The notes below the pieces were generated by a model. It ran no database searches. It was not told the DNA's origin and saw nothing but the letters and a program-made list of their open reading frames with translations. Source: Siphonobacter curvatus (lineage in GTDB: Bacteria > Bacteroidota > Bacteroidia > Cytophagales > Spirosomataceae). Taken from it: DNA of 64,000 nucleotides. The DNA is taken from contig NZ_PTRA01000001.1 in assembly GCF_002943425.1 (NCBI RefSeq), forward strand, positions 3,286,001 to 3,350,000. The letters run 5' to 3'. Position 1 is the first letter of the stretch. The number at the start of each line of letters is the position of its first letter. Shown piece by piece: positions 1 to 64,000 of this stretch. The position numbers were made by a program, and so were the translations under genes.

Positions 1-1
1 C

Positions 2-913
2 GTGGTCAGCAAAATGCCCTATCAAACCTACATTGACCAGAACATTTTCAAGCCGCTGGGCATGACGCAGACCTTCTGGGAATATGCAAAAGTACCAGCT
101 GACTTACTGGCTCACGGGTACCGCTGGGAAAATGAAAAATGGTCCGAAGAAAAGCTCTTGCACGATGGAGCCTACGGAGCCATGGGCGGTTTGATCACTT
201 CCATTGAAGATTTCAGTAAGTATATGGCCTTTCATCAGGCTGCCTGGCCGCCTCGTAGTGAAGCAGGCTCTGGCCCAATTAGCCGGAGTTCAGTACGCGA
301 AATGCACCAGCCCGCTAATTTTGCCAGTCTTGTTACCAATACGAAGGCCGACGGTAAGCCCTACAGCATCGCTACGGCTTACGCGTATGGCTTACGTTGG
401 ACCAAAGATTCGGACGATATTATGACGGTCGGACACAGCGGAGGCCTACCCGGCTTCGGCAGTAACTGGCGGATTTTGCCCGAGTATGGCATTGGTGTGG
501 TGAGTTACATGAACCTCACGTATGCCAACGCCAACGCCCTCAACACGAAGATCATTGACCTGCTTCGGGTACAGGCCGATTTTCACAAGCGACAACTGCC
601 CGTATCGAAAGTACTGGCTCAACGTAAAGAGGAAATCATCAAGGTTTTGCGGGACTGGAATCGGGCCAATCAATACCCCATTTTTGCGGAGAATTTCTTC
701 CCCGATCATTCACAGGCCATCCGCAAGAAAGCCTCGGATGAACTCTTTGCCCGAATCGGCAAGATTGTAAGGGTGGGCGAACTGGTTCCAGAAAACCAGC
801 TGCGGGGAGCTTTTATCATGGAAGGTGAAAAAGGAAAAGTACAGGTCTATTTCACACTTTCGCCGGAGAAACCCGCCCTGATTCAACAACTGGATCTGCG
901 GGAAATACAGTAA
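2..913 (+). CDS. Serine hydrolase, beta-lactamase/PBP4-like family (5' truncated)
   Basis: This is the C-terminal 303 residues of a class C beta-lactamase-like serine hydrolase; the start lies before the window. Visible family marks are the N-IFKPLGMTQT stretch typical of these proteins, followed by the YGAMGGLITSIEDFSKY region. A HSGG motif near residue 143 (TVGHSGGLPGFGS) matches the third catalytic-box position, which is KTG or HxG in this family. The SxxK nucleophile box and YxN box would lie upstream and cannot be checked. A C-terminal extension of about 100 residues after the hydrolase core ends at the TAA. Many such Bacteroidota proteins are periplasmic esterases or peptidases of unknown substrate, so no antibiotic role is implied. 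Confidence 0.85.
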   Translation: MVSKMPYQTYIDQNIFKPLGMTQTFWEYAKVPADLLAHGYRWENEKWSEEKLLHDGAYGAMGGLITSIEDFSKYMAFHQAAWPPRSEAGSGPISRSSVREMHQPANFASLVTNTKADGKPYSIATAYAYGLRWTKDSDDIMTVGHSGGLPGFGSNWRILPEYGIGVVSYMNLTYANANALNTKIIDLLRVQADFHKRQLPVSKVLAQRKEEIIKVLRDWNRANQYPIFAENFFPDHSQAIRKKASDELFARIGKIVRVGELVPENQLRGAFIMEGEKGKVQVYFTLSPEKPALIQQLDLREIQ

Positions 914-1023
914 ACGCAGCTAAACCGATGCCGGGCTTGCTTAGTTCTAGTACTCGAATCGCCAGGAAGTAATTCCAGGCATTATTCTTTGATCAATTCC
1001 TTATTTTAACACTTGTACGAATC

Positions 1024-2019
1024 ATGGAATATAGAGCATTAGGTGAATCAGGAGTAAAAGCTTCCGCCATTACGTTTGGAGCCTGGGCCATTGGCGGCTG
1101 GATGTGGGGCGGAGCCGACCGCAAAGAAGCCGTTGAAGCCATTCGAGCCTCCATTGGCGAGGGCGTTTCTTCGATTGATACGGCACCCATTTACGGTCAA
1201 GGCGTTAGTGAAGACATTGTGGGCGAAGCTCTGGCGGGCATTTCCCGTGATCAAGTACAGATCCTGACCAAGTTTGGAATGCGTTGGGATGTGCAGAAAG
1301 GCGATTTTGCCTTCCATACCAAAGACAACGACGGGCAGGAACTGGACATTTACAAATACGCTTCCCGCGATAGTATCATTGAAGAATGTGAAAATAGTCT
1401 GCGTCGCCTGCGTACCGACTATATTGATCTGTACCAAATCCATTGGCCCGACATCACTACACCGATAGACGAGACTATGGAAGCGTTGCAAACGCTGCTC
1501 CAGCAAGGTAAAATCCGGGCGGCGGGGGTTTGTAATTATTCGCTGGACCAGATGAAAGAAGCGAATCAAACGCTTAAGCTGGCTTCCAATCAGGTACCGT
1601 ACAGCATGGTAGAGCGGACGATTGAAAAAGACGTTGTTCCGTACGCCATCGAAACGCAGACGGCCATCATTGCGTATAGTCCTTTGCAACGGGGTATTCT
1701 GACGGGGAAAATCAAACCCGGTCATACCTTTGCCGAAGGAGATCACCGCCCCACTACGAAGTTCTATAAGCCAGAAAATATTGAACGAATCAATGCTTTT
1801 CTGGATAAAATTCGTCCAATAGCCGATGAAAAACAGGCGACACTCTCGCAACTAGTCATTCGCTGGACGATTGATCAGCCCGGTATCACCGTAGCCCTTG
1901 TGGGAGCCCGGAACGCGGAACAGGCCGTTCAGAACGCTCGAGCCGCTCAGATTCAACTTTCGAGCGAGGAAATGAATCAAATTAATACGTCGCTTTCCGA
2001 GCTGGTACTCGCTGAATAA
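1024..2019 (+). CDS. Aldo/keto reductase
   Basis: A 331-residue NADPH-dependent oxidoreductase with the complete AKR tetrad: Asp52 and Tyr57 in IDTAPIYGQG, Lys83 in ILTKFGM and His140 in YIDLYQIHWPD. The C-terminal cofactor-binding part is present (ALVGARNAEQAVQNARA). It is closest in look to the YghZ/Tas or AKR11-13 type cytosolic reductases that act on aldehydes or ketones; the natural substrate cannot be read from sequence. It starts with ATG after a 110-base gap and is followed by a strong terminator, so it is probably monocistronic. Confidence 0.93.
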   Translation: MEYRALGESGVKASAITFGAWAIGGWMWGGADRKEAVEAIRASIGEGVSSIDTAPIYGQGVSEDIVGEALAGISRDQVQILTKFGMRWDVQKGDFAFHTKDNDGQELDIYKYASRDSIIEECENSLRRLRTDYIDLYQIHWPDITTPIDETMEALQTLLQQGKIRAAGVCNYSLDQMKEANQTLKLASNQVPYSMVERTIEKDVVPYAIETQTAIIAYSPLQRGILTGKIKPGHTFAEGDHRPTTKFYKPENIERINAFLDKIRPIADEKQATLSQLVIRWTIDQPGITVALVGARNAEQAVQNARAAQIQLSSEEMNQINTSLSELVLAE

Positions 2020-2049
2020 TCAATCACTTAACTAGTATTTGTCATTAAG

Positions 2050-2086
2050 AAGGGGTTTGTAGAGTGCTACAAACCCCTTCTTTTTT
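2050..2086 (+). terminator. Rho-independent terminator after aldo/keto reductase
   Basis: A perfect 13-bp stem (AAGGGGTTTGTAG with its complement at 2067-2079) closes a 4-base loop and is followed by a run of T. Confidence 0.9.
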
Positions 2087-2184
2087 GTGTAAATGAACTG
2101 CTAAATCCCTTCTCTAGAATCTTTCTAATATCCACTCAAATCTTGCTCTCCTACAAAATTAATGCGTTTTAACCGGCTGAATCA

Positions 2185-2216
2185 TTGCAACGGTTTGCCG
2201 AAAACCACTATTTTTG
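2185..2216 (+). promoter_or_regulatory. Bacteroidota-type promoter for nuoKLMN
   Basis: The -7 box TATTTTTG at 2209-2216 fits TAnnTTTG exactly. A TTG at 2185-2187, 21 bases upstream, can serve as the -33 element. It lies about 150 bases before the nuoK ATG and downstream of the preceding terminator, so nuoK is the first gene of its transcript. Confidence 0.65.
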
Positions 2217-2363
2217 CCTCAGTACTATTCAAAGGGTGTTTATAAAAATTTCATTTTAAACATCTTCCTTTGGATCATAAGCCTATTTGATACCCTAACC
2301 CTACGATGCGTTGCAGGTCACCTTACTGCAACAAATGATCGTACTCACCCAATTAGCGAAAGC

Positions 2364-2687
2364 ATGATCCCCGAAGTTGTTCAGACCATACCGCTTCAGT
2401 ACTACATTTATCTTGCTACAGCCCTTTTTGTGATTGGAATTGTGGGGGTACTGACCCGCCGAAATGCCATCATCATTTTTATGTCCGTCGAATTGATGTT
2501 GAATGCTGTCAACCTGTTGTTGATTGCCTTTTCGGTCTACCGCTCAGACCCCAATGGTCAGGTGTTTGTGTTCTTCATTATGGCCGTTGCGGCCGCTGAA
2601 GTAGCCATCGGTCTGGCCTTGATTGTCATGATTTACCGAAACGTTCGGTCCCTTGACATTGGCTTGCTAAATAAACTGAAGTGGTAA
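2364..2687 (+). CDS. nuoK: NADH-quinone oxidoreductase subunit K
   Basis: A 107-residue integral membrane subunit of respiratory complex I with the three expected helices. The family signature is clear: RRNAIIIFMSVELMLNAVNLLLIAFS, containing the conserved membrane Glu, then AAAEVAIGLALIVMIYRN with the second conserved Glu. These Glu residues belong to the proton-transfer path. The frame is open a further 50 codons upstream, but that stretch includes the promoter -7 box and would not fit the family length. I therefore take the ATG at 2364 (MIPEVVQTIPLQYY). It heads nuoKLMN; none of nuoA-J precedes it. Confidence 0.95.
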   Translation: MIPEVVQTIPLQYYIYLATALFVIGIVGVLTRRNAIIIFMSVELMLNAVNLLLIAFSVYRSDPNGQVFVFFIMAVAAAEVAIGLALIVMIYRNVRSLDIGLLNKLKW

Positions 2688-2752
2688 TTTTCTAATCATC
2701 GCCTCCAATCGATGGTATATTCTTTATTCCCGGCCAACGGCTAACAGTCCCT

Positions 2753-4672
2753 ATGAATCTAGCCCTGCTTATTCCTCTACTGCCCTTTATCGGTTTTCTA
2801 ATTAACGGATTAGGATTCCGGCGAATTCCTAAATCTCTGGTTGGTATCATCGGCACCGGAGCTGTAGTAGCTTCCTTTGCCTTGGTGCTTAGTCTTTTCC
2901 TAAATTTTTCGGGTGAAGCTCAGCACATACCCGTGTACGACTGGATTACGGTTGGTTCGCTGAATATTTCCTTCAGCTTTCAGATTGACCAACTTTCACT
3001 GATTATGATGCTGATTATTACGGGAATTGGTTCGCTCATTCACCTGTACAGCATCGGCTACATGCACCACGACGAGGGCTTTGGCAAGTTCTTTGCCTTT
3101 CTTAACCTGTTCGTCTTCTTCATGCTTTTGCTGGTCATGGGCTCGAATTATCTGGTCATGTTTATTGGCTGGGAAGGCGTCGGTCTTTGTTCGTACCTGC
3201 TCATTGGGTTCTGGAATCAAAACCCTTCGTACGGCTACGCGGCCCGCAAGGCGTTTGTCATGAACCGAATTGGTGACTTAGGCTTTCTGATCGGTATTTT
3301 TCTGATTTTGAATCAATTCGAAAGTCTGGAGTTTGCGAGCGTATTCCCGGCGGCGGCCCAGCTGAGTGTAGGCGATCAGGGTATTTTCTGGATTACGCTT
3401 TGTCTGTTCATCGGAGCGATGGGTAAATCCGCTCAGATTCCCCTGTATACCTGGCTTCCCGACGCTATGGCCGGTCCAACGCCCGTATCGGCTCTGATCC
3501 ACGCGGCGACGATGGTAACGGCGGGTATTTATATGATTGTTCGCTCGAATGTTTTGTACACGCTGGCACCGGATACGCTGCACCTGGTCGCCTGGATTGC
3601 CCTGATTACTGCTCTGCTGGCGGCTTCGATTGGTCTGTTCCAAAACGATATTAAGAAAGTACTCGCTTACTCTACGGTATCGCAGTTAGGCTATATGTTC
3701 CTGGGCTTGGGCGTTGGAGCGTATACTTCCGGCTTCTTCCACGTCATGACGCACGCGTTTTTCAAGGCACTGCTTTTCCTGGGAGCGGGTTCGGTTATTC
3801 ACGCCATGAGCAACGAACAGGACATCCGGTACATGGGTGGCTTACGCAAGAAGCTACCGGTTACGTTCCTGACCTTTCTGCTCGGTACCATTGCGATTTC
3901 CGGGATTCCGCCGTTCGCGGGCTTCTTCTCCAAAGATGAAATTCTGGCTCATGTTTTCGAGCACAGTCCGCTGATGTGGGGGCTGGCCGTAATCGGTTCG
4001 ATGATGACGGCATTCTACATGTTCCGTCTGCTTTTCCTGACCTTTTTCGGCGAATTCCGGGGCACGCACGAACAGGAACATCATCTGCACGAGTCGCCTT
4101 TTTCGATGACTTTGCCTCTGATCGTATTGGCGATATTATCCGTACTGGGCGGTTTTCTGAACGTACCCGCCGTACTGGGTGGTTCGGCGAAACTATCGGC
4201 GTATCTGGACCCGATCTTCGCTTATTCAAAACAGGTAAACCCCGAAGCCTTCGCCGAGACGCACCTCGACCACTCGACGGAATTCATGCTCATGGGTGTA
4301 TCCGTAGCCGGAGCCGTTCTGGCGATCATCTTTGCTTTCGTGCTCTACGTTAGTCGGAAATCAGTACCTGCTCCAGATGCTGAAATAACGGGTTTACCCA
4401 AGCTGGTTTATCACAAATACTACATCGACGAGCTGTACGATTCGCTGTTTATCAAACCGATCCAGGCCCTTTCCCGCGTGTTCTACAATGTTACGGATCG
4501 ACTCCTGATTGATCGTTTCGGCGTAGAAGGACTGGGTAATTTCGTTCGCGGCCTGTCGAATGAATTCCGGTTGCTGCAAACCGGTACTACTTCGTTCTAC
4601 GTGTTCATCATGGTTATGGGCATTGCCGCCATCCTCATGTACAGCCTGCGTACGCTCATTTTTGGTAACTAA
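2753..4672 (+). CDS. nuoL: NADH-quinone oxidoreductase subunit L
   Basis: A 639-residue antiporter-like proton-pumping subunit at the distal end of the complex I membrane arm, close to the usual length. The hallmark stretches are present: FIGWEGVGLCSYLLIGFW, then GKSAQIPLYTWLPDAMAGPTPVSALIHAATMVTAGIY with its functional Lys and His. The discontinuous-helix region around KKVLAYSTVSQLGYM follows. The C-terminal portion (about residues 540-639) corresponds to the lateral helix and final transmembrane segment. It follows nuoK by 65 bases and precedes nuoM by 14, consistent with one operon. Confidence 0.97.
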   Translation: MNLALLIPLLPFIGFLINGLGFRRIPKSLVGIIGTGAVVASFALVLSLFLNFSGEAQHIPVYDWITVGSLNISFSFQIDQLSLIMMLIITGIGSLIHLYSIGYMHHDEGFGKFFAFLNLFVFFMLLLVMGSNYLVMFIGWEGVGLCSYLLIGFWNQNPSYGYAARKAFVMNRIGDLGFLIGIFLILNQFESLEFASVFPAAAQLSVGDQGIFWITLCLFIGAMGKSAQIPLYTWLPDAMAGPTPVSALIHAATMVTAGIYMIVRSNVLYTLAPDTLHLVAWIALITALLAASIGLFQNDIKKVLAYSTVSQLGYMFLGLGVGAYTSGFFHVMTHAFFKALLFLGAGSVIHAMSNEQDIRYMGGLRKKLPVTFLTFLLGTIAISGIPPFAGFFSKDEILAHVFEHSPLMWGLAVIGSMMTAFYMFRLLFLTFFGEFRGTHEQEHHLHESPFSMTLPLIVLAILSVLGGFLNVPAVLGGSAKLSAYLDPIFAYSKQVNPEAFAETHLDHSTEFMLMGVSVAGAVLAIIFAFVLYVSRKSVPAPDAEITGLPKLVYHKYYIDELYDSLFIKPIQALSRVFYNVTDRLLIDRFGVEGLGNFVRGLSNEFRLLQTGTTSFYVFIMVMGIAAILMYSLRTLIFGN

Positions 4673-4686
4673 GACTTAACGGATCT

Positions 4687-6132
4687 ATGCTCACCCTTGT
4701 TCTCATACTCATTCCACTACTCGTTGCTCTGGTGTTGCTGGCCCTGCGGGGCGGGGCGGTCAAACGGGTAGCTCTGATCGCCTCCCTGGCTGAACTGGCT
4801 CTGGCCGTTTATGTGCTGGCGTCCTTTCAACCCGATACGACGAGTCAATTTTCCTTAAGTTATCACTGGATTAAATCCGCGGGCGTACAGTTTGCCATCG
4901 GTATCGACGGCATTAGTGTCTTACTGGTTTTGCTCAGTACGCTGCTGGTTCCGCTGATTATTCTATCGACATTCAACCATAGTTACCGTAATCCCTCTTC
5001 CTTCTACGCCCTGATTCTGTTCATGCAATCGGCGTTGGTTGGGGTGTTTGTGGCGAAAGATGCGTTTTTGTTCTACTTCTTTTTCGAAGCAGCCCTGATT
5101 CCGATTTACTTCATTGCGGCTCTGTGGGGCGGTGAAAACCGGATTAAGGTGACGTTCAAGTTCTTTATATACACCATTTTCGGTTCGTTATTCATGCTGT
5201 TGGGGCTGGTGTATCTGTACCTGCAAACGCCCGGTACGCACAGTTCTCTGCTCACCGCTTTTTACGGTTTGAACCTGTCAGCTTCGCAACAAGGTTTTCT
5301 CTTCTGGGCACTATTCATTGGATTTGCCATTAAAATGCCCGTTTTCCCCTTCCACACTTGGCAACCGGATACATACGTCGAGTCGCCTACGCCCGCCACA
5401 ATGTTACTGGCGGGGATCATGCTGAAGATGGGAACCTACGGACTCATCCGTATCGTATTGCCGATCGTACCCGAAGGTGTGCAACAATGGGGACTCGTTG
5501 CCATTGTTCTGGCCGTAATTGGCATTGTGTACGGTTCAATTATTGCGATCCAGCAACAGGATATGAAGCGGCTGGTGGCGTACTCGTCGTTTGCTCACGT
5601 CGGACTGATGGCGGCGGGTATTTTCTCCCTGACGCTCGACGGCTTACAGGGTTCGCTTATTCAGATGCTGGCTCACGGGATCAACGTCGTCGGTCTGTTT
5701 TTTATCGTTGAAATCATTTTCAGTCGCACGCAATCCCGCGATTTGACTCAACTCGGCGGTATTACGCAAAATTCACCCGTACTCAGTGTTTTCTTTATCA
5801 TCATGGTACTGGGTAGCGTGGCCCTGCCCCTGACCAATGGTTTTATCGGCGAGTTTTTATTACTGAAAGGCGTCTTTACCTACAATACCTGGCTAGGCGT
5901 TATTGCCGGTACGACGATTATTCTGGGAGCAGTGTATATGCTTCGAATGGTACAAAAATCTATGTTCGGTCTCCAAACTACCGTTACTGAACAGTTTACC
6001 GATTTGAATCTCAACGAAATTCTGGTGCTGGCTCCGCTGGCGGTGTTTGTCTTCTGGATCGGCCTGTTCCCGAACGGATTCCTGAAACTTACCGAACCTG
6101 CCGTAGCTGAATTGCTGCGAGCCATGAAATGA
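4687..6132 (+). CDS. nuoM: NADH-quinone oxidoreductase subunit M
   Basis: A 481-residue antiporter-like complex I subunit with about 14 hydrophobic helices. Diagnostic segments are FFFEAALIPIYFIAALWGGENR with the conserved Glu, and FAIKMPVFPFHTWQPDTYVESPTPATMLLAGIMLKMGTYGLIR. The second gives the conserved Lys and the His of the discontinuous helix. MKRLVAYSSFAHVGLM follows. It sits between nuoL and nuoN in the canonical order and has no internal break. Confidence 0.97.
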   Translation: MLTLVLILIPLLVALVLLALRGGAVKRVALIASLAELALAVYVLASFQPDTTSQFSLSYHWIKSAGVQFAIGIDGISVLLVLLSTLLVPLIILSTFNHSYRNPSSFYALILFMQSALVGVFVAKDAFLFYFFFEAALIPIYFIAALWGGENRIKVTFKFFIYTIFGSLFMLLGLVYLYLQTPGTHSSLLTAFYGLNLSASQQGFLFWALFIGFAIKMPVFPFHTWQPDTYVESPTPATMLLAGIMLKMGTYGLIRIVLPIVPEGVQQWGLVAIVLAVIGIVYGSIIAIQQQDMKRLVAYSSFAHVGLMAAGIFSLTLDGLQGSLIQMLAHGINVVGLFFIVEIIFSRTQSRDLTQLGGITQNSPVLSVFFIIMVLGSVALPLTNGFIGEFLLLKGVFTYNTWLGVIAGTTIILGAVYMLRMVQKSMFGLQTTVTEQFTDLNLNEILVLAPLAVFVFWIGLFPNGFLKLTEPAVAELLRAMK

Positions 6133-6160
6133 TCTTTCCACCCGTGACCTTTTCAGCATT

Positions 6161-7561
6161 ATGCTCTCCATTATTTCTCTCTCTATTTTCGGCATTCTGA
6201 ACCTGTTTTTGGGGTTCCTAAAGTCCCGGCAGGTACTCCTACCCGCTACGTTGCTCTTTCTACTGGTAGCCCTGGTACTGAACTCGCTCGACTGGAACGA
6301 TCAGGCTCTGTATTTCAGCGACATGCTACGGGTGAATAACCTCTTTGTTAACTTCTCAGCAATTGTTCTGGTTACCTCACTTTTTGTGGTCAGCCTCTCC
6401 CGCAGCTTTGGGGGCGATGATGAGCACACGCACCCGGCGGAGTACTACGCCATTTTACTTTTTTCAGTAGCTGGGGCTATGATGATGATTGGTTTTGAAA
6501 ACCTGATCATGCTTTTTGTGGGTGTGGAAGTATTGTCAGTAGCCATGTACGTATTGACGGGTACGGATAAACGTAACCTGCGTTCAAACGAAGCCGCTTT
6601 AAAGTATTTCCTGATGGGTTCGTTCGCCACGGGCATTTTACTTTTTGGCGTAGCCATGATTTACGGAGCTACGGGTTCCTTCAAACTAGGCGGGATTGCT
6701 ACCTATGTGGAAGTTGCTATCCGCTACGGTTCGGTTTCTCCCCTACTGTATGTGGGCCTGTTGTTACTCTTTATCGGCATGCTTTTTAAAGTTTCGGCAG
6801 CTCCCTTCCACTTCTGGACGCCCGACGTATACGAAGGAGCTCCCACGATCTTCACGGCCTTTATGTCTACCGTTGTAAAGACGGCTGGCTTCGCGGCTCT
6901 GTATAAACTGGCCTCGGTAGCTTTTGGAGGAGCTTACGGTTTCTGGGCTCAGACGATGGCTATTATTACGGTACTGACGTTGCTCGTGGGCAATATTACG
7001 GCGGCGTACCAGAGCAGTTTCAAACGGATGATGGGGTATTCGAGCATTTCACACGCAGGCTATTTGCTCCTGGGTGTGGTAGCGAACGTTTCGGCTTCTC
7101 CCTCAGCTATTCTGTTTTATTCACTGGCGTATTCTCTGGCTACCGTTTCCGCCTTTGGGGTACTGATGGTGGTTTCGGAGAAAAAACTCTATGAAGGAGG
7201 TGCTGATGAACGCTACGAAGCTTTCAACGGCTTGGCTAAAACCAATCCTCTACTGGCTTTTGTTATGACGATTTCAATGCTTTCACTCGCCGGGATTCCA
7301 TTAACAGCCGGTTTTTGGGGGAAATTTTTCATCTTTTCGGCGGCGGTTCAAGCGAATCTTACTTCCCTGTTAGTCATTGCCGTACTGATGTCCTGCGTAG
7401 GTATTTACTATTACTTCCGGGTAATTATTTCGATGTATTTAAAACCTAGTGATAATAATCCGGTTATCGTTAGCAACGGATTTAAATTAACTTTGCTCCT
7501 CACTACAGCATTAACACTCCTTTTGGGTGTTTTTCCTGACTTGGTGAAGAACATATTCTAG
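6161..7561 (+). CDS. nuoN: NADH-quinone oxidoreductase subunit N
   Basis: A 466-residue third antiporter-like complex I membrane subunit. It shows LFVGVEVLSVAMYVLTG with the conserved Glu and then GMLFKVSAAPFHFWTPDVYEGAPTIFTAFMSTVVKTAGF. FKRMMGYSSISHAGYLLLG follows and is typical of NuoN. It starts at an ATG 28 bases after nuoM. It is the last complex I gene here: the next frame, 21 bases downstream, is a GtrA-type protein. Confidence 0.97.
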   Translation: MLSIISLSIFGILNLFLGFLKSRQVLLPATLLFLLVALVLNSLDWNDQALYFSDMLRVNNLFVNFSAIVLVTSLFVVSLSRSFGGDDEHTHPAEYYAILLFSVAGAMMMIGFENLIMLFVGVEVLSVAMYVLTGTDKRNLRSNEAALKYFLMGSFATGILLFGVAMIYGATGSFKLGGIATYVEVAIRYGSVSPLLYVGLLLLFIGMLFKVSAAPFHFWTPDVYEGAPTIFTAFMSTVVKTAGFAALYKLASVAFGGAYGFWAQTMAIITVLTLLVGNITAAYQSSFKRMMGYSSISHAGYLLLGVVANVSASPSAILFYSLAYSLATVSAFGVLMVVSEKKLYEGGADERYEAFNGLAKTNPLLAFVMTISMLSLAGIPLTAGFWGKFFIFSAAVQANLTSLLVIAVLMSCVGIYYYFRVIISMYLKPSDNNPVIVSNGFKLTLLLTTALTLLLGVFPDLVKNIF

Positions 7562-7582
7562 GTTTTACAACACATTCAACCC

Positions 7583-8125
7583 TTGAAGCAGACCCTTCAG
7601 CAACCTTTGGAGACGAAGAAATCCAAGCTACTCAACACGCGTGATTTAATTGCCTACTTTCTTGTAGCCGGTACAGGAGCCGCCGTTCAAATTATTGCCG
7701 GCGGCTTTTTTCGGGAATACATGAGCTATTATGCTTCTGTATCCCTAGGTTACATTGTTTCTTTTATCGTTGGTTTTGTGCTAACGAAACTTTTTGCCTT
7801 TGATGCCAAGAGTTCTGGGCAGACCCGTCGTGAGATGGTTAAGTTTGGCATGGTGGCCGTTCTTTCCTTCTTTATTACGCTGGGGGGCTCGAGTCTGGCT
7901 CTCTACGTTTTCAATGTCATCCATCCCGAACCTCTCTTCTACGAATTCCCGCTGTCCTTTTTGCCGGAGAAAGCCCGCAATATTAACGTCAAGGAATTTG
8001 GTGGTCTACTCGTTGGTATGGGACTGAGTTTTACGAGCAACTACATCATGCACAAAACCTTTACTTTCAAATCAACGGGTTTTTACGATCGAATTAAAGA
8101 TTATCTTAAAGGTATTCCCGAATAG
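7583..8125 (+). CDS. GtrA-like multi-spanning membrane protein
   Basis: A 180-residue protein with about four hydrophobic helices and the GtrA/DPMS-type pattern: LIAYFLVAGTGAAVQIIAGGFF, then SLGYIVSFIVGFVLTKLFAFDA, then a late helix ending in SNYIMHKTFTFKS. GtrA-family proteins are thought to help move polyprenyl-linked sugars across the membrane. The start is TTG at 7583; the next in-frame ATG would remove the first helix. It lies 21 bases after nuoN and before the terminator, so it is probably co-transcribed with complex I genes, although no functional link is known. Confidence 0.75.
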   Translation: MKQTLQQPLETKKSKLLNTRDLIAYFLVAGTGAAVQIIAGGFFREYMSYYASVSLGYIVSFIVGFVLTKLFAFDAKSSGQTRREMVKFGMVAVLSFFITLGGSSLALYVFNVIHPEPLFYEFPLSFLPEKARNINVKEFGGLLVGMGLSFTSNYIMHKTFTFKSTGFYDRIKDYLKGIPE

Positions 8126-8149
8126 AATTCATTCTACTCCTTTTGACCA

Positions 8150-8189
8150 AACCTTAAGATTCATTACAGGGAATCTTAAGGTTTTTTTT
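8150..8189 (+). terminator. Terminator closing the nuoKLMN-gtrA transcript
   Basis: A perfect 13-bp stem (AACCTTAAGATTC paired with 8171-8183) has an 8-base loop and a run of eight T. It is the first strong terminator since nuoK. Confidence 0.9.
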
Positions 8190-8202
8190 ATCTTAAAATG
8201 GT

Positions 8203-8240
8203 ATTTTATCCAAAAAATATAGGATTAATTAGGATAAAAT
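8203..8240. repeat. AT-rich inverted repeat in the nuo/lipoprotein gap
   Basis: A 9-bp perfect inverted repeat (ATTTTATCC at 8203-8211 and its complement at 8232-8240) sits in an A/T-rich spacer about 45 bases before a probable promoter. It may be an operator; nothing in the sequence names a binder. Confidence 0.35.
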
Positions 8241-8283
8241 TAAGAAATCGAGTAAAAAACTTAAAAAAACCTTAAAGCAACGC

Positions 8284-8314
8284 TTGTTTTATTGAAAATC
8301 TAAGCCCAACTTTG
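8284..8314 (+). promoter_or_regulatory. Near-consensus promoter of the small lipoprotein gene
   Basis: CAACTTTG at 8307-8314 departs from TAnnTTTG only in the first base. A TTG at 8284-8286 lies 20 bases upstream. The ATG of the lipoprotein follows 32 bases downstream. Confidence 0.5.
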
Positions 8315-8346
8315 CTACGGCAATAAACCCTAAAATCATCACAAAA

Positions 8347-8523
8347 ATGAAAAAATTGTTCGCCCTGTTCCTCCTAGGCACAATGGTTTCTTTGGCAGCT
8401 TGCCAAGAAAAGAAAGCTGAATCTACTGAAACTGCTGATTCTGCTGCTGTAACGGTTGATACGACGACTGCAGTTGACACGGCAATGACGGCTGATACGG
8501 CTGCTGCTGATACTACGAAATAA
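8347..8523 (+). CDS. Small Thr/Ala/Asp-rich lipoprotein (58 aa)
   Basis: A 58-codon gene starting MKKLFALFLLGTMVSLAAC. This is a textbook lipoprotein signal with lipobox LAAC and lipid-accepting Cys19. The remaining residues have low complexity, with repeated V/A-D-T units (VTVDT, AVDT, TADT, AADT) after a short EKK head. The mature peptide is only about 40 residues, acidic and probably unstructured, anchored in an envelope membrane. The gene stands alone between two good terminators with its own promoter-like boxes, which argues that it is real. I know of no assigned function; similar tiny lipoproteins are common in Bacteroidota. Confidence 0.8.
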   Translation: MKKLFALFLLGTMVSLAACQEKKAESTETADSAAVTVDTTTAVDTAMTADTAAADTTK

Positions 8524-8543
8524 TTCGTTGGTAGGAACCAAGC

Positions 8544-8580
8544 CAAAGCCTTGCCTTACGGCAAGGCTTTGTCGTTTTTT
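8544..8580 (+). terminator. Terminator after the small lipoprotein
   Basis: A 12-bp perfect stem (CAAAGCCTTGCC with its complement at 8560-8571) closes a TTAC loop and is followed by TCG and six T. Confidence 0.9.
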
Positions 8581-8585
8581 GTAGG

Positions 8586-9209
8586 ATGGAGTCGCTCTTA
8601 CACCAACATTTGCCTTCGGATACGGTTGCCTACTGTTTAAGTCTGTGGCAACAACATCCCTTTGATTTCCAGATTACCCGCCCTCGCCGCAGTAAATTCG
8701 GTGACTACGCCTACTGCTCCCTTAAAGGCCATCGGATTTCCATCAACGGAAATATGAACCGTTACGCCTTTCTCATCACGTATTTGCACGAAGTAGCCCA
8801 TCAGCGGGTCTGTATCCGATTCGGTACGGGCGTTGCTCCACACGGACGTTCCTGGAAAAAAATGTTTCGGGAATTATTACAACCTGTCCTAACCGAACAC
8901 GTGTTTCCGGCGGATATTTTACTCCCTCTGCTCGATTACGCCCGTGATCCCAAAGCGGCCACGGCTTCGCACCAGCCCCTGTATCAGGCTCTTCGTCGCT
9001 ATGATCAGCATCCGGAAGGTACGCTCCGACTCGTCGAAGTACCCGAAAACCAATCTTTTGAATTGGGAGGCCGCACCTTCATTAAACATCAGAAACGCCG
9101 TACCCGTTTTTTGTGTACTGATCAGCAAAATGGTCGACAGTATACGGTTCCTGCGGAAGCAATGGTTCGCTTACTTGAGGTACGGATTGAGCCAAATTCA
9201 CGTTATTAG
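8586..9209 (+). CDS. SprT-like zinc-metalloprotease-domain protein
   Basis: A 207-residue protein with a zincin motif HEVAH at residues 68-72 (YLHEVAHQ) and a downstream HGRSWKKMF, where His86 is the likely third zinc ligand. This is the layout of the SprT/Spartan-like domain. Family members bind zinc and some digest DNA-protein crosslinks; the bacterial short forms are mostly uncharacterised. The C-terminal part (about 130-200) contains FIKHQKRRTRFLCTDQQNGRQYTVPAEAMV, which resembles the small beta-ribbon found after SprT domains but lacks a clear Cys4 cluster. The ATG is 6 bases after the preceding terminator tail. It precedes porU by 18 bases. Confidence 0.8.
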   Translation: MESLLHQHLPSDTVAYCLSLWQQHPFDFQITRPRRSKFGDYAYCSLKGHRISINGNMNRYAFLITYLHEVAHQRVCIRFGTGVAPHGRSWKKMFRELLQPVLTEHVFPADILLPLLDYARDPKAATASHQPLYQALRRYDQHPEGTLRLVEVPENQSFELGGRTFIKHQKRRTRFLCTDQQNGRQYTVPAEAMVRLLEVRIEPNSRY

Positions 9210-9227
9210 TGCAGGTTCGGTTATTAC

Positions 9228-12200
9228 ATGAAACAAACGTTTATTGGGCTCCTATTGCTGCTCTGGATTCCGCTGCAAAGTCAGGGGCAGGCTTCGGTAT
9301 TGGCGGAAGGCTCCTGGTTAAAAATCGGGGTTACAAAAGATGGCGTATACAAACTCGACGCTGCTCAGCTGCGAAAAGCGGGCTGGCCTACCGTTGATCC
9401 GCGTCAGCTTTGCCTGTACGGAAATGGCGGAGCGGCCCTTCCCCAGCCCAACGCAACACCTCGCCAACGAGATTTACGGGAAAATGCCCTCTGGATCACG
9501 GGAGAAACGGACGGTCGGCTAGATGCCGAAGATGGCATTTACTTCTACGGAACAAGCCCCCACGAAATTCGGCTGGATACCCTGACGGGGCGGTTTTCCC
9601 ACGCATTAAATCCTTATTCGGATACTACCTATTATTTTCTGACACGGAGTACCCACGGTTCTCCTAAACGCGTGACGACGGCTCCCTCGCTTAGCCAGGG
9701 CACGAATCTGACCAGCTACGACGACTACCTGTTTCACGAAAGTGAAGAAATCAACCGCGTTACTTCCGGACGAAACTGGTACGGCGAAATTTTCTACGTT
9801 ACCTCTGAACGTACGATTTCCTTCAAAATACCGGGTGCCGTACCGAATACCCCTTTTCAGCTAACTTCGGCTACCATGGGCTATAGCTCCGTAGCGACGC
9901 AATTTAGTCTGAAAGTAAACGGCCAGCCTTTAGGCAACCAAACTATACCGGCCACTACCTATGATCGTTACGATTATAAAGGGATTGAAGTAGCGACGAC
10001 TTTTCCGGGAACCCTGCCTGCCTTACCGGCGGATGGAACGTTTGCAACAACCCTTACCTATAACCGTAACGGCGACAATGCCGCTCAGGGAGCCTTGAAT
10101 TACTTAGGCTTGCAGGTACAACGACCGTTGAGTTGGATGGGCCAGGGGTTCCGGTTTCGCTCATTGGCCAGTCGTACCCTGCCGCAGGTACAAATGACTT
10201 TGGCTAACGCACCGGCTTCGCTGCAAATCTGGGAGGTATCGGAAACGGACGTTCAGCAAATGGCCTTGCGTAATGGAACGTTTGGCTATACCCCAGCGGG
10301 ACGTATCCACGAATTTGTGGCTTTTTTACCCGAACAAGCCCTTACCCCAGCATCGATTCTACCCACGGGTAATCAGAATCTTCAGCAAAAAAATACGCCT
10401 CAATTACTGATCATTTGCCCCCCAGCCTTCCGTTCGGAAGCGGAACGGCTGGCGGCGTTTCGGCAATCACACGATCAGTTGACATCCTTAGTCGTTAGTA
10501 CGACTGAAGTGTATCATGAGTTTTCGTCCGGTCGGCTGGATCCGACGGCTTTACGGGATTTTATTAAACGACTTTCCGATCAGCAACCCGGTACGTTACA
10601 ATACGTTTTGCTATTCGGAGATGCCACCTTCGACTATAAAAACATTCTTCAGGAAAATCAGGGTTTCTACGTACCTACGTACGAAAGTCGTGAATCGTTG
10701 CATCCCATCTACAGTTATTCCTCCGACGATTACTTCGGTTTTCTGGACAATACCGAAGGTGAATGGCCCGAAACATACGCCGGTGATCATACGCTCGATG
10801 TAGGCGTTGGACGCCTGCCCGTAAAGACCCTCACCGAAGCTCGGCAGATGGTAGACAAGCTGATTCATTACGAAGCACCCACCACCCGAGGCCCCTGGCA
10901 AAGCCGCCTATCTTTTGTGGCGGATGACGGCGATTTCAACATTCACACGCAGGACGCCGAGCGGCTGGTGAATCTGGCGGCGGCGACCCCTTATCATTCC
11001 GAAAAAATTTACCTCGATGCCTATCCGCAAACGGGTTCGGGTACGGATCAGAAAAGTCCGCAAGCCCAGGCGGCTTTATCCAATGCTGTTCGCGAGGGTC
11101 GGCTGATGATTGCCTTTGCCGGTCACGGCGGTGTATCGGGCTGGACACAGGAACAAATCCTGAGTTTACGTGATATTTTAGGCTGGCGTAATTATGACCG
11201 CTTACCTCTGCTGCTAACGGCGACCTGCGAGTTTGGCCGGTACGACAATCCCGGAGTGGTTTCGGGAGCCGAGCTAGCCCTACTTAGTGCCCAGGGTGGA
11301 GCCATTGCCTTGCTAACGACTACTCGACCCGTGTTTGCCAGCTCGAACGCTCTGGTCAGTGAAGCATTTATGAAAGCGGCTTTTCAGCCCGTTAACGGTC
11401 AGATGCCCCGCCTAGGTGACATCTTCCGACAAACCAAAAACAACAGTCTGGCGGGTCGGGTCAACCGAAATTTTTCCTTGCTTGGGGATCCTTCCATGCG
11501 ACTGGCTTATCCGCAGGATTCCCTCCAGCTCGCCTACCCTGACACCCTACGAGCCGGAGCGGAAGTCACCATTCGTGGTACGGCCCCCTTCGATGGGAAC
11601 GCCTGGATTGAAGTGTACGATCAGGCACGTTCGTACCAGACGCTCGGCGATGAAAACCCGAAATTTACGTATCAGGATCGCAAAAGTTTATTGTACACGG
11701 GCACGGTTCCGATCCGCTCGGGAGCGTTCTCTACTCGTTTTGTCGTTCCACATTCCCTACAAGGGGGCATTGGACGCGGAGTAGTTCACGTATATGCCAA
11801 CGGTAACTCCGCTACCGCCCTGGGTATAGGCCGCCCTTGGGTAGGCGGAATGGCCGCTCAACCCGTAGCCGATCAAGAGCCTCCTGTCCTTCGTTTGTAC
11901 ATGAACGATGAGCAGTTTCAGAATGGCGGTACCACCGATGCGAATCCTACCCTACTCGCCTTTTTATCGGATGATACAGGTCTTTCCTACACCGAAAACC
12001 AACCGATTCTGGCTACATTGAACGATACACTTACCTTAAATTTAAATACTTATTTTACGGCTACGGATGCCCGTTCGGGCCAAATTCGTTATCCATTTCG
12101 CCAGTTGCCACAAGGTTTGTATCAGCTTCAAGTTCAGGCTTTTGATGGTTTTGGCAAGAAAAGTCAACAAACCTTACAATTTTCCGTACATCCCTATACG

Positions 12201-12500
12201 AAAAAGAGCCTTCGCAGCGTTAGGGCAATGCCCAATCCTTTTCGGGAACGCGTACGTTTTACCTTCGAACATGAATTTCAGGACGATGATACCGAAATTA
12301 CTTTCTATCTGTATGATCTTACCGGACGTTTGCTGCATCAGCAGACCTTCCAAAGCTATAGTACCCCTTCCCCTTACGAAGATTTACAGCTCGAAAATTC
12401 GGAATTAAATACGGGTTTGTACATTTATCGTATTTTTGTGCGGTCCCTAACTACCGGTCTCACTGCAAGTGGGAGCGGAAAGATTTCTCACATCAAGTGA
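9228..12500 (+). CDS. porU: Type IX secretion system sortase PorU (gingipain-like C25 peptidase)
   Basis: A 1090-residue surface protease that removes the C-terminal sorting signal from type IX cargo and attaches the cargo to anionic lipopolysaccharide. An N-terminal signal peptide ends near SQGQA. The C25 peptidase core is recognisable by YVLLFGDATFDYKN, IAFAGHGGVSGW with catalytic His633, and LTATCEFGRYDNP with catalytic Cys667. After the catalytic domain come beta-sandwich segments. A C-terminal stretch (about 1010-1090: VRAMPNPFRERVRFTFEHE through IYRIFVRSL) resembles the type IX sorting-domain fold, as PorU itself carries. It is followed directly by porV, the partner it works with on the outer face of the outer membrane. 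Confidence 0.95.
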   Translation: MKQTFIGLLLLLWIPLQSQGQASVLAEGSWLKIGVTKDGVYKLDAAQLRKAGWPTVDPRQLCLYGNGGAALPQPNATPRQRDLRENALWITGETDGRLDAEDGIYFYGTSPHEIRLDTLTGRFSHALNPYSDTTYYFLTRSTHGSPKRVTTAPSLSQGTNLTSYDDYLFHESEEINRVTSGRNWYGEIFYVTSERTISFKIPGAVPNTPFQLTSATMGYSSVATQFSLKVNGQPLGNQTIPATTYDRYDYKGIEVATTFPGTLPALPADGTFATTLTYNRNGDNAAQGALNYLGLQVQRPLSWMGQGFRFRSLASRTLPQVQMTLANAPASLQIWEVSETDVQQMALRNGTFGYTPAGRIHEFVAFLPEQALTPASILPTGNQNLQQKNTPQLLIICPPAFRSEAERLAAFRQSHDQLTSLVVSTTEVYHEFSSGRLDPTALRDFIKRLSDQQPGTLQYVLLFGDATFDYKNILQENQGFYVPTYESRESLHPIYSYSSDDYFGFLDNTEGEWPETYAGDHTLDVGVGRLPVKTLTEARQMVDKLIHYEAPTTRGPWQSRLSFVADDGDFNIHTQDAERLVNLAAATPYHSEKIYLDAYPQTGSGTDQKSPQAQAALSNAVREGRLMIAFAGHGGVSGWTQEQILSLRDILGWRNYDRLPLLLTATCEFGRYDNPGVVSGAELALLSAQGGAIALLTTTRPVFASSNALVSEAFMKAAFQPVNGQMPRLGDIFRQTKNNSLAGRVNRNFSLLGDPSMRLAYPQDSLQLAYPDTLRAGAEVTIRGTAPFDGNAWIEVYDQARSYQTLGDENPKFTYQDRKSLLYTGTVPIRSGAFSTRFVVPHSLQGGIGRGVVHVYANGNSATALGIGRPWVGGMAAQPVADQEPPVLRLYMNDEQFQNGGTTDANPTLLAFLSDDTGLSYTENQPILATLNDTLTLNLNTYFTATDARSGQIRYPFRQLPQGLYQLQVQAFDGFGKKSQQTLQFSVHPYTKKSLRSVRAMPNPFRERVRFTFEHEFQDDDTEITFYLYDLTGRLLHQQTFQSYSTPSPYEDLQLENSELNTGLYIYRIFVRSLTTGLTASGSGKISHIK

Positions 12501-12507
12501 CTTTTGT

Positions 12508-12515
12508 TAGTTTTG
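12508..12515 (+). promoter_or_regulatory. -7 box for porV
   Basis: TAGTTTTG fits TAnnTTTG exactly, 8 bases after the porU stop and about 117 bases before the chosen porV ATG. No clear -33 element is visible. Confidence 0.45.
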
Positions 12516-12631
12516 CGATTAAATACATCCCACGAATGTTCAGTTTAAACTGCCTCAGCAGAGGCACTACTCCCGTACCCCCCGTTTTGGACGGCCTGCA
12601 CACAGACCTTCAACGTTTAACCCAATCTCGG

Positions 12632-13840
12632 ATGAAAAGACTTCAAACCCGATTTTTTACCCTTGCCTTTCTAGTAGGTTCCTCTTCGTTCGTATGGGCA
12701 CAAAATGGTAGTGGGATTACAGGCGTCAATGGTGACCGTGTTCCTCTTCCGGCTGTTCCTTTTGTAAATATCGCTCCGGACGCCCGTTCAGCGGCTCTCG
12801 GAGATGCTGGTGTGGCTCTCAGCCCGACTGAAGCAGCGGGTACGTACTGGAACGTTTCAAAACTCATTTACGCGGAACACGACGCAGGAGCCAGTATTTC
12901 GTATACGCCCTGGCTTCGTAACGTGATCGGCGATATGTGGTTAACTCATGTGACGGGTTACAAGAAGATTGGTAAAAATCAGGTCATTGGTCTGTCGCTT
13001 CAGTATTTCAACATTGGCGACATTCTCTTCACCAACGAACAGGGAACCATTACGGGCGACTTCAACTCCAAAGAATACGCGATCGGTGGTTCATACGCCC
13101 TCAAATTGTCGGATAAACTGGCACTGGGCCTGAACCTGAAATATATTAACTCGAACCTGACCGGTGATCAGGTGGTTGCGGGCGTTGCTCTGCGTCCCGG
13201 ACAAACCGTAGCGGGTGACATTGCCCTATTTAGCAACGGCTATAGCCCGGAGAAGAAATGGTACGCCAACTACGGGATCATGATTCAAAACCTGGGTGGT
13301 AAAATCAACTACGGTGGTACGGCCCAAACGCCTTACTTTATCCCTACGAATTTGAAAGTAGGTACAGCTATCACCAATCGTCTGGATGAGAAAAACTCCC
13401 TGACGCTGACGGTTGACCTGAATAAACTTATGGTCCCAACACCTCCCGAACGTGATGCAGCAGGCGACATTATTCCAGGTCGTGGTTCCGATCCTGATAA
13501 GAAGGGTTTATTCGAAGGCGTCTTTGGCTCCTTCGCTGATGCTCCTGATGGCTTCAAGGAAGAGTTGCAGGAAGTAACGGTTTCAACGGGTTTGGAGTAC
13601 AACTGGAATAAAATCCTATCGGCTCGTCTGGGTTACTTCTACGAAAACCCAAACAAAGGCAATCGTAGCTTCATTTCCGCGGGTTTCGGGGTACGATATC
13701 AGAAAGTGGGTCTCGACTTTTCGTACCTGTTCCAGGGCGGAGGACAGCAGAATCCGCTGAATAACACGCTCCGCGTATCGTTGTCTTTCCTGTTTGATAA
13801 AAAGCAACGCATCGAAGAAGCTCCCCGCGACGATTTTTAA
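12632..13840 (+). CDS. porV: Type IX secretion outer-membrane protein PorV
   Basis: A 402-residue outer-membrane beta-barrel of the FadL/PorV type that shuttles type IX cargo from the translocon to PorU. Features are a signal peptide (MKRLQTRFFTLAFLVGSSSFVWAQ) and the conserved mature start GDRVPLPAVPFVNIAPDARSAALGDAGVALSPTEAAGTYWNVSKL, which is diagnostic for PorV/LptO. Alternating barrel strands continue to a C-terminal LRVSLSFLFDKKQ. The open frame reaches back 45 codons to overlap the porU stop. That part has no signal-peptide character and contains a promoter box, so the ATG at 12632 is preferred. Confidence 0.95.
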   Translation: MKRLQTRFFTLAFLVGSSSFVWAQNGSGITGVNGDRVPLPAVPFVNIAPDARSAALGDAGVALSPTEAAGTYWNVSKLIYAEHDAGASISYTPWLRNVIGDMWLTHVTGYKKIGKNQVIGLSLQYFNIGDILFTNEQGTITGDFNSKEYAIGGSYALKLSDKLALGLNLKYINSNLTGDQVVAGVALRPGQTVAGDIALFSNGYSPEKKWYANYGIMIQNLGGKINYGGTAQTPYFIPTNLKVGTAITNRLDEKNSLTLTVDLNKLMVPTPPERDAAGDIIPGRGSDPDKKGLFEGVFGSFADAPDGFKEELQEVTVSTGLEYNWNKILSARLGYFYENPNKGNRSFISAGFGVRYQKVGLDFSYLFQGGGQQNPLNNTLRVSLSFLFDKKQRIEEAPRDDF

Positions 13841-13862
13841 CACGACGTTTGTATAAGATAAG

Positions 13863-13892
13863 AAAATGGCATTCGAAGGAGTGCCATTTTTT
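13863..13892 (+). terminator. Terminator after porV
   Basis: A 12-bp stem (AAAATGGCATTC against GAGTGCCATTTT, one G-T pair) closes a GAAG tetraloop and runs into T. Confidence 0.9.
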
Positions 13893-13905
13893 ATTTCCAC
13901 TCCGG

Positions 13906-13913
13906 TAGTTTTG
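13906..13913 (+). promoter_or_regulatory. -7 box for the M16 gene
   Basis: TAGTTTTG fits TAnnTTTG exactly, just after the porV terminator and about 95 bases before the M16 start. The -33 element is unclear. Confidence 0.45.
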
Positions 13914-14008
13914 TACCGTACCGTTTTTAGTACCTTGGCGGTTTGCCCGTATGAAAACTCCGTTTTCCCGGCCAGGAATCTCTTACCGGGAATGCAATTA
14001 GTAAATGA

Positions 14009-15292
14009 ATGATGACACTGAACCGCAACCAAGCTCCTGATTTTCAGCTTACCGATACTATTTCCCTGATTCCCGTAGCCACCCATACGCTCGATAACGG
14101 CATACCCGTATACGTTATCACGGCCGGGGAACAACCCGTTGTACGCATCGAGTGGATTTTTGAAGCCGGTGGCTGGGATGAGCTTCTACCCAATGTTTCA
14201 ACCTTTACACTGCGGATGCTTAATGAAGGCACCCAGCAACACACGGGTGCTGAACTAGCCGAATTCTTCGATCAGTATGGTTCCTTTCTGGAATTACAGG
14301 CTTCTTCGGACCGCTCGACGGTGACGCTGTACGCCTTACGCAAACATCTGCCCGTACTGCTGCCCCGAATTCAGGAATTGTTGCAGGAGGCCACCTTTCC
14401 CGCCGAAGAGCTGGAAGTACAGCGAACCATTGCCTTACAGACCTTACAGGTCAACGAAGAAAAAACGTCTTTCCTGGCTTCCCGGGGTTTCCGCGAAACC
14501 TTGTTTGGCAAAGGACATCCGTACGGAAAAAACCAGACGCAGGAAAACCTGAAAGCCTTTTCCCGCGAGGATTTAGTAAACTTTTACCAGTCGCACCTGG
14601 CGGGGCAAGCCTTTCGGGTATTCGTGGCTGGTCAGGTAGACGAAACGGAAGTACAGCTACTCAATCAGGTATTTGGTCAGCAGAGCGTTCAGGGTGCGAA
14701 GCCCCGGCCAGCCTACGAATTTCCGGCGACTCCGCCCGAAAAACCTCTGCTCCTGGATATGCCCGAAAAAATGCAATCGACGCTGCGAGTGGGCAAACGG
14801 AGCGTGAATCGAGTACACCCGGATTACTACAAGGTGCTAGTCACGAACGAGATCTTTGGGGGCTATTTTGGTTCGCGATTGATGAAAAATATTCGGGAAG
14901 AAAAAGGCTTTACCTACGGTATTTATTCCCAACTCAACCACTTCGCCCAGGCGAGTCAGCTGGTGATCGGTACGGACGTTAACAAAGAATTTACCCAGCA
15001 AACCCTTGATGAAATTCAGAAAGAGCTGGTACGGCTACAAACCGAGCCCGTGCCGCTTGAAGAGTTGCAAACGGCTCAGAATTTCATGATCGGGCAATTC
15101 GTGGGTTCATTGAATACGGCATTCGAAATCGCCGATCGGCATAAAATCCGAATTCTAAATCAATTACCTGACGATTACTACGAACGCCATATCGAACGCA
15201 TTCGGGCAGTAACCCCCGAAGACGTACAGCAGGCCGCCCAGACCTATTTTCAATGGGATTCGATGATTGAAGTAGTGGCTGGTGGGAAATAA
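14009..15292 (+). CDS. M16-family peptidase homologue lacking the HxxEH zinc motif
   Basis: A 427-residue M16 (pitrilysin/processing-peptidase) fold: an N-terminal half around GIPVYVITAGEQPVVRIEWIFEAGGWDE and the domain-2 signature NEIFGGYFGSRLMKNIREEKGFTYGIYSQL with the R/Y pair. At the place where active members carry HxxEH, the sequence reads TFTLRMLNEGTQQHTGAE, with neither zinc His nor Glu. It should therefore be non-catalytic, like the second subunit of M16 heterodimers. There is no signal peptide, so a cytoplasmic location is likely. Unlike many Bacteroidota pairs, no active M16 gene is adjacent. Two Met codons are adjacent at the start; either may be used. Confidence 0.88.
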   Translation: MMTLNRNQAPDFQLTDTISLIPVATHTLDNGIPVYVITAGEQPVVRIEWIFEAGGWDELLPNVSTFTLRMLNEGTQQHTGAELAEFFDQYGSFLELQASSDRSTVTLYALRKHLPVLLPRIQELLQEATFPAEELEVQRTIALQTLQVNEEKTSFLASRGFRETLFGKGHPYGKNQTQENLKAFSREDLVNFYQSHLAGQAFRVFVAGQVDETEVQLLNQVFGQQSVQGAKPRPAYEFPATPPEKPLLLDMPEKMQSTLRVGKRSVNRVHPDYYKVLVTNEIFGGYFGSRLMKNIREEKGFTYGIYSQLNHFAQASQLVIGTDVNKEFTQQTLDEIQKELVRLQTEPVPLEELQTAQNFMIGQFVGSLNTAFEIADRHKIRILNQLPDDYYERHIERIRAVTPEDVQQAAQTYFQWDSMIEVVAGGK

Positions 15293-15314
15293 AAGCGATA
15301 CAGCTTTATATAAA

Positions 15315-15353
15315 AAAGAAAGGGCTCAGGAGATTTTCCCGAGCCCTTTCTTT
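15315..15353. terminator. Shared bidirectional terminator
   Basis: A 13-bp perfect stem (AAAGAAAGGGCTC and its complement at 15341-15353) lies between convergent genes. A-tracts on the left give the T-run for the minus-strand transcript. Confidence 0.85.
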
Positions 15354-15369
15354 GTGTCTGCATGTTATG

Positions 15370-15783
15370 CTATTGATCAAGTTTTCCCGTTCGGAACACC
15401 TCGTACAAACTCTGAATAAAAATGAGAATTAGAATAAAAGGCAGCAGGTGAGCCCCCCAGATGAAGGCTTTGCCCGTAAACTGATACGTACCCGACGAAA
15501 ATTGAATGAATACATTCATGAAGGCCATCGAAGCAATTACCAGCAACAAAGCTAGCAGCAGCACTGCCGTACGTACCGGAAAAAACTTTTTGATCAATTC
15601 ACTCATCAAGATCGAAAAGACTACCGCCAGCAATACGAAAACTAAAGCCCGCGGGAAATTTTTGATGTAGGAGTAGCGATACAGCCAAATGCCCACCCGA
15701 CCAATGAGATTGGGATGCGAAAGCAACCAGGCATCCGTTACTGCTAAAACCAGATAGAGCAAATAGTGGGTACGAAAACGCAT
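15370..15783 (-). CDS. Small multi-spanning membrane protein, unknown function
   Basis: A 137-residue protein with four hydrophobic segments: residues about 5-20, 45-63, 70-92 and 107-127. The loops are short and basic (SELIKKFFPVRTA), and the tail is charged (YEVFRTGKLDQ). I do not recognise a family. It is the last gene of a minus-strand run after the M28 lipoprotein; the 133-base gap upstream is filled by a heptamer-tract element that begins 14 bases before its ATG. Confidence 0.75.
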   Translation of the reverse strand: MRFRTHYLLYLVLAVTDAWLLSHPNLIGRVGIWLYRYSYIKNFPRALVFVLLAVVFSILMSELIKKFFPVRTAVLLLALLLVIASMAFMNVFIQFSSGTYQFTGKAFIWGAHLLPFILILIFIQSLYEVFRTGKLDQ

Positions 15784-15796
15784 TCGAATAAGTAAA

Positions 15797-15910
15797 GTTT
15801 GAAGGTTTGGCGTTTAGAGTTTAGAGTTATTGAAATAGCACATCCATACCCTCGTGTCCTTGGTCTCCAATGCAGACTGACGCTAAACCCAAAACCGCTA
15901 AACGCTTAAC
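15797..15910. repeat. Heptamer-tract element T1 (two facing arms)
   Basis: Arm 1 (15797-15828) reads as GTTTnnn units on the plus strand, including two perfect GTTTAGA copies. Arm 2 (15881-15910) is the opposite orientation (CTAAACC, CTAAACG). A unique spacer of about 50 bases separates them. On the minus strand the AAAC face of arm 1 ends 14 bases before the ATG of the membrane-protein gene. Confidence 0.65.
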
Positions 15911-15916
15911 AGAGTC

Positions 15917-16921
15917 TTAATTTTCCTGATACAATACCTGAGTTACGGTTTGGCCTACGGCTTTCATGACGTTTTTGTCAATCACTTCCATGTTGTCCTT
16001 ATGGGTATGGTGATAATCGCCGAAGGTCTTCGGGTTGTTCACTTTCATTTCCACAATGTCCACCATCGGGATATTTGCCACTTCGTTTACAGCTACGTGA
16101 TCGTCCGTCAGACCGCCACCGGGTACCGGCAGAAAGTACTGATTATAGCCCAGTCGGCTCGCCGTATTCCAGATATTTTGTACAACGCTTGGAGCATATT
16201 GCAGGGAGTAACTCTCCTGCGGGAACTGAGCTCCTTTCGCTCCTACTAGATCCAATAAAATCCCGTAATAGGCAGAATAACCCGGTTTATGCGGATTTTT
16301 CGCCCAATATTGAGAACCTAACGCCCAGTTGGATCGTCCCTGAGCGGGTGTCATTCCTTCCTTCTCGCCCCAATCTTCAATATCAAAGAAAATAATATCG
16401 ATACCGACATTCGGCAACGGCTGGGCCTTCAGATTGCGGGCAATCTCCAACAGTACGCCAACGCCGCTACCGCCGTCATTCGCTCCGTCGAAAGGTTTGT
16501 TTTTGTACTGAGCGACGGTATCCTTATCCGCAAAGGGACGCGTATCCCAGTGAGCCGTCAACAGAATGCGTTTGGCGGCGTCGGGATTGATACTGCCAAT
16601 GATGTTACGGGCATTGAGCTTGGTACCGTCAAAAGCCGTCTCGGTAAAGGTCTGCTCGGTCACCGCAAATCCATAACTTTTCAGTTTGGCCACCATCCAG
16701 TCTCCGCAGGCCCGATGGGCTTTTGAATTGGGAATCCGGGGACCAAAATCAACCTGCTTCTGGACAAAAGCATAGGCCGAATCCGCGTTGAACACCGGAG
16801 CTGGAGCCAGCTTCGTCTCCTCCGTGGCCGTACTCTCCGCACTTTTCGATTTTTCTTTACAGGATTCAAGCAATAGGCCGCCCATCAACAGCAGCCCAAT
16901 CAGGGTGAGGGTACGTTTCAT
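15917..16921 (-). CDS. M28-family lipoprotein (glutaminyl-cyclase-like aminopeptidase)
   Basis: A 334-residue zinc exopeptidase or glutaminyl cyclase homologue anchored as a lipoprotein: the signal ends LLLESC with Cys21, followed by a charged linker. The M28 core is seen in ILLTAHWDTRPFAD (His124), DGANDGGSGVGVLLEIAR (Asp149) and IIFFDIEDWGEKEG (Glu182). A late VDIVE and DYHHTHKDN supply the last ligands. The order and spacing resemble bacterial and animal-type glutaminyl cyclases as much as aminopeptidases, so the reaction is uncertain. It is envelope-located and lies downstream of cysS on the minus strand, separated by heptamer element T2. Confidence 0.85.
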   Translation of the reverse strand: MKRTLTLIGLLLMGGLLLESCKEKSKSAESTATEETKLAPAPVFNADSAYAFVQKQVDFGPRIPNSKAHRACGDWMVAKLKSYGFAVTEQTFTETAFDGTKLNARNIIGSINPDAAKRILLTAHWDTRPFADKDTVAQYKNKPFDGANDGGSGVGVLLEIARNLKAQPLPNVGIDIIFFDIEDWGEKEGMTPAQGRSNWALGSQYWAKNPHKPGYSAYYGILLDLVGAKGAQFPQESYSLQYAPSVVQNIWNTASRLGYNQYFLPVPGGGLTDDHVAVNEVANIPMVDIVEMKVNNPKTFGDYHHTHKDNMEVIDKNVMKAVGQTVTQVLYQEN

Positions 16922-16933
16922 AGGTAGTTTGTG

Positions 16934-17019
16934 CAGTTTTCAGTTGATGGTTTTCAGTTCGTTTAGCCTTTGTCTTGCTCTTTTTACTAAAAACTAAAAA
17001 CCATCAACTGACCACTAAA
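16934..17019. repeat. Heptamer-tract element T2 (two facing arms)
   Basis: The arms at 16941-16959 and 16992-17010 are inverted copies of CAGTTGATGGTTTTYAGTT, 18 of 19 bases matching, around a T-rich spacer. Each arm continues as GTTTTCA-like heptamers. The arm on the M28 side lies 13 bases before that gene's ATG. The element could form a stable hairpin in the cysS-M28 intercistronic RNA. Confidence 0.7.
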
Positions 17020-17020
17020 T

Positions 17021-18511
17021 CTATTCTTCATACGCCCAGTCGATCCGTTGTTTCAGATCTTTAATGACCAGGCCATTTTGTTTAAATACGGAACGAATCT
17101 GATCGACTTTGTCGTATTGTTTCTGCGTTTTGAAATCGCGGTACAGGTCCAGCAAGCCATTGACCAGGGGCTCAAACGCTTCATTACGTTCTTCTTTCAG
17201 GCCCAGAATCTCCAGGAAAAACGTGAGATAGGTGGTCTTGAGTTTTTCAAAAACCTCCGCTCCCAGCTGGGCAAATTGACTCTGCCCCATGTACAACTGA
17301 TTGATTTTCTTCAACAGAGTAAACAGGTTCGCGATGGTAACAGCCGTGTTCAGGTCGTCGTTCATGCCCTCGTAGGCTCCCGCAATGGCTTTCTCGATTT
17401 CCTCTACCTGCTTCGGATCGATGCTCACGCTTTCATCGGCCACGTATTCCATTTCGCGGAGCAGACGTAGTCCATTTAACAAACGCTTGTATCCCTTTTG
17501 AGCCGCTTTGAGGGCTTCGTTGGAAAAGTCGAGCGTGGAACGGTACTGGCTTTGGAGCATGAAGAACCGGGTCGTCATGGGCGAATACGGCTGTTCGAGC
17601 AAATGGTGACTACCGGCAAACAACTCATTGGGCAGGAAGGAATTGCCCAGCGATTTGGACATTTTCTGGCCATTTACCGTCAGCATGTTCGAGTGCATCC
17701 AGTACTTCACCGGCGAAACGCCATTCAGGCCCGTACCCTGAGCAATCTCACATTCGTGGTGCGGGAATTTCAGGTCCATCCCACCCCCGTGAATGTCAAA
17801 CTGCGTACCCAAGTATTTCGTACTCATGCAGGTACATTCCAGGTGCCAGCCTGGGAAGCCCAGTCCCCAGGGGCTTGGCCAACGCATCAGGTGATCGGGA
17901 GCGGCTTTTTTCCAAAGAGCAAAATCCAGCGGATTGCGTTTTTCGCCGACGCCATCCAGATCGCGGGTTTCGCTGAGCAGATCTTCCAGAATACGACCAG
18001 AAAGTTTTCCGTAATCCTGCCCATTTTGGTTGTACTTTTCAATATCAAAGTACACCGATCCATTGGATTCGTAGGCTAAGCCTTTCTCAATCAAAGCTTT
18101 CACCGCTTCAATCTGCTCGACAATATGGCCCGTAGCCGTTGGTTCAATACTCGGTGGCAAGAAGTTAAATTTCGACAACACCTGATGGAAATCGTCCGTA
18201 TAGCGGTGTACAATCTCCATGGGCTCCAGCTTTTCGAGGCGGGCCATGCGGCCAATTTTATCTTCTCCCTCGTCGCTGTCGCCGGTCAGGTGCCCAACGT
18301 CCGTCAGATTACGAACGTACCGAACCTGATAACCAATGTGCCGTAGATACCGTACGAGTACATCAAAGGTGAGGAACGTCCGAACGTTGCCTAGGTGCAC
18401 GTAATTGTAAACGGTAGGACCGCAGACATACAGGCCCACGTGGGTCGGATGCAGGGGTTGAAAAACTTCTTTTTCCCGAGTCAGGGTATTATAAATCTTC
18501 AGGGATTGCAT
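17021..18511 (-). CDS. cysS: Cysteinyl-tRNA synthetase
   Basis: A 496-residue class I aminoacyl-tRNA synthetase that charges tRNA-Cys in the cytoplasm. Motifs are the zinc Cys30 in [15 protein letters not shown], the HIGH-equivalent HLGN at 39-42, [10 protein letters not shown] and [20 protein letters not shown] for zinc and cysteine recognition, and KMSKSLGN. The C-terminal DALR-type helical bundle follows. Length matches the family. Its promoter box lies about 140 bases upstream beside element T3. Confidence 0.97.
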
Positions 18512-18651
18512 GAACTAAGGGAATTGAATGAGATTGGTACCGAAAGCTCAGTACGCAAAAAAGTGAAACAGTCGAAGATTACTGACCGTTCCAACATCGA
18601 AATACGCGGGAAGAAAAAGAAACAGTTGCCACGTGATACAGGGTTTCGCCG

Positions 18652-18659
18652 CAAAAGTA
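18652..18659 (-). promoter_or_regulatory. -7 box for cysS
   Basis: The minus-strand sequence TACTTTTG fits TAnnTTTG exactly. It gives a leader of about 130 bases before the cysS ATG. The first arm of T3 starts 10 bases upstream of it. Confidence 0.5.
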
Positions 18660-18668
18660 AGGAAAAGA

Positions 18669-18870
18669 GTTTCGAGTTTTCCGTTTTCCGTTTAGAGTTT
18701 TCAGTGATGGGTTTCGATTCGTCGGATTAAAAATCCGTTACAGGTAGCTTTCGGATTGCAAATCCGAAAGAGCGGGTGTTTGGGTTTTGAATCTAAAAGA
18801 GAGCGTTGCTTCAAGCTTAGTACAGCCCCAGGGAAAACTGAAAACCGAAAATGGTAAACTGAAAACTCCC
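18669..18870. repeat. Heptamer-tract element T3 with embedded palindromes
   Basis: Arm 1 (18669-18717) is seven consecutive 7-base units without slippage: GTTTCGA, GTTTTCC, GTTTTCC, GTTTAGA, GTTTTCA, GTGATGG, GTTTCGA. Arm 2 (18831-18870) shows the same period in the opposite orientation. The arms face the two divergent genes and abut their -7 boxes at 18652-18659 and 18872-18879. Confidence 0.75.
18723..18770. repeat. Two REP-like palindromes
   Basis: CGGATT-AAA-AATCCG at 18723-18737 and CTTTCGGATT-GCA-AATCCGAAAG at 18748-18770 share the core CGGATTnnnAATCCG, with core starts 29 bases apart. They look like short extragenic palindromes. No REP-associated transposase gene is in the window. Confidence 0.6.
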
Positions 18871-18871
18871 T

Positions 18872-18879
18872 TATCTTTG
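18872..18879 (+). promoter_or_regulatory. -7 box for the GNAT-like gene
   Basis: TATCTTTG fits TAnnTTTG exactly, 26 bases before the ATG and 2 bases after T3 arm 2. Confidence 0.55.
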
Positions 18880-18905
18880 ACTAAAGATTCTTTTCCAGAT
18901 ACGCC

Positions 18906-20081
18906 ATGTTATTGTTCGAAGTCGGTACCAATCCGAAAGCCCAACGTGAATTTTTGATGTTTCCCGTACGTCTGTATCAGAACGACGCGAATTGGATTCG
19001 TCCGCTGGATCAGGACATTGAGTCCGTTTTTGATCCGCAGAAAAACAAAATGTTCAAACATGGGGAATGCATTCGCTGGATTTTACAGAACGACGCCGGA
19101 CAAACCATTGGCCGGGTAGCCGCTTTCGTTGATCACGACAAAGCTCACCTGGAAGAACAGCCCACGGGCGGAATGGGCTTTTTTGAGTGCATTGAAGACG
19201 AAAAAGCCGCCTTTGTTCTTTTCCAGGCGTGTAAGGAATGGCTGGAAAGTAAAGGTATGGAAGCGATGGACGGCCCCGTTAACTTCGGCGAACGCGAGTC
19301 TTGGTGGGGACTGATGGTACAGGGCTGGGATCACGAACCGACGTACAAAATGCCCTGGACGAAAGAGTACTACATTCGCTTTTTCGAAACATACGGCTTT
19401 CAGGACTACTTCAAGCAGTTTGTCTATACCTCGCCGATTCGGGAAGTGGTGGTTGCTCCGGCGGTGGAAGAAAAAGCCCAGCGGATCTATGCTAATCCGG
19501 AATACACCTTTCAACACATCGAAAAAGCCAAACTCGATCAGTATACGGAGGATTTCCGCAGTATTTATAATAAAGCCTGGGCCAAGTTTCCAGGTGTCAA
19601 ACCGATGAGCAGCGAGCAGGCTGCTTCACTGGTGAAATCCATGAAACCTATTCTGGATGAACAACTGATCTGGTTTGCCTACGCGGGCGGCGAGGCCATT
19701 GCTTTCTTTATCGTCATTCCGGACCTGAACCAGATCGTGAAGCACCTCAATGGAAAGTTTGGTCTGGTACAGAAACTCAAGTTACTGTACTTACTTAAAT
19801 GGAAAAAGGTAGTCACCCGTACCTGCGGATTGATTTTTGGTGTGATTCCAGACTATCAAGGCAAGGGCGTCGAGTCGGCCATTGCTCTGCGTTTCCGTCA
19901 GGCTGGGCGTGACAATCCAGACTATCAGTACCATACCATCGACATGAACTGGGTAGGTGATTTTAATCCGCGGATGAACCGCTTCGTTTCTCAATTGGGG
20001 ACCAAGATTGAAAAAACCTTTATCACGTATCGCTATCTGTTCGACCGTACCAAAGAGTTCAAACGCTGTCCACGGGTATAA
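18906..20081 (+). CDS. GNAT-like protein (YghO-type, 391 aa)
   Basis: A 391-residue cytoplasmic protein with the pattern of large GNAT-superfamily members: FPVRLYQNDANWIRPLDQDIESVFDP at the N-terminus, then GRVAAFVDHDKAHLEEQPTGGMGFFECIEDEKAAFVLFQACKEWL. MDGPVNFGERESWWGLMVQGW comes next, and a second acetyltransferase-like half carries GVIPDYQGKGVESAIALRFRQAG. It looks like the YghO family, whose substrate is unknown to me. It is flanked by a promoter box and a strong terminator, so it is monocistronic. Confidence 0.75.
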   Translation: MLLFEVGTNPKAQREFLMFPVRLYQNDANWIRPLDQDIESVFDPQKNKMFKHGECIRWILQNDAGQTIGRVAAFVDHDKAHLEEQPTGGMGFFECIEDEKAAFVLFQACKEWLESKGMEAMDGPVNFGERESWWGLMVQGWDHEPTYKMPWTKEYYIRFFETYGFQDYFKQFVYTSPIREVVVAPAVEEKAQRIYANPEYTFQHIEKAKLDQYTEDFRSIYNKAWAKFPGVKPMSSEQAASLVKSMKPILDEQLIWFAYAGGEAIAFFIVIPDLNQIVKHLNGKFGLVQKLKLLYLLKWKKVVTRTCGLIFGVIPDYQGKGVESAIALRFRQAGRDNPDYQYHTIDMNWVGDFNPRMNRFVSQLGTKIEKTFITYRYLFDRTKEFKRCPRV

Positions 20082-20099
20082 GGCTTTGCCTACGCTTGT

Positions 20100-20136
20100 A
20101 AAGATTACCTTCCTTCGGAGGGTAATCTTTTTTTTA
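20100..20136 (+). terminator. Terminator after the GNAT-like gene
   Basis: A stem of AAAGATTACC with its complement at 20121-20130, extended by inner pairs to a small TTC loop, is followed by a T-run. Confidence 0.9.
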
Positions 20137-20275
20137 TTAAAGCGTTCGTACTAAGTAGTCTATCCGAAATTAAAATCTCTTTTCTCATTAAACCCGTCCC
20201 CCCTCAACCCCATCCCATTACTGATCTTTCTACGGTGTATGCGTGAACTCTTTACTCCATCCGTCTTTTCATCCG

Positions 20276-21706
20276 ATGAAAAACACGCTTATTCAGTTGA
20301 AGCATTTGTATCAGCGGGCGGGCTTTGGAGCGAGTCCCGCTATGTTACAGCAAGCCAGTCGTCATTCCGTTCGGCGTGCGGTACAGGATCTTTTTGATGA
20401 CGCCCAGACTCCGCGTCCCCTGCACGTAGTCGATCCACAACGAGTAGGCTATTCCCGGAAAGTATTACTGGAAATGGTCCTGCAGAAAGGCCCCCTTTCA
20501 GAGGAACAGAAGAAGCAGTATATCCGGCAAATTGATCAGGAAAACCGGGAACTAATCGGGGATCTGAATTACGCCTGGATTACGCAAATGGCATCTGGAA
20601 CCAGCGTCTTACGCGAAAAAATGACTTTGTTCTGGCATGGGCACTTCGCCTGCCGAAGTCTGAATCCAACGTTCGTACAACGACAGAATAATACCATTCG
20701 TCAACATGCCCTAGGCAAGTTCGGCGATCTGCTCCAGGCCGTAGCTCAGGACCCTGCCATGCTTCAGTTTCTGAATAACCAGCAGAACCGGAAGCAAAGT
20801 CCGAATGAGAATTTTGCCCGTGAAGTCATGGAATTATTTACGCTGGGCCGGGGTCATTACAGCGAACAGGACATTAAGGAAGCCGCCCGTACATTTACGG
20901 GCTGGGGCTTCAATCGCGAAGGAACCTTCGAAATCCGGAAAAATCAGCACGATATCGGTACAAAAACCATTTTCGGAAAAACCGGCCCCTTCGATGGGTC
21001 GGACACCCTCTCACTCATCCTGGAACGTCCCGAAACTGCTCCTTTTCTGGTCACTAAAATCTATCGGTATTTTGTCAACGACCGGCCCGATCCGCAAATC
21101 ATTCAGCCGCTGGCCGCTGGTTTCCGTAAAAAGGACTACGACATCAGTTGGCTAATGCATGAGATCCTCACGTCCGACTGGTTTTATCGTCCTGAAAACA
21201 TCGGCGTGAACATCAAATCTCCGGTCGAACTACTGGTAGGCTTTCAGCGACAACTGGGCTTGAATTTTGGTCAAAAACAGGCAGTCCTCTACGTTCAGAA
21301 AGCTTTGGATCAGGTCCTGTTTTATCCGCCCAACGTGGCGGGCTGGCCGGGCGGTGCTACCTGGATTGATTCCTCCAGTTTACTTTTACGGATGAAGCTG
21401 CCCGAAATCATTCTTCAGGCGGCTCAGCTGAATTTTAAAGCCAAAGCCGATGGCGACGTCAACACGGATTACTTAGCGAAACGATCCAATAAGCCTTTTC
21501 TCCAAACGCAGTTCGACTGGGAAGCCTTTGCCCAACCCTTCGCCGGGTTGTCAACGGAAGCTTTGCTGGATGCGTTGAGTACGTATTTACTGGCCCGCCC
21601 GCTCCTGCCCTCGCAGCGAGATTTGTTACTGAAGCATCGTAAAAATAACGACTTGCAGGACTTCACTTTAGGAATTCTGACTTTGCCCGAGTATCAGCTT
21701 TGTTAA
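20276..21706 (+). CDS. DUF1800 family protein
   Basis: A 476-residue protein of the DUF1800 family. Recognisable segments are LKHLYQRAGFGASPA at the start and EKMTLFWHGHFACRSLNPTFVQRQNNTIRQHALGKFGDLLQAVAQDPAMLQFLNNQQNRKQSPNENFAREVMELFTLGRGHYSEQDIKEAARTFTGW. The latter is the family core with conserved His and Asn-rich NENFARE box. YPPNVAGWPGG lies near the end. No signal peptide is evident from the ATG at 20276. The frame is open for 11 more codons from a GTG, but the family usually begins close to this Met. It pairs with the DUF1501 gene, a very common neighbour pair of unknown role. Confidence 0.88.
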   Translation: MKNTLIQLKHLYQRAGFGASPAMLQQASRHSVRRAVQDLFDDAQTPRPLHVVDPQRVGYSRKVLLEMVLQKGPLSEEQKKQYIRQIDQENRELIGDLNYAWITQMASGTSVLREKMTLFWHGHFACRSLNPTFVQRQNNTIRQHALGKFGDLLQAVAQDPAMLQFLNNQQNRKQSPNENFAREVMELFTLGRGHYSEQDIKEAARTFTGWGFNREGTFEIRKNQHDIGTKTIFGKTGPFDGSDTLSLILERPETAPFLVTKIYRYFVNDRPDPQIIQPLAAGFRKKDYDISWLMHEILTSDWFYRPENIGVNIKSPVELLVGFQRQLGLNFGQKQAVLYVQKALDQVLFYPPNVAGWPGGATWIDSSSLLLRMKLPEIILQAAQLNFKAKADGDVNTDYLAKRSNKPFLQTQFDWEAFAQPFAGLSTEALLDALSTYLLARPLLPSQRDLLLKHRKNNDLQDFTLGILTLPEYQLC

Positions 21707-21723
21707 CGAACACCTCCTCAAAA

Positions 21724-22932
21724 ATGCCTACGCGTATGAATCGAAACGAATTTATTCGCCGCTCGGCTTTGGCTGCGGTCGGAACTTGGCTGATTCCGGA
21801 TTTTGTGAAAGCGTACGAACGCGATCAGATCAACACGTTTCGCACGAACGATAAGGTGCTGGTCATTGTACAGTTCTCGGGCGGTAACGATGGTTTGAAT
21901 ACCCTCATCCCGTTCCGAAATGACATCTATTACCGCGAACGTCCCAAACTGGCCATCCCCGAAACCAAAGTCCTGAAACTTACGGATGAACTGGCCCTGC
22001 ACCCGGCCCTTGAGAAACTTCGCTCCTGGTACGATCAGGGATACTTCCGCTTTCTAAACAACGTAGGATACCCCAACCCGGATCGTTCGCATTTTCGTTC
22101 GATGGACATCTGGCATACGGCCAGCGATGCCAGCGAATACCGGCAAACGGGCTGGATCGGACGTTACCTGGATGCTCAGTGTTCGGGAACCTGCCAACCG
22201 TATCAGGCCCTGGAAATTGACGATCAGCTCAGTTTGTCCATGAAGGGTGAACGCGTCAAAGGACTAGCCGTATCGGACCCTAAACGCCTGTATCAGCAAA
22301 CGAAAAACCCCTTTTATCAGGAGCTGGCCCGAGCTAATCACGAAGCATACGCGAACGTCGATTACCTCTATAAAACTTTGGCGGAAACGTTGTCTTCATC
22401 GGCGTACATCCACGCGAAAACCGATGTCACCAGCACAACGGCTTCTTATCCAACGCACGAACTAGGCCGCCGCCTAAAAACCGTGGCGGACTTTATTCGA
22501 TCCGGCGTTGATTCCAACGTCTACTACGTTTCCCACGGCAGTTTCGATACGCACGTGAACCAGCAGCCCAAACAGGAACAGTTGCTCAGACAATACGCCG
22601 AAGCACTCGATGTTTTTATGCAAGATCTGAAAGCCCAGCATAAACTGGACAAGGTGTTGGTACTGACGTTCAGTGAATTTGGTCGTCGGGTCAAACAGAA
22701 CGCCTCCAATGGTACCGACCACGGCACGGCCAATTGTGTCTTTTTGGCGGGGGGTAATTTGGCCCTAGATCGACAGTATCAGGCCGTTCCCGATTTAAGC
22801 GATCTCGATCAGGGTGATTTGAAATATAAAGTCGATTTTCGTGATCTTTACGCTACCCTACTCGACCATTGGCTGGGAATTAATTCCGTATCCGTACTGG
22901 GCAAACCATTCCCGGGCCTGAAGCTCGCCTAG
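21724..22932 (+). CDS. DUF1501 family protein
   Basis: A protein of about 400 residues in the DUF1501 family, which has an alkaline-phosphatase/sulfatase-like fold. It begins with a twin-arginine-like leader (MNRNEFIRRSALAAVGTWLIPDF), implying export in folded form. Family segments are VIVQFSGGNDGLNTLIPF, LRSWYDQGYFRFLNNVGYPNPDRSHFRSMDIWHTAS, HGSFDTHVNQ and LTFSEFGRRVKQNASNGTDHGTANCVFLAGG. Starts at 21724 or 21736 are both plausible; the second leaves MNRNEF as the first residues, as in relatives. It follows DUF1800 by 17 bases and is almost certainly co-transcribed. Function unknown. Confidence 0.88.
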   Translation: MPTRMNRNEFIRRSALAAVGTWLIPDFVKAYERDQINTFRTNDKVLVIVQFSGGNDGLNTLIPFRNDIYYRERPKLAIPETKVLKLTDELALHPALEKLRSWYDQGYFRFLNNVGYPNPDRSHFRSMDIWHTASDASEYRQTGWIGRYLDAQCSGTCQPYQALEIDDQLSLSMKGERVKGLAVSDPKRLYQQTKNPFYQELARANHEAYANVDYLYKTLAETLSSSAYIHAKTDVTSTTASYPTHELGRRLKTVADFIRSGVDSNVYYVSHGSFDTHVNQQPKQEQLLRQYAEALDVFMQDLKAQHKLDKVLVLTFSEFGRRVKQNASNGTDHGTANCVFLAGGNLALDRQYQAVPDLSDLDQGDLKYKVDFRDLYATLLDHWLGINSVSVLGKPFPGLKLA

Positions 22933-23053
22933 CAGCGAATGATACGTTATATGGACTAAAATACCCTCGTCTAACCGCTAAACCTTATTGTTTGCTTCAG
23001 GTTTTCTCAAAGAAAAAGCGTATATTCAGGATGCTAGTAACTCATTCGATTCA

Positions 23054-23731
23054 ATGCTTCAGAAAACCCGGGGTTTAGTACTCAATTACCTGCGTTACCG
23101 CGAAACGTCCATCATCGTTAAAATTTATACGGAAGAGTTTGGTCTGCAGACGTACATCGAAAATGGCGTTCGGAGTAGTAAAGGCAAAAACAAAATTGCC
23201 CTTTTCCAACCCCTTACCCTGCTCGATCTAGTCGTGTACTTTAAAGAAAGTGCGGGCATTCAACGCATTTCGGAACTCAAGGTCAATCATCCGTACCAGA
23301 GTATTCCGTTCGATGTGACCAAGTCGACCATTGCGTTATTTATTACCGAGATTCTGGGCAAGACTCTGAAGGAAGAAAGTAGTAATCCATCCTTGTTTGG
23401 CTTTTTACGGGAAAGTCTCCTTTGGCTCGATCAGGCAACCACCGGGTATGAAAACTTCCACGTCTGGTTCCTGCTTCGGTTTAGTTTTTACCTGGGTTTT
23501 GAACCCCAATCCGCCCAGCAATTAAGTCAGGAGCTAACCGACGCCGGCTATCGGGTATACGATGAAGAAGCCCTCAGCCGTCTCGATGACCTTCGAACCG
23601 ATCCCGACACTAAAGTAAGCCGATCCATACGGAATTATTTGCTGGAAATTTTGTTAAAATTCTACGAGCTGCACGTGGATGGCATGGGCGAAGTGCGTTC
23701 GTTAGAGGTACTACGAACCATATTTTCGTAA
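23054..23731 (+). CDS. recO: DNA repair protein RecO
   Basis: A 225-residue recombination mediator that loads RecA on gaps with RecF and RecR. The N-terminal OB fold is clear in TRGLVLNYLRYRETSIIVKIYTEEFGLQTYIENGVRSSKGKNK, followed by FQPLTLLDLVVYFKESAGIQRISELK and the helical C-terminal region. A Cys4 zinc site is absent, as in many Bacteroidota homologues. The open frame extends 22 codons upstream of the ATG at 23054. That stretch aligns with no RecO feature, so the internal Met (MLQKTRGLVLNYL) is chosen. Confidence 0.93.
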   Translation: MLQKTRGLVLNYLRYRETSIIVKIYTEEFGLQTYIENGVRSSKGKNKIALFQPLTLLDLVVYFKESAGIQRISELKVNHPYQSIPFDVTKSTIALFITEILGKTLKEESSNPSLFGFLRESLLWLDQATTGYENFHVWFLLRFSFYLGFEPQSAQQLSQELTDAGYRVYDEEALSRLDDLRTDPDTKVSRSIRNYLLEILLKFYELHVDGMGEVRSLEVLRTIFS

Positions 23732-23834
23732 GCATCATACGTCAAACAGGAGCAAAAGCGGAAACTTACGGATCAAGCGTTGGAAAAATTATTGCTTTAC
23801 TTTGATCAAAATCTAAACAATTTTAGGAACGAGG

Positions 23835-23866
23835 TTTGTGAGCGTCATAAAATATCGCTACTTTTG
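23835..23866 (+). promoter_or_regulatory. Strong promoter for rpmG-bL38
   Basis: A TTTG -33 element at 23835-23838, 20 bases of spacer and TACTTTTG at 23859-23866. Both boxes fit the Bacteroidota consensus, the clearest match in the window, and suit a ribosomal-protein gene 44 bases downstream. Confidence 0.8.
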
Positions 23867-23909
23867 CGTTCCAATTTTGAAAAGCACTGATTATTTAACG
23901 CAATAGCTC

Positions 23910-24092
23910 ATGGCTAAGAAAGGCAACCGCATTCAGGTAATCCTCGAGTGCACCGAGCAAAAAACTTCAGGCGTTCCGGGCATGTCACGGTACGTAACGG
24001 TAAAAAACCGGAAGAACACTACGGCTCGTATCGAACTCAAAAAGTACAACCCTTTCCTGAAGAAGCATACGCTTCACAAGGAAATCAAGTAA
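23910..24092 (+). CDS. rpmG: 50S ribosomal protein L33
   Basis: A 60-residue basic ribosomal protein. The sequence [21 protein letters not shown] through [25 protein letters not shown] is characteristic of bL33. It has a single Cys, so it is the zinc-free form. It stands first in a two-gene transcript with bL38 and is followed by ftsY, as in other Bacteroidota. The L28 gene that often precedes it is not here. Confidence 0.96.
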
Positions 24093-24179
24093 TTTCAGGC
24101 CCCAGTTATTCGTTAGGTGGCTCCTAACCGGCGATAACTGACAACTGGTTAGTGATCCACTGTATAACATTTTACTGAA

Positions 24180-24332
24180 ATGGCAAAGAAAGTAGTAGCA
24201 ACCCTGAAAAAAGAAGGTGGCGTTAAATACGCTAAAGTCATCAAAGCGGTGAAAAACCCTACGACGGGTGCCTATACCTTCAAAGAAGAAATCGTTCTTC
24301 AGGACGAAGCTCAGGCAGCTCTGAAAAACTAG
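24180..24332 (+). CDS. DUF4295 family protein (ribosomal protein bL38)
   Basis: A 50-residue basic protein: MAKKVVATLKKEGGVKYAKV, then KNPTTGAYTFKEEIV, matching the DUF4295 family found only in Bacteroidota between rpmG and ftsY. From memory, cryo-EM of a Bacteroidota ribosome assigned this family as ribosomal protein bL38; I treat that as probable. It starts 87 bases after rpmG and ends before a terminator. Confidence 0.9.
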   Translation: MAKKVVATLKKEGGVKYAKVIKAVKNPTTGAYTFKEEIVLQDEAQAALKN

Positions 24333-24359
24333 TTGCTTGACTTTAAAAGTCTTGTTCTG

Positions 24360-24389
24360 ATCCTCCGAACATTCTTCGGGGGATTTTTT
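24360..24389 (+). terminator. Terminator after bL38
   Basis: A 10-bp stem (24360-24369 against 24375-24384, one G-T pair) closes a 5-base loop and continues into six T. It separates the ribosomal genes from ftsY. Confidence 0.85.
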
Positions 24390-24510
24390 GTTGTAGATTT
24401 GAACGTCGTTATCAGCTGGGACTCCAGGCTCTCGTTATATTCCTGTTGCTTTGTGCCCCAGTACGTTCATAAAACCGATAACTAGCTACCCCGATAACGT
24501 AATCTCAAAA

Positions 24511-25488
24511 ATGGGCTTATTCGATTTTTTCAGTAAGAAAAAGGAACAAATCCAACAGGAGCAGGCCGAATCGCTCGACAAAGGATTGGAAAAAACCAAA
24601 GATGGATTCTTTTCCAAACTGAGCCGGGCCATTGTCGGTAAATCGAAAGTGGACGAAGAAGTACTCGATGAACTGGAAGAAATTCTCATTTCTTCGGATG
24701 TAGGCGTTGAGACTACGGTAAAGATCATTCGTCGCATTGAAGATCGCGTAGCCCGGGATAAGTTTATGAGTACAAGTGAGCTTGATAGCATCCTGCGGGA
24801 AGAAATCGCGGTTCTCTTGTCTGAAAATAAATCCGCTGACGTATCGGGTGATTTCGAAACGCCACTAGGCGTCAAACCCTATGTCATCATGGTAGTCGGT
24901 GTGAACGGCGTGGGCAAAACCACTACGATCGGAAAACTGGCCGCTCAGTACCATAAAGCCGGTAAGAAAGTAGTACTCGGTGCGGGTGATACCTTCCGGG
25001 CCGCCGCCGTAGATCAACTTAAACTTTGGGGGGAACGCGTGGGTGTACCCGTGATCGATCACGGAATGAATACGGACCCCGCTTCCGTAGCGTACGACGC
25101 GGTGAAGCAAGGTACGGAAACCGGAGCCGACGTAGTGATTGTCGATACCGCGGGTCGTCTGCATACCAAAGTAAACCTGATGAATGAGCTGGCGAAAATC
25201 AAGCGGGTGATGCAGAAGTTTTCGGCAGAAGCTCCTCATGAAGTATTGCTCGTACTCGATGGCTCAACGGGTCAGAATGCGTTCATTCAGGCTCAGGAAT
25301 TTACCAAAGCCACGGAAGTAACGGCCCTGGCCATTACGAAACTCGATGGTACGGCCAAGGGTGGCGTTGTAATTGGTATTTCCGATCAGTTCAAGATTCC
25401 GGTGAAGTACATCGGCGTTGGTGAGCGGATTGAAGATTTGCAGGTGTTTAGCAAACAGACTTTTGTAGAAAGCCTGTTCAAAAAATAA
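24511..25488 (+). CDS. ftsY: Signal recognition particle receptor FtsY
   Basis: A 325-residue SRP-family GTPase that docks ribosome-nascent-chain complexes to the inner membrane. It shows a short charged N-terminal membrane-targeting segment (MGLFDFFSKKKEQ), the N domain, and the G domain with VVGVNGVGKTTTIGKLA (P-loop). DTFRAAAVDQLK, VDTAGRLHTK, ALAITKLDGTAKGGVV and KYIGVGERIEDL follow. The frame is open 20 codons further upstream; MGLFDFF is the family-typical start. A terminator lies on each side. Confidence 0.96.
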   Translation: MGLFDFFSKKKEQIQQEQAESLDKGLEKTKDGFFSKLSRAIVGKSKVDEEVLDELEEILISSDVGVETTVKIIRRIEDRVARDKFMSTSELDSILREEIAVLLSENKSADVSGDFETPLGVKPYVIMVVGVNGVGKTTTIGKLAAQYHKAGKKVVLGAGDTFRAAAVDQLKLWGERVGVPVIDHGMNTDPASVAYDAVKQGTETGADVVIVDTAGRLHTKVNLMNELAKIKRVMQKFSAEAPHEVLLVLDGSTGQNAFIQAQEFTKATEVTALAITKLDGTAKGGVVIGISDQFKIPVKYIGVGERIEDLQVFSKQTFVESLFKK

Positions 25489-25507
25489 AACTCCCTTTGA
25501 TTACCGT

Positions 25508-25537
25508 AAAAAGCTACCCTTTGTGGTAGCTTTTTTT
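25508..25537 (+). terminator. Terminator after ftsY
   Basis: An 11-bp perfect stem (AAAAAGCTACC with its complement at 25525-25535) has a 6-base loop and a T-run. Confidence 0.9.
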
Positions 25538-25569
25538 ATGTACTTTGCGTTCACCTGATGGTTTAAGCC

Positions 25570-26574
25570 GTGAAAATTCCCATTCAAAACCTGTACTATC
25601 TGCTTTGCTACGCCTGGGATAAACTGGAAGAGCGGGATTTAGTGGCAGTATCGGCTACCGATCAGACATCCTTGCTTGAACTACTGACACAGGTACTCGT
25701 GAAAGGAAGCTCGCGACTTTTTAAGCAAGGCATGGTTCATACCTATGAACCTGAGCAAGTTACGTTGCCAACTATACGCGGAAAGTTGTTGTTTACGGAA
25801 AGCCTTCAGAAAAATGAATTCAGGTACGGACGGGCCGTATGTGAGATTGATCAGTATACGCCCAACCACGCAGTCCATCAAATTCTGAAAAGTACCTTTC
25901 GTCGCTTACTGAAACTTAAAACCTCCCCGTTCCAGTCTTCCGTACGGCATCTCTACACGCGTATGCAAGGCATCGATGAGATCAGACTAACCGACCGGGT
26001 CTTTCGCCAAACAGCTTTACCCCGTACGCAATTACCGTACCGTTTTCTACTAAACGTATGCGAGCTGATTCATAAAAACTTGCTGGTGGACGAAGCAACG
26101 GGTCAGTATCAGTTTCAGGATTTCTGGCGGGATGAAAAACAGATGGCGGGCTTGTTCGAAGCCTTCGTTCGAAACTTTTATCGCTACGAACTCCCACAGT
26201 GGCGGGTACGCCGGGAAACCATTCACTGGCAACTGAAAGCCAATGAAACGGATCAGACGCTATTACCGCTCATGCAAACGGACTTAACGCTGGAACGAGA
26301 CGATCGAAAAATCATCATCGATACGAAATACTACGCGGACACCTTTCAGCGGCGTTTTGAGACCCGCAAAATTCATTCCCCGCATTTGTACCAGTTGTTT
26401 GCGTATTTGAAAAACCAGCCCACTTCTGCTACGGGTATCTTACTGTATCCTACCGTTACAGAATCCGTATCGGCAACGTTTACGGATCAGTCGCACCAGA
26501 TTCGGGTACATACGCTCAATCTGAATCAACATTGGAGAGGCATTCGACAGGAATTAGTGGCCTTCGTGCATTGA
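25570..26574 (+). CDS. Orphan McrC-family restriction component
   Basis: A 334-residue McrC-like protein. The family start KIPIQNLYYLLCYAWDKLEERD is clear, with the middle region IDQYTPNHAVHQILKSTFRRLL. A PD-(D/E)xK nuclease site is visible near residues 237-256 (MQTDLTLERDDRKIIIDTKYY: Asp, then Asp-x-Lys). HSPHLYQLFAYLKNQ follows, as in McrC. In McrBC systems the AAA+ GTPase McrB binds methylated DNA and McrC cuts. Here no McrB gene is adjacent: ftsY lies upstream and a VOC gene is convergent downstream. The start is a GTG. It may act with a distant McrB or have another role. Confidence 0.82.
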   Translation: MKIPIQNLYYLLCYAWDKLEERDLVAVSATDQTSLLELLTQVLVKGSSRLFKQGMVHTYEPEQVTLPTIRGKLLFTESLQKNEFRYGRAVCEIDQYTPNHAVHQILKSTFRRLLKLKTSPFQSSVRHLYTRMQGIDEIRLTDRVFRQTALPRTQLPYRFLLNVCELIHKNLLVDEATGQYQFQDFWRDEKQMAGLFEAFVRNFYRYELPQWRVRRETIHWQLKANETDQTLLPLMQTDLTLERDDRKIIIDTKYYADTFQRRFETRKIHSPHLYQLFAYLKNQPTSATGILLYPTVTESVSATFTDQSHQIRVHTLNLNQHWRGIRQELVAFVH

Positions 26575-26677
26575 TTGATTTTTTATAGGGCACCAGAATC
26601 AATCTAATCCGCATCAAGGTACGACTAAAAATCTGCTTAGAGGGCTGGGCAAACATCTAAAATCTGCTTTACTCCAG

Positions 26678-26731
26678 CAGTAATCAACCAAAAATGCCAG
26701 CCTCTAGGCTGGCATTTTTGGTTGATTACTG
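26678..26731. terminator. Long perfect palindrome / bidirectional terminator
   Basis: Two 26-base arms (26678-26703 and 26706-26731) are perfect inverted copies with a 2-base centre. The inner GCCAGCC/GGCTGGC stem is flanked by A5/T5, so it reads as a terminator in both directions between convergent mcrC and the VOC gene. The arms are much longer than in the other terminators here. Confidence 0.85.
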
Positions 26732-26734
26732 GCT

Positions 26735-27178
26735 TTATTTCGTTGGCTCTTTCCACTCGTTTAGTTCAATCTGATAGCCATCGGGATCGGGTACGTAAAT
26801 CTGCTTCACGCCATCGAAACGCACCTGCGAATGGTAGGGCAGATTTTTGCTCTTTAAAAAAGCCTCTGCTTTATCGATCGATTCTACAAAAACAGCAAAG
26901 TGACTCCCGTTTCTGTCGTTGTATACCGGAGTCGTGCGTCCGGCCATCAGGTGAATTTGTTGATCGGGACCGATTTTAAACCACGAACGGATGGCTTTCA
27001 GATTATCGGGCACTTCAATACGTTCCAGGCCCAGAATTTCCGAATAAAATTTCGTGGAAACCGGTAAGTCCTTCACCTGCAAAGCCAGGTGATTGTGTTT
27101 GATAACGCCCAGTTTTTCCTGAGCTGAAGCGGCCAGACTCATGACTGTAAGACTAAATAGAATTAGTAGGGTACGCAT
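26735..27178 (-). CDS. Exported VOC (glyoxalase/dioxygenase fold) protein
   Basis: A 147-residue vicinal-oxygen-chelate protein with a cleavable signal peptide (MRTLLILFSLTVMSLAASAQ). Two beta-alpha-beta-beta-beta modules are visible. Metal ligands are suggested by IKHNHLALQV, QIHLMAG, GSHFAVFV and YQIELNEW, giving His/His/His/Glu candidates. VOC proteins include glyoxalases, dioxygenases and resistance binders; the export signal and short length give no substrate. It is the last gene before the palindromic terminator. Confidence 0.85.
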   Translation of the reverse strand: MRTLLILFSLTVMSLAASAQEKLGVIKHNHLALQVKDLPVSTKFYSEILGLERIEVPDNLKAIRSWFKIGPDQQIHLMAGRTTPVYNDRNGSHFAVFVESIDKAEAFLKSKNLPYHSQVRFDGVKQIYVPDPDGYQIELNEWKEPTK

Positions 27179-27200
27179 ATAAAGTAGAAGTTAGAGGTAC

Positions 27201-27247
27201 AAAAAAAGTCGTTACCCCGAATGCTTACACTCCAGGGTAACGACTTT
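27201..27247 (-). terminator. Terminator after the Lrp gene (minus strand)
   Basis: A 13-bp perfect stem (27205-27217 with 27235-27247) is followed on the minus strand by a seven-T run. Confidence 0.85.
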
Positions 27248-27262
27248 GTAATTCTTTTTAGA

Positions 27263-27736
27263 TCAAGGGATGGGCAGCACTTTGCTTTCCTTGAACGTAG
27301 ACAGGATGACCATCGTTTGGGTGCTGGCTACCTCTTCAATTTCATTGATTTTTTCCAGCATCAGACGTTGGTAGGAAGCAATGTCTTTTGAAATTACTTT
27401 CAGCAGAAAATCACCGGAACCTGTAATGTGGTGACATTCTACCACTTCAGGAATTTCATTGATTTTCTCTACAAAAGAATCCGTTACCTGTTTTTTGTGA
27501 CCTACCAGCGTGATCTGTACGAAGGTCGTTACGCCTAAGCCTACTTTCTCCCGATCCAGTTGAGCGTGGTAGCTCTGAATGATACCGGAAGTTTCTAATT
27601 TTTTAACCCGTTCCAAGGTTGGTGCGGGTGACAAGCCAATTTCTTTAGAAAGTTGAGCGTTCGTAATCTTGGCATTCGACTGAAGTATTTCAAGAACTTT
27701 GCGGTCGATGTGATCGAGTTTCTGAAGTGTGTTCAT
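27263..27736 (-). CDS. Lrp/AsnC family transcriptional regulator
   Basis: A 157-residue regulator: an N-terminal helix-turn-helix (LDHIDRKVLEILQSNAKITNAQLSKEIGLSPAPTLERVKKLETSGII) and a RAM ligand-binding domain (TTFVQITLVGHKKQVTDSFVEKINEIPEVVECHHITGSGDFLLKVISKD). Proteins of this type sense amino acids and form octamers on DNA. It is monocistronic, with its own -7 box 65 bases upstream and a terminator downstream; targets are not visible. Confidence 0.94.
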   Translation of the reverse strand: MNTLQKLDHIDRKVLEILQSNAKITNAQLSKEIGLSPAPTLERVKKLETSGIIQSYHAQLDREKVGLGVTTFVQITLVGHKKQVTDSFVEKINEIPEVVECHHITGSGDFLLKVISKDIASYQRLMLEKINEIEEVASTQTMVILSTFKESKVLPIP

Positions 27737-27800
27737 ATGCTATACGCAGAGGGCGAAAATATTATTTGGTGGATAGCTTAACTTTCGCTCACAAATTTCA

Positions 27801-27808
27801 CAAATATA
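27801..27808 (-). promoter_or_regulatory. -7 box for the Lrp gene
   Basis: The minus-strand TATATTTG fits TAnnTTTG exactly, in an A/T-rich region. No convincing -33 element is seen. Confidence 0.5.
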
Positions 27809-28080
27809 CGGCAATTAAGCACGATTGTAAAATATAATTTTTTTTAATGTCTAAATATTAGTGTAATATCTTAATAAAACCTTAATCTGCTAAACAAAGA
27901 TTATTTTCAGTAGTTCTTTCATTTTCACACTTTTAGGACCATTTTCCTTAAATGGGGTGCAAATGTCGGTAATTCTTTAGCCTTAATGTACTATATATAG
28001 TATTATTTTTTTAAAAACAGGTTTTACTTCTCTCTTTCGAAGAAGAATCGTTTGCTAGCGAAACAGCTAATTTTGAAAAA

Positions 28081-28123
28081 GCCCCGTACCGATGTCGTTA
28101 TCCCCTATCGACTTTGACGGGGC
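28081..28123 (-). terminator. Hairpin resembling a minus-strand terminator without a gene
   Basis: GCCCCGT at 28081-28087 pairs with 28117-28123, with an inner CGAT/ATCG pair. Read on the minus strand it is followed by five T. No minus-strand gene ends here, so it may instead be a control element upstream of holB. Confidence 0.4.
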
Positions 28124-28130
28124 TCGGGTG

Positions 28131-28138
28131 TATCTTTG
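28131..28138 (+). promoter_or_regulatory. -7 box for holB
   Basis: TATCTTTG fits TAnnTTTG exactly, 26 bases before the TTG start. A TTTG at 28113-28116 is nearer than the usual -33 distance. Confidence 0.5.
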
Positions 28139-28164
28139 CGGTACTCACTTACTGTTGATCGTCC

Positions 28165-29292
28165 TTGTTATTTCGAGAAGTTCCCGGTTTAGAAGCTTTA
28201 AAAGAAACGCTGATTCAGTCGGTTACGAGTCAGCATGTGGCTCATGCCCAGTTGTTTCACGGCCCGAGTGGCAGTGGAAACCTGGCACTGGCTCTGGCCT
28301 ATGCCACGTACCTGAATTGTGAAGATCGGCAGGCTACGGATGCCTGTGGCCGTTGTGCTTCCTGCGTAAAAATGCAGAAACTGGCTCACCCCGACGTGCA
28401 TCACATCTTTCCGGTTGCCATTACCAAAAAGATCAAGGATAACGAATCCGATGCGTACATGCCCCTGTGGCGGGAATTTGTGGCGGCTCAGCCCTTCGGT
28501 ACGCTCTCCGACTGGCTTACGTTCATTGGCGTGGAAGGCAATCGACAGGGAAACATTTCGGCGGAGGAAGCCCGTAACGTCATTCGGAAAATTTCGCTGA
28601 AAGCCTACGAAGGCGAATACAAGATTCTGATGCTCTGGCAGCCTGAATTGCTGAATGTATACTCGGCCAATGCCCTGCTGAAAATTCTGGAAGAACCACC
28701 CGCTAAAACGATTTTCCTGCTGGTCTGTACGGATGCCAACCGATTACTGACGACCATTATTTCACGGACGCAACGCGTCGGGGTTCCCGCTTTTACGGAA
28801 GAAGAAGTAAGCCGGTATTTACAGGACAAAGCGGGAACGGAAGAAAAACGAGCCCGCCATCTGGCCTATCTGGCCGAAGGCAATCTGGGATACGCCTTGC
28901 AACTCGCTCAGGGCGAGGGCAATGACGATCAGCCCTGGTTTGCTCAGTGGATGCGGCATTGTTACCGAGGCGTACCGGCTTTTGGCGATCTGATCAAGCT
29001 GGCTGACGAGTTTGATACGCAACCGAAAGAGCAGCAGAAAAGCCTGATGGAGTACAGCCTGAACCTGTTTCGGGATTTGATGCTCTGGCAGAACGGGGCT
29101 CAGGAGCTGGTCCGGCTCGACGGGGAAGAACTGACCTTTGTTCAGAATTTCTCGAAAGTCATTCCTCCGGAACGTATCCCCCTGATTACGGAGGAATTAA
29201 ATGCGGCATTTTTTCACCTGGAACGGAACGTTCGGGCTAAAATGATTTTTATGGATTTGTCCCTGACGCTCGCCCGGTTGATGCGGAAGTAA
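28165..29292 (+). CDS. holB: DNA polymerase III delta' subunit
   Basis: A 375-residue clamp-loader subunit. The AAA+ start is FREVPGLEALKETLIQSVTSQHVAHAQLFHGPSGSGNLALALA. The Walker A Lys is replaced by Asn, as expected for the non-hydrolysing delta' subunit. A zinc module CEDRQATDACGRCASC follows. Then come LLKILEEPPAKTIFLLVCTDANRLLTTIISRTQRV, with the sensor and SRC-like region, and a helical C-terminal domain. The start is TTG; no closer ATG preserves the N-terminal motif. Confidence 0.93.
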   Translation: MLFREVPGLEALKETLIQSVTSQHVAHAQLFHGPSGSGNLALALAYATYLNCEDRQATDACGRCASCVKMQKLAHPDVHHIFPVAITKKIKDNESDAYMPLWREFVAAQPFGTLSDWLTFIGVEGNRQGNISAEEARNVIRKISLKAYEGEYKILMLWQPELLNVYSANALLKILEEPPAKTIFLLVCTDANRLLTTIISRTQRVGVPAFTEEEVSRYLQDKAGTEEKRARHLAYLAEGNLGYALQLAQGEGNDDQPWFAQWMRHCYRGVPAFGDLIKLADEFDTQPKEQQKSLMEYSLNLFRDLMLWQNGAQELVRLDGEELTFVQNFSKVIPPERIPLITEELNAAFFHLERNVRAKMIFMDLSLTLARLMRK

Positions 29293-29305
29293 GTCAGGGA
29301 AAGAG

Positions 29306-29427
29306 GTTTGATAAGGTTTAAGTGCGTTTGAACGTTTCATGAGGTTTAAAGTTTGCGGGCACGAACAAGGCGACTGAAACATTAAACCTGTCTCAAACTT
29401 TAAACTTTATCATACCCATTCAAACCT
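29306..29427. repeat. Heptamer-tract element T4 (two facing arms)
   Basis: Arm 1 (29306-29357) carries GTTTnnn-type units spaced 7 to 10 bases. Arm 2 (29374-29427) carries AAAC units in the opposite orientation, with the matching ends AGGTTTGA and TCAAACCT. The AAAC arm ends 22 bases before the hemC ATG. This copy is less regular than T3. Confidence 0.55.
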
Positions 29428-29449
29428 ATATTCTTATACAAGATTTACA

Positions 29450-30379
29450 ATGAAAGTTAGCATAGGATCACGCGGATCAAAACTGGCCTTATGGCAAGCC
29501 GAATACGTAGCTGAACAGTTACGACAGGGTGGCATGGACCCTGAAATTGTAATTATTGATACCAAAGGCGATAAAATACTGGATCGGTCCCTTTCCAAAA
29601 TTGGATCAAAAGGGGTCTTCACCGAAGAACTGGAAGAACAACTCCGAACCGGTGCCATTGATATTGCCCAGCACTCCGCGAAAGACTTGCAATCGTCCCT
29701 GCCGGATGATCTGGAAATTCTGGCTTTTACCCCCCGCGAAGCCGTCAACGATGTACTGGTCAGCTTCAATACCGAACTTTCGCTGGAGTCAGGAGAGCCT
29801 TTTGTGGTGGGAACCTCTAGTACGCGTCGGGTAGCTACATTGAAGCGGTATTATCCGCACATCAAAGTGGTAGATATGCGGGGGAATCTGCAAACCCGTC
29901 TCGAAAAACTGAAAAATGGTGCCTGCGATGCCTTGCTGCTGGCTTACGCCGGCGTCCACCGCATGGGCTACGAGGAGTACATTGCCGAACATTTGCCGAC
30001 GGACGTCTTCACGCCGGCAGTGGGTCAGGGTAGCGTAGCCATCGAATGTGCCGTGGGTCTGGACGCCACTAAAAAAGCCCGGATTCGGGAATTGCTGAAC
30101 GACCCGGTAACGGAAAGCTGCATTCGGGCCGAACGGATCTTCCTGGCAACCTTACAGGGTGGTTGTAGCATTCCGGTTTTTGGTCTGGCTTCTCATTTCA
30201 ATGGCCGGGTTAGTCTGACGGCGGGTCTGGTTTCCCTCGATGGTACGCAGGAATTACGCCGTACGGAAATTGCCGATACAGCTCAGGCAAACCTGATGGC
30301 TCAACGCCTGGCCGATCAGCTGGTGGCTCAGGGCGGTGGCAATATTCTGCGAGAAATCCGGGCGGGCCTGGCTCAATAA
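29450..30379 (+). CDS. hemC: Hydroxymethylbilane synthase (porphobilinogen deaminase)
   Basis: A 309-residue heme-pathway enzyme that joins four porphobilinogens into hydroxymethylbilane in the cytoplasm. The start VSIGSRGSKLALWQAEYV is diagnostic. DIAQHSAKDLQ gives the active-site region (the usual HSxKDLP), GTSSTRRVATL the substrate-binding arginines, and LQGGCSIPVFG the dipyrromethane-bearing Cys239. It is preceded by element T4 and followed after 32 bases by a cyclophilin; other heme genes are absent here. Confidence 0.97.
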   Translation: MKVSIGSRGSKLALWQAEYVAEQLRQGGMDPEIVIIDTKGDKILDRSLSKIGSKGVFTEELEEQLRTGAIDIAQHSAKDLQSSLPDDLEILAFTPREAVNDVLVSFNTELSLESGEPFVVGTSSTRRVATLKRYYPHIKVVDMRGNLQTRLEKLKNGACDALLLAYAGVHRMGYEEYIAEHLPTDVFTPAVGQGSVAIECAVGLDATKKARIRELLNDPVTESCIRAERIFLATLQGGCSIPVFGLASHFNGRVSLTAGLVSLDGTQELRRTEIADTAQANLMAQRLADQLVAQGGGNILREIRAGLAQ

Positions 30380-30411
30380 TCCATCACAACGAACTTTTGG
30401 AAGCATACGTT

Positions 30412-31125
30412 ATGACCTTATCGAACGCTGTTTTGAAGAGCAAATGGATCGGCGTGTTACTGCTTTGTTCCTTTTGTTCCTTCGCTCAAAAACGCGAGAA
30501 CCTGATTACGATTGACACGAAGTACGGCCCCATCCGGCTGATTCTTCACGATCAGACGCCCAAGCACAAGGCTAATTTTCTCAAGCTTACAAAAGAGCAC
30601 TTCTACGACGGTGTACTCTTTCATCGGGTCATTCCAGCCTTTATGATTCAGGGCGGCGACCCAAAATCGAAACAGGCAACGGCGGATGAAATGCTAGGCG
30701 ACGGCGATGTCGGCTATACCATTCCAGCGGAGTTTGTACCCGAGCTTTTTCATCAACGCGGAGCCGTTGCCGCCGCCCGCGACAATAACCCGCAGAAAGC
30801 GTCGTCGGGTTGTCAGTTTTACATTGTTCAGGGAAAAACCTACGACGATACTTCGCTCGAAACCCAGGCCCGCCGGGCCGGACGAGTTCTGACCGACGCT
30901 CAGAAACAGGTGTACAAAACTAAAGGTGGTACTCCCTGGCTGGATGGAAATTACACCGTTTTCGGGCAGGTCATCGAGGGTATGGCGGCCGTAGATAGTA
31001 TTGCTGCTCAACCCCGAAACGAAGCTAATCGCCCCGATACGAATGTGGCGATGCTAAAGGTGACTAGTAAAAAAATGCGTAAGAAAAAAATAACTCGACT
31101 ATACGGTTACACTTTTCCCAAGTAA
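30412..31125 (+). CDS. Exported cyclophilin-type peptidyl-prolyl isomerase
   Basis: A 237-residue PPIase with a signal peptide (MTLSNAVLKSKWIGVLLLCSFCSFAQ). The cyclophilin core is FYDGVLFHRVIPAFMIQGGDPKSKQA with the catalytic Arg/Phe, GYTIPAEFVPELFHQRGAVAAARDNNPQKASSGCQFYIVQG, and DGNYTVFGQVIEGMAAVDSIAAQPRNEANRP. An insertion (about 145-175, SLETQARRAGRVLTDAQKQVYKTKGG) is usual in Bacteroidota cyclophilins. It should assist folding in the periplasm. Five codons upstream a TTG is open; the ATG is preferred because it starts the signal peptide. Confidence 0.93.
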   Translation: MTLSNAVLKSKWIGVLLLCSFCSFAQKRENLITIDTKYGPIRLILHDQTPKHKANFLKLTKEHFYDGVLFHRVIPAFMIQGGDPKSKQATADEMLGDGDVGYTIPAEFVPELFHQRGAVAAARDNNPQKASSGCQFYIVQGKTYDDTSLETQARRAGRVLTDAQKQVYKTKGGTPWLDGNYTVFGQVIEGMAAVDSIAAQPRNEANRPDTNVAMLKVTSKKMRKKKITRLYGYTFPK

Positions 31126-31131
31126 GTCTTC

Positions 31132-31139
31132 TACTTTTG
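31132..31139 (+). promoter_or_regulatory. -7 box for the SDR gene
   Basis: TACTTTTG fits TAnnTTTG exactly, 7 bases after the cyclophilin stop and 33 bases before the chosen ATG. Confidence 0.45.
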
Positions 31140-31172
31140 TACACCGCCACTCCTATCTATTCTTTCTTCGTC

Positions 31173-32087
31173 ATGACGCCTAAAAAAATATTGATTACCG
31201 GCACGAACGGTCTGCTTGGTCAGAAACTCATTACTCTCTTACATCAAAATCCCGACATTCAACTGATTGCTACGGCTCGTGGAGCCAATCGTCTGCCCTT
31301 TACGGATGGCTACGAGTACCACGAAATGGACATTACCGATCCAGCTCAGGTAGCCATCGTCATGGAAACGGTACGCCCCGATGCCGTCATTCATGCCGCA
31401 GCGATGACCAACGTGGACCAGTGCGAATTCGAAAAAGAGCTGTGCTGGAAAATGAATGTACTGGCGGTAGAATACCTCGTCGAAGCCTGTCAGAAATACG
31501 ATACGTTCCTCTGCCACGTTTCCACGGACTTCATTTTTGATGGTGTCAACGGGCCTTATCCTGAAGAGGCTCAACCCAGTCCGCTAAGCTTCTATGGCTG
31601 GAGCAAGTACGCCGCCGAAGAAGTCGTAAAACGTTCCAACATTCGCTGGGCGATTGCCCGTACGGTGCTGGTGTACGGCATCGCGGCGGACATGAGCCGG
31701 AGCAATATTATCCTCTGGGTGAAAAAATCACTCGAAGAAGGCAAAACCATCAAGGTGGTTACGGATCAGTTCCGTTCACCGACGCTGGCCGAAGACCTGG
31801 CGATGGGTTGCTGGCTGATTGCCAAACAGGAAGCCCTGGGCATTTTCAACATTTCCGGTAAGGAAGTGATGACGCCCTACGAGATGGCCATAGCCACCGC
31901 GGAGTATTTCAATCTCGATAAATCACTCATTACTGAAGCCGATTCGAGCACCTTTACGCAACCCGCCAAGCGTCCGCCGCGGACGGGTTTCATTCTCGAC
32001 AAAGCTCGCAACGTACTAGGTTACGAACCGCATAGCTTTACGGAAGGAATCGCCATTTTGGCGGAACAGGTGGCTGAACGCGTATAA
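31173..32087 (+). CDS. NAD-dependent epimerase/reductase, RmlD-like
   Basis: A 304-residue extended short-chain dehydrogenase. The nucleotide-binding start is KKILITGTNGLLGQKL (GxxGxxG). MDITDPAQV, VIHAAAMTNVDQCE, CHVSTDFIFDG and YGWSKYAAEE (YxxxK catalytic pair) match the dTDP-4-dehydrorhamnose reductase (RmlD) group. The rest of a dTDP-rhamnose operon is absent, so the substrate is uncertain. Twelve upstream codons are open but contain the promoter box, so ATG 31173 is chosen. A terminator follows. Confidence 0.85.
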   Translation: MTPKKILITGTNGLLGQKLITLLHQNPDIQLIATARGANRLPFTDGYEYHEMDITDPAQVAIVMETVRPDAVIHAAAMTNVDQCEFEKELCWKMNVLAVEYLVEACQKYDTFLCHVSTDFIFDGVNGPYPEEAQPSPLSFYGWSKYAAEEVVKRSNIRWAIARTVLVYGIAADMSRSNIILWVKKSLEEGKTIKVVTDQFRSPTLAEDLAMGCWLIAKQEALGIFNISGKEVMTPYEMAIATAEYFNLDKSLITEADSSTFTQPAKRPPRTGFILDKARNVLGYEPHSFTEGIAILAEQVAERV

Positions 32088-32103
32088 GGCCTTTTAGAGT
32101 TTG

Positions 32104-32140
32104 GAACGCGGACGGAACCATTCGTCCGCGTTCTTTTTTT
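32104..32140 (+). terminator. Terminator between the SDR gene and pabB
   Basis: An 11-bp perfect stem (GAACGCGGACG with its complement at 32123-32133), an 8-base loop and seven T. It ends only 7 bases before the pabB ATG, which makes the source of pabB transcription unclear. Confidence 0.85.
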
Positions 32141-32147
32141 GTATGCC

Positions 32148-33149
32148 ATGAAATCCCTGGAAGAGCAACTCAATACGTACGGACGCGAACGGCGTCCCTG
32201 CCTCTTCATTCTTGACTTTGAAAATCAGTACCCGCTGATCTGGCCGCTGGACGACGTACCGGAGGCAGACGTCTGGTACGATCTAAACGGTCGGACTAAC
32301 GTTTCTGCCGAACCTACTGTTTCAACTGGTTTTTCGTTTACAAAAGAGCCCCTGCCTTTCGCGGCATTCGAAGAAAAATTCAGGTACGTTCATCAGGAGT
32401 TGAAAAATGGAAATTCCTTTTTAACCAACCTGACCGCCCGTACCCGCGTTCATACTTCACTGGGTTTTCAGGACATTTTTCAGCAAAGTAAGGCTCGATA
32501 CAAGCTCTGGCTTTCGAAATCACTCTTAGAAAAAGCCGGGCCTCCGTTTCAGAAAGAAGTACTCTGTTTTTCTCCCGAAATCTTCGTGCGTATTCAGGAT
32601 GAGTTGATTTCCAGTCACCCCATGAAGGGTACGCTGGACGCTTCCCTCCCCAATGCCCGTGAACAGCTACTGGCCGACGCGAAGGAACGCTTTGAACACG
32701 CCACCATCGTCGATTTGATTCGCAACGATCTGGCTCAGATTACCACCGAACGCTGGGTCGAACGGTTTCGATACGTGGAGGAAGTGCCCACGCACGAGAA
32801 AACGCTGTTGCAGGTAAGTTCTGAAATCAAAGGCCGTTTACCCGAAGACTGGCAGAGCCAGCTTGGTTCGCTGCTTTTGAAATTACTACCCGCTGGTTCG
32901 ATCACAGGAGCTCCCAAACCCAAAACCGTGGAAATTATCCAGCAGGCCGAACAGGAACCCCGCGGGTACTACACCGGGATCGTAGGCCTTTTTGACGGGA
33001 AAAAACTAGATTCTGGCGTACTGATTCGTTTTCTGGAACAGACTAATGACGGTACGTTCTTCCGTTCCGGCGGCGGTATTACTTTTCTGAGCGAAGCCGA
33101 AAAAGAGTACCAGGAACTGATCGATAAGGTCTATCTCCCTTTTTCATAA
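32148..33149 (+). CDS. pabB: Aminodeoxychorismate synthase component I
   Basis: A 333-residue chorismate-binding enzyme for folate synthesis: with glutamine amidotransferase PabA it makes 4-amino-4-deoxychorismate. The core reads FLTNLTARTRV, SHPMKGTLDASLPNAREQLLADAKERFEHATIVDLIRNDL, LPAGSITGAPKPKTVEIIQQAEQEPRGYYTGIVGLFDG and GITFLSEAEKEYQE. It is a short form, usual in Bacteroidota. An ATG at 32148 is used; a TTG three codons earlier overlaps the terminator tail. The next gene, pabC, does the following step. Confidence 0.93.
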   Translation: MKSLEEQLNTYGRERRPCLFILDFENQYPLIWPLDDVPEADVWYDLNGRTNVSAEPTVSTGFSFTKEPLPFAAFEEKFRYVHQELKNGNSFLTNLTARTRVHTSLGFQDIFQQSKARYKLWLSKSLLEKAGPPFQKEVLCFSPEIFVRIQDELISSHPMKGTLDASLPNAREQLLADAKERFEHATIVDLIRNDLAQITTERWVERFRYVEEVPTHEKTLLQVSSEIKGRLPEDWQSQLGSLLLKLLPAGSITGAPKPKTVEIIQQAEQEPRGYYTGIVGLFDGKKLDSGVLIRFLEQTNDGTFFRSGGGITFLSEAEKEYQELIDKVYLPFS

Positions 33150-33200
33150 AGGGATGTGTTTCAGACGCAGCGGAATAATCTCTGCTTCTATTTCTTTCCC

Positions 33201-33247
33201 TTTTCAACCTTCAACCCTTAAACTTTCAAACCCTCAAACTCGAAACC
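33201..33247. repeat. Heptamer-tract element T5 (single arm)
   Basis: Units of AAAC-type heptamers (CTTAAAC, TTTCAAAC, CCTCAAAC, TCGAAAC) occupy the end of the pabB-pabC gap and end one base before the pabC ATG. No facing GTTT arm is visible upstream. Confidence 0.55.
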
Positions 33248-33248
33248 T

Positions 33249-33845
33249 ATGCAATTACTCGAAACCATCCGTGTAGCCGATGGTGAACTAGAAAACCTGT
33301 TTTACCATCAGCAACGCATCTACAAAAGCCGGAAAGATTTGTTTGGAGCGACGGATCGCTGGGATCTGGAAGAGCTAATTTCCGTACCCGATACCCTGGA
33401 TGCGAAGAATATCTACCGCTGTCGGGTTTTGTACGGAGCGGAAGCAATTGAACAGGTAGAATTTATTCCATATACGATTCGTGCGGTTCAGTCTTTCCAG
33501 TTAATGGAAGCCTCAGATTTAACATATGCTTACAAATTCGCCGATCGTACGGCTTTGGAGTCCTTAGCGAAAGCGGCGGCGGCGGATGAAATTCTGATCG
33601 TGCGAAACGGTCTGCTTACCGATACCAGCTACGCGAATATTGCCCTTTCCGATGGTCAGGAATGGTATACACCCCATCAACCCCTGCTGGAAGGTACGCG
33701 GCGGGCGGCATTGCTAGCCAGTGGTCAGTTGATTCCCGAACGTTTATCCGTTGATGATTTGCGGTACTTCAAGGAAATTCGCTGGTTCAATGCCATGATT
33801 CCCTGGGAACTAGCCCCCAGCCTGCCGGTTTCGGCGATTCGCTAA
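33249..33845 (+). CDS. pabC: Aminotransferase class IV, aminodeoxychorismate lyase-like
   Basis: A 198-residue fold-type IV PLP enzyme. MQLLETIRVADGELENLFYHQQRI matches the start of PabC-type lyases. YAYKFADR carries the PLP Lys96, ADEILIVRNGLLTDTSYANIAL is the signature segment, and PLLEGTRRAALL completes it. Placed after pabB, it should release pyruvate from aminodeoxychorismate to give 4-aminobenzoate. It is shorter than E. coli PabC (about 270), as in other Bacteroidota. Its stop lies 2 bases from the convergent gene's stop. Confidence 0.88.
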   Translation: MQLLETIRVADGELENLFYHQQRIYKSRKDLFGATDRWDLEELISVPDTLDAKNIYRCRVLYGAEAIEQVEFIPYTIRAVQSFQLMEASDLTYAYKFADRTALESLAKAAAADEILIVRNGLLTDTSYANIALSDGQEWYTPHQPLLEGTRRAALLASGQLIPERLSVDDLRYFKEIRWFNAMIPWELAPSLPVSAIR

Positions 33846-33847
33846 GC

Positions 33848-34621
33848 TTACTTTCTCCGTTTGGGTTCGTAGATGATCCGAATGAACGAACTGACCGGAG
33901 CTTTGTGCGTCAGGGAGATACTGCTCACCAGTCCAACCAATAGATTCTTCTTTAAAGCAAACCGTACCTGCGGCCGCAGGATATGCTCGGCGGGGTCATT
34001 GTACCATTCCGCCCCGACAAATGCCTTACCCACGACATAATGCACGGCCAGGTTTACCTGATACCCCGTAGATCGCAGCGACTGTCCTGCCTGCTTCTCG
34101 CCGCCCCAGGCCGTGTACAAAAGCGTATGTACGTGCGAGCCCCAGCGTTTCGCGGCTACGGCGAAGGGAAATCCGCATTCGGCGGAAATGCCCCGTTGCA
34201 GTTCCAGCTCGTTGGTATAGCCTACGGCCAATGAAGTTTGCCAGCGTTCGATCACAGCGTAGGTCCATTGTACGGAGGTTTTCAGGCTTTGTACGGAAAC
34301 GGTGGAACGCCGTCCGTCTTCAAATTGCGGTTTTTGTACCTGAAAGGGGATTTCCACTTCCAGCCCCAGTCGGTTGATGGGTGCAAATTCGTATTCAATG
34401 AACGGGTGCCACTGCGAAACGCCCGCCTTTCGCTGAAAACTGGTTCCTACGTTCCACTCCCGCTCGCCTTTACGGGCTCCGAGGTCGCGTACCAAGTCCA
34501 GATACAGAGGTTCGGCGTGAGAGATTTTGACGGGCTTCACGGGCGTCGGTACCTGCGTCGTATCCTGAGCGACGGCAGTGCAGGCTTTCCAGCAAAGAAG
34601 AATAAGCAGTAGATATTTCAT
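33848..34621 (-). CDS. Secreted outer-membrane-type protein of a two-component operon
   Basis: A 257-residue protein with a signal peptide (MKYLLLILLCWKACTAVAQ) and the segment HAEPLYLDLVRDLGARKGEREWNVG. After this come alternating amphipathic strands typical of an outer-membrane beta-barrel (GTSFQRKAG, FIEYEFAPINRLGLEVEIPFQ, VQWTYAVIERWQTSLAVGYTNE). I know no named family for it. It is the third gene after the response regulator and kinase, 19 bases past the kinase stop. It also has its own upstream copy of the operon's 15-bp motif. The frame extends 22 codons into the kinase gene, but the signal peptide fixes the start at 34621. Confidence 0.8.
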   Translation of the reverse strand: MKYLLLILLCWKACTAVAQDTTQVPTPVKPVKISHAEPLYLDLVRDLGARKGEREWNVGTSFQRKAGVSQWHPFIEYEFAPINRLGLEVEIPFQVQKPQFEDGRRSTVSVQSLKTSVQWTYAVIERWQTSLAVGYTNELELQRGISAECGFPFAVAAKRWGSHVHTLLYTAWGGEKQAGQSLRSTGYQVNLAVHYVVGKAFVGAEWYNDPAEHILRPQVRFALKKNLLVGLVSSISLTHKAPVSSFIRIIYEPKRRK

Positions 34622-34640
34622 GGCTTTGTGAACGATTACG

Positions 34641-35936
34641 TCACAAAGCTCCGGAGTCTTTCTGGAAGGAATCTGGAATAAACTCAATCGTAATCTGGAA
34701 CTGATGTTCAGTAGTTTCGATCACGGGTGTGTAGTGGTACGCCTCACAAATGGACTTGACAATTGCCAAACCCAGCCCCAAAGATTGTCGCTGGGGACTT
34801 TCCTTGACGAAGCGTTCGAACAGAGCTTCGGTTTTACCCGTAATGGGTCGGGCCGTATTGGCAATACTCAGCTTTTGATCGCTTACATGAATTTGTACCG
34901 AACCGTTTTGCGTCGCGTGTAGCATCGCATTTCGGACCAGGTTCCGAAGCAGAATTTCAATCAGATGCACATTTGCCCGTAGCTGCATTGTTTCATCCAG
35001 TTGCAGATCAAGCTGTAATTCCTTTTCCTCGCTGAGGTATTCGTATTCCCCTACCAGTCGCCGCACGATGGGAGCCAAGGCGACATTTTCAACATCGGCG
35101 TACTGCTGATTACTGATTTTGGTCATCAGCAATAGAGCTTTATTCAGGGCTGATAAACGTTCGAGTTGCTCGGTCAGCAGTCCCAGAGCCCGGGCGTCTT
35201 TTTCTTGTAAATCCGGGTTTTGGATCAGTTCTTCGGCCTGGTGCAAAGCGATGGCAAGCGGCGTCTGGATTTCGTGCGAGGCATTTTCCACAAACTGCTT
35301 CTGCTGCTGGTACGACCGTCGATTGACTTCGGCCAGCGTACTTACGACCTGGGTCAGTTCCTGAAATTCAAGAATTGAACTCGTCGGTAAGTGCAGGGCA
35401 TCCGGCTGATCGACCCGGAAGTGTTTCAACTGATCAAGGGTCTGATAGAAAGGTCGCCACAAGCGTTTTTGCAGGAGAAAATTCACGAGAAAGCCCAGTA
35501 AAACCAGGGCGGCACATACCCAAGCCGTACTGTAAGCAATGACTTCGCCCATATCTTCCAGATCGAGCAGGGACGCTTCGATGCGAAGGCGGTAGTACTG
35601 ATCGCGGTGTTTGAATTTGGTCACGAGCTGGCGGTGCGGCTCCTGCTCTTTTTCGATCAGCTCGTATAATTCAATGTCCTCAAAATGTTCGTTGAGGTGT
35701 TTGTACTCCGTTTTGGAAATGGGCTCGATAGTAAATCCCGCGTACAGGGGTGGGTTTTCCACGACAGTCTGCGACTGCAATCCGGCAAGAATTTCGAGTT
35801 TCCGGTTCAGCAGTTCCTCATCAATTTCGTCGTGTACTTCCTCACTTACCTGATCATAGATGTACAGCCCGCTGATGACCAGAGCCAACAGCAGCAGCAG
35901 GGTACTAATCAGCGTACTGCGATTGAGAAGTCTCAT
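34641..35936 (-). CDS. Sensor histidine kinase
   Basis: A 431-residue inner-membrane kinase with transmembrane segments at about 8-28 and 132-155 bracketing a periplasmic sensor of about 100 residues, which is acidic and has no named domain. A HAMP-like linker and the HisKA box FVENASHEIQTPLAIAL with phospho-accepting His221 follow. The ATPase domain has an N box (LLRNLVRNAMLHAT) and G box (SLGLGLAIVKSICEAY). It lies 2 bases after the response regulator and is co-transcribed with it. The CusS/ArlS-like architecture suggests envelope or metal sensing, but the signal is unknown. Confidence 0.93.
   Translation of the reverse strand: MRLLNRSTLISTLLLLLALVISGLYIYDQVSEEVHDEIDEELLNRKLEILAGLQSQTVVENPPLYAGFTIEPISKTEYKHLNEHFEDIELYELIEKEQEPHRQLVTKFKHRDQYYRLRIEASLLDLEDMGEVIAYSTAWVCAALVLLGFLVNFLLQKRLWRPFYQTLDQLKHFRVDQPDALHLPTSSILEFQELTQVVSTLAEVNRRSYQQQKQFVENASHEIQTPLAIALHQAEELIQNPDLQEKDARALGLLTEQLERLSALNKALLLMTKISNQQYADVENVALAPIVRRLVGEYEYLSEEKELQLDLQLDETMQLRANVHLIEILLRNLVRNAMLHATQNGSVQIHVSDQKLSIANTARPITGKTEALFERFVKESPQRQSLGLGLAIVKSICEAYHYTPVIETTEHQFQITIEFIPDSFQKDSGAL
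34644..34675 (-). promoter_or_regulatory. Putative regulator site and promoter before the outer-membrane gene
   Basis: On the minus strand, CAGATTCCTTCCAGA (34661-34675) is followed after exactly 13 bases by TTTG (34644-34647). It overlaps the last codons of the kinase gene. The same motif-N13-TTTG arrangement precedes the response regulator gene. Confidence 0.55.
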
Positions 35937-35938
35937 AC

Positions 35939-36616
35939 TTAGTGGGGAGAAAACTTGTAGCCGATGCCGTATACCGTTTGAATGGTCAGTTCGTAGCCAA
36001 CCTGAGTAAACCGTTTGCGGAGATTTTTAATCTGGGAATAAATGAAATCGTAGGAATCCGACTGATCGGAGTTATCACCCCAGACGTGCTCGGCCAGGGC
36101 CGATTTCTTGATTACGCGGTTTTGATTGGTTACAAAAACCATCAGTAAGTCAAATTCCTTGCGATTGAGCAGTACTTCTTCCCCGTTAAAAAAAACCGTT
36201 CGGGCTTCCGTATCAATCGTCAGCGAACCCACCTGCATGGTATCCGAGCCTTCAAACTTCAACCTTCGCAGTACCGACTTTAGCCGGGCGTTCAGTTCCG
36301 ATAAATGGAAGGGTTTGGGCAGGTAGTCGTCAGCTCCGAGGTCCAGTCCGGTCAGTTTATCCTCCAGCGAATCTTTGGCCGAAATCACAATGGCTCCGGT
36401 GGATTTATGGCTTTCCTTGAGTTGTCGCAGTAAATCCAATCCACTCCCACCGGGCAACATAATGTCGATCAATACACAGTCGTACGCGTACAAAGCCAGC
36501 TTCTCTTCGGCTTCGTCGTAGGTAACAGCCAGCTCGCATACGTGCCCTTCTCCGCCCAAGAAGCGGGAAATGGTCTCATAGAGGCCGGGTTCGTCTTCAA
36601 TCAATAGAATTTTCAT
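35939..36616 (-). CDS. OmpR-family response regulator
   Basis: A 225-residue two-component regulator. The receiver domain has acidic pocket Glu7/Asp8 (KILLIEDEPG), phosphorylation site Asp51 (VLIDIMLPG), and SAKDSLEDKLTGLDLGADDYLPKPF with the conserved Lys. The C-terminal winged helix reads EVLLNRKEFDLLMVFVTNQNRVIKKSALAEHVWG and SQIKNLRKRF. It heads the regulator-kinase-outer-membrane-protein operon. Seven codons upstream are open but the family start is MKILLIEDE. A 15-bp motif upstream may be its own binding site. Confidence 0.95.
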   Translation of the reverse strand: MKILLIEDEPGLYETISRFLGGEGHVCELAVTYDEAEEKLALYAYDCVLIDIMLPGGSGLDLLRQLKESHKSTGAIVISAKDSLEDKLTGLDLGADDYLPKPFHLSELNARLKSVLRRLKFEGSDTMQVGSLTIDTEARTVFFNGEEVLLNRKEFDLLMVFVTNQNRVIKKSALAEHVWGDNSDQSDSYDFIYSQIKNLRKRFTQVGYELTIQTVYGIGYKFSPH

Positions 36617-36634
36617 GGGGCTTCGGAAAAGTAC

Positions 36635-36666
36635 CAAAGTACGCGTTTAATTCTGGAAAGAATCTG
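36635..36666 (-). promoter_or_regulatory. Putative autoregulatory site and promoter of the two-component operon
   Basis: On the minus strand, CAGATTCTTTCCAGA (36652-36666), then 13 bases, then TTTG (36635-36638) within GTACTTTG. The motif matches the copy before the outer-membrane gene at 14 of 15 positions with identical spacing. Confidence 0.6.
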
Positions 36667-36834
36667 AAATTTGCTCCGCACCAGGTAAGGCTTCGCTGGA
36701 GATTTCAGGGTCTTTGGCATAGACTTATTCTGATTCCATTGGTTTATGTTTGAGTAAGCATAAAGCGAACTTCGTCTTTTCAATGAAGCTTTATAGAGCG
36801 TTGAAGATTCGTTATTCACCTAGACGGAGTTTGG

Positions 36835-36947
36835 TCCCGCAGGTAAGGCTGGCTAGTAGCCTGTGGTCCACTCCACGACTAACGACAGCCTGCTTCGAGC
36901 CACCGCATTGCAGCTGTCGTAGGTCGTTCCGCGGTCCACAGGCGGGA
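36835..36947. repeat. Large imperfect inverted repeat
   Basis: Nested pairs are TCCCGC (36835-36840) with GCGGGA (36942-36947), CCTGTGG (36860-36866) with CCACAGG (36936-36942), and an inner 13-of-15 match (ACGACTAACGACAGC against its partner near 36912-36926). It could be a structured RNA or the decayed end of a mobile element. Confidence 0.4.
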
Positions 36948-36965
36948 GAGGTTTTCTTCTTGTGA

Positions 36966-36990
36966 CAATTGATCAATAATTGATTAATTG
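36966..36990. repeat. Imperfect A/T palindrome
   Basis: CAATTGATCAAT-A-ATTGATTAATTG, 11 of 12 positions paired; a possible operator upstream of the acyltransferase gene. Confidence 0.4.
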
Positions 36991-37266
36991 TTAGACGTTG
37001 GTGATTGTTAAAGTTCAATCGGAAACCTTCATGGACGACTTACATCCAGGCCCCGTCCTATCGCGATAAGCTGCCTATTTCTTCAGCAATGGGATGGCCT
37101 GGAGCAGGAGGAAATCAGCAGCGTTCGCGATACGGACTAAATGGTCAGCCGTACTTGCGGGACGAAAAACATACTTTTAGTAAATAGCACATTCCCAGTA
37201 AAAACATTTTTACAAAGAACATACATCAATAAAGTACCAAAAAATAATATCAATTAACCTCAACCC

Positions 37267-38097
37267 ATGAAATCCATTCTACGGAAGTTTCTGGAAATGG
37301 TCGATGTCTTCGGCTTTTTTGAGCGTGATCCTTTCGGAAATCTCGTGTTTACCAAACGCGTCCTCATCGGCACGCTGGGCTCGCTGACCTGGGCCCGGTA
37401 CATGTGGACCAACAAAACGGTCATCAAGGGCACCGAACACCTGGAAAAACTCCCGGAAAGCGGCGTACTGTTTCTGTCCAACCACCAGACCTACTTTGCC
37501 GATGTGATCTGCTTCTATCACATCTTCTGCAGTGTCAAATGGGGCTTCCGAAACTGGATTGGACTGCCCATTTACCTGCTGGCTCCCCGGGCCCGGATGT
37601 ATTACGTAGCCGCCTCCGAGACCATGAAAGACAGCGGTCTGGTCCCCCGCATTTTTGCTCAGGCCGGCGGGATTACCATCAACCGCTCCTGGCGGGCCAA
37701 AGGACACGATGTGAAACGGGAAGTAGACAAATCCGCCGGTGATAAAATTGGTAAAGGCCTTTCGGATGGCTGGGTGGTGAGTTTCCCGCAGGGTACTACC
37801 AGCCCGTACGCCCCCGTACGAAAAGGGACCGGACATTTGATCAAGGAACATCAGCCGATAGTCGTACCCGTCGTCATTAATGGGTTTCGTCGGGCTTTTG
37901 ATAAAAAAGGGCTCTTGCTGAAAAAACGGGGCACTACCCTTTCGGTGACCTTCAAAGAACCCATGCGGTTTGATCCCTCCCTTTCCGTGGAGGAAATCAT
38001 TACGCACGTGGAAGCCTTTCTGGAACAGGACTATCCGGAGGGCAAACAATGGTACGTGAAAAAACAGGCGGAAAAAACGGAATCTTCCGGCACCTAG
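37267..38097 (+). CDS. 1-acyl-sn-glycerol-3-phosphate acyltransferase-like protein (PlsC family)
   Basis: A 276-residue membrane-associated acyltransferase of phospholipid synthesis. The catalytic box reads SNHQTYFADV: His73 and Asp79 are separated by five residues rather than the usual four. GGITINRSWRAKG follows, then the third motif as FPQGTTSPYAPVRKGTGHLI, with Gln in place of the common Glu, and PVVINGFRRAFDKKG. The membrane-facing N-terminal segment is GTLGSLTWARYMW. The fold assignment is firm. The exact substrate is not, because of the altered boxes; alternative lysolipid acceptors are possible. Confidence 0.85.
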   Translation: MKSILRKFLEMVDVFGFFERDPFGNLVFTKRVLIGTLGSLTWARYMWTNKTVIKGTEHLEKLPESGVLFLSNHQTYFADVICFYHIFCSVKWGFRNWIGLPIYLLAPRARMYYVAASETMKDSGLVPRIFAQAGGITINRSWRAKGHDVKREVDKSAGDKIGKGLSDGWVVSFPQGTTSPYAPVRKGTGHLIKEHQPIVVPVVINGFRRAFDKKGLLLKKRGTTLSVTFKEPMRFDPSLSVEEIITHVEAFLEQDYPEGKQWYVKKQAEKTESSGT

Positions 38098-38136
38098 TTT
38101 TCTACTTTTTTTTCATCCGATCCGGTCTTTGACGCC

Positions 38137-38144
38137 TACTTTTG
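38137..38144 (+). promoter_or_regulatory. -7 box for nuoD
   Basis: TACTTTTG fits TAnnTTTG exactly, 25 bases before the nuoD ATG. This suggests that nuoD is transcribed on its own. Confidence 0.5.
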
Positions 38145-38169
38145 ACACCACGTTTCTTCACTTCGCACT

Positions 38170-39384
38170 ATGCCCGCTATTCAATACGAATACAAACCTG
38201 AAAACCATTTCCGCTCGGATCCAAACAAGTATAAACTGGAAGATCTGAAGTCGGAAGAGATGATCCTTAACATGGGGCCGCAGCACCCTTCGACGCACGG
38301 GGTACTCCGGCTGGAGATTATCAGCGACGGCGAGTTGATTGTGGATGTAGTCCCGCATTTGGGTTACCTGCACCGCTGTTTTGAAAAACACGCCGAAAAT
38401 CTGCCCTTCAACCAGACGATTCCTTTCGTCGATCGGATGGACTACCTGGCGGCCATGAACTCGGAACACGTCTACGTAATGGGCGTGGAAAAGATGCTGG
38501 GTATCGACAAGGAAATTCCAAAACGTGTGGAATACATCCGGGTACTGGTGGCCGAGCTGAACCGACTGGCTTCGCACTTTGTCGCCATTGGTTCGTATGC
38601 CTTGGATATTGGTGCCTATACCCCGTTCCTGTGGCTCATGCGGGACCGGGAACACATTCAGCGGATGCTGGAATGGATTTGTGGAGCCCGTATGCTTTAC
38701 AATTACATCTGGATTGGTGGTTTGTTCTACGATTTGCCCGTGGGCTTTGAGGAGCGTTGCCGCGATCTGGTCAAGTACCTCAGACCCAAGCTGGTAGAAC
38801 TACAGCAACTGGTCATTGAGAATGAAATCTTCGTGCGTCGTACGGCGAATGTCGGCGTACTCCCCCTGGCCACGGCGATCGATTACGGCTGTACGGGTCC
38901 GGTGTTACGCGGCTCGGGACTACGCTGGGATTTGCGAAAAGTGGATGCCTATTCCGTTTACCCTGAACTTGATTTTGACATTCCCATTGGGGAAGGCAAA
39001 ATGGGTACGGTGGGTGACTGCTGGGATCGTAATAACGTACGAGTGATGGAATGCTGGGAATCGCTCAAAATTGTGGAACAATGCCTGGATCAGTTAACTG
39101 GTACACACAAACGTACCTCAGACTTTGATCCGCAGGCCTTTGTACCGAAGAAAATCCGTCCGAAAGCCATGGACTGCTACGTACGGGGTGAAGGCTCGAA
39201 AGGCGAACTGGGTTTTTACATCCGTACCGACGGTAAATCCGACGTACCCGTTCGAATGAAATCGCGGGGACCTTCGTTTCATAACCTTTCCGTCATTTCC
39301 GAAATCAGTCGCGGAGCTTTACTGGCCGATCTGGTTGCTGTAATTGGTTCACTGGATCTAGTTATGGGCGAAGTGGATCGGTAA
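38170..39384 (+). CDS. nuoD: NADH-quinone oxidoreductase subunit D
   Basis: A 404-residue 49-kDa-type subunit of the complex I peripheral arm that helps form the quinone site. Clear landmarks are [26 protein letters not shown] with the conserved His pair, [74 protein letters not shown] and the C-terminal [20 protein letters not shown]. It is an unfused NuoD, not NuoCD. No other complex I gene is adjacent; nuoKLMN lies about 30 kb away. Confidence 0.97.
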
Positions 39385-39430
39385 ACGCATTAAACACTTC
39401 TTCTGCGAAATCTATACTTATAAAAATCTT

Positions 39431-39955
39431 ATGTTTCGATTAGACCCCGAACGGCCGTATCAGAAAAAAACAGAATCGCATTCATTGATTCGTTTTCAAG
39501 ATTGCGATCCCTTGCAGCACTTGAATAATGCCAAATACCTGGATTATTACTTCAACGCTCGCGAAGACCATGTCTTCTCCATGTACGGTTTTACGATGGA
39601 TTATACCTTCAAGAAACACAATGCAAGCTGGGTCGTGTATAATCACCAGATTGGCTATATTCGGCCAGCCCGTGTTAGTGAATGGGTAACCATTATTACC
39701 AGCATCATTTATTTCGATGAAAGTACGATGGTGACGGAATACGTCATGACGAATGAAAATAAAACGGAATTAAAAAACGTCATGTGGTCAACGGCCAAAT
39801 ACATTTCGGTCGTTACGGGAAAAGTTATTCCACACCAAGAAGAAATTCATCAATTTTTACAAACCGTAGCTGTGGAAGGAGTAGATTATTTAAACATTAC
39901 GTTTAACGAACGTATTAAACAGATTAAAACAGCACTAGCGGAAGGAAGATACTAA
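39431..39955 (+). CDS. Acyl-CoA thioesterase, hotdog fold
   Basis: A 174-residue YbgC/4HBT-type thioesterase: SHSLIRFQDCDPLQHLNNAKYLDYYFNAREDHV carries the catalytic Asp and the N-terminal part of the hotdog helix. VVYNHQIGYIRPARVSEWVTIITSIIYFDESTMVTEYVMTNEN gives the beta sheet. It probably hydrolyses a short or aromatic acyl-CoA in the cytoplasm. It begins 46 bases after nuoD and may share its transcript; it ends at a strong terminator. Confidence 0.85.
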   Translation: MFRLDPERPYQKKTESHSLIRFQDCDPLQHLNNAKYLDYYFNAREDHVFSMYGFTMDYTFKKHNASWVVYNHQIGYIRPARVSEWVTIITSIIYFDESTMVTEYVMTNENKTELKNVMWSTAKYISVVTGKVIPHQEEIHQFLQTVAVEGVDYLNITFNERIKQIKTALAEGRY

Positions 39956-40015
39956 GTCATTAAATAGTAGATCAATACAATTTACTGTTCGAATTTACTT
40001 TCATAATTTTCTATT

Positions 40016-40073
40016 AAGCAACGCGTACAAAAGGAATTTAAAAGGTCCTTCTTTTGTACACGTTGCTTTTTTA
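40016..40073 (+). terminator. Terminator after the thioesterase gene
   Basis: An 18-bp stem with one mismatch (40016-40033 with 40051-40068) and a T-run. Confidence 0.85.
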
Positions 40074-40178
40074 ATGGTTTTTAACAAACCTTTTTTATGC
40101 TTTTTAATAGCTTTGTTTTTCTTCATTGAATTATACTAACCTAACAAAATATAAGTACTTAATAATACCTTTAACTGC

Positions 40179-40781
40179 ATGAAATTAATCGTACTAACTA
40201 GCCTATTCTTATGGGGTATTTGTTTTTCCATTCAAGCTCAAACGCCTGTCGTAAGCTCCTTTCCTAAAAACAGTATTCGTCTGGGTGTGGATCACCTGAG
40301 TTTAGATGCTCCGGACGGTACGGCTCGTCGCGTAATGCTGCGTTACAATCGACACTTCACCCAACGTTGGACGCTGGAAGGCGGTATGGGCTATCTATCG
40401 ACTCCTCATACCTTACGGGCACTTGATCTTGTGCTGGAAGGAAAGCGACGGGAGCGAGTGATGCTGGAGGCGAGTATCTTTTTTGATGTACTCAAACACC
40501 CGAATCATGCCTTCCGGCTGGGTGGAGGTCCCGCCTTCTGGTACCGCGATGAAGAACTTCTGGGACATGCTCAGTATCGAATACTGAACAATACGCACAT
40601 CCTCAATTACCTGGCTGAGGTCAATCACGTCAAAGGTCATTCGCTGGGTTATCAATTAGCCGCCGACTATGAATATCGCATTCCCGAAGTCAACGTAAGT
40701 TTGGGAGCCCGCTTTACGTTTGCCAATCTGGATACCGCTATCAGCTCCATGCTGGGACTAACCGCAGGGTACCATTTCTAG
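40179..40781 (+). CDS. Small outer-membrane beta-barrel protein, unknown function
   Basis: A 200-residue protein with a signal peptide (MKLIVLTSLFLWGICFSIQAQ). Amphipathic strands follow (NSIRLGVDHLSL, RRVMLRYNRHFTQRWTLEGGMGYL, ASIFFDVLKHPNHAFRLGGGPAFWYR, GYQLAADYEYRIPEVNVSLGARFTF), ending in LTAGYHF with the C-terminal Phe typical of outer-membrane barrels. I do not recognise a specific family. It stands alone after a terminator, in an A/T-rich upstream region. Confidence 0.75.
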   Translation: MKLIVLTSLFLWGICFSIQAQTPVVSSFPKNSIRLGVDHLSLDAPDGTARRVMLRYNRHFTQRWTLEGGMGYLSTPHTLRALDLVLEGKRRERVMLEASIFFDVLKHPNHAFRLGGGPAFWYRDEELLGHAQYRILNNTHILNYLAEVNHVKGHSLGYQLAADYEYRIPEVNVSLGARFTFANLDTAISSMLGLTAGYHF

Positions 40782-40802
40782 CCCAAAACCGTTCGAATAT
40801 TA

Positions 40803-40816
40803 CCGTAATTTTACGG
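40803..40816. repeat. Short palindrome CCGTAA-TT-TTACGG
   Basis: A 6-bp perfect inverted repeat about 20 bases after the barrel gene stop. It lacks a strong T-run and could be a weak terminator or operator. Confidence 0.3.
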
Positions 40817-40884
40817 CCTGCTGACCTTGTATTAAATAATCATTACGCTTCTGTTTCAGCCCTATACCGCCCGGACCCGGCTTC

Positions 40885-40892
40885 TATTTTTG
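40885..40892 (+). promoter_or_regulatory. -7 box for the choice-of-anchor protein
   Basis: TATTTTTG fits TAnnTTTG exactly, 26 bases before the ATG. The -33 element is unclear. Confidence 0.5.
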
Positions 40893-40918
40893 TTCCTCTC
40901 ACTACACTTTACACAAGC

Positions 40919-42430
40919 ATGTTACGGAACAAGAAATGGATTGCCCTATGGGTATTGGCAGTGGCTTTCCAGGCCTGCGTAAAAGATCACAATCCCCAAC
41001 CTGATCCTACTGAAAATCCAGCGGCTTTCCGCGAGGTGTCTTCCACTAAAATTGGTGGTGAAGCGGCGGCTGAAATCTCCGCTTACGATCCGGCAAGCAA
41101 ACGACTCTTTACCGTTAACAACGAAGCCAAAGCTCTGGTGGACGTACTGGACCTTTCGGCCTTACCCAAAGTTATCAAGATTCAGTCCATCGACATCTCG
41201 GCCCTGGGTGGTGTAGCCAATAGCGTGTCGGTCTCGGACGGCAAACTGGCGATTGCTCTGGAAGCCACCAACAAGCAGGCCAACGGTAGCGTCATCGTGA
41301 TGGATACTAAAACTCTGACGCAGCTGAAGCAGATTACCGTGGGTGCATTGCCCGACATGGTGACTTTCAGTCCCGACGGCAAGTACATCGTGACGGCCAA
41401 TGAAGGCGAACCCAATGCCACCTATACGAACGATCCGGCAGGCTCAATTTCCATCATTGATGTAACCAACAATTACAGCATTCGTACGCTTACCTTCGAT
41501 TCATTTGCTCCGCTACAGGCTCAGCTGCAAACCGGTGGTTTCCGGATTTTTGGGCCAAATGCCAGCTTTGCTCAGGATATTGAACCGGAGTACGTAGCCA
41601 TTTCGCAGGATTCTAAAAAAGCTTGGGTGACACTCCAGGAAAACAATGGTATTGCGGAAGTAGATCTGTTGGGTGGTGCGATTATAAAACTGCATCCGCT
41701 GGGCACGGTGGATGTAAGCTTACCCGAAAATGCCATTGATCCTTCCAACGAAGATGGTAAAATTGTCTTTGCCACCTGGCCGATTAAGTCGCTGTACCTG
41801 CCCGACGCCATTTCCTATTTCAACGTGAATAACGCCGGTTATCTGATCACGGCCAACGAAGGCGATGCCCGTGAATACGATGCCTTCGTGGAGCAGGCCC
41901 GCATCAGTACGCTGAAGCTGGATCCTAGCAAATTTCCGAATGCAGCAACTTTACAAAAGAAAGAGCAACTGGGTCGTCTGTACGTTACCAAGACCCTCGG
42001 TGATACGGATCAGGACGGTGATTACGATGAATTGTACACCTTTGGTGGCCGTGGCTTTAGTATTCGGGAGGCCGCTACGGGTCAACTGATTTACAATTCT
42101 GGGAAGAGTATGGAGGAAGAAGTAGTCAAAGCGGGTGCCTACGACGATAGCCGTTCGGATGATAAAGGTGTGGAACCCGAAGGCATTACCGTGGGTATGG
42201 TGAATGGCAAACCGATTGCTTTCATCGCTCTGGAACGGGCCGATGCCGTGGCCATCTACGACGTGAGTAATCCCAAGGCTCCTCAATTTCTGCAATTGTT
42301 ACGTACGGGTGACGCTCCCGAAGGAATCCTGTTCGTAGCTCCCGACAAAAGTCCAAATGGTCGTAGTATGCTGATTGTGAGCAGTGAAGGTGATGGTACG
42401 GTAAAAGTTTATCAGCCGGACCGTTTGTAG
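40919..42430 (+). CDS. Choice-of-anchor I family beta-propeller lipoprotein
   Basis: A 503-residue envelope lipoprotein: the signal MLRNKKWIALWVLAVAFQAC has lipobox FQAC and Cys20. The rest is a YVTN-like beta-propeller of the choice-of-anchor I type: EISAYDPASKRLFTVNNEAKALVDVLDLS, VSFSPDGKY-like VTFSPDGKYIVTANEGEPNATYTNDPAGSISIIDV, YVAISQDSKKAWVTLQENNGIAEVDL, YLITANEGDAREYDAFVEQARI and GVEPEGITVGMVNGKPIAFIALERADAVAIYDV. Relatives in other phyla are attached to the surface by varied C-terminal anchors; here anchoring is by lipid instead. Some relatives are annotated as alkaline phosphatases, but no catalytic site is visible. Confidence 0.88.
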   Translation: MLRNKKWIALWVLAVAFQACVKDHNPQPDPTENPAAFREVSSTKIGGEAAAEISAYDPASKRLFTVNNEAKALVDVLDLSALPKVIKIQSIDISALGGVANSVSVSDGKLAIALEATNKQANGSVIVMDTKTLTQLKQITVGALPDMVTFSPDGKYIVTANEGEPNATYTNDPAGSISIIDVTNNYSIRTLTFDSFAPLQAQLQTGGFRIFGPNASFAQDIEPEYVAISQDSKKAWVTLQENNGIAEVDLLGGAIIKLHPLGTVDVSLPENAIDPSNEDGKIVFATWPIKSLYLPDAISYFNVNNAGYLITANEGDAREYDAFVEQARISTLKLDPSKFPNAATLQKKEQLGRLYVTKTLGDTDQDGDYDELYTFGGRGFSIREAATGQLIYNSGKSMEEEVVKAGAYDDSRSDDKGVEPEGITVGMVNGKPIAFIALERADAVAIYDVSNPKAPQFLQLLRTGDAPEGILFVAPDKSPNGRSMLIVSSEGDGTVKVYQPDRL

Positions 42431-42439
42431 ATAGCATTT

Positions 42440-42484
42440 CGCTCACTCCGATCATTCCATGACGGTTACCAATCGGGGTGAGCG
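42440..42484. terminator. Inverted repeat between convergent genes
   Basis: CGCTCACTCCGAT (42440-42452) pairs with 42472-42484 with one G-T pair across a 19-base loop. T-runs are poor on both sides, so termination is likely but not certain. Confidence 0.55.
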
Positions 42485-42487
42485 GCG

Positions 42488-43375
42488 TTACTTTTCGAGT
42501 TTTTTTACGTGCACTACCGCCGCCCCGAAAATGCCGAGCCCGTTCTTGATGTTCGTATAAATCGGAACGGGCTCGGCGAAGGGGTTGTCCCCTACCTCTC
42601 GTTGTAACTTCACAGATTCCATAAACTGGTAATAGTTCGGATCAACGTGATACACGAAAGTATACATCGGTGCCGGACTGATGATCTGCGGGTCGTTTGC
42701 CTTCTTGGCCTGTCCCAGCAAAAAATCGAGTTGTGGCGTTGAAATGGATTTGCCCGTATTCGCGAGAAACGCTACTACCTGCGTTTTTTCCAGTTGCACC
42801 ACGGCCGAGTCCCGACCATTTAATTTTACAGGCGTAAGCTTTCCTTCACCGCTGCCCACCAGATAATAATGGGTGGCATTCGTCTGCGTGATATTCCAGG
42901 AAAGTGTCCGCTTTTTATAGACCTTGAATAACTTGTTATCACCGGGAATGTAGGTCAATTTCCCGTCCCTGGATTGCAGCGTACTCATCGGCTTTGGAAT
43001 CGTACACGTAGCCGAAGTTTCCGGAAAACCCTTCGCCGATACCCGAAGCGTGTAGCTACGCCCGGCCACCAACTTATACTTAACTGCCTCAAACCGATAC
43101 TGATCAATTTCAGCGTCAAAAGGAATTCGTATCTGCTGCTTTCCGTCCGACAGTAACACATTCGCATTCTTAACCGATGGGCCCGGCGAACGATCGCCAC
43201 TTCCGGCACCCTGAATGGGCTTGGTTTGTTTGACCAGCACCCGAATGTCCGGGCTGGCTGGGTTCAAATAACATTCAATCACTAGCTTTCGATCACTTTC
43301 GATGGAGAGGTCATGCAGCTCCTGCGTACAACTCGACATGCCCAGCAGGGCGAGCAGTAATCGTTTAGTCTTCAT
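42488..43375 (-). CDS. DUF4249 family lipoprotein
   Basis: A 295-residue lipoprotein (MKTKRLLLALLGMSSC, lipid on Cys16) of the DUF4249 type: DRKLVIECYLNPASPDIRVLVKQTKPI, then NANVLLSDGKQQIRIPFD and KLVAGRSYTLRVSAKGFPETSATCTIPKP, matching the family's immunoglobulin-like N-terminal portion. Such proteins are found beside carboxypeptidase-domain TonB receptors in Bacteroidota and are presumed surface partners. The TonB receptor lies 107 bases upstream on the same strand. Confidence 0.85.
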   Translation of the reverse strand: MKTKRLLLALLGMSSCTQELHDLSIESDRKLVIECYLNPASPDIRVLVKQTKPIQGAGSGDRSPGPSVKNANVLLSDGKQQIRIPFDAEIDQYRFEAVKYKLVAGRSYTLRVSAKGFPETSATCTIPKPMSTLQSRDGKLTYIPGDNKLFKVYKKRTLSWNITQTNATHYYLVGSGEGKLTPVKLNGRDSAVVQLEKTQVVAFLANTGKSISTPQLDFLLGQAKKANDPQIISPAPMYTFVYHVDPNYYQFMESVKLQREVGDNPFAEPVPIYTNIKNGLGIFGAAVVHVKKLEK

Positions 43376-43482
43376 GGGTTGATACCGTTTGATGGGAAAA
43401 AAGATTTCACTGTTTATTGATTCGTACGAAAGAAAAAATTGGAATTCATCGACTAATCACAGCAGCGTTTAATGACTCTCCA

Positions 43483-45864
43483 CTAAAACTTAAAACCGTA
43501 CGATACACTCGGCATAATGGGAAACAGGGTCACCTGCTTGAGACGATTCTCGTACTTTTTAACCTTCGGATCGGTGGAAACATCTACCGTATCGAAGTAA
43601 TAGATAAAGGGGTTTTGCTGATTGTAGAGGTTGTAGACGCTGATTTCCCAGGTACGCTCAAAGCGACGTTTCTTCTTGTGAAACTGTACCGCCACGTCCA
43701 GGTGCTGATACGGAGCCGCCCGAAACCCATTCCGCCGGCCGTATTCTTCAAATACCCGTCCGGTGTAATACGCTTTGTCGCTCCCCAACAAATCCAGTCC
43801 GGAATTACTCGAAATCCAGTATTGCCCCTGCGGCATGGTCAGGGCTGGGCTGGTCCCGTACACCCAGGTACTGGAAAGAGTAATATTGGCGTTCAGGTGA
43901 TAAATGCCGACCAGCGAAAGGTCGTGGCGACGGTCATACCGGGCATAAAACCAGCGACCAAAATTGAGCTTGTCGAATTGTTGTTTCGTCCACGAAAGGG
44001 TGTATCCCGCCCAGCCCGTAAACCGTCCGGTTTTCTTCTGTAGCAGAAACTCTGCTCCGTAACTCCAGCCCCTTCCCTGAGTAATCTGGTCTTCCCAGCT
44101 ACCGCCACCCGAAATCGTGTACGCGAGCGAAGTAGCTCCTTCCTTGTAAGACACCATCCGATCCATGGTTTTGTAAAAGCCTTCCGCCGTAAACGTGACC
44201 CCTGAGCGAAAGTCCTTCGCTACCCCGAATGCCGCCTGTTTGGAGAGCTGCGGTTTGGTGCGTTGCGTGGATGGAATCCATAAATCCGTTGGTAAGCCAA
44301 AGCCGGAGTTGGCCAGCAAGTGCACGTACTGACTCATGGAAGCGGCCGAGGCCTTTACCGCCCAATTCCGGGGCAACGAATAGGCAATCGCCAGCCTGGG
44401 TTCCGGTTGGAGGTAGTCTTTTGTTCCCGTCCGAAAACCACTGTACCGAATGCCCGCGTTGATTTTTAGCTGAGGAAACGGCACGTAAGTATCCTCCACG
44501 TAAGCCGCAGCTTCCCAAGTATCCCGATTCATGAGTACGGATTCAGGACCCTGCACGGCCTCATCTACGCTGGTATACGTACTGGGTCGGAAATGGTGGG
44601 CGGTCAGGATCAGCCCCGTCCGGATCGTATGTTTTTCACCCAATGCCCAGTTGAAGTCCGTTTTCAGGCTGAAATCCTCAATGTACGATTTGTTTTGCAG
44701 GCGATACGAAGCCCGTTCCGTATCCCGAACCACATTACGCACCAAATTAACGGTGGAATTATAGTGAGTATAGAGTAGAGCCGTCGTGGCTTGCAAGCGA
44801 TTACTGAAGCGGTGATTCCATCGCAGAGCCGCCGCTGCATTTCGCCAGTTGGCCTTTCCGTTTTCTCTGGTAATGGTACCCTTGGTATTGTAGATGAAGC
44901 GATCTTCTCCCGTATAAGCCGTCAGAGAAATCGTATTGCTAGGACTGATGTCGAAAGTAGTTTTTAGATACAGATCGTAGAAATACCCATTCTGATCCGA
45001 AGCTCCCGTTTGAATCAGATTTAGTAACAAATCAGCGTAGGTCCGACGGGCTGAAATCAAAAACGAAGACTTTCCTTTGGCAATCGGTCCTTCCAGCGTC
45101 ATTCGGCTAGAGATGAGTCCGATTCCACCTTCGCCGTGTAGCTTTTCCCGATCGCCATCCCGGGTTTTGAGTTCGATGACGGAAGACAGCCTTCCCCCAA
45201 ACCGAGCCGGAAAACCGCCCTTGGTCAAGTCCACGGACTCAATCGCATCCCCGTTAAAGAGCGAGAAAAAGCCGAATAAATGCGAAGTGTGGTAAACGGG
45301 AATGTCATCGAGTAGTACCAGGTTTTGATCTGGCCCACCGCCGCGTACGTACAACCCAGTTGAACCTTCCGAGCCTTTCTGTACGCCCGGTAGCAATTGC
45401 AAGGCCTTGATGACGTCCTTTTCTCCCAGAAGCGTAGGTATTTCCTTGACCTGTTCGATCGGTACCGAAATTCCCGACATCTGTACCGACTCAGAGGCTC
45501 GTACGGAAGCTGATTTCACCACGACTTCCTTCAGTTCTTTGGTCTGAACGTTCAGCGTTATAGGCTGCTGACGATCAGCCATCAATCGCAGTATGATTTC
45601 CCGATTCTGATAACCCGATAAACTATACGCAATCGGTAGAGCCGTATCCGCGGGTACCTCCAGTTGATAGTATCCATCCGAACGAGTACGCGTATGCTGG
45701 TTACGAACCGACACCTGAACTCCTGACAGAGGGCGAGCACTGGCTCCATCCGTTACGAAACCACTGAGCGTATAGGACCTCTGTTGGGCAAAAGCGAGGT
45801 TTGCCTTTGAAAACCCTAAGGTAACTCCAATCCAAAGGCCTAGGTAAAGCTCTTTTATCCGCAT
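43483..45864 (-). CDS. TonB-dependent receptor with carboxypeptidase-like domain
   Basis: A 793-residue outer-membrane transporter. The signal peptide ends SKANLAFAQ. Residues about 30-115 are a CarboxypepD_reg-like domain (YTLSGFVTDGASARPLSGVQVSVRNQHTRTRSDGYYQLEVP). The plug follows (GEKDVIKALQLLPGVQKGSEGSTGLYVRGGGPDQNLVLLDDIPVYHTSHLFGFFSLFNGDAIESVDLTKGGFPARFGGRLSSVIEL). The barrel ends in SVSYGFKF with terminal Phe. The ligand is unknown. The frame is open 32 codons upstream with an Arg/Cys-rich, non-signal sequence, so ATG 45864 is chosen. It is paired with DUF4249. Confidence 0.93.
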   Translation of the reverse strand: MRIKELYLGLWIGVTLGFSKANLAFAQQRSYTLSGFVTDGASARPLSGVQVSVRNQHTRTRSDGYYQLEVPADTALPIAYSLSGYQNREIILRLMADRQQPITLNVQTKELKEVVVKSASVRASESVQMSGISVPIEQVKEIPTLLGEKDVIKALQLLPGVQKGSEGSTGLYVRGGGPDQNLVLLDDIPVYHTSHLFGFFSLFNGDAIESVDLTKGGFPARFGGRLSSVIELKTRDGDREKLHGEGGIGLISSRMTLEGPIAKGKSSFLISARRTYADLLLNLIQTGASDQNGYFYDLYLKTTFDISPSNTISLTAYTGEDRFIYNTKGTITRENGKANWRNAAAALRWNHRFSNRLQATTALLYTHYNSTVNLVRNVVRDTERASYRLQNKSYIEDFSLKTDFNWALGEKHTIRTGLILTAHHFRPSTYTSVDEAVQGPESVLMNRDTWEAAAYVEDTYVPFPQLKINAGIRYSGFRTGTKDYLQPEPRLAIAYSLPRNWAVKASAASMSQYVHLLANSGFGLPTDLWIPSTQRTKPQLSKQAAFGVAKDFRSGVTFTAEGFYKTMDRMVSYKEGATSLAYTISGGGSWEDQITQGRGWSYGAEFLLQKKTGRFTGWAGYTLSWTKQQFDKLNFGRWFYARYDRRHDLSLVGIYHLNANITLSSTWVYGTSPALTMPQGQYWISSNSGLDLLGSDKAYYTGRVFEEYGRRNGFRAAPYQHLDVAVQFHKKKRRFERTWEISVYNLYNQQNPFIYYFDTVDVSTDPKVKKYENRLKQVTLFPIMPSVSYGFKF

Positions 45865-46340
45865 TGATTTTCTGGCTTTTCGACACCGCTGGCATCGACG
45901 CTGACAGGTATAGGTAGGGCTGAGCATACGCGGCAGCCTAAGTCGTGGCGAACGACTCATTAATCATACAATCAATGGTGTGGAATGATCGCTATCTAAG
46001 GCCCTTGGAGGCAGCGATACGTTCAATCGGTACTCGATTCTTCAAGACCAAGTCTTGGGTTTTCAGTACTGAATGCATACGTCTGAGTGGTGCGGGTAGG
46101 TTGGATCTACTAAGCATACACAACTTAACATACGTTTAGCAAGTACAAAAGCTTTTCCTCAACGTATTTGTAGAATTATCTGTAGGATCTAAAAACTACT
46201 TTTTATAATCCAACTCCTCTTTGTGTATGACTAGTCGTTTGATGTACTTACGTAAAAAGGGAAGCTTTTCTCTTTACTACTTCTAAAAAAATTCGTTCGG
46301 TCGTCGCTACAACCGTCGCCTACTTTTTAAAGATTTGATA

Positions 46341-46372
46341 AACAGTAGCTTAAAAAAACAGTAGCTTAAAAA
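46341..46372. repeat. 16-bp tandem duplication
   Basis: Two perfect copies of AACAGTAGCTTAAAAA are followed by a degenerate start of a third. Confidence 0.75.
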
Positions 46373-46533
46373 AATAGTCGAAGGCACTTCTCTACCCAAA
46401 AATAGCTATCCTCAAGCCTATCCAAATTCTCTCACGCCTCTATACCTACTGCTTATGAAAATAAGTATCGCTTTTTTATAGTCTATACCCTATATGAAGC
46501 AGACGCGTAAGTAAGCCCCTACACGAACACGAT

Positions 46534-46565
46534 ACGGGCCTTCTGCTTTTATTGCCCGTTTTTTT
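46534..46565 (+). terminator. Orphan terminator-like hairpin
   Basis: ACGGGC (46534-46539) pairs with 46554-46559 across a 14-base loop and is followed by seven T. No plus-strand gene ends upstream. Confidence 0.5.
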
Positions 46566-46656
46566 AGTTAGCTGAGCGTTTATTTCTCACTGAGCAGGAA
46601 GTCTTGCAGAACGTTTTATTTGTATCTTTTCGCCTTTCTTAAGCTTTAGATCGATT

Positions 46657-47028
46657 ATGAAAGGATTGCTGTGCATTCTGCTGTTACTTGTTTCCAATGC
46701 GTTCATGACGCTGGCCTGGTATGGGCATCTTCAAATTAAACAATGGCCTATGCTAGCCAAACTCTCGTTGTTTGGCGTCATTGCCCTGAGTTGGGGCCTC
46801 GCCTTTTTCGAATACGTTTTTCAAGTACCCGCCAACCGGATTGGTTCCGAGGAAACCGGCGGGCCTTTTACCCTTTTTCAGTTAAAGATTATTCAGGAAG
46901 TTGTTTCCTTAACCGTCTTTACGCTGATTACGGTTTACATTTTCAAGACGGATAAGCTCGCCTGGAATCATGCCGTAGGTTTTGTTTTCATGATCATTGC
47001 GGTATTTTTCATCTTTAAAAAATGGTAA
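46657..47028 (+). CDS. DMT family protein (DUF486)
   Basis: A 123-residue inner-membrane protein with four helices, matching the DUF486/DMT_6 pattern: LVSNAFMTLAWYGHLQIKQWP, LSLFGVIALSWGLAFFEYVFQVPANRIG, FTLFQLKIIQEVVSLTVFTLITVYIFKTDKLAWNH and GFVFMIIAVFFIFKKW. It is a half-size relative of drug/metabolite transporters; substrate unknown. It starts after a long A/T-rich spacer and precedes a small lipoprotein gene by 38 bases. Confidence 0.88.
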   Translation: MKGLLCILLLLVSNAFMTLAWYGHLQIKQWPMLAKLSLFGVIALSWGLAFFEYVFQVPANRIGSEETGGPFTLFQLKIIQEVVSLTVFTLITVYIFKTDKLAWNHAVGFVFMIIAVFFIFKKW

Positions 47029-47066
47029 TTTACGAAGGCATGATCACCTCTACCTCTTATTAACTT

Positions 47067-47477
47067 ATGCATAAGATAAGCTTAGGCCTAGTACTCCTGA
47101 GTAGCTTAAGTTGTAGCAAAAAGGATCTTCCCTCGACTTCGCTAGTGGGGCATTGGCAGCTCGTTTCCTATTGCAAACCAGCCACCGACAGTACGTGTAC
47201 ACCCTTGACAATACCGAGTGACAAACAGGTACTGGTTACATTCAAGAAAAATGGCGATTTTGAAGAAACGTACGGAAATACTCTTCCGATTCATTACGCT
47301 TTTCTAGGTTGCGGCAATGGCAAGTACTCACTGGAAGATACCTCCGTCCGCATTCGGGCTCTGTGTATGTCTTCTACCCAGGGACGACTTTTCCAGCAGG
47401 TACAACTGGACGAAAATCGGTTGATTTTAACGCCTGACGGAACGGGTGAGTATATGTTTAAACGATTGGGAAGATAA
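47067..47477 (+). CDS. Lipocalin-like small lipoprotein
   Basis: A 136-residue lipoprotein: MHKISLGLVLLSSLSC with lipid on Cys16, then SLVGHWQLVSYCKPATDSTC and VLVTFKKNGDFEETYGNTLPIHYAFLGCGNGKYSLEDTSVRIRAL. GHWQL followed by repeated short strands is the look of lipocalin-like/DUF4488-type domains. Four Cys residues after the lipid Cys could form disulfides. Ligand and partner are unknown. It ends at a strong bidirectional terminator. Confidence 0.75.
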   Translation: MHKISLGLVLLSSLSCSKKDLPSTSLVGHWQLVSYCKPATDSTCTPLTIPSDKQVLVTFKKNGDFEETYGNTLPIHYAFLGCGNGKYSLEDTSVRIRALCMSSTQGRLFQQVQLDENRLILTPDGTGEYMFKRLGR

Positions 47478-47508
47478 AAAACGGGCTCCTGCAAAGAGCC
47501 CGTTTTTT
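47476..47508. terminator. Bidirectional terminator
   Basis: A 13-bp perfect stem (AAAAAACGGGCTC and its complement at 47496-47508) with a 7-base loop lies between convergent genes. Confidence 0.92.
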
Positions 47509-47513
47509 ATGGA

Positions 47514-48104
47514 TTAGAAGCGATACATGCCCGTCAAGCCAACGTTGGAAGAAGTGAACGCCGCATTAAGGCCGTAAATCGTAACGCCTGATCCAAAAGT
47601 ACCATTCAGGGACACCGTAGGAACAACTTCAGCACTTACATACCATTTAGGACTAATGTTGTACTGGGCACCTATCATAAAGCCAATGCCGAGTGACGTA
47701 TTCAATAAGAGATTTCCGGAACCCGTTATGGTTATCTTTCCGAACGTTCCGTCATCTACAGAAACATTTCCGCCGGGTGAATGACTTACGGTTAACCGGG
47801 GAATAAATTCCGTTCCATATACCACCTGAAATCGGTCGTTAATAGACTTTCGTTTCTCCTTGCCTATTGCTCCTCCTACGCTTAAATTGACCAGGCTACT
47901 TCCATTAACGATCCCCAACCCCAGATTCCCAAAAGCCAGACGGTATCGCTTGTACACATTTTCAGATTTTTGTTTTTTATAGACAAACCCTAAATCATTA
48001 AATCCATTCGTTCGTAATCCAATTTCACGCGTAGGTACATCCTGAGAAAAAGCAGCGGAAAGACTTACGAACAAAGCAGCACAGGTAAGAAAAACTCTTT
48101 TCAT
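47514..48104 (-). CDS. Small outer-membrane protein, unknown function
   Basis: A 196-residue protein with a signal peptide (MKRVFLTCAALFVSLSAAFSQ) and beta-barrel-like alternation (EIGLRTNGFNDLGFVYKKQ, YRLAFGNLGLGIVNGSSLVNLSVGGAIG, LNTSLGIGFMIGAQYNISPKWYVSAEVVPTVSL). It ends in VGLTGMYRF with C-terminal Phe. It resembles small OmpW/OprF-like barrels only in general form. It is monocistronic between the shared terminator and an A/T-rich upstream region of about 250 bases. Confidence 0.75.
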   Translation of the reverse strand: MKRVFLTCAALFVSLSAAFSQDVPTREIGLRTNGFNDLGFVYKKQKSENVYKRYRLAFGNLGLGIVNGSSLVNLSVGGAIGKEKRKSINDRFQVVYGTEFIPRLTVSHSPGGNVSVDDGTFGKITITGSGNLLLNTSLGIGFMIGAQYNISPKWYVSAEVVPTVSLNGTFGSGVTIYGLNAAFTSSNVGLTGMYRF

Positions 48105-48295
48105 AAATAGATTGGTTGATTGAATTGCAAACTATTCATAACTTTTGAATGTGCTACTTTTAGTCTAAAGCTTACCCTGTTAAAAATTGTAAAAACGCTG
48201 TTTATTCCATCCCTTAAAAGCCATTAGATGCAGGCCTCTACTTCTGACTTAAGAATTGATTAGTAACCTATTATTTTACTCAAAATGAATCAAAC

Positions 48296-48327
48296 AAAAA
48301 AGCTCCAACCCAGAAGATTAGAGCTTT
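48296..48327 (-). terminator. Terminator of the PUL/gntP-ridA-dipeptidase run (minus strand)
   Basis: AAAGCTC (48299-48305) pairs with 48321-48327 and is followed on the minus strand by T-rich sequence. It lies 30 bases after the dipeptidase stop. Confidence 0.65.
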
Positions 48328-48357
48328 GTATACTTCATTAATCATTGTTCATGATTG

Positions 48358-49428
48358 TTATTTCCAGGCTCGTCTCAGAAAACGCAGCCAGTTTCCGTGC
48401 ATGATTTTTTCAACATCCGTTTCCGTATAACCCCGCTTACGGAGCAGATTCGGAACGGTTTGTAAATCAGCAATCGTTTCAAGATCATACGGGGACTGCT
48501 CGCGACCAAAGGCTCCGTCGAGATCCGTACCGATGCCGATGTGGTCGGCATTTCCGGCTAGCTGACAGATGTGATCAAGGTGATCGACCAGTACTTCCAG
48601 ATTACAGTTCATTTCTTCGGGAGTCGACTGCCCGCGTACCCAGTTGGGTACCATCATCCAGGCGTCCAGGGCTCCGCCAATCACGGCATCGCGGTTAATC
48701 AACTCGCGAATTTGTTCATCGCTGAATTGCCGGTTGTGATTCACCAGGGCCCGACACAGGTTATGACTCGCCCAGACCGGACCGTTGTAATGATCCATCG
48801 CTTCCCAGAAACTATCGTCGCACAAATGCGTCGCGTCGAGAATGATGTTCAGGCGTTCCATTTCCTTGAGCAAATCCTGCCCGACCTTCCCCATGAAACC
48901 CGTTGCATCGGTTCCCTGAGCGTATCGGCCCGGTCCGTAATGAGCGGGTCCGATGGCCCGGAGCCCGTAGTTGTAGGCCCGCTCCACGTGATCAAGCGTT
49001 ACGAGCGAATCAGCTCCTTCCAGACTTAGAATGTAACCCACGGGTTTGGACTCATTGGGCGTACCGTCGTTCCAGAGGGACAGGTGTTTTTCCAGGCTTG
49101 CCAGATCGGTGATGGCCGTCATTTCGCCTTCATCCTCCATGGCTTTGTACCAGGAAACCTGACCCTGCGTTTGAGCCCAGGCCTGTTGCGGCGAATGCCA
49201 GCCCGGTAAGGGATTATTGGGAGCCACGTACCGGGCAATCTGCGTCGCCACAACTACGGCTACATTTCCTTTACGAAGTTCGGGCAAAGATACGGTCGCC
49301 TTGCCCCGATCCGGTTTATCGGTCAGCCCCTGTTCTCTGGCATTGATTTCAGCGACGGGCAACCGTAAATCCCGGTTCCACTCCATCGCATTCATGCTCA
49401 GATCAAGGTGAGCGTCTATGATTAACAT
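48358..49428 (-). CDS. Membrane dipeptidase-type M19 peptidase
   Basis: A 356-residue zinc dipeptidase of the renal dipeptidase family. The metal site starts with IDAHLDLSMN (His7, Asp9). LSLEGADSL supplies the bridging Glu, and the His residues are in DATHLCDDSFWEA and WASHNLCRALVNHNRQFSDEQIRELI. GIGTDLDGAFG completes the TIM barrel. No signal peptide is visible, so it is probably cytoplasmic. M19 enzymes cleave dipeptides, including those with D-amino acids. It is the last gene of the run after ridA; heptamer element T6 ends 7 bases before its ATG. Confidence 0.92.
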   Translation of the reverse strand: MLIIDAHLDLSMNAMEWNRDLRLPVAEINAREQGLTDKPDRGKATVSLPELRKGNVAVVVATQIARYVAPNNPLPGWHSPQQAWAQTQGQVSWYKAMEDEGEMTAITDLASLEKHLSLWNDGTPNESKPVGYILSLEGADSLVTLDHVERAYNYGLRAIGPAHYGPGRYAQGTDATGFMGKVGQDLLKEMERLNIILDATHLCDDSFWEAMDHYNGPVWASHNLCRALVNHNRQFSDEQIRELINRDAVIGGALDAWMMVPNWVRGQSTPEEMNCNLEVLVDHLDHICQLAGNADHIGIGTDLDGAFGREQSPYDLETIADLQTVPNLLRKRGYTETDVEKIMHGNWLRFLRRAWK

Positions 49429-49434
49429 GTATGC

Positions 49435-49545
49435 GTTTTGAGTTTGGGGTTTAGGGTTTTGAGTTTTTTGTCAAAACCTAACCCAATCTATTATAGTAGT
49501 TGAGCACTAAGTTTGGAATTGAGCACATTACTCAAAACTCTAAAC
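49435..49545. repeat. Heptamer-tract element T6 (two facing arms)
   Basis: Arm 1 (49435-49469) is five exact 7-base units: GTTTTGA, GTTTGGG, GTTTAGG, GTTTTGA, GTTTTTT. A short facing run at 49471-49484 and a second arm at 49530-49545 carry AAAACCTAACC and CAAAACTCTAAAC. Arm 1 begins 7 bases upstream of the dipeptidase ATG. Confidence 0.7.
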
Positions 49546-49550
49546 TTTTT

Positions 49551-50042
49551 TTAAACCAGTTCAAACAAAGCCTCAATTTCTACCGGAATGTTGTCGGGGA
49601 GGGAGCCGAACCCTACGGCAGAGCGGACGCCGATGCCGTTTTCTTCGCCCCAAACCTGAGCAAATAATTCACTACAGCCGTTGATGATGTAGGGATGACG
49701 TTCAAATTCAGAAACGCAGTTCACCATACCCAGCACTTTGATCACCCGCTTCACGCGATCCAAACTACCCAGGTGGGTTTTGATGGTAGAAAGGATCGTC
49801 AAGCCTACCTGACGGGCGGCGAGTTTTCCGTTTTCGGTGTCGATTTCCCGGCCAATGCGACCGATAATAAGGCTCTTATCGTCCTGTACCGGACCGTGCC
49901 CGGACACGTACAGGTACTTGCCATCAATGAGGTACGGTTTGTATACGCCCAACGGCAGCGGAGCCGGAGGTAAAGTAAGGCCCAGTTTAGCAAAAGCAGC
50001 TTCAGGACTAAGTTGTTCGATGGTTGTTGCGGCTGTGTTCAT
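49551..50042 (-). CDS. RidA family protein (YjgF/UK114-like)
   Basis: A 163-residue RidA-superfamily protein of the longer subgroup: PPAPLPLGVYKPYLIDGKYLYVSGHGPVQDD, then ARQVGLTILSTIKTHLGSLDRVKRVIKVLGMVNCVSEFERHPYIINGCSELFAQVWGEENGIGVRSAVGFGSLPDNIPVEIEALFEL. The Arg of GVRSAVG matches the residue needed for imine hydrolysis in RidA. It may remove reactive enamine or imine by-products of amino-acid breakdown. It sits between gntP and the dipeptidase, with heptamer tracts on both sides. Confidence 0.9.
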   Translation of the reverse strand: MNTAATTIEQLSPEAAFAKLGLTLPPAPLPLGVYKPYLIDGKYLYVSGHGPVQDDKSLIIGRIGREIDTENGKLAARQVGLTILSTIKTHLGSLDRVKRVIKVLGMVNCVSEFERHPYIINGCSELFAQVWGEENGIGVRSAVGFGSLPDNIPVEIEALFELV

Positions 50043-50050
50043 GGAATTTT

Positions 50051-50204
50051 GTTGGTGGTTATTGGTTGGTAGTTAGTTTATGTTTAGCGTTTACACTCGA
50101 CTGCCTACAGATTTATTAGTCTTGAATATTAGTAGATAGTAAATACTTGGAGTTTTTTCGGCAGAGCAACTGAACATTAACTCTAAACACAAAACTCTAA
50201 ACGC
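50051..50204. repeat. Heptamer-tract element T7 (two facing arms)
   Basis: Arm 1 (50051-50095) carries GTTGGTG, GTTATTG, GTTGGTA, a 10-base unit, GTTTAGC, GTTTACA. The facing arm 2 (50176-50204) carries ACTCTAAAC and AAAACTCTAAACGC. Arm 1 begins 9 bases upstream of the ridA ATG. Arm 2 ends 2 bases from the gntP stop. Confidence 0.65.
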
Positions 50205-50205
50205 A

Positions 50206-51507
50206 TTAAATTATTTGATTCAAAATCAGTACCCCCATCAGGCCGACGAAGGCTACGAGTGTTTCCATCATTGACCAGGAACGGATGGTATCTTTCACCG
50301 AAAGGTTGAAATATTCCTTAAACATCCAAAATCCCGGATCGTTTACGTGCGAAAACATGAGACTGCCCGCACCAATGGAGAGCACCATCAAATTCGGATT
50401 GGTCGTTTGCTGAGCCATCAGTGGAGCAATAATGCCGGCGGCCGTTAGTCCTGCCACCGTGGCCGAACCAATGCAGACCCGGATGATGGCCGCAATGAGC
50501 CAGCCCAAAAATAAGGGAGGCATTTGTAGCCGCTGCAATTGTCCGGCAATTTCGTTACTCACGCCACTATCCGTCAGAATCTGTTTCAACGCTCCGGCTC
50601 CACCGATGATCAGTACAATCATGGCAATGTCTTTCACCGCCGTTTCGTACGTACTCATTACTTCCTTCATAGTCTTGCCGCGACTCAATCCTAAGGTTAC
50701 GGTAGCGACAGCGACAGAAATGAGCATAACAATGGCCGGATCACCCACAAAGGTCAGTACTTCCTCGAAGGCATTGCCCGGGAAAAAATGGGATACCGTC
50801 GTTAAGGTCAACAGCAATACGGGCAACAGCGAGGTAAGGAAACTACTCAGTCCGCTGGGTAACTCGGCCTCAGGAATGGGAGTGGTCTGAAAGGTAACCA
50901 GGGGTTCTGAATTGATCCGTTTGAGCGTCAGAGCGTATACCGGTCCGGCCAGAATGATTGTAGGTACGGCGATAATCAGTCCGTATACCAGCGTCAGCCC
51001 CATGTCCCCGTGAAACTGAGCCACCAGAGCGGCAGGCGATGGATGCGGCGGCAGAAAGCCGTGAGCCACCGAAAGCGAAGCCAGCATGGGTAAGCCAATG
51101 GCCACTGCCGGTAATCGGTATTGGTACACAACGGAAAAAATAAGCGGTACCATCAGGACAAACCCTACGCCGTAAAACAGCGGAATGCCGATAATGAAAC
51201 CCGTGCAGACTAGTCCCCACTGAATGTATTTAGCCCCAAACAACTGCATCATCACGGAAGCGATTTTCTGGGCGGCTCCACTTTCAGCGACGAGCTTGCC
51301 CAACATCGCCCCTAACGCAATGATGATGATGAGTGAACCCAGCGTATCCCCTACTCCTTTCTGAACGGATTGGGCCATTTTTCCAAGCGGCATTCCTAAA
51401 AGTCCACCGGCCAGCAGGGAAACGACCAGAAAGGCTAGAAAGGGATTGACTTTAGCCCAGACAATCAATAATACCAGAATGACAATACAGGCGGCAACAA
51501 TCAACAT
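50206..51507 (-). CDS. GntP-family gluconate:H+ symporter-like transporter
   Basis: A 433-residue inner-membrane transporter with about 12 helices. Family features are NPFLAFLVVSLLAGGLLGMPLGKMAQSVQKGVGDTLGSLIIIIALGAMLGKLVAESGAAQKIA, then MLASLSVAHGFLPPHPSPAALVAQFHGDMG, a GntP hallmark, and SATVAGLTAAGIIAPL. GntP proteins import gluconate or related sugar acids; the substrate here is uncertain. No gluconate kinase is adjacent. It follows the GH29 gene by 65 bases, and a heptamer tract lies 16 bases before its ATG. Confidence 0.93.
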   Translation of the reverse strand: MLIVAACIVILVLLIVWAKVNPFLAFLVVSLLAGGLLGMPLGKMAQSVQKGVGDTLGSLIIIIALGAMLGKLVAESGAAQKIASVMMQLFGAKYIQWGLVCTGFIIGIPLFYGVGFVLMVPLIFSVVYQYRLPAVAIGLPMLASLSVAHGFLPPHPSPAALVAQFHGDMGLTLVYGLIIAVPTIILAGPVYALTLKRINSEPLVTFQTTPIPEAELPSGLSSFLTSLLPVLLLTLTTVSHFFPGNAFEEVLTFVGDPAIVMLISVAVATVTLGLSRGKTMKEVMSTYETAVKDIAMIVLIIGGAGALKQILTDSGVSNEIAGQLQRLQMPPLFLGWLIAAIIRVCIGSATVAGLTAAGIIAPLMAQQTTNPNLMVLSIGAGSLMFSHVNDPGFWMFKEYFNLSVKDTIRSWSMMETLVAFVGLMGVLILNQII

Positions 51508-51522
51508 GGGTTACAACTGGCG

Positions 51523-51550
51523 GTTTTGAGTTTAGGGTTTTGAGTTGGAT
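51523..51550. repeat. Heptamer-tract element T8 (single arm)
   Basis: Four exact 7-base units: GTTTTGA, GTTTAGG, GTTTTGA, GTTGGAT. The arm begins 16 bases before the gntP ATG. No facing arm is seen. Confidence 0.65.
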
Positions 51551-51572
51551 AAATGCGGGTTTGACTTGCCCT

Positions 51573-53225
51573 TTATTCCAGCGTTAGTTTGCTGATTTTT
51601 TGGGTGTTGCCTTCGATTCGCATATTGTCCTGATATAGTACGGCCCGGTACTCAATTTCGTCGTAGGACTGAATGTTCTGTTTCAGCATTTCCAGCGTTA
51701 CCTTGCCCGTAGCGGTCACGGGATAGGCATCGGTAGCTTTCCACTTTTCGTTGAATTCTTCGTTGAGGGAGCTTTGTACGGAACGGTACTCGAATCCGAT
51801 CCGGTACTCTTTTCCGGAACCCATTTTCACAACATCGGCCGTTAATTTCAGGTTGCCGTTGCTGAGCTTCTCCGCACTCACGGTTCGGAACTGCATCGGT
51901 GTCAGAGCAGGTTCTACGTTTTTGAGCTTCACGACAATGGGGTTAGGCCACTGGTGATTGTTATAGATTCGCTGGGCCCGTACCACCGAAATTTTCAATC
52001 CTTCGGGGGTCTGCTCGAAACGCGTACGACCATCTACAGTGGGTTTGTATTCCACGACGTTACCAGTTTGTCCGAGAACAGTTACTTCCGTCGTTGCCGT
52101 TGCTTTCACCGAACGAATCAAAAACTCCCGACGCTCGGCCCGAGGCCATTCCGGCATACCGGTCAGGTACGCGTATACCGTGTTTTCGTCTTTCTTTTTG
52201 GTGAACCAAATGTCATTTTCGTTCCGAACAATCCAGGGGCGTACGTTGTGCACGGCTTCCTGGTTGATAAAATGCCAGGCTCCGATTTCCATCAATCGCC
52301 CTTCTTGTCCTTCATTGAGGTTCCCCCACTGCGTAGGCCCCACATTAAGCAGGTACGAGCCACCCTTCGCCCGCGATTCGATGAGAATATTCAGCAGTTC
52401 CGTACCCGATTTGTAGTGTTCATTGGTGGGCTTGTAGTTCCAGGCCGTACCCATCGTCATGCAGCTTTCCCAGGCCGTACCCAGCGTTTCGCCGGGCAGG
52501 TATTGTTCCGGCGTAGGCAGGGCTCCACGGGTAACCAGGCAATTGGGCTGGTACTTCCAGATGGTTTCTTTTACTTCTTCCTTCAGTACGTCGCTGTCAA
52601 TGAAAAACAGATCAACCGGACCGTACTTGGTCATGAGTTCCTTGGTCTGCTCAACGACAAATTTTTTGTATTGAGCCTGAAAGGGTTTCGCCTTTTCCCA
52701 ATGGTTGTCGCGGGTGATGTCCTTCATGCCGTTGCGGTAAGCGAACGAAAAATCTTCGGGAGAATAATAAAAGCCAACGGCGATTTTCCATTTCCGACAG
52801 GCTTCCACGAATTGACGTACGATGTCCTTTTTGTAGGGTGTGTTCATGACGTTGAAATCCGTCGTTTTGGTATCCCACATGCAAAAACCCGCGTGGTGTT
52901 TAGTCGTGAACATGATGTACTTCATGCCCGCGTTTTTAGCCAGCATCACGATTTTTTCAGCATCCCATTGTTTGGGATCGAAGGTTTGAGGAAGCTCTTT
53001 GATGTACCGATCCACGTAATCCGGCGAAGCCCCCACGAGCGAGTGGCTGATGACGACGCCCAGCTGTGTATCCACGTTCCAGTGAATAAACATACCAAAG
53101 CCCACATCTTTCAGCCACTCTTCGCGTTCGGGTTTATTATGGTTGGCTCCAAAATTCTCAGTTTCCTGAGCCCAGGAAGCCAGGGTACAAAAAAGTAGGC
53201 AGAGGAAGCAGGATAATCGACGCAT
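51573..53225 (-). CDS. Alpha-L-fucosidase, GH29 family
   Basis: A 550-residue exported glycoside hydrolase (signal MRRLSCFLCLLFCTLASWAQ). GH29 landmarks are FGMFIHWNVDTQLGVVISHS, MKYIMFTTKHHAGFCMWDTKTTDFNVMNTPYKKDIVRQFVEACRKWKIAVGFYYSPEDF and KYGPVDLFFIDSD, where the Asp in FFIDSD matches the family nucleophile position (usually WFD). ESRAKGGSYLLNVGPTQWG ends the barrel, followed by a beta-sandwich C-domain. HHAGF replaces the commoner HHDGF. The enzyme should release L-fucose, or act on a related glycoside, in the periplasm. The open frame reaches 12 codons upstream into heptamer tract T9, so ATG 53225 is chosen. Confidence 0.9.
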   Translation of the reverse strand: MRRLSCFLCLLFCTLASWAQETENFGANHNKPEREEWLKDVGFGMFIHWNVDTQLGVVISHSLVGASPDYVDRYIKELPQTFDPKQWDAEKIVMLAKNAGMKYIMFTTKHHAGFCMWDTKTTDFNVMNTPYKKDIVRQFVEACRKWKIAVGFYYSPEDFSFAYRNGMKDITRDNHWEKAKPFQAQYKKFVVEQTKELMTKYGPVDLFFIDSDVLKEEVKETIWKYQPNCLVTRGALPTPEQYLPGETLGTAWESCMTMGTAWNYKPTNEHYKSGTELLNILIESRAKGGSYLLNVGPTQWGNLNEGQEGRLMEIGAWHFINQEAVHNVRPWIVRNENDIWFTKKKDENTVYAYLTGMPEWPRAERREFLIRSVKATATTEVTVLGQTGNVVEYKPTVDGRTRFEQTPEGLKISVVRAQRIYNNHQWPNPIVVKLKNVEPALTPMQFRTVSAEKLSNGNLKLTADVVKMGSGKEYRIGFEYRSVQSSLNEEFNEKWKATDAYPVTATGKVTLEMLKQNIQSYDEIEYRAVLYQDNMRIEGNTQKISKLTLE

Positions 53226-53232
53226 GTATTTA

Positions 53233-53260
53233 GTTTTCAGTTTGCGGTGGTCTGTTTTCA
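53233..53260. repeat. Heptamer-tract element T9 (single arm)
   Basis: Four exact 7-base units: GTTTTCA, GTTTGCG, GTGGTCT, GTTTTCA. The arm begins 8 bases before the GH29 ATG. Confidence 0.65.
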
Positions 53261-53323
53261 ATAGAACCCGTGTATTGGTATAAGATATCCGTATGGAATA
53301 CGGGGCTAATTATATTGAACCTC

Positions 53324-55579
53324 TCAGTCCACAATCAATTCATCCAGCAGCAACCAGGCTTTGTTACCCGCTCCGTATTCGCCTGGGGGGACGATGCCTT
53401 TGTTGAGGGCTTTTAACTTTATGAATCGGGCCTTTTTCGGGGTAAACTGACCGTTCACGGGATTGATGCCATTGATTGGGAATTCGGTTTGCTGGTAGAC
53501 TTGCTGGTACGTTTTTCCGTCTTCCGACACCCATACCTGTAGTAAGGTCGGCTCCCAGAAGCGTTGCCAGTGGTAGCGTAATACGTTGGTCTGGACTTTT
53601 GAAATCGTTTGCGTTTGCTGTAAATCCAGCGTCCATTCAGCATTTTCACCCAACATTCCGATCCATTCCCCCGTGTTGTAGCGGGCCGTTCCCTGCACGC
53701 CGTTGACGGCAATCCGGGGATTGACCGGCTTGAAATTCCCGGCGGGTGACCCTTGAATCATTACGGGCTTACCCGTCGCTTTTGAAACCGTAAAGGCTTT
53801 TTCAAACACCCGTCCCTGCTGTTGGTTTCCGGCAAACACGGCGGCTTTCAGCACTGTACTTTTACCAAGGGAAACCGGACCATGATAAGCAGTACTGCTC
53901 GTTTTGGGCGTACTTCCATCAAGGGTATACCGAATGGTTGCCTGTGGTAAGGTCGTTGTCAGGCGAACCGCTAGTTTCCCATCCGACGCTACGCTTACTG
54001 AATCGGTCAGTTCGTCAAACCCATCGGCATACGACACTTTCAAGCGTTTCAGCATCGGTTCGTTCAGTCGCAGGCGTCGCAGGAAATCGGGATAGGTACG
54101 ACCTTTCTTCGGCGACCAGGCCGTTTCGGCAATGGCCAACGCCCGGGGAAAAATCATGTACTCGGCGTGAGCTTCCGTCGCCAGGTATTCGCTCCAGACA
54201 TTGCCCTGAATTCCCAACAGATACGAAGCCTCTTCCGCCGTGAGCGAATCGGGTACGGGTTCGTAGCTATAAACTTTGCTCAGGGGTGTGTACCAGGCCG
54301 CCGCCGTGGGTTCGCTGGCGTACAGAGACTGGTAAAAGTCGAAGTACACAAAGGGCTCGGGTGTCATGATGGCCTTGTGTTTCTGCCGCATGGCTTCGAT
54401 GCCGCCTTCGGTGCCCCGCCAGCTCATGACAGTAGCTCCGGGCGAAAGGCCCCCTTCCAGGATTTCGTCCCAGCCGATGATCTCCCGATTTTTTGTCAGC
54501 AGATATTTCTCCATTCGCTGAATGAAGTAACTCTGTAATTCGTGTTCATCTTTCAAGCCTTGGTGCTGCATGCGGGCCTGACATTTCGGACAGCTTTTCC
54601 AGCGGGTTTTCGGGCATTCGTCACCGCCGATGTGAATGTATTTTGACGGAAACAACTCGACGACTTCATCGAGTACGTTTTGCAGGAACGTAAACGTGCT
54701 GTCATTTCCGGCACAGTACACATCGTCAAAAATCCCCCAGAATGTGGCCGCCTGATAGGGTCCGCCCGTACAGCCCAAAGCCGGGAATGCGGAAAGAGCC
54801 GCCAGAGCGTGGCCCGGCATTTCTATTTCCGGAATCACCGTAATGTGCCGCTGAGCCGCGTACCGCACCACCTCCCGTACTTCCTCCTGGGTATAGTATC
54901 CGCCGTATTTCTTGCCGTCGAACCGATGGGGCAGTTCGCGTTTGTGGCCAATGAGTGTCTCCTTGCGGTAGGCAGCTACATTTTGTAGTTCTGGATAGCG
55001 TTTAATCTCGATTCGCCAGCCCTGATCATCGGTCAGGTGCCAGTGAAAGGTATTGAATTTATACTGGGCGAGCAGGTCGATGTATTTCTTAATAAAAGGC
55101 ACCTGGAACCAGTGGCGACTGACATCCAGGTGCATACCTCGGTACGAAAACCGGGGATAGTCTATAATTTGACTAGCAGGTAACCGTAAGTTCTTGGATT
55201 GATGAAGCAGTTGCACGAAACTCTGGACACCGTAGAACAGTCCAGCCGGATCGTGACCGATTAATTCAATGCTTTTGGGTTGAATTCGCAGCTGATAGCC
55301 TTCCGGCTGAGCTACCTTCAGCGAATCAATTTTTAGAGAAATAGAGGCCTTTGCCGAGGTCACTGGCAAAGTAAATCCGGTCAATGCACGAATTTGCTCC
55401 TGGGTAAGTTTCAGTAAGTCAGCCGGCACACCGGAATCGGACGAAAGTTTCGCTAAGGCCGTAAGCGTAAATTCGCCCGAGTTCCGGTGATAGGCTACTG
55501 GCTGAGGAATGAGTCCGCTTTGAGCGAACCCCTTTCCAAAACCGATGAAGAAAAGTACTATGGTTACTAGGTATTTCAT
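53324..55579 (-). CDS. Beta-N-acetylhexosaminidase, GH20 family
   Basis: A 751-residue exported enzyme (signal MKYLVTIVLFFIGFGKGFAQ). Domains in order: GH20b N-terminal domain (LIPQPVAYHRNSGEFTL), GH20 barrel (YRGMHLDVSRHWFQVPFIKKYIDLLAQYKFNTFHWHLTDDQGWRIEIKRYPEL), and the catalytic Asp-Glu pair in YIHIGGDECPKTRW. WDEILEGGLSPGATVMSWRG and GIQGNVWSEYLATEAHAEYMIFPRALAIAETAWSPK complete it. Residues about 545-620 form a chitobiase C-terminal-like segment, and the last 140 resemble a discoidin-type carbohydrate-binding module. It cleaves terminal GlcNAc or GalNAc from glycans in the periplasm or at the surface. Confidence 0.93.
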   Translation of the reverse strand: MKYLVTIVLFFIGFGKGFAQSGLIPQPVAYHRNSGEFTLTALAKLSSDSGVPADLLKLTQEQIRALTGFTLPVTSAKASISLKIDSLKVAQPEGYQLRIQPKSIELIGHDPAGLFYGVQSFVQLLHQSKNLRLPASQIIDYPRFSYRGMHLDVSRHWFQVPFIKKYIDLLAQYKFNTFHWHLTDDQGWRIEIKRYPELQNVAAYRKETLIGHKRELPHRFDGKKYGGYYTQEEVREVVRYAAQRHITVIPEIEMPGHALAALSAFPALGCTGGPYQAATFWGIFDDVYCAGNDSTFTFLQNVLDEVVELFPSKYIHIGGDECPKTRWKSCPKCQARMQHQGLKDEHELQSYFIQRMEKYLLTKNREIIGWDEILEGGLSPGATVMSWRGTEGGIEAMRQKHKAIMTPEPFVYFDFYQSLYASEPTAAAWYTPLSKVYSYEPVPDSLTAEEASYLLGIQGNVWSEYLATEAHAEYMIFPRALAIAETAWSPKKGRTYPDFLRRLRLNEPMLKRLKVSYADGFDELTDSVSVASDGKLAVRLTTTLPQATIRYTLDGSTPKTSSTAYHGPVSLGKSTVLKAAVFAGNQQQGRVFEKAFTVSKATGKPVMIQGSPAGNFKPVNPRIAVNGVQGTARYNTGEWIGMLGENAEWTLDLQQTQTISKVQTNVLRYHWQRFWEPTLLQVWVSEDGKTYQQVYQQTEFPINGINPVNGQFTPKKARFIKLKALNKGIVPPGEYGAGNKAWLLLDELIVD

Positions 55580-55654
55580 TCCTGAACTATTCAAATGAGT
55601 GGTTAAAGAAGGGAATATAACTCACTCATTCTATCATTCACTCCTTCAACATTA

Positions 55655-57175
55655 TTACTGCTTATCTAACCAGATTCGAGTCATAAACTCGTTGGCTCCC
55701 TGAGTTGCCACTGCTTTGTAATAGTTATCAGCGTTCAGGTTTTCTTCCGTTGCCGGGTATAACATTCGTCTGAAGATTTGACCTCCGGTGTTATTACCTG
55801 CGTAGTTATTCGGCACCAGAGCGGGGTAACCCGTACGTCTCCAGTTGAGGAATACTTCCTGAGAGTTAGGAAATACAGATACCCAGAACTGCGTATGAAT
55901 TTGTTCCATCTGAGCCGCAACAGTGCCTGTTTTCAGAGCTTGTGCCGTTACATAAGCCTCAATGTTTGCATCAGAAATAACGCCATCGCTACCGTACAAT
56001 GACCACTGACGTAACGCGGCCCGGGTGCCTGACGCATACAGGTTTGCTGCCGTTTCAGTGGTATACCAACCCCGAAGTGCCGCCTCTGCCAGATAGAAAT
56101 TTACTTCTGCATTGGTTAACACCAACATGGGAGCACTTAACTTCAGAAGCGTATTCTGGTTAGGCTCTGAGTAGGTCACAAAATCGCTAGGTTTTGTGTT
56201 GGCAATGTTGTGAGCCATCCCTTTCTGAATAGAAGGATCATTGCTGGCTTTTCCATTCACGTATACTACCGAAATGACAGGGAGACGCGGATCATTCGTT
56301 GCTTTCAGGTAATCAATAAAAACCTTATCGTACTTGCCTCCTTCAGGGTTACTATTGCCGTTGGCCAGGATATAATCACTGTTCAACATCCAGTAAGCCA
56401 GCGGATTTTGATTAATGATCTGTCCAGAAGCCAGATAAGAGATTTTAGCCAGATCCGCATCTTCACGAATAACGCCACCGGCAATCGCCTTTTTCACCCA
56501 GGTTTCAGCCAGCGTACTATTGGCTTTCGTCATTCGCATGCCCATGCGTAACATCAGCGAGTACGCAAACTTTTTCCACTTCGTCAGGTCTCCACCATAA
56601 ATCATATCGGCGGCACCAAACGTCGTCTTCGTCGCATCAAACATGCCTACGGCTGTTTCCAATTGAGCCAGCAGATCGGTATAGATGCTTTGTTGTGAAT
56701 CGTAAACGGGCTTATAATTACTCGATACGTATCCCAAAGCCGCCTCTTTATACGGAATATCACCGTATAAGTCGGTAACCTTTGAGAAACAGTACACCTG
56801 CCAGATTTTAGCAATCGCCAGTTTATTAACCAGAGCTGGATCTTTTTCGAAGGCTCGTACAATTTCGCCCATTTCATTGAGCTCTTTCGTATAGGCACTA
56901 CTAAACACCGCATAAGGAGCTGTTCCCTGATTAAAAATGTATTTAGAGCCCCAACCTGCCACGTCATTATAGCTGGTTGTGTATTGCATGGTGCCCTGTA
57001 AACCCGTGATCATGTTTCCTACGGCATCGTACTGAGCTTTCGTAAATACATAATCTCCGTTGATCGTACTGGAAGCGTCCGGGTTCGTATTTAACTCTTC
57101 AAAACCTTTATCGCAGCTTTGCAAAACCGTCAGAGCTAGGAGACAGGCATATATTTTATAGAATCTTTTTTTCAT
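55655..57175 (-). CDS. SusD/RagB-like glycan-binding lipoprotein
   Basis: A 506-residue surface lipoprotein: MKKRFYKIYACLLALTVLQSC with lipid on Cys21, then DKGFEELNTNPDASSTI. This start, WQVYCFSKVTDLYGDIPYKEAALG and QSIYTDLLAQLETAVGMFD with FLNWRRTGYPALVP near the end are characteristic of the SusD-like-2 group. It binds glycan and closes like a lid over the SusC channel. It lies 12 bases downstream of susC, the usual tight coupling, and is followed by GH20. Confidence 0.92.
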   Translation of the reverse strand: MKKRFYKIYACLLALTVLQSCDKGFEELNTNPDASSTINGDYVFTKAQYDAVGNMITGLQGTMQYTTSYNDVAGWGSKYIFNQGTAPYAVFSSAYTKELNEMGEIVRAFEKDPALVNKLAIAKIWQVYCFSKVTDLYGDIPYKEAALGYVSSNYKPVYDSQQSIYTDLLAQLETAVGMFDATKTTFGAADMIYGGDLTKWKKFAYSLMLRMGMRMTKANSTLAETWVKKAIAGGVIREDADLAKISYLASGQIINQNPLAYWMLNSDYILANGNSNPEGGKYDKVFIDYLKATNDPRLPVISVVYVNGKASNDPSIQKGMAHNIANTKPSDFVTYSEPNQNTLLKLSAPMLVLTNAEVNFYLAEAALRGWYTTETAANLYASGTRAALRQWSLYGSDGVISDANIEAYVTAQALKTGTVAAQMEQIHTQFWVSVFPNSQEVFLNWRRTGYPALVPNNYAGNNTGGQIFRRMLYPATEENLNADNYYKAVATQGANEFMTRIWLDKQ

Positions 57176-57187
57176 CGTAGTCGGTAA

Positions 57188-60100
57188 TTAGAATTTCAAG
57201 AGAAGATTCAAACCATAACTTCTGGTTCTGGGCAAGCCAATCGATTCAAAACCTTGGTTTGAACTGTTCGTAAAGCTTTGCTCAGGGTCAAAATTGTCCG
57301 TGTTTTTATACAGCGTCAGAATATTCCGTGAAACAAATGAGATGCTCGCTGACTGTAGTTTCAGAAGTTTGAAGTTTTTTACCGGAATGTTGTAACTCAC
57401 CATGGCCTGACGGAGCTTCACAAAGCTGGCATCGTGCAGGAAGAGTTCCGTGTAATTTTTGTCGTTGTCATAATACGTACGCAGGTTTTCCTTCGCGATC
57501 GTCTTCGTAAAGCTATCTCCACTTGCCGTCACACCCGTTACTGTTAAGCCATTCTCCCGACCGTCAAGGGTTCTTTTCAGTTTACCCATTCGGTTGGCGT
57601 ATACCTCTAATACTGAGAAGATTTTGTTACCAAACTTACCATCCACCAGGAAGTTGAATGAGAAGTTTTTGTAATGGAATTCGTTGGTTAATCCCATCGT
57701 TAACGGAGGTACGCCCTTGCCTAATTCATGCAGATTTGATTTTAAAGCATAACCCGTCGTTGGATCGTAGATGATGTTGCCATTCGCATCCCGCTGACGA
57801 GTCGTACCCACGATTGTTCCGTACGAACGGCCTTCAATCGAGTTGATATAAGCCCAGTTTCCTACCGAGGTAGCCATCTGTAAAGACGTAATGCCATCGG
57901 CTAGTTTAATTACTTTACTGTCGTTATAGGCTACGTTATAGCTGATGTCCCAACCGAAATTCTTTCGACGAATAGGGCTATACGTTACTAAGGCTTCAAC
58001 CCCTTTATTACTCATCTTACCTACGTTCATGTACACCGAATTATAGCCAGATGTTTCGCTAATGCTCGTCTGAACGATGTCGTCGGTCGTAGAACGGTTA
58101 TAATACGTTAGGTCTAACCCTACCCGGCGGTTCAGGAATTGCAAGTCAACCCCCACTTCATACGTGGTAGAAGTCAAAGGTTTCAGTCCTGCATTGGTAA
58201 TAGCCGTACTGGTTACGTTCTGCAAGGGTTGTCCCGAACTAGGGACCATTGAATACGTCAGATTAATGGCATAAGGATCAGGCGTTGCTCCTCCTACCTG
58301 AGCCCAGGAAGCACGAACTTTGGCAAAGTCAATGGCCCGGGGTAATGCTATGGCCTGCGACAGAACGAAGCTACCACCAATGGATGGGTAAAAAATGGAG
58401 TTGTTTTTAGGACTCAAGGTAGAGAACCAATCCTGACGACCCGTCATGGTTAAGAACGCAATGCCTTTGTAATCTAAATCTAATGATCCAAATACCGAGT
58501 TTGTACGTACTCTCTGATTCAGCGGAGTCGTAGTGATCGTTCTTAAGTTCGTAGAGCTGTAGAAGTAAGGAAGTACATAGTTACTACCCGCAATATTGAT
58601 TTGGTTGTAGTTATAATCACGACGGTTTGCTCCAACGAGAGCCGACAGACCAATCGTAGAAGCAATCTTGGTATTATAGTTTGCCGTTACCATGGCGTTG
58701 GTTTCGCTCACGTCTGTCTTAAGTTCGTTATACTCACCGTTAGGAACGTATAAAGTGCCAGTCGGCAGGATGTATTTATACTGGTAATTGAAGAAGTCGC
58801 GGCTAACGGTTCCCTTCACAAACAAATTATCCAGGATGTTGTAAGTCAAACCAAACTGACCGATAAAACGGTTCTTCGTATCGTTCTGCTTGTATTTATT
58901 GATAACGAAATAGCTATTGGAAGCAATGGAAGCATCATTCCAGGCAATTTCATTATTGTTTGCATCATACCCTGGAGCCAGCCAGCGAATGTCTGAGGTA
59001 TTACCAATCATATAAGGAGTCCAGTTGGGATTTCCCAACGCATCTCCGGCTCCCGTTTTGTTGTTATTCGCTTCGATCGTGTATTGAGCTAAAGCCTCTA
59101 CCGCAATTTTAGGTCCAAACTTACCATTCAAGCTCAGGTTACCCGTTTTACGATTATACGTCTGCGTCGGTAGTATTCCTTTGGCGTCCAGATCAGATAC
59201 GGAGAATCGATAGTTAACATTCTCATTTCCTCCGTTGACGGCTAAGGTATTCGTAAACGTTTTACCCGTCTGATAGAAGTTTTTCAGGTTGTTCCGCTGA
59301 GCAACGTAAGGATGCGTTAAGCCATCAGCGGCTACGAAATCAGACCCGTCAATTTTAGCACCCCAGGAACGACGACCCCAGGCAATGCCCTGAGCCTGCG
59401 TAGTTGGCTTTACGGCTCCGTCTCCCTGTCCGTATTCATACTGCCAGTCAGGCACAACGGCGATGCTTTCTGCGGTGAAGGTAGAATTGAAGTCAACACC
59501 AATGCCTTTTTGAGCACGCCCTTTCTTGGTGGTAATCAAAATAACCCCGTTGGCAGCCCGTGAGCCGTATAAAGCAGCTGCAGTACCCCCTTTCAAAACA
59601 CTCATGCTTTCAATATCATCCGGGTTAATTCCGCCAATCCCATCGCCACGGTCCACGTTACCCTGTCCACCGTTGGCTGTTGCACTTCCACCCGGAGTCG
59701 TGTTATCAATCGGCATCCCATTAATTACATACAGGGGCTGGTTGGCTCCGGTTAATGAACCATTCCCGCGAATAATGATCCGGCTTGATCCGCCGGGTCC
59801 TGTTGAAAGACCCGTAGCATTCACCCCAGCGATCTTACCAGACAGGGCATTGGCTACGTTGTTTTCACGAGCCTGCGTAAACTCAGAGCCTTTTACTTCC
59901 GTTACCGAATAAGCCAGAGCTTTTTTATCCCGCTGAATACCCAGGGCCGTCACGACTACTTCATTCAGGCTTTTGGTATCTTCTTTCATGGCCACGTCCA
60001 CCGTCGTGCGTCCGCCTACCGGGATTTCCTGAGAAACGTAGCCCAGGTACGAGAAAATCAGGGTTGCTTCCGCAGCAGCATTGAGGGTGTACTGCCCCTG

Positions 60101-60286
60101 AGCGTCCGTTACAGTCCCTTTCGTCGACCCCTTTTCAACCACGGTCACCCCTGGTAGCGGTGAACCATCCGTGACATTGGTCACTTTGCCAGTAATGTTC
60201 TGGGCCATCGCTGACAGACTCATGAGCCACAGCAAGGCAAACAGTCTGCCAAACCTTGCCTGAAAGCGTAAGAAGGAGATTTTCAT
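57188..60286 (-). CDS. SusC/RagA family TonB-linked outer-membrane transporter
   Basis: A 1032-residue outer-membrane importer. A signal peptide ends LMSLSAMAQ. Residues about 30-110 are the CarboxypepD_reg-like domain (NITGKVTNVTDGSPLPGVTVVEKGSTKGTVTDAQGQYTLN). A TonB-box-like segment and plug follow (EVVVTALGIQRDKKALAYSVTEVKGSEFTQARENNVANALSGKIAGVNATGLSTGPGGSSRIIIRGNGSL and the SusC hallmark VLKGGTAAALYGSRAANGVILITTKKG). The 22-strand barrel ends in SYGLNLLLKF. It heads the locus and probably imports a GlcNAc/fucose-containing oligosaccharide. Confidence 0.95.
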   Translation of the reverse strand: MKISFLRFQARFGRLFALLWLMSLSAMAQNITGKVTNVTDGSPLPGVTVVEKGSTKGTVTDAQGQYTLNAAAEATLIFSYLGYVSQEIPVGGRTTVDVAMKEDTKSLNEVVVTALGIQRDKKALAYSVTEVKGSEFTQARENNVANALSGKIAGVNATGLSTGPGGSSRIIIRGNGSLTGANQPLYVINGMPIDNTTPGGSATANGGQGNVDRGDGIGGINPDDIESMSVLKGGTAAALYGSRAANGVILITTKKGRAQKGIGVDFNSTFTAESIAVVPDWQYEYGQGDGAVKPTTQAQGIAWGRRSWGAKIDGSDFVAADGLTHPYVAQRNNLKNFYQTGKTFTNTLAVNGGNENVNYRFSVSDLDAKGILPTQTYNRKTGNLSLNGKFGPKIAVEALAQYTIEANNNKTGAGDALGNPNWTPYMIGNTSDIRWLAPGYDANNNEIAWNDASIASNSYFVINKYKQNDTKNRFIGQFGLTYNILDNLFVKGTVSRDFFNYQYKYILPTGTLYVPNGEYNELKTDVSETNAMVTANYNTKIASTIGLSALVGANRRDYNYNQINIAGSNYVLPYFYSSTNLRTITTTPLNQRVRTNSVFGSLDLDYKGIAFLTMTGRQDWFSTLSPKNNSIFYPSIGGSFVLSQAIALPRAIDFAKVRASWAQVGGATPDPYAINLTYSMVPSSGQPLQNVTSTAITNAGLKPLTSTTYEVGVDLQFLNRRVGLDLTYYNRSTTDDIVQTSISETSGYNSVYMNVGKMSNKGVEALVTYSPIRRKNFGWDISYNVAYNDSKVIKLADGITSLQMATSVGNWAYINSIEGRSYGTIVGTTRQRDANGNIIYDPTTGYALKSNLHELGKGVPPLTMGLTNEFHYKNFSFNFLVDGKFGNKIFSVLEVYANRMGKLKRTLDGRENGLTVTGVTASGDSFTKTIAKENLRTYYDNDKNYTELFLHDASFVKLRQAMVSYNIPVKNFKLLKLQSASISFVSRNILTLYKNTDNFDPEQSFTNSSNQGFESIGLPRTRSYGLNLLLKF

Positions 60287-60336
60287 AATGGTAGTAAAAG
60301 TGTGAAAGCGTTTAATGGGATTTTGTTCAGGGGTAT

Positions 60337-60376
60337 TTTCGCAAAAAGTGCACTATTGTTTGCAATTTTTGCGAAA
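60337..60376. repeat. 11-bp inverted repeat in the susC leader
   Basis: TTTCGCAAAAA (60337-60347) and its complement (60366-60376) are perfect and 18 bases apart. The TTTCG core recalls DeoR-family half-sites; it could also form an RNA hairpin. Confidence 0.6.
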
Positions 60377-60437
60377 TATAGAGGTCTTATATCGATAATT
60401 GCAAATATTATTTTAAAATTTGCTCCATATAGCAACG

Positions 60438-60461
60438 TATACAGTCAATAAAAACTGTATA
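60438..60461. promoter_or_regulatory. Operator-like palindrome at the susC transcription start
   Basis: TATACAGT and ACTGTATA with an 8-base spacer are perfectly symmetric. It lies just downstream of the susC -7 box, where a bound repressor would block transcription. Confidence 0.55.
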
Positions 60462-60462
60462 T

Positions 60463-60470
60463 CAAAATTA
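60463..60470 (-). promoter_or_regulatory. -7 box for susC
   Basis: The minus-strand TAATTTTG fits TAnnTTTG exactly. It gives a leader of about 170 bases. Confidence 0.5.
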
Positions 60471-60583
60471 TAGATTGCAAAACATGCGTTAATCAGTTTT
60501 TTATTTTGAATTTATTTTGTAAAAAAATAAAGATAGATCCAGGGCAGAATAGTAGAGCAGTAGTGAGGCGGCCCCTTTTTTTA

Positions 60584-60591
60584 TACCTTTG
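60584..60591 (+). promoter_or_regulatory. -7 box for the DeoR-type regulator
   Basis: TACCTTTG fits TAnnTTTG exactly, 27 bases before ATG 60619. It excludes the upstream open codons from translation. Confidence 0.55.
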
Positions 60592-60618
60592 TTTATTCAA
60601 CAGCAAGCCCTTTGTCTA

Positions 60619-61377
60619 ATGTCAGTAGTCCTCTTAAAAGAAAGCCGTAAGGATTTAATAATCAACCAGGTAAACCTTCATACGCGTATTACCCTTACGG
60701 AATTAGCCAGTACGCTTAATGTGTCGGAGGATACCATACGTCGAGACATCAATGACCTGGCCGAAGAGGGTAAACTGATTAAGATTCGGGGTGGAGCCAT
60801 GTCGAAGGCTTACCACTATTCATCGCAGCCTGTGGAAAGCTACGCTCATGAGAGTAAGCGAATTATTGCAGAAAAAGCAGTAACCCTACTGAAAGACGGC
60901 ATGCTGGTACTGATGGGTGGTGGTACAACCATTCGGGAATTCATCAAACTTATCCCGGATGAACTCAAAGCTACTTTCCTAACAGTCAATCCATTAACAG
61001 CAGTAGAACTACTCGACAAGCCCAATCTGGAGATCATTATGATCGGCGGGCCGATCTCGCGGTATAGCCAGATGGCCGTAGGTGGCGATGTCTATCAACG
61101 ACTTTCGGAAGTACGCGTGGATCTGTGCATTATGGGAACCAATGCCCTGGACGCGAAGGAAGGATTAACCGATTCCAACTGGGAAACGGTACAGGCAAAA
61201 AAGGCCATGATCCGGGCTTCGGATAAAGTTGCAATTCTTGCAATATCGGAGAAGATGAACAGCGTTATGTCTATGAAAGTGGCAGACCTCCGCGAAATTG
61301 ATTACCTCGTTACGGAATTGTCTGCCACCTCCAGTATGTTAGCCCCCTATCAGGGCGGAAAGACGCAGGTGCTGTAA
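60619..61377 (+). CDS. DeoR/GlpR family transcriptional regulator
   Basis: A 252-residue repressor-type protein. The N-terminal DeoR helix-turn-helix is ESRKDLIINQVNLHTRITLTELASTLNVSEDTIRRDINDLAEEGKLIKIRGGAM. The sugar-phosphate-sensing domain shows MGGGTTIREFIKLIP, LTVNPLTAVELL, IMIGGPISRYSQMAVGG and VDLCIMGTNALDAKEGLTDSN. Family members respond to phosphorylated sugars such as GlcNAc-6-P or fuculose-1-P. It is divergent from susC, and palindromes between them suggest that it controls the locus. The start at 60619 is set by the -7 box upstream. Confidence 0.92.
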   Translation: MSVVLLKESRKDLIINQVNLHTRITLTELASTLNVSEDTIRRDINDLAEEGKLIKIRGGAMSKAYHYSSQPVESYAHESKRIIAEKAVTLLKDGMLVLMGGGTTIREFIKLIPDELKATFLTVNPLTAVELLDKPNLEIIMIGGPISRYSQMAVGGDVYQRLSEVRVDLCIMGTNALDAKEGLTDSNWETVQAKKAMIRASDKVAILAISEKMNSVMSMKVADLREIDYLVTELSATSSMLAPYQGGKTQVL

Positions 61378-61383
61378 ACTAAC

Positions 61384-61914
61384 TTACTCGGCTAGTTGAT
61401 AAATGCAGGGCAGGTTGCGAGCCAGACCGTCGAAATCCAGTCCGTATCCCAACACAAATTTATTTTCGATCGCAAAGCCAACGTATTTCAGCGTAACCGG
61501 AATTCGCGTGGCTTCGGGCTTGTGAAGCATCGTCGCGATTTCGATGGAACGGGGCTTTTCGGCCGTAATCTGACCGAGCAATTCGGCCATGGTGTGTCCC
61601 GTATCCACAATGTCCTCCACGATAATGACATCGCGGTCCCGAATGGGTTCGCTGAGTCCCAGGATTCGTTTTACCTTTCCCGTCGTACCCATGCCTTCGT
61701 AAGAACCCACACGAATGAACGTGATTTCACACTCAATCGTAATGTTCTTCATGAGTTCGGAGACGAACATAAACGAGCCGTTCAGTACGGCAATCAGCAG
61801 GGGTCGCCGATCCGCATAATCGATACTGATTTGTTCCGCCAGTGTAGCAATTCGATTCTCCAGCGTAACCTGATCTATAAATACTTCAAAATTCTTGTCA
61901 CGAACCTGTATCAC
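61384..61914 (-). CDS. hpt: Hypoxanthine phosphoribosyltransferase
   Basis: A 176-residue purine salvage enzyme converting hypoxanthine or guanine plus PRPP to IMP or GMP. The PRPP motif is VIIVEDIVDTGHTM. LLIAVLNGSFMFVSELMKN carries the pyrophosphate loop. KYVGFAIENKFVLGYGLDFDGLARNLP recognises the purine and ends the fold. The frame is open to a GTG at 61965. A second GTG at 61914 (MIQVRDKNFEVFIDQ) gives the family's usual start, so I prefer it, with moderate certainty. It is convergent with the DeoR gene, 6 bases apart. Confidence 0.93.
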   Translation of the reverse strand: MIQVRDKNFEVFIDQVTLENRIATLAEQISIDYADRRPLLIAVLNGSFMFVSELMKNITIECEITFIRVGSYEGMGTTGKVKRILGLSEPIRDRDVIIVEDIVDTGHTMAELLGQITAEKPRSIEIATMLHKPEATRIPVTLKYVGFAIENKFVLGYGLDFDGLARNLPCIYQLAE

Positions 61915-62006
61915 GGTGTTGTTGATTAAGTAGATGGGAAATGAGGTACGGTCCGGTTTGACCACCTTTTCACGGCTACCCTTCCGAAGACCGATCTAAG
62001 AAAAAT

Positions 62007-62014
62007 CAAATTTA
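62007..62014 (-). promoter_or_regulatory. -7 box for hpt
   Basis: The minus-strand TAAATTTG fits TAnnTTTG exactly. A minus-strand TTTG at 62039-62042 lies 24 bases upstream, somewhat far for a -33 element. Confidence 0.5.
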
Positions 62015-62053
62015 TCGTCTCCTTCGGGAATAGCATCCCAAAATTAGCTTTCG

Positions 62054-62061
62054 TATCTTTG
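62054..62061 (+). promoter_or_regulatory. -7 box for the TPR gene
   Basis: TATCTTTG fits TAnnTTTG exactly, about 115 bases before the ATG and back-to-back with the hpt promoter. Confidence 0.5.
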
Positions 62062-62177
62062 TTCGCGTTACATCCAGAAAAATTTCCTGCGAGTTCTAAA
62101 CGACTTTCTACTAATTGCCGTTAATTCTAGCAAGCTTCCAGCCCACGCACTGTATCCGGGAAGCTCTTTGTTAAGCC

Positions 62178-63401
62178 ATGAAAACCAAGTTCCTATTCTT
62201 TCTTCTCTTCCTTAGTTCCGTAAGTTCAGCCCAGTCCTGGTTTGAAACGGCGGAGAAAAATGAGCAGGCCCGTTCCGGTGGGATGCTGCTCAAACGTGCA
62301 GAGGTACAGATTGAAGCTACCGAGGCGATCAACGCCATGTATAATTACAATTTTACGGAAGCCATCCGGGAGTTTGGGTATTTGCGAGCCAAGTATCCGG
62401 AGCACCCGCTCCCCTACTTCCTGTTTGGCCTGGCAGAGTGGTGGAAAATTGTACCGAATACCGACAATGACATGTACGACGCCAAGTGCGAATTGTTCAT
62501 GGATCAGGCCATTGAAAAGGCGGAAAAGTTGTACGATCAGGGCGGTAATCAGGAAATTGAAGCCAGTTTTTTCCTGGCGGCTTCCTATGCCTTCAAGTCA
62601 CGAATGTACGCCGAGCGGAAGAAATGGCTGAAAGCCAGTAATGCCGGAAAAAATGCCCTGAAGTATTTTGACAAGTGCAAAGGTCACGAAGATCTGTCGC
62701 CGGAAATGGCTTTCGGAGATGGTCTGTACAATTATTACCGACAATGGGTACCCGAAAACTATTCGGCGTTGAAGCCCATTTTCTGGTTTTTTCACGAAGG
62801 CAATAAAAGCAAAGGCATCGGTCAGCTGGAATGGGTTTCGCGGAATGCCTTTTATACCCGTACGGAAGCTCAGTATTTCTTACTCCAGATTTACGCTTCC
62901 GAAAATCAACACGAAAAAGGCTATCAACTGGCCCGCTACCTCCACGTGACGTACCCCTGGAATCCGTACTTTCACCGCATGTACGCCCGCGAATGTTTCG
63001 TGACCGGACGCATGCAGGAAGCGGACGCTGCGGCCAAGTTAATTCTGGAGCGACTCGACAATCGTCAGTTTGGCTACGAGGCCGCCAGTGGACGTTATGC
63101 TTCCTACATTCTGGCGTACTATAATCAGTTTTTTTACCATAATCCAGCGGCGGCCAAAGAATACTACCATCGTACGATCAATTACGCCCAGGCGAACGGA
63201 GCGACGGAGTCGGGTTATAATACGTCGGCGTTGCTCAATTTGGGGAAAATTGCCGATAGTGAAGGCAATCTGCCCGAAGCCAAGCAGTATTACGAAAAAG
63301 TCATTCAGTACGCCGATAAAAAAACCAGTCAGCGGGAAGAAGCCAAAAAGCTACTCGCCAATAATCTGAAACGCCAGAAGGAACAGCGGCGGAAGAAGTA
63401 G
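62178..63401 (+). CDS. Exported tetratricopeptide-repeat protein
   Basis: A 407-residue periplasmic protein with a signal peptide (MKTKFLFFLLFLSSVSSAQS). Helical TPR-like hairpins run throughout: NAMYNYNFTEAIREFGYLRAKYPEHPLPYFLFGLAEWW, IEASFFLAASYAFKSRMYAERKKWLKASNAGKNALKYFDKC, RTEAQYFLLQIYASENQHEKGYQLARYLHVTYPWNPYF and a canonical TPR near the end (YNTSALLNLGKIADSEGNLPEAKQYYEKVIQYADKK). The C-terminus is highly basic (KRQKEQRRKK). It is probably a scaffold; its partner is unknown. Confidence 0.82.
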   Translation: MKTKFLFFLLFLSSVSSAQSWFETAEKNEQARSGGMLLKRAEVQIEATEAINAMYNYNFTEAIREFGYLRAKYPEHPLPYFLFGLAEWWKIVPNTDNDMYDAKCELFMDQAIEKAEKLYDQGGNQEIEASFFLAASYAFKSRMYAERKKWLKASNAGKNALKYFDKCKGHEDLSPEMAFGDGLYNYYRQWVPENYSALKPIFWFFHEGNKSKGIGQLEWVSRNAFYTRTEAQYFLLQIYASENQHEKGYQLARYLHVTYPWNPYFHRMYARECFVTGRMQEADAAAKLILERLDNRQFGYEAASGRYASYILAYYNQFFYHNPAAAKEYYHRTINYAQANGATESGYNTSALLNLGKIADSEGNLPEAKQYYEKVIQYADKKTSQREEAKKLLANNLKRQKEQRRKK

Positions 63402-63559
63402 TGGTTTGTGGTAGATGGTAAAAAGGAAGGTCTGTATTACCAAAGCACAGTCCAGGTTCATTCGTCTTCAACAACCGGCAACGAAAAACTATTAATCCTG
63501 AGCTAGCTGTCCTTACGGAACGGCCTCTTACTTCCCATTGCCTTTCAACCCACTTCTCT

Positions 63560-64000
63560 ATGCACGTACTAGCTATCGGGGATTTACACGGCCGCCTCAA
63601 CTGGAAAGAAGCTCCGATTCAGGAAGCAGATCGGGTTATTTTTGTGGGGGATTACGTGGACTCCAAGCAATTTTCGGATGAACAGACGACGGAGGTGTTG
63701 CAAAAAGTCATTGAATTGAAGCGGACTGAACCCGAAAAATACATTTTACTGCTGGGCAATCACGACGTAGCTTATCTCCACTATCCACTATTTCCCTGCT
63801 CGAACTTCCGACCTAACATGCAGGCGTTATGGACGGGCATCTACCGAGAGCACGCCGATTGTTTTCAGGTGGCGTATCAGTTGGAAAACTATTTGTTTAC
63901 GCACGCCGGCGTATCCAGCAGCTGGGCTCAGAAACACGGCATTCGGGGAAACGAGCTGGCGAATACGCTGAATACGCTACAGGAAACGCCTGCCGGAAGG
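63560..64000 (+). CDS. Metallophosphoesterase (3' truncated by the window)
   Basis: The first 147 residues of a calcineurin-like phosphoesterase. All N-terminal metal motifs are present: MHVLAIGDLHGRLNW (GDxHG), VIFVGDYVDSKQF (GDxxD) and YILLLGNHDVAYLHY (GNHD). FTHAGVSSSW then gives the next His-containing motif. This order fits PPP-type serine/threonine phosphatases and related nucleotide phosphatases. The frame is still open at the window edge. The start is the ATG at 63560, about 160 bases after the TPR gene. Confidence 0.85.
   Translation, partial: MHVLAIGDLHGRLNWKEAPIQEADRVIFVGDYVDSKQFSDEQTTEVLQKVIELKRTEPEKYILLLGNHDVAYLHYPLFPCSNFRPNMQALWTGIYREHADCFQVAYQLENYLFTHAGVSSSWAQKHGIRGNELANTLNTLQETPAGR

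Follow-up and report, generated by a model that had tools for sequence, protein, structure and literature searches.

Convergent GTT-core heptamer tracts at gene edges in Siphonobacter curvatus and other Bacteroidota, possible fold-away RNA hairpins

Introduction

In a 64-kb stretch of the Siphonobacter curvatus genome (the window, analysed at its full length), nine intergenic stretches repeat GTTT or AAAC at spacings of about seven bases, which raises the question of whether they form one family and of what kind. An earlier reading of the letters alone (the sequence-only reading) had described them as tracts of a degenerate GTTTnnn heptamer, several with a second arm in opposite orientation, and knew of no described element like them. 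CRISPR arrays, in which long repeats alternate with several regular spacers, were excluded there and are dropped here as well, since the unit is 7 bp and each copy has a single spacer; coding pressure was also considered as a cause and then dropped. The family is real and extends far wider than the window. We tentatively propose that its members are fast-renewing RNA hairpins that fold away at gene edges, mostly between co-directional genes.

Results

Tracts in the window

All nine tracts are present in the window:

15797..15832, plus strand: left arm, GTTT inward, 5 GTT units spaced 8, 7, 7 and 7; 13 bp off the start codon of minus-strand gene 15370-15783
15881..15910, minus strand: right arm, AAAC on the plus strand, with 4 AAC units; minus-strand gene 15917-16921 has its stop codon nearby
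16936..16964, plus strand: left arm, with CAGTTGATGGTTTT common to both arms
16985..17016, minus strand: right arm, partner of 16936..16964
18669..18717, plus strand: left arm, 6 GTTT units
18718..18831, no strand: spacer with TCGGATT..AATCCG palindromes that recur elsewhere
18832..18869, minus strand: right arm, 4 AAAC units
29306..29358, plus strand: left arm of a GTTTGA-type element, spacing 10, 10, 8, 10 and 7
29374..29427, minus strand: right arm of the GTTTGA-type element
33202..33247, minus strand: single AAAC arm, spacing 7, 8, 8, 8 and 7; last AAAC 2 bp ahead of the ATG at 33249
49435..49469, plus strand: left arm, 5 units
49530..49545, minus strand: right arm, 2 units
50051..50095, plus strand: left arm, GTT units GTTGGTG, GTTATTG and GTTGGTA, then GTTT
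50178..50203, minus strand: right arm with 3 AAAC units; the minus-strand gene 50206-51507 stops 3 bp away
51523..51547, plus strand: single left arm with 4 GTT units; the start codon of gene 50206-51507 is 15 bp away
53233..53260, plus strand: single left arm, one of its units degenerate; the likely ATG at 53225 is 7 bp away

The heptad period claimed for these tracts holds for most of them. In six of them, three or more GTT or AAC follow one another exactly 7 bases apart (15797, 16934, 18669, 49435, 50051 and 51523), and at 53233 a degenerate unit interrupts spacings of 7 and 14. The other two (29306 and 33201) are GTTT/AAAC tracts but not clean heptads. Within the window one GTTT follows another at lag 7 18 times, at lag 14 13 times, and at the other lags from 5 to 13 only 2–6 times each. 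The second, opposite arm was correctly recognized in six tracts (15797, 16934, 18669, 29306, 49435 and 50051). The GTTT core also stands, but the unit is better written GTT followed by four variable bases: a motif-free count gives 129 intergenic lag-7 tracts (vs. 1 in shuffled sequence), and 121/129 have a GTT/AAC core. Full copies read (GTTNNNN)n, spacer, (NNNNAAC)n.

A genome-wide family and its spread

Genome-wide occurrence in intergenic DNA with inverted arms was borne out far beyond the window. The proposed whole-genome scan for runs of four units, GTTT(N3GTTT)x3, gave 82 matches vs. 1 for the reversed control. Period-7 runs of at least three GTTT occur 5 times in 320 kb of the host genome and 0 times in each of 10 first-order shuffles (TTTG control, 0); these 16 round-coordinate pieces were chosen with the hit list already known and contain no run of four, so the density may be understated. 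In 41 stretches totalling 864 kb, one of them the window, a simple ORF caller places 54/55 groups in intergenic DNA (24 of the other 40 stretches were selected with knowledge of the hits); in named and other loci, 18/335 arms fall inside ORF calls. In the own-genome sample, where 16/60 stretches are at round places and L036 shares 10 kb with L157, the round-place stretches show less dominance of lag 7 (8 tracts, vs. 7 at lag 14, 5 at lag 15 and 4 at lag 12).

Among 395 Bacteroidota genomes, the strict convergent form is present in 25 and the opposite arm order in none (0/395). A contig scan found elements in at least 120 stretches, with a wide and scattered distribution. At gathering score, no Rfam family models the elements in the window and 16 loci. 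A quadruplex pattern (four runs of at least three G, loops of 1–7) occurs in 0/112 arms of the own genome and 0/63 of the related genome G003, 1/302 in named loci and 0/43 in four other genomes, even though 66/112 own arms contain at least one GGG.

Orientation and gene context

Arms follow one orientation rule, with GTTT pointing into the spacer: the own-genome sample holds 34 convergent pairs vs. 1 divergent. Every arm no more than 40 bp from a gene edge is GTTT-inward (74/74, half at starts and half at stops, 37 each), and 28 further arms lie more than 40 bp away. By gene context these 74 arms divide into 62 between co-directional, 7 between convergent and 5 between divergent genes, with 0 outward. 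Occupancy of intergenic regions of 40–1000 bp is 59/494 for co-directional, 7/114 for convergent and 6/142 for divergent gene pairs. Between co-directional genes, the median distance is 6 bp from the upstream stop codon to the first arm and 23.5 bp from the end of the second arm to the next start; the distance from arm to start codon ranges from 3 to 322 bp. In named and other loci 228/249 arms follow the orientation and 21 are exceptions, a count partly forced because loci were fetched with the convergent pattern.

TAnnTTTG is the −7 box of Bacteroidota. In co-directional regions of 60–300 bp it is found in 2/46 with an element vs. 53/305 without (P = 0.027). One sequence in the window that fits it, TATCTTTG, lies 5 bases past the arm at 18832..18869 and is followed by gene 18906-20081. 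Invertible promoters were also tried as an explanation: 36 co-directional spacers (2,434 bp) hold 0 sense and 1 antisense TAnnTTTG, where shuffling gives an expectation of 0.74, so promoter switching is not supported.

Predicted folding

In folding predictions, true partners pair more stably (mean MFE −34.5) than arms given swapped right arms (−30.5; 0/60 swaps as low), a comparison in which unit class is not controlled. The variable NNN positions gave a match of 6.68 for own partners vs. 5.56 for swapped ones (0/1000) and 6.23 for swaps within class (8/1000). At the level of sequence, the arms were shown to match each other beyond the effect of shared composition, and within class the advantage of own-genome partners over swapped ones is slight. 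Nine loci of family members G009 and G013, retrieved by the convergent pattern, give long, partly perfect predicted stems, for example a 66-nt hairpin at −55 kcal/mol. One element is located within a cobalamin riboswitch (Rfam Cobalamin match, 83.4 bits), in its variable region, where it is predicted to form a hairpin and is present in both sisters.

Sites kept, contents replaced

Positional conservation, which the sequence-only reading had made a test of the family, holds for the site and often fails for its content. Element-bearing orthologous intergenic regions hold an element in both sister species in 22/25 cases as scored by a run of at least three units, a rule that missed a heptad tract in at least one (window 33150) of eight dissimilar regions counted as without an element. 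Because tracts are enriched over shuffles and positions are kept, neither outcome named there as evidence against a family (equal frequency in shuffled sequence, or no positional conservation) was found in close relatives. Across the genus, sites are gained and lost; collinear DNA matches of 72–74% between L235 and L160 point to Siphonobacter as that genus. Sister comparison of intergenic regions of 60–500 bp found 8/20 largely replaced and 12 kept.

Individual sites in the window vary among relatives. The element at 16936-17016 is absent from G002, G005, G001 and G004, which have 46–55 bp with a different hairpin. At 18669 the junction of GGAAAAGA with GTTT is found in G003, G002, G005 and G001, not in G004; the spacer 18718..18831 differs from one common to G002, G005 and G001. 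Four relatives have 13–23 bp in place of 29306-29427. Site 49435 has a differently composed element in G005 and none in G004 (37 bp), and site 53233 has a longer, two-armed element in G005. At L150 the element changes, and a separate terminator-like hairpin next to it is conserved.

Spacers are largely private to their sites. Within the sequence analysed, 33/43 match only themselves or their ortholog and 10 share repeats or short pieces. For replaced regions, 12 of the 14 spacers with a length of 40 nt or more were compared with related genomes (11 with 39 genomes, one with 6, the L053 and L070 regions of G003 being set aside), and all 12 gave long matches at their own sites alone. Matches outside their own places were weak (28–63 bases, one a palindromic self-match), with at most 12 candidates per genome scored, so that faint sources could be missed. 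Cassette import by recombination through the flanking genes was considered and rejected: mean flank identity is 0.935–0.963 for the 8 replaced regions vs. 0.957–0.976 for the 12 kept, and lowest in the nearest 50 bp, and no clear tract was seen up to 250 bp. One spacer of only 16 bp (L051, 10548) is inverted between the sister species, with an inverted score of 45, a forward score of 25 and a best score of 20 among 200 shuffles.

In a motif-light count between sisters, differences affect 94/828 NNN cells, 42/1063 core cells and 3990/64871 elsewhere, a modestly slower core rate. In a motif-defined count, GTTT differs at 8/372 and 7/387 vs. 211/4056 and 207/4027 outside arms; most of this slowness is expected from conditioning on intact GTTT, and for that reason we do not argue selection on GTTT from it.

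Discussion

What these elements do is suggested by their layout. If an element is co-transcribed with its flanking genes, it would fold as a hairpin that loops out the spacer, keeping the stop codon and the next start close and leaving an A/C-rich strand ahead of the start and a G/U-rich strand past the stop. Such a folded-away hairpin would be tolerated with little harm between operon genes, even inside a riboswitch, and might also serve to mark mRNA ends or to protect them. Slippage within arms would change the number and order of units, arms may also be copied onto each other through the hairpin, and whole cassettes may be exchanged at occupied sites by some process. Against this proposal, the element is dispensable at single sites, as at 29306-29427. 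Arms between convergent genes also obey the orientation rule (7/7), which the start-codon argument does not explain. We regard the fold-away reading as the best of those considered, though tentative.

A neutral origin is a strong rival, if on balance an unlikely one: heptamer slippage and template switching between inverted arms would make and homogenize tracts, and selection would only purge hits in coding sequence and promoters. A period of 7 agrees with a bias toward heptamers among long simple repeats (Mrazek 2007, as cited by MacGregor 2015, PMC4679880), pure arrays exist (a GTTTTCC run of about 13 units and a GTTTCCA run in G003), NNN turnover is fast and one spacer is inverted. Slippage alone nevertheless leaves unexplained the GTT/AAC core of 121/129 tracts, the absence of the opposite arm order in 395 genomes, and the replacement of spacers at sites that keep their element. 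Constant GTTT-inward orientation would equally suit the terminal inverted repeats of a MITE-type element moved by some enzyme, and arms and spacer do come or go together at orthologous sites (window 29306 and 914 regions) within a wide, scattered distribution. MITE copies share internal sequence and their insertion gives target-site duplications. Here arms vary from copy to copy, the 12 replaced-region spacers searched (of 14) have long matches at their own place alone, and internal sequence is not common to copies (33/43 spacers), on which ground a shared-core MITE was dropped; empty sites in relatives are too diverged for alignment in a check for target-site duplications. Mobility of this type seems improbable.

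Two readings tied to gene expression fare worse. Binding sites for a protein or ribosomal regulator in leaders, as MacGregor 2015 proposed for TAACTGA ahead of start codons, would account for the AAAC/AAC strand ahead of starts, oriented like TAACTGA in Beggiatoaceae in the sections cited (PMC4679880), but stops hold as many arms as starts (37 vs. 37), arm-to-start spacing varies from 3 to 322 bp and the arms are self-complementary, which makes this quite improbable. That arms lie close past stop codons (median 6 bp) recalls intrinsic terminators, but TTTT occurs within 10 nt in only 4/68 outer arm flanks; with the U run past the stem missing, and with L150 keeping its separate terminator-like hairpin while the adjoining element changes, this idea was dropped and we give it hardly any weight.

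Returning to the fold-away hairpins, a bolder and speculative version, which we consider a long shot, is that (NNNNAAC)n is written onto the two 3′ ends of an arbitrary insert of DNA by an activity dedicated to this, which afterwards exchanges entire cassettes without changing the intergenic site; the elements would then be a widespread class of content-free, position-keeping RNA hairpins. Inward GTT orientation, unit-class agreement of the arms and source-less replaced spacers would be the marks of such an activity. With sites kept but contents replaced, and with a copy in a riboswitch, both origin and function are open to direct test in Flavobacterium, Siphonobacter or Spirosoma, which can be cultured.

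Comparison with known repeats

REP/BIME palindromes are intergenic hairpin-forming repeats, and REPs share one sequence and a transposase; unlike them, copies here share only the GTT core and the layout. STRR heptamers of cyanobacteria are intergenic tandem heptamers. GGGGAYT of Nostoc is likewise an intergenic tandem heptamer but, in the portion of Rehm et al. 2015 drawn on here (PMC4692102), has few inverted pairs. That portion also supplies a described element of the kind, which the sequence-only reading did not know: GGGAATC / GGGANTN heptamers of Xanthomonas are convergent and obey a gene-edge rule, with 70 and 75 convergent pairs in two species and 24/183 without an assigned transcript. 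Like ours, they are intergenic with a conserved core (four units being commonest in Xanthomonas), lie near stops on the sense and near starts on the antisense strand, are few between divergent genes and keep their gene context, here in 22/25 cases. Their core is GGGA, attributed to G-quadruplexes, whereas here it is GTT and 0/112 own arms are quadruplex-like, so a G-quadruplex explanation is not general. In that paper stability was reported to be raised in such regions, judged from the identity of neighboring genes; here neighbors are kept and cassette content is often replaced. The opposite arm order, in 0/395 genomes here, goes unreported in the same portion of that paper.

TAACTGA heptamers were described in Beggiatoaceae, Cyanobacteria and five Bacteroidetes, some of the latter with other heptamers mixed in (MacGregor 2015, PMC4679880, sections cited). 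They too are intergenic, with the AAC strand ahead of starts in the main species, but their sequence is fixed and repeated directly (with one indirect set), in that species chiefly ahead of starts; TAACTGA as a direct-repeat unit was not found in our unit tables. We found no published description of the GTTT form in a search that covered few subscription journals. On these reports the convergent heptamer layout was already known from Xanthomonas, and the GTT-core form is probably new. Here that layout is built on a core that almost never fits a quadruplex, and the comparison links scattered reports of intergenic heptamers into one layout with one orientation rule.

Heptad tracts in the own genome and the genus

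All nine heptamer tracts marked by the sequence-only reading are present in the window, which covers the following part of the genome.

C1:3286001-3350000 of the 6.39-Mb genome

The second, opposite arm it described is found in six of the nine, and its period of 7 holds for most tracts; those at 29306 and 33201 are not clean heptad tracts. In the whole own genome (G000), GTTT(N3GTTT)x3 matches 82 times and its reversed control once. Each of six genus genomes has 82–450 matches, with controls of 0–14 in four genomes, 64 in G002, and 106 in G001, and the motif is matched in 22/59 genomes, the own genome included. A motif-free count in 767 intergenic regions gave 129 tracts self-repeating at lag 7 vs. 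1 after shuffling, bearing out enrichment over shuffled intergenic sequence. Counts at lags 4–6, 8–13, and 15 were 2–11, and lag 14 (twice 7) gave 87; the 16 round-coordinate stretches alone, where numbers are small, had 8 tracts at lag 7 and 0–7 at other lags. At least three GTT or AAC stand in register in 121/129 of the motif-free lag-7 tracts. The unit consensus, conditioned on GTTT runs, is GTTT followed by T/A, G/C, and A/G. A pure GTTTTCC array of ~13 units lies at C1:1561298-1561385, and the sister species (G003) likewise has long pure arrays.

Anatomy and position

Across 61 own-genome stretches (1.26 Mb in total, including 10 kb counted twice), 34 two-armed copies are convergent (GTTT.. 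..AAAC) vs. 1 divergent. Where an arm lies no more than 40 bp from a gene edge, it points GTTT-inward, in 37/37 cases at starts and 37/37 at stops; 28 arms farther than 40 bp from an edge fall outside this count. Among 42 codirectional two-armed copies, the median distance is 6 bp from stop codon to left arm and 23.5 bp from right arm to the next start, with a median spacer of 56 bp. Elements occupy 59/494 codirectional intergenic regions, more than the 7/114 convergent and 6/142 divergent ones. Units fall into two classes according to whether position 6 is a purine or a pyrimidine; both arms of a copy agree in class (correlation 0.87 in the own genome and 0.95 in the sister).

Several spacers (window 18718-18831; L047 15979-16312; L148 11355-11600) hold short palindromes of the TCGGATT..AATCCG type or other repeats, which recur elsewhere in both sister genomes as a separate repeat family within the elements. 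By eye, a GC-rich palindromic companion motif, built around GCGGCCGC or a close variant of it, adjoins or breaks several arms (stretches L047, L058, L036, and L070); the own sample contains 18 GCGGCCGC sites, or 36 with both strands counted.

Sites are mostly kept while contents are often replaced

Among 217 orthologous intergenic regions paired between the sisters, 25 hold an element in one or both species and 22 of these in both, so position is mostly conserved between orthologous gene pairs of the sisters, a check that the earlier reading had proposed. Aligned sequence falls below a fraction of 0.4 in 8/20 element regions of suitable length vs. 8/152 regions called element-free (P = 6e-5). 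In those eight element regions both arms and spacers changed, in several along with the unit class (e.g., L045, L047 7780, L050 10826, and L150), and the flanking genes still show mean identities of 0.935–0.963. At L051 10548 a 16-bp spacer is inverted between sisters (score 45 inverted, 25 forward, chance maximum 20). Searches with 12 spacers of at least 40 nt (11 against 39 genomes, one against 6; best 12 candidates per genome) found no source for replaced spacers. Differences per cell between the sisters, 42/1063 in the core, 94/828 at NNN positions, and 3990/64871 elsewhere, agree with a shuffling of units around a retained core. Across the genus, complete elements are gained or lost, and units differ between shared junctions:

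29306-29427, element in G000 and G003; 13–23 bp instead in G002, G005, G004, and G001
38098-38169, empty in G000 and G003; heptads in G004; irregularly spaced GTTTGA tracts in G002 and G005
18512-18905, identical junctions in five genomes; units differ

The G002 ortholog of window 914-1023 (L083) has about nine copies of GTTTGATATA and opposing AAAC tracts, which suggests a period-10 version of the layout. Separately, in G001 (L076-L079; C22:162447-163932 and C14:65690-67129), the ortholog of the window's cysteinyl-tRNA synthetase gene lies in three pieces with stops, and a second copy, 50% identical, is present elsewhere in that genome.

Distribution across genomes

A strict convergent pattern (gap 20–50 bp) occurs in 25/395 Bacteroidota genomes, 17 of them from one genus of the host's class, with 237 forward matches in total when overlapping registers are counted apart; its backwards control is matched 20 times, in 10 genomes. 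The opposite arm order occurs in 0/395 of these genomes (own backwards control, 3 matches in 2 genomes). A scan of named genomes returned at least 120 matching stretches, of which 80 are listed. Matches listed include Flavobacterium, Larkinella, Fibrella, Spirosoma, Siphonobacter aquaeclarae, Niastella, Terrimonas, and Bacteroidales, and, outside Bacteroidota, Nitrospira, Acidobacteria, Verrucomicrobia, Desulfobacterales, and Oscillatoria records, which may be related, convergent, or binning errors.

Folding and likely mode of action

Arms are predicted to pair better with their own partners (MFE -34.5 vs. -30.5 swapped; 0/60 swaps as low), and long stems are predicted in two family members (G009 and G013). 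One element lies inside a known RNA:

L152 6374-6648 (-), cobalamin riboswitch (RF00174, 83.4 bits) whose variable region contains a heptad element

This region spans 126 bases vs. 43 in the RF00174 model, the element forms a hairpin on the riboswitch strand in the predicted fold, and the sister species has it too. Two other RNAs lie near arms, RNase P RNA (L047 13734-14130) at 18 bp and a TPP riboswitch (L060 12058-12152) at 52 bp. TAnnTTTG, the Bacteroidota -7 box motif, is scarce in codirectional regions with an element (2/46 vs. 53/305 without).

From sequence and predicted folds, heptad elements are best read as putative RNA hairpins that would fold away intergenic sequence between cotranscribed genes. 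Neighboring genes would be transcribed together with the element, whose arms would then pair in the RNA, leaving the intergenic sequence folded away as a hairpin. A neutral reading of the elements is a strong rival to this hairpin reading.

Comparison with described heptamer repeats

The sequence-only reading knew of no described element of this kind, a view overtaken by convergent heptamers already reported in Xanthomonas. In the portions of Rehm et al. 2015 used here (PMC4692102), GGGAATC heptamers form 70 and 75 convergent pairs in two species, lie preferentially within 50 bp of stops (sense strand) and starts (antisense strand), and are rare between divergent genes. A sister species retains 83% of them, the majority are transcribed, and mobile elements are generally not linked. 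Those authors prefer G-quadruplexes as the explanation, and transcript starts and stops are more frequent in quadruplex-type repeats than in a control set. Here, four-run quadruplex patterns are almost absent (0/112 own arms, 1/302 arms of named loci), and pairing, orientation, and gene-edge position are therefore more likely to be what both systems have in common. In the part of MacGregor 2015 used here (PMC4679880), the AAC strand of TAACTGA heptamers faces start codons, as it does in our elements. Because the Xanthomonas layout is the same but for its core (PMC4692102, as far as the portions used describe it), and TAACTGA orientation is alike, the heptad elements are a variant of a described arrangement: the convergent heptamer layout is known, and its GTT-core form appears to be new.
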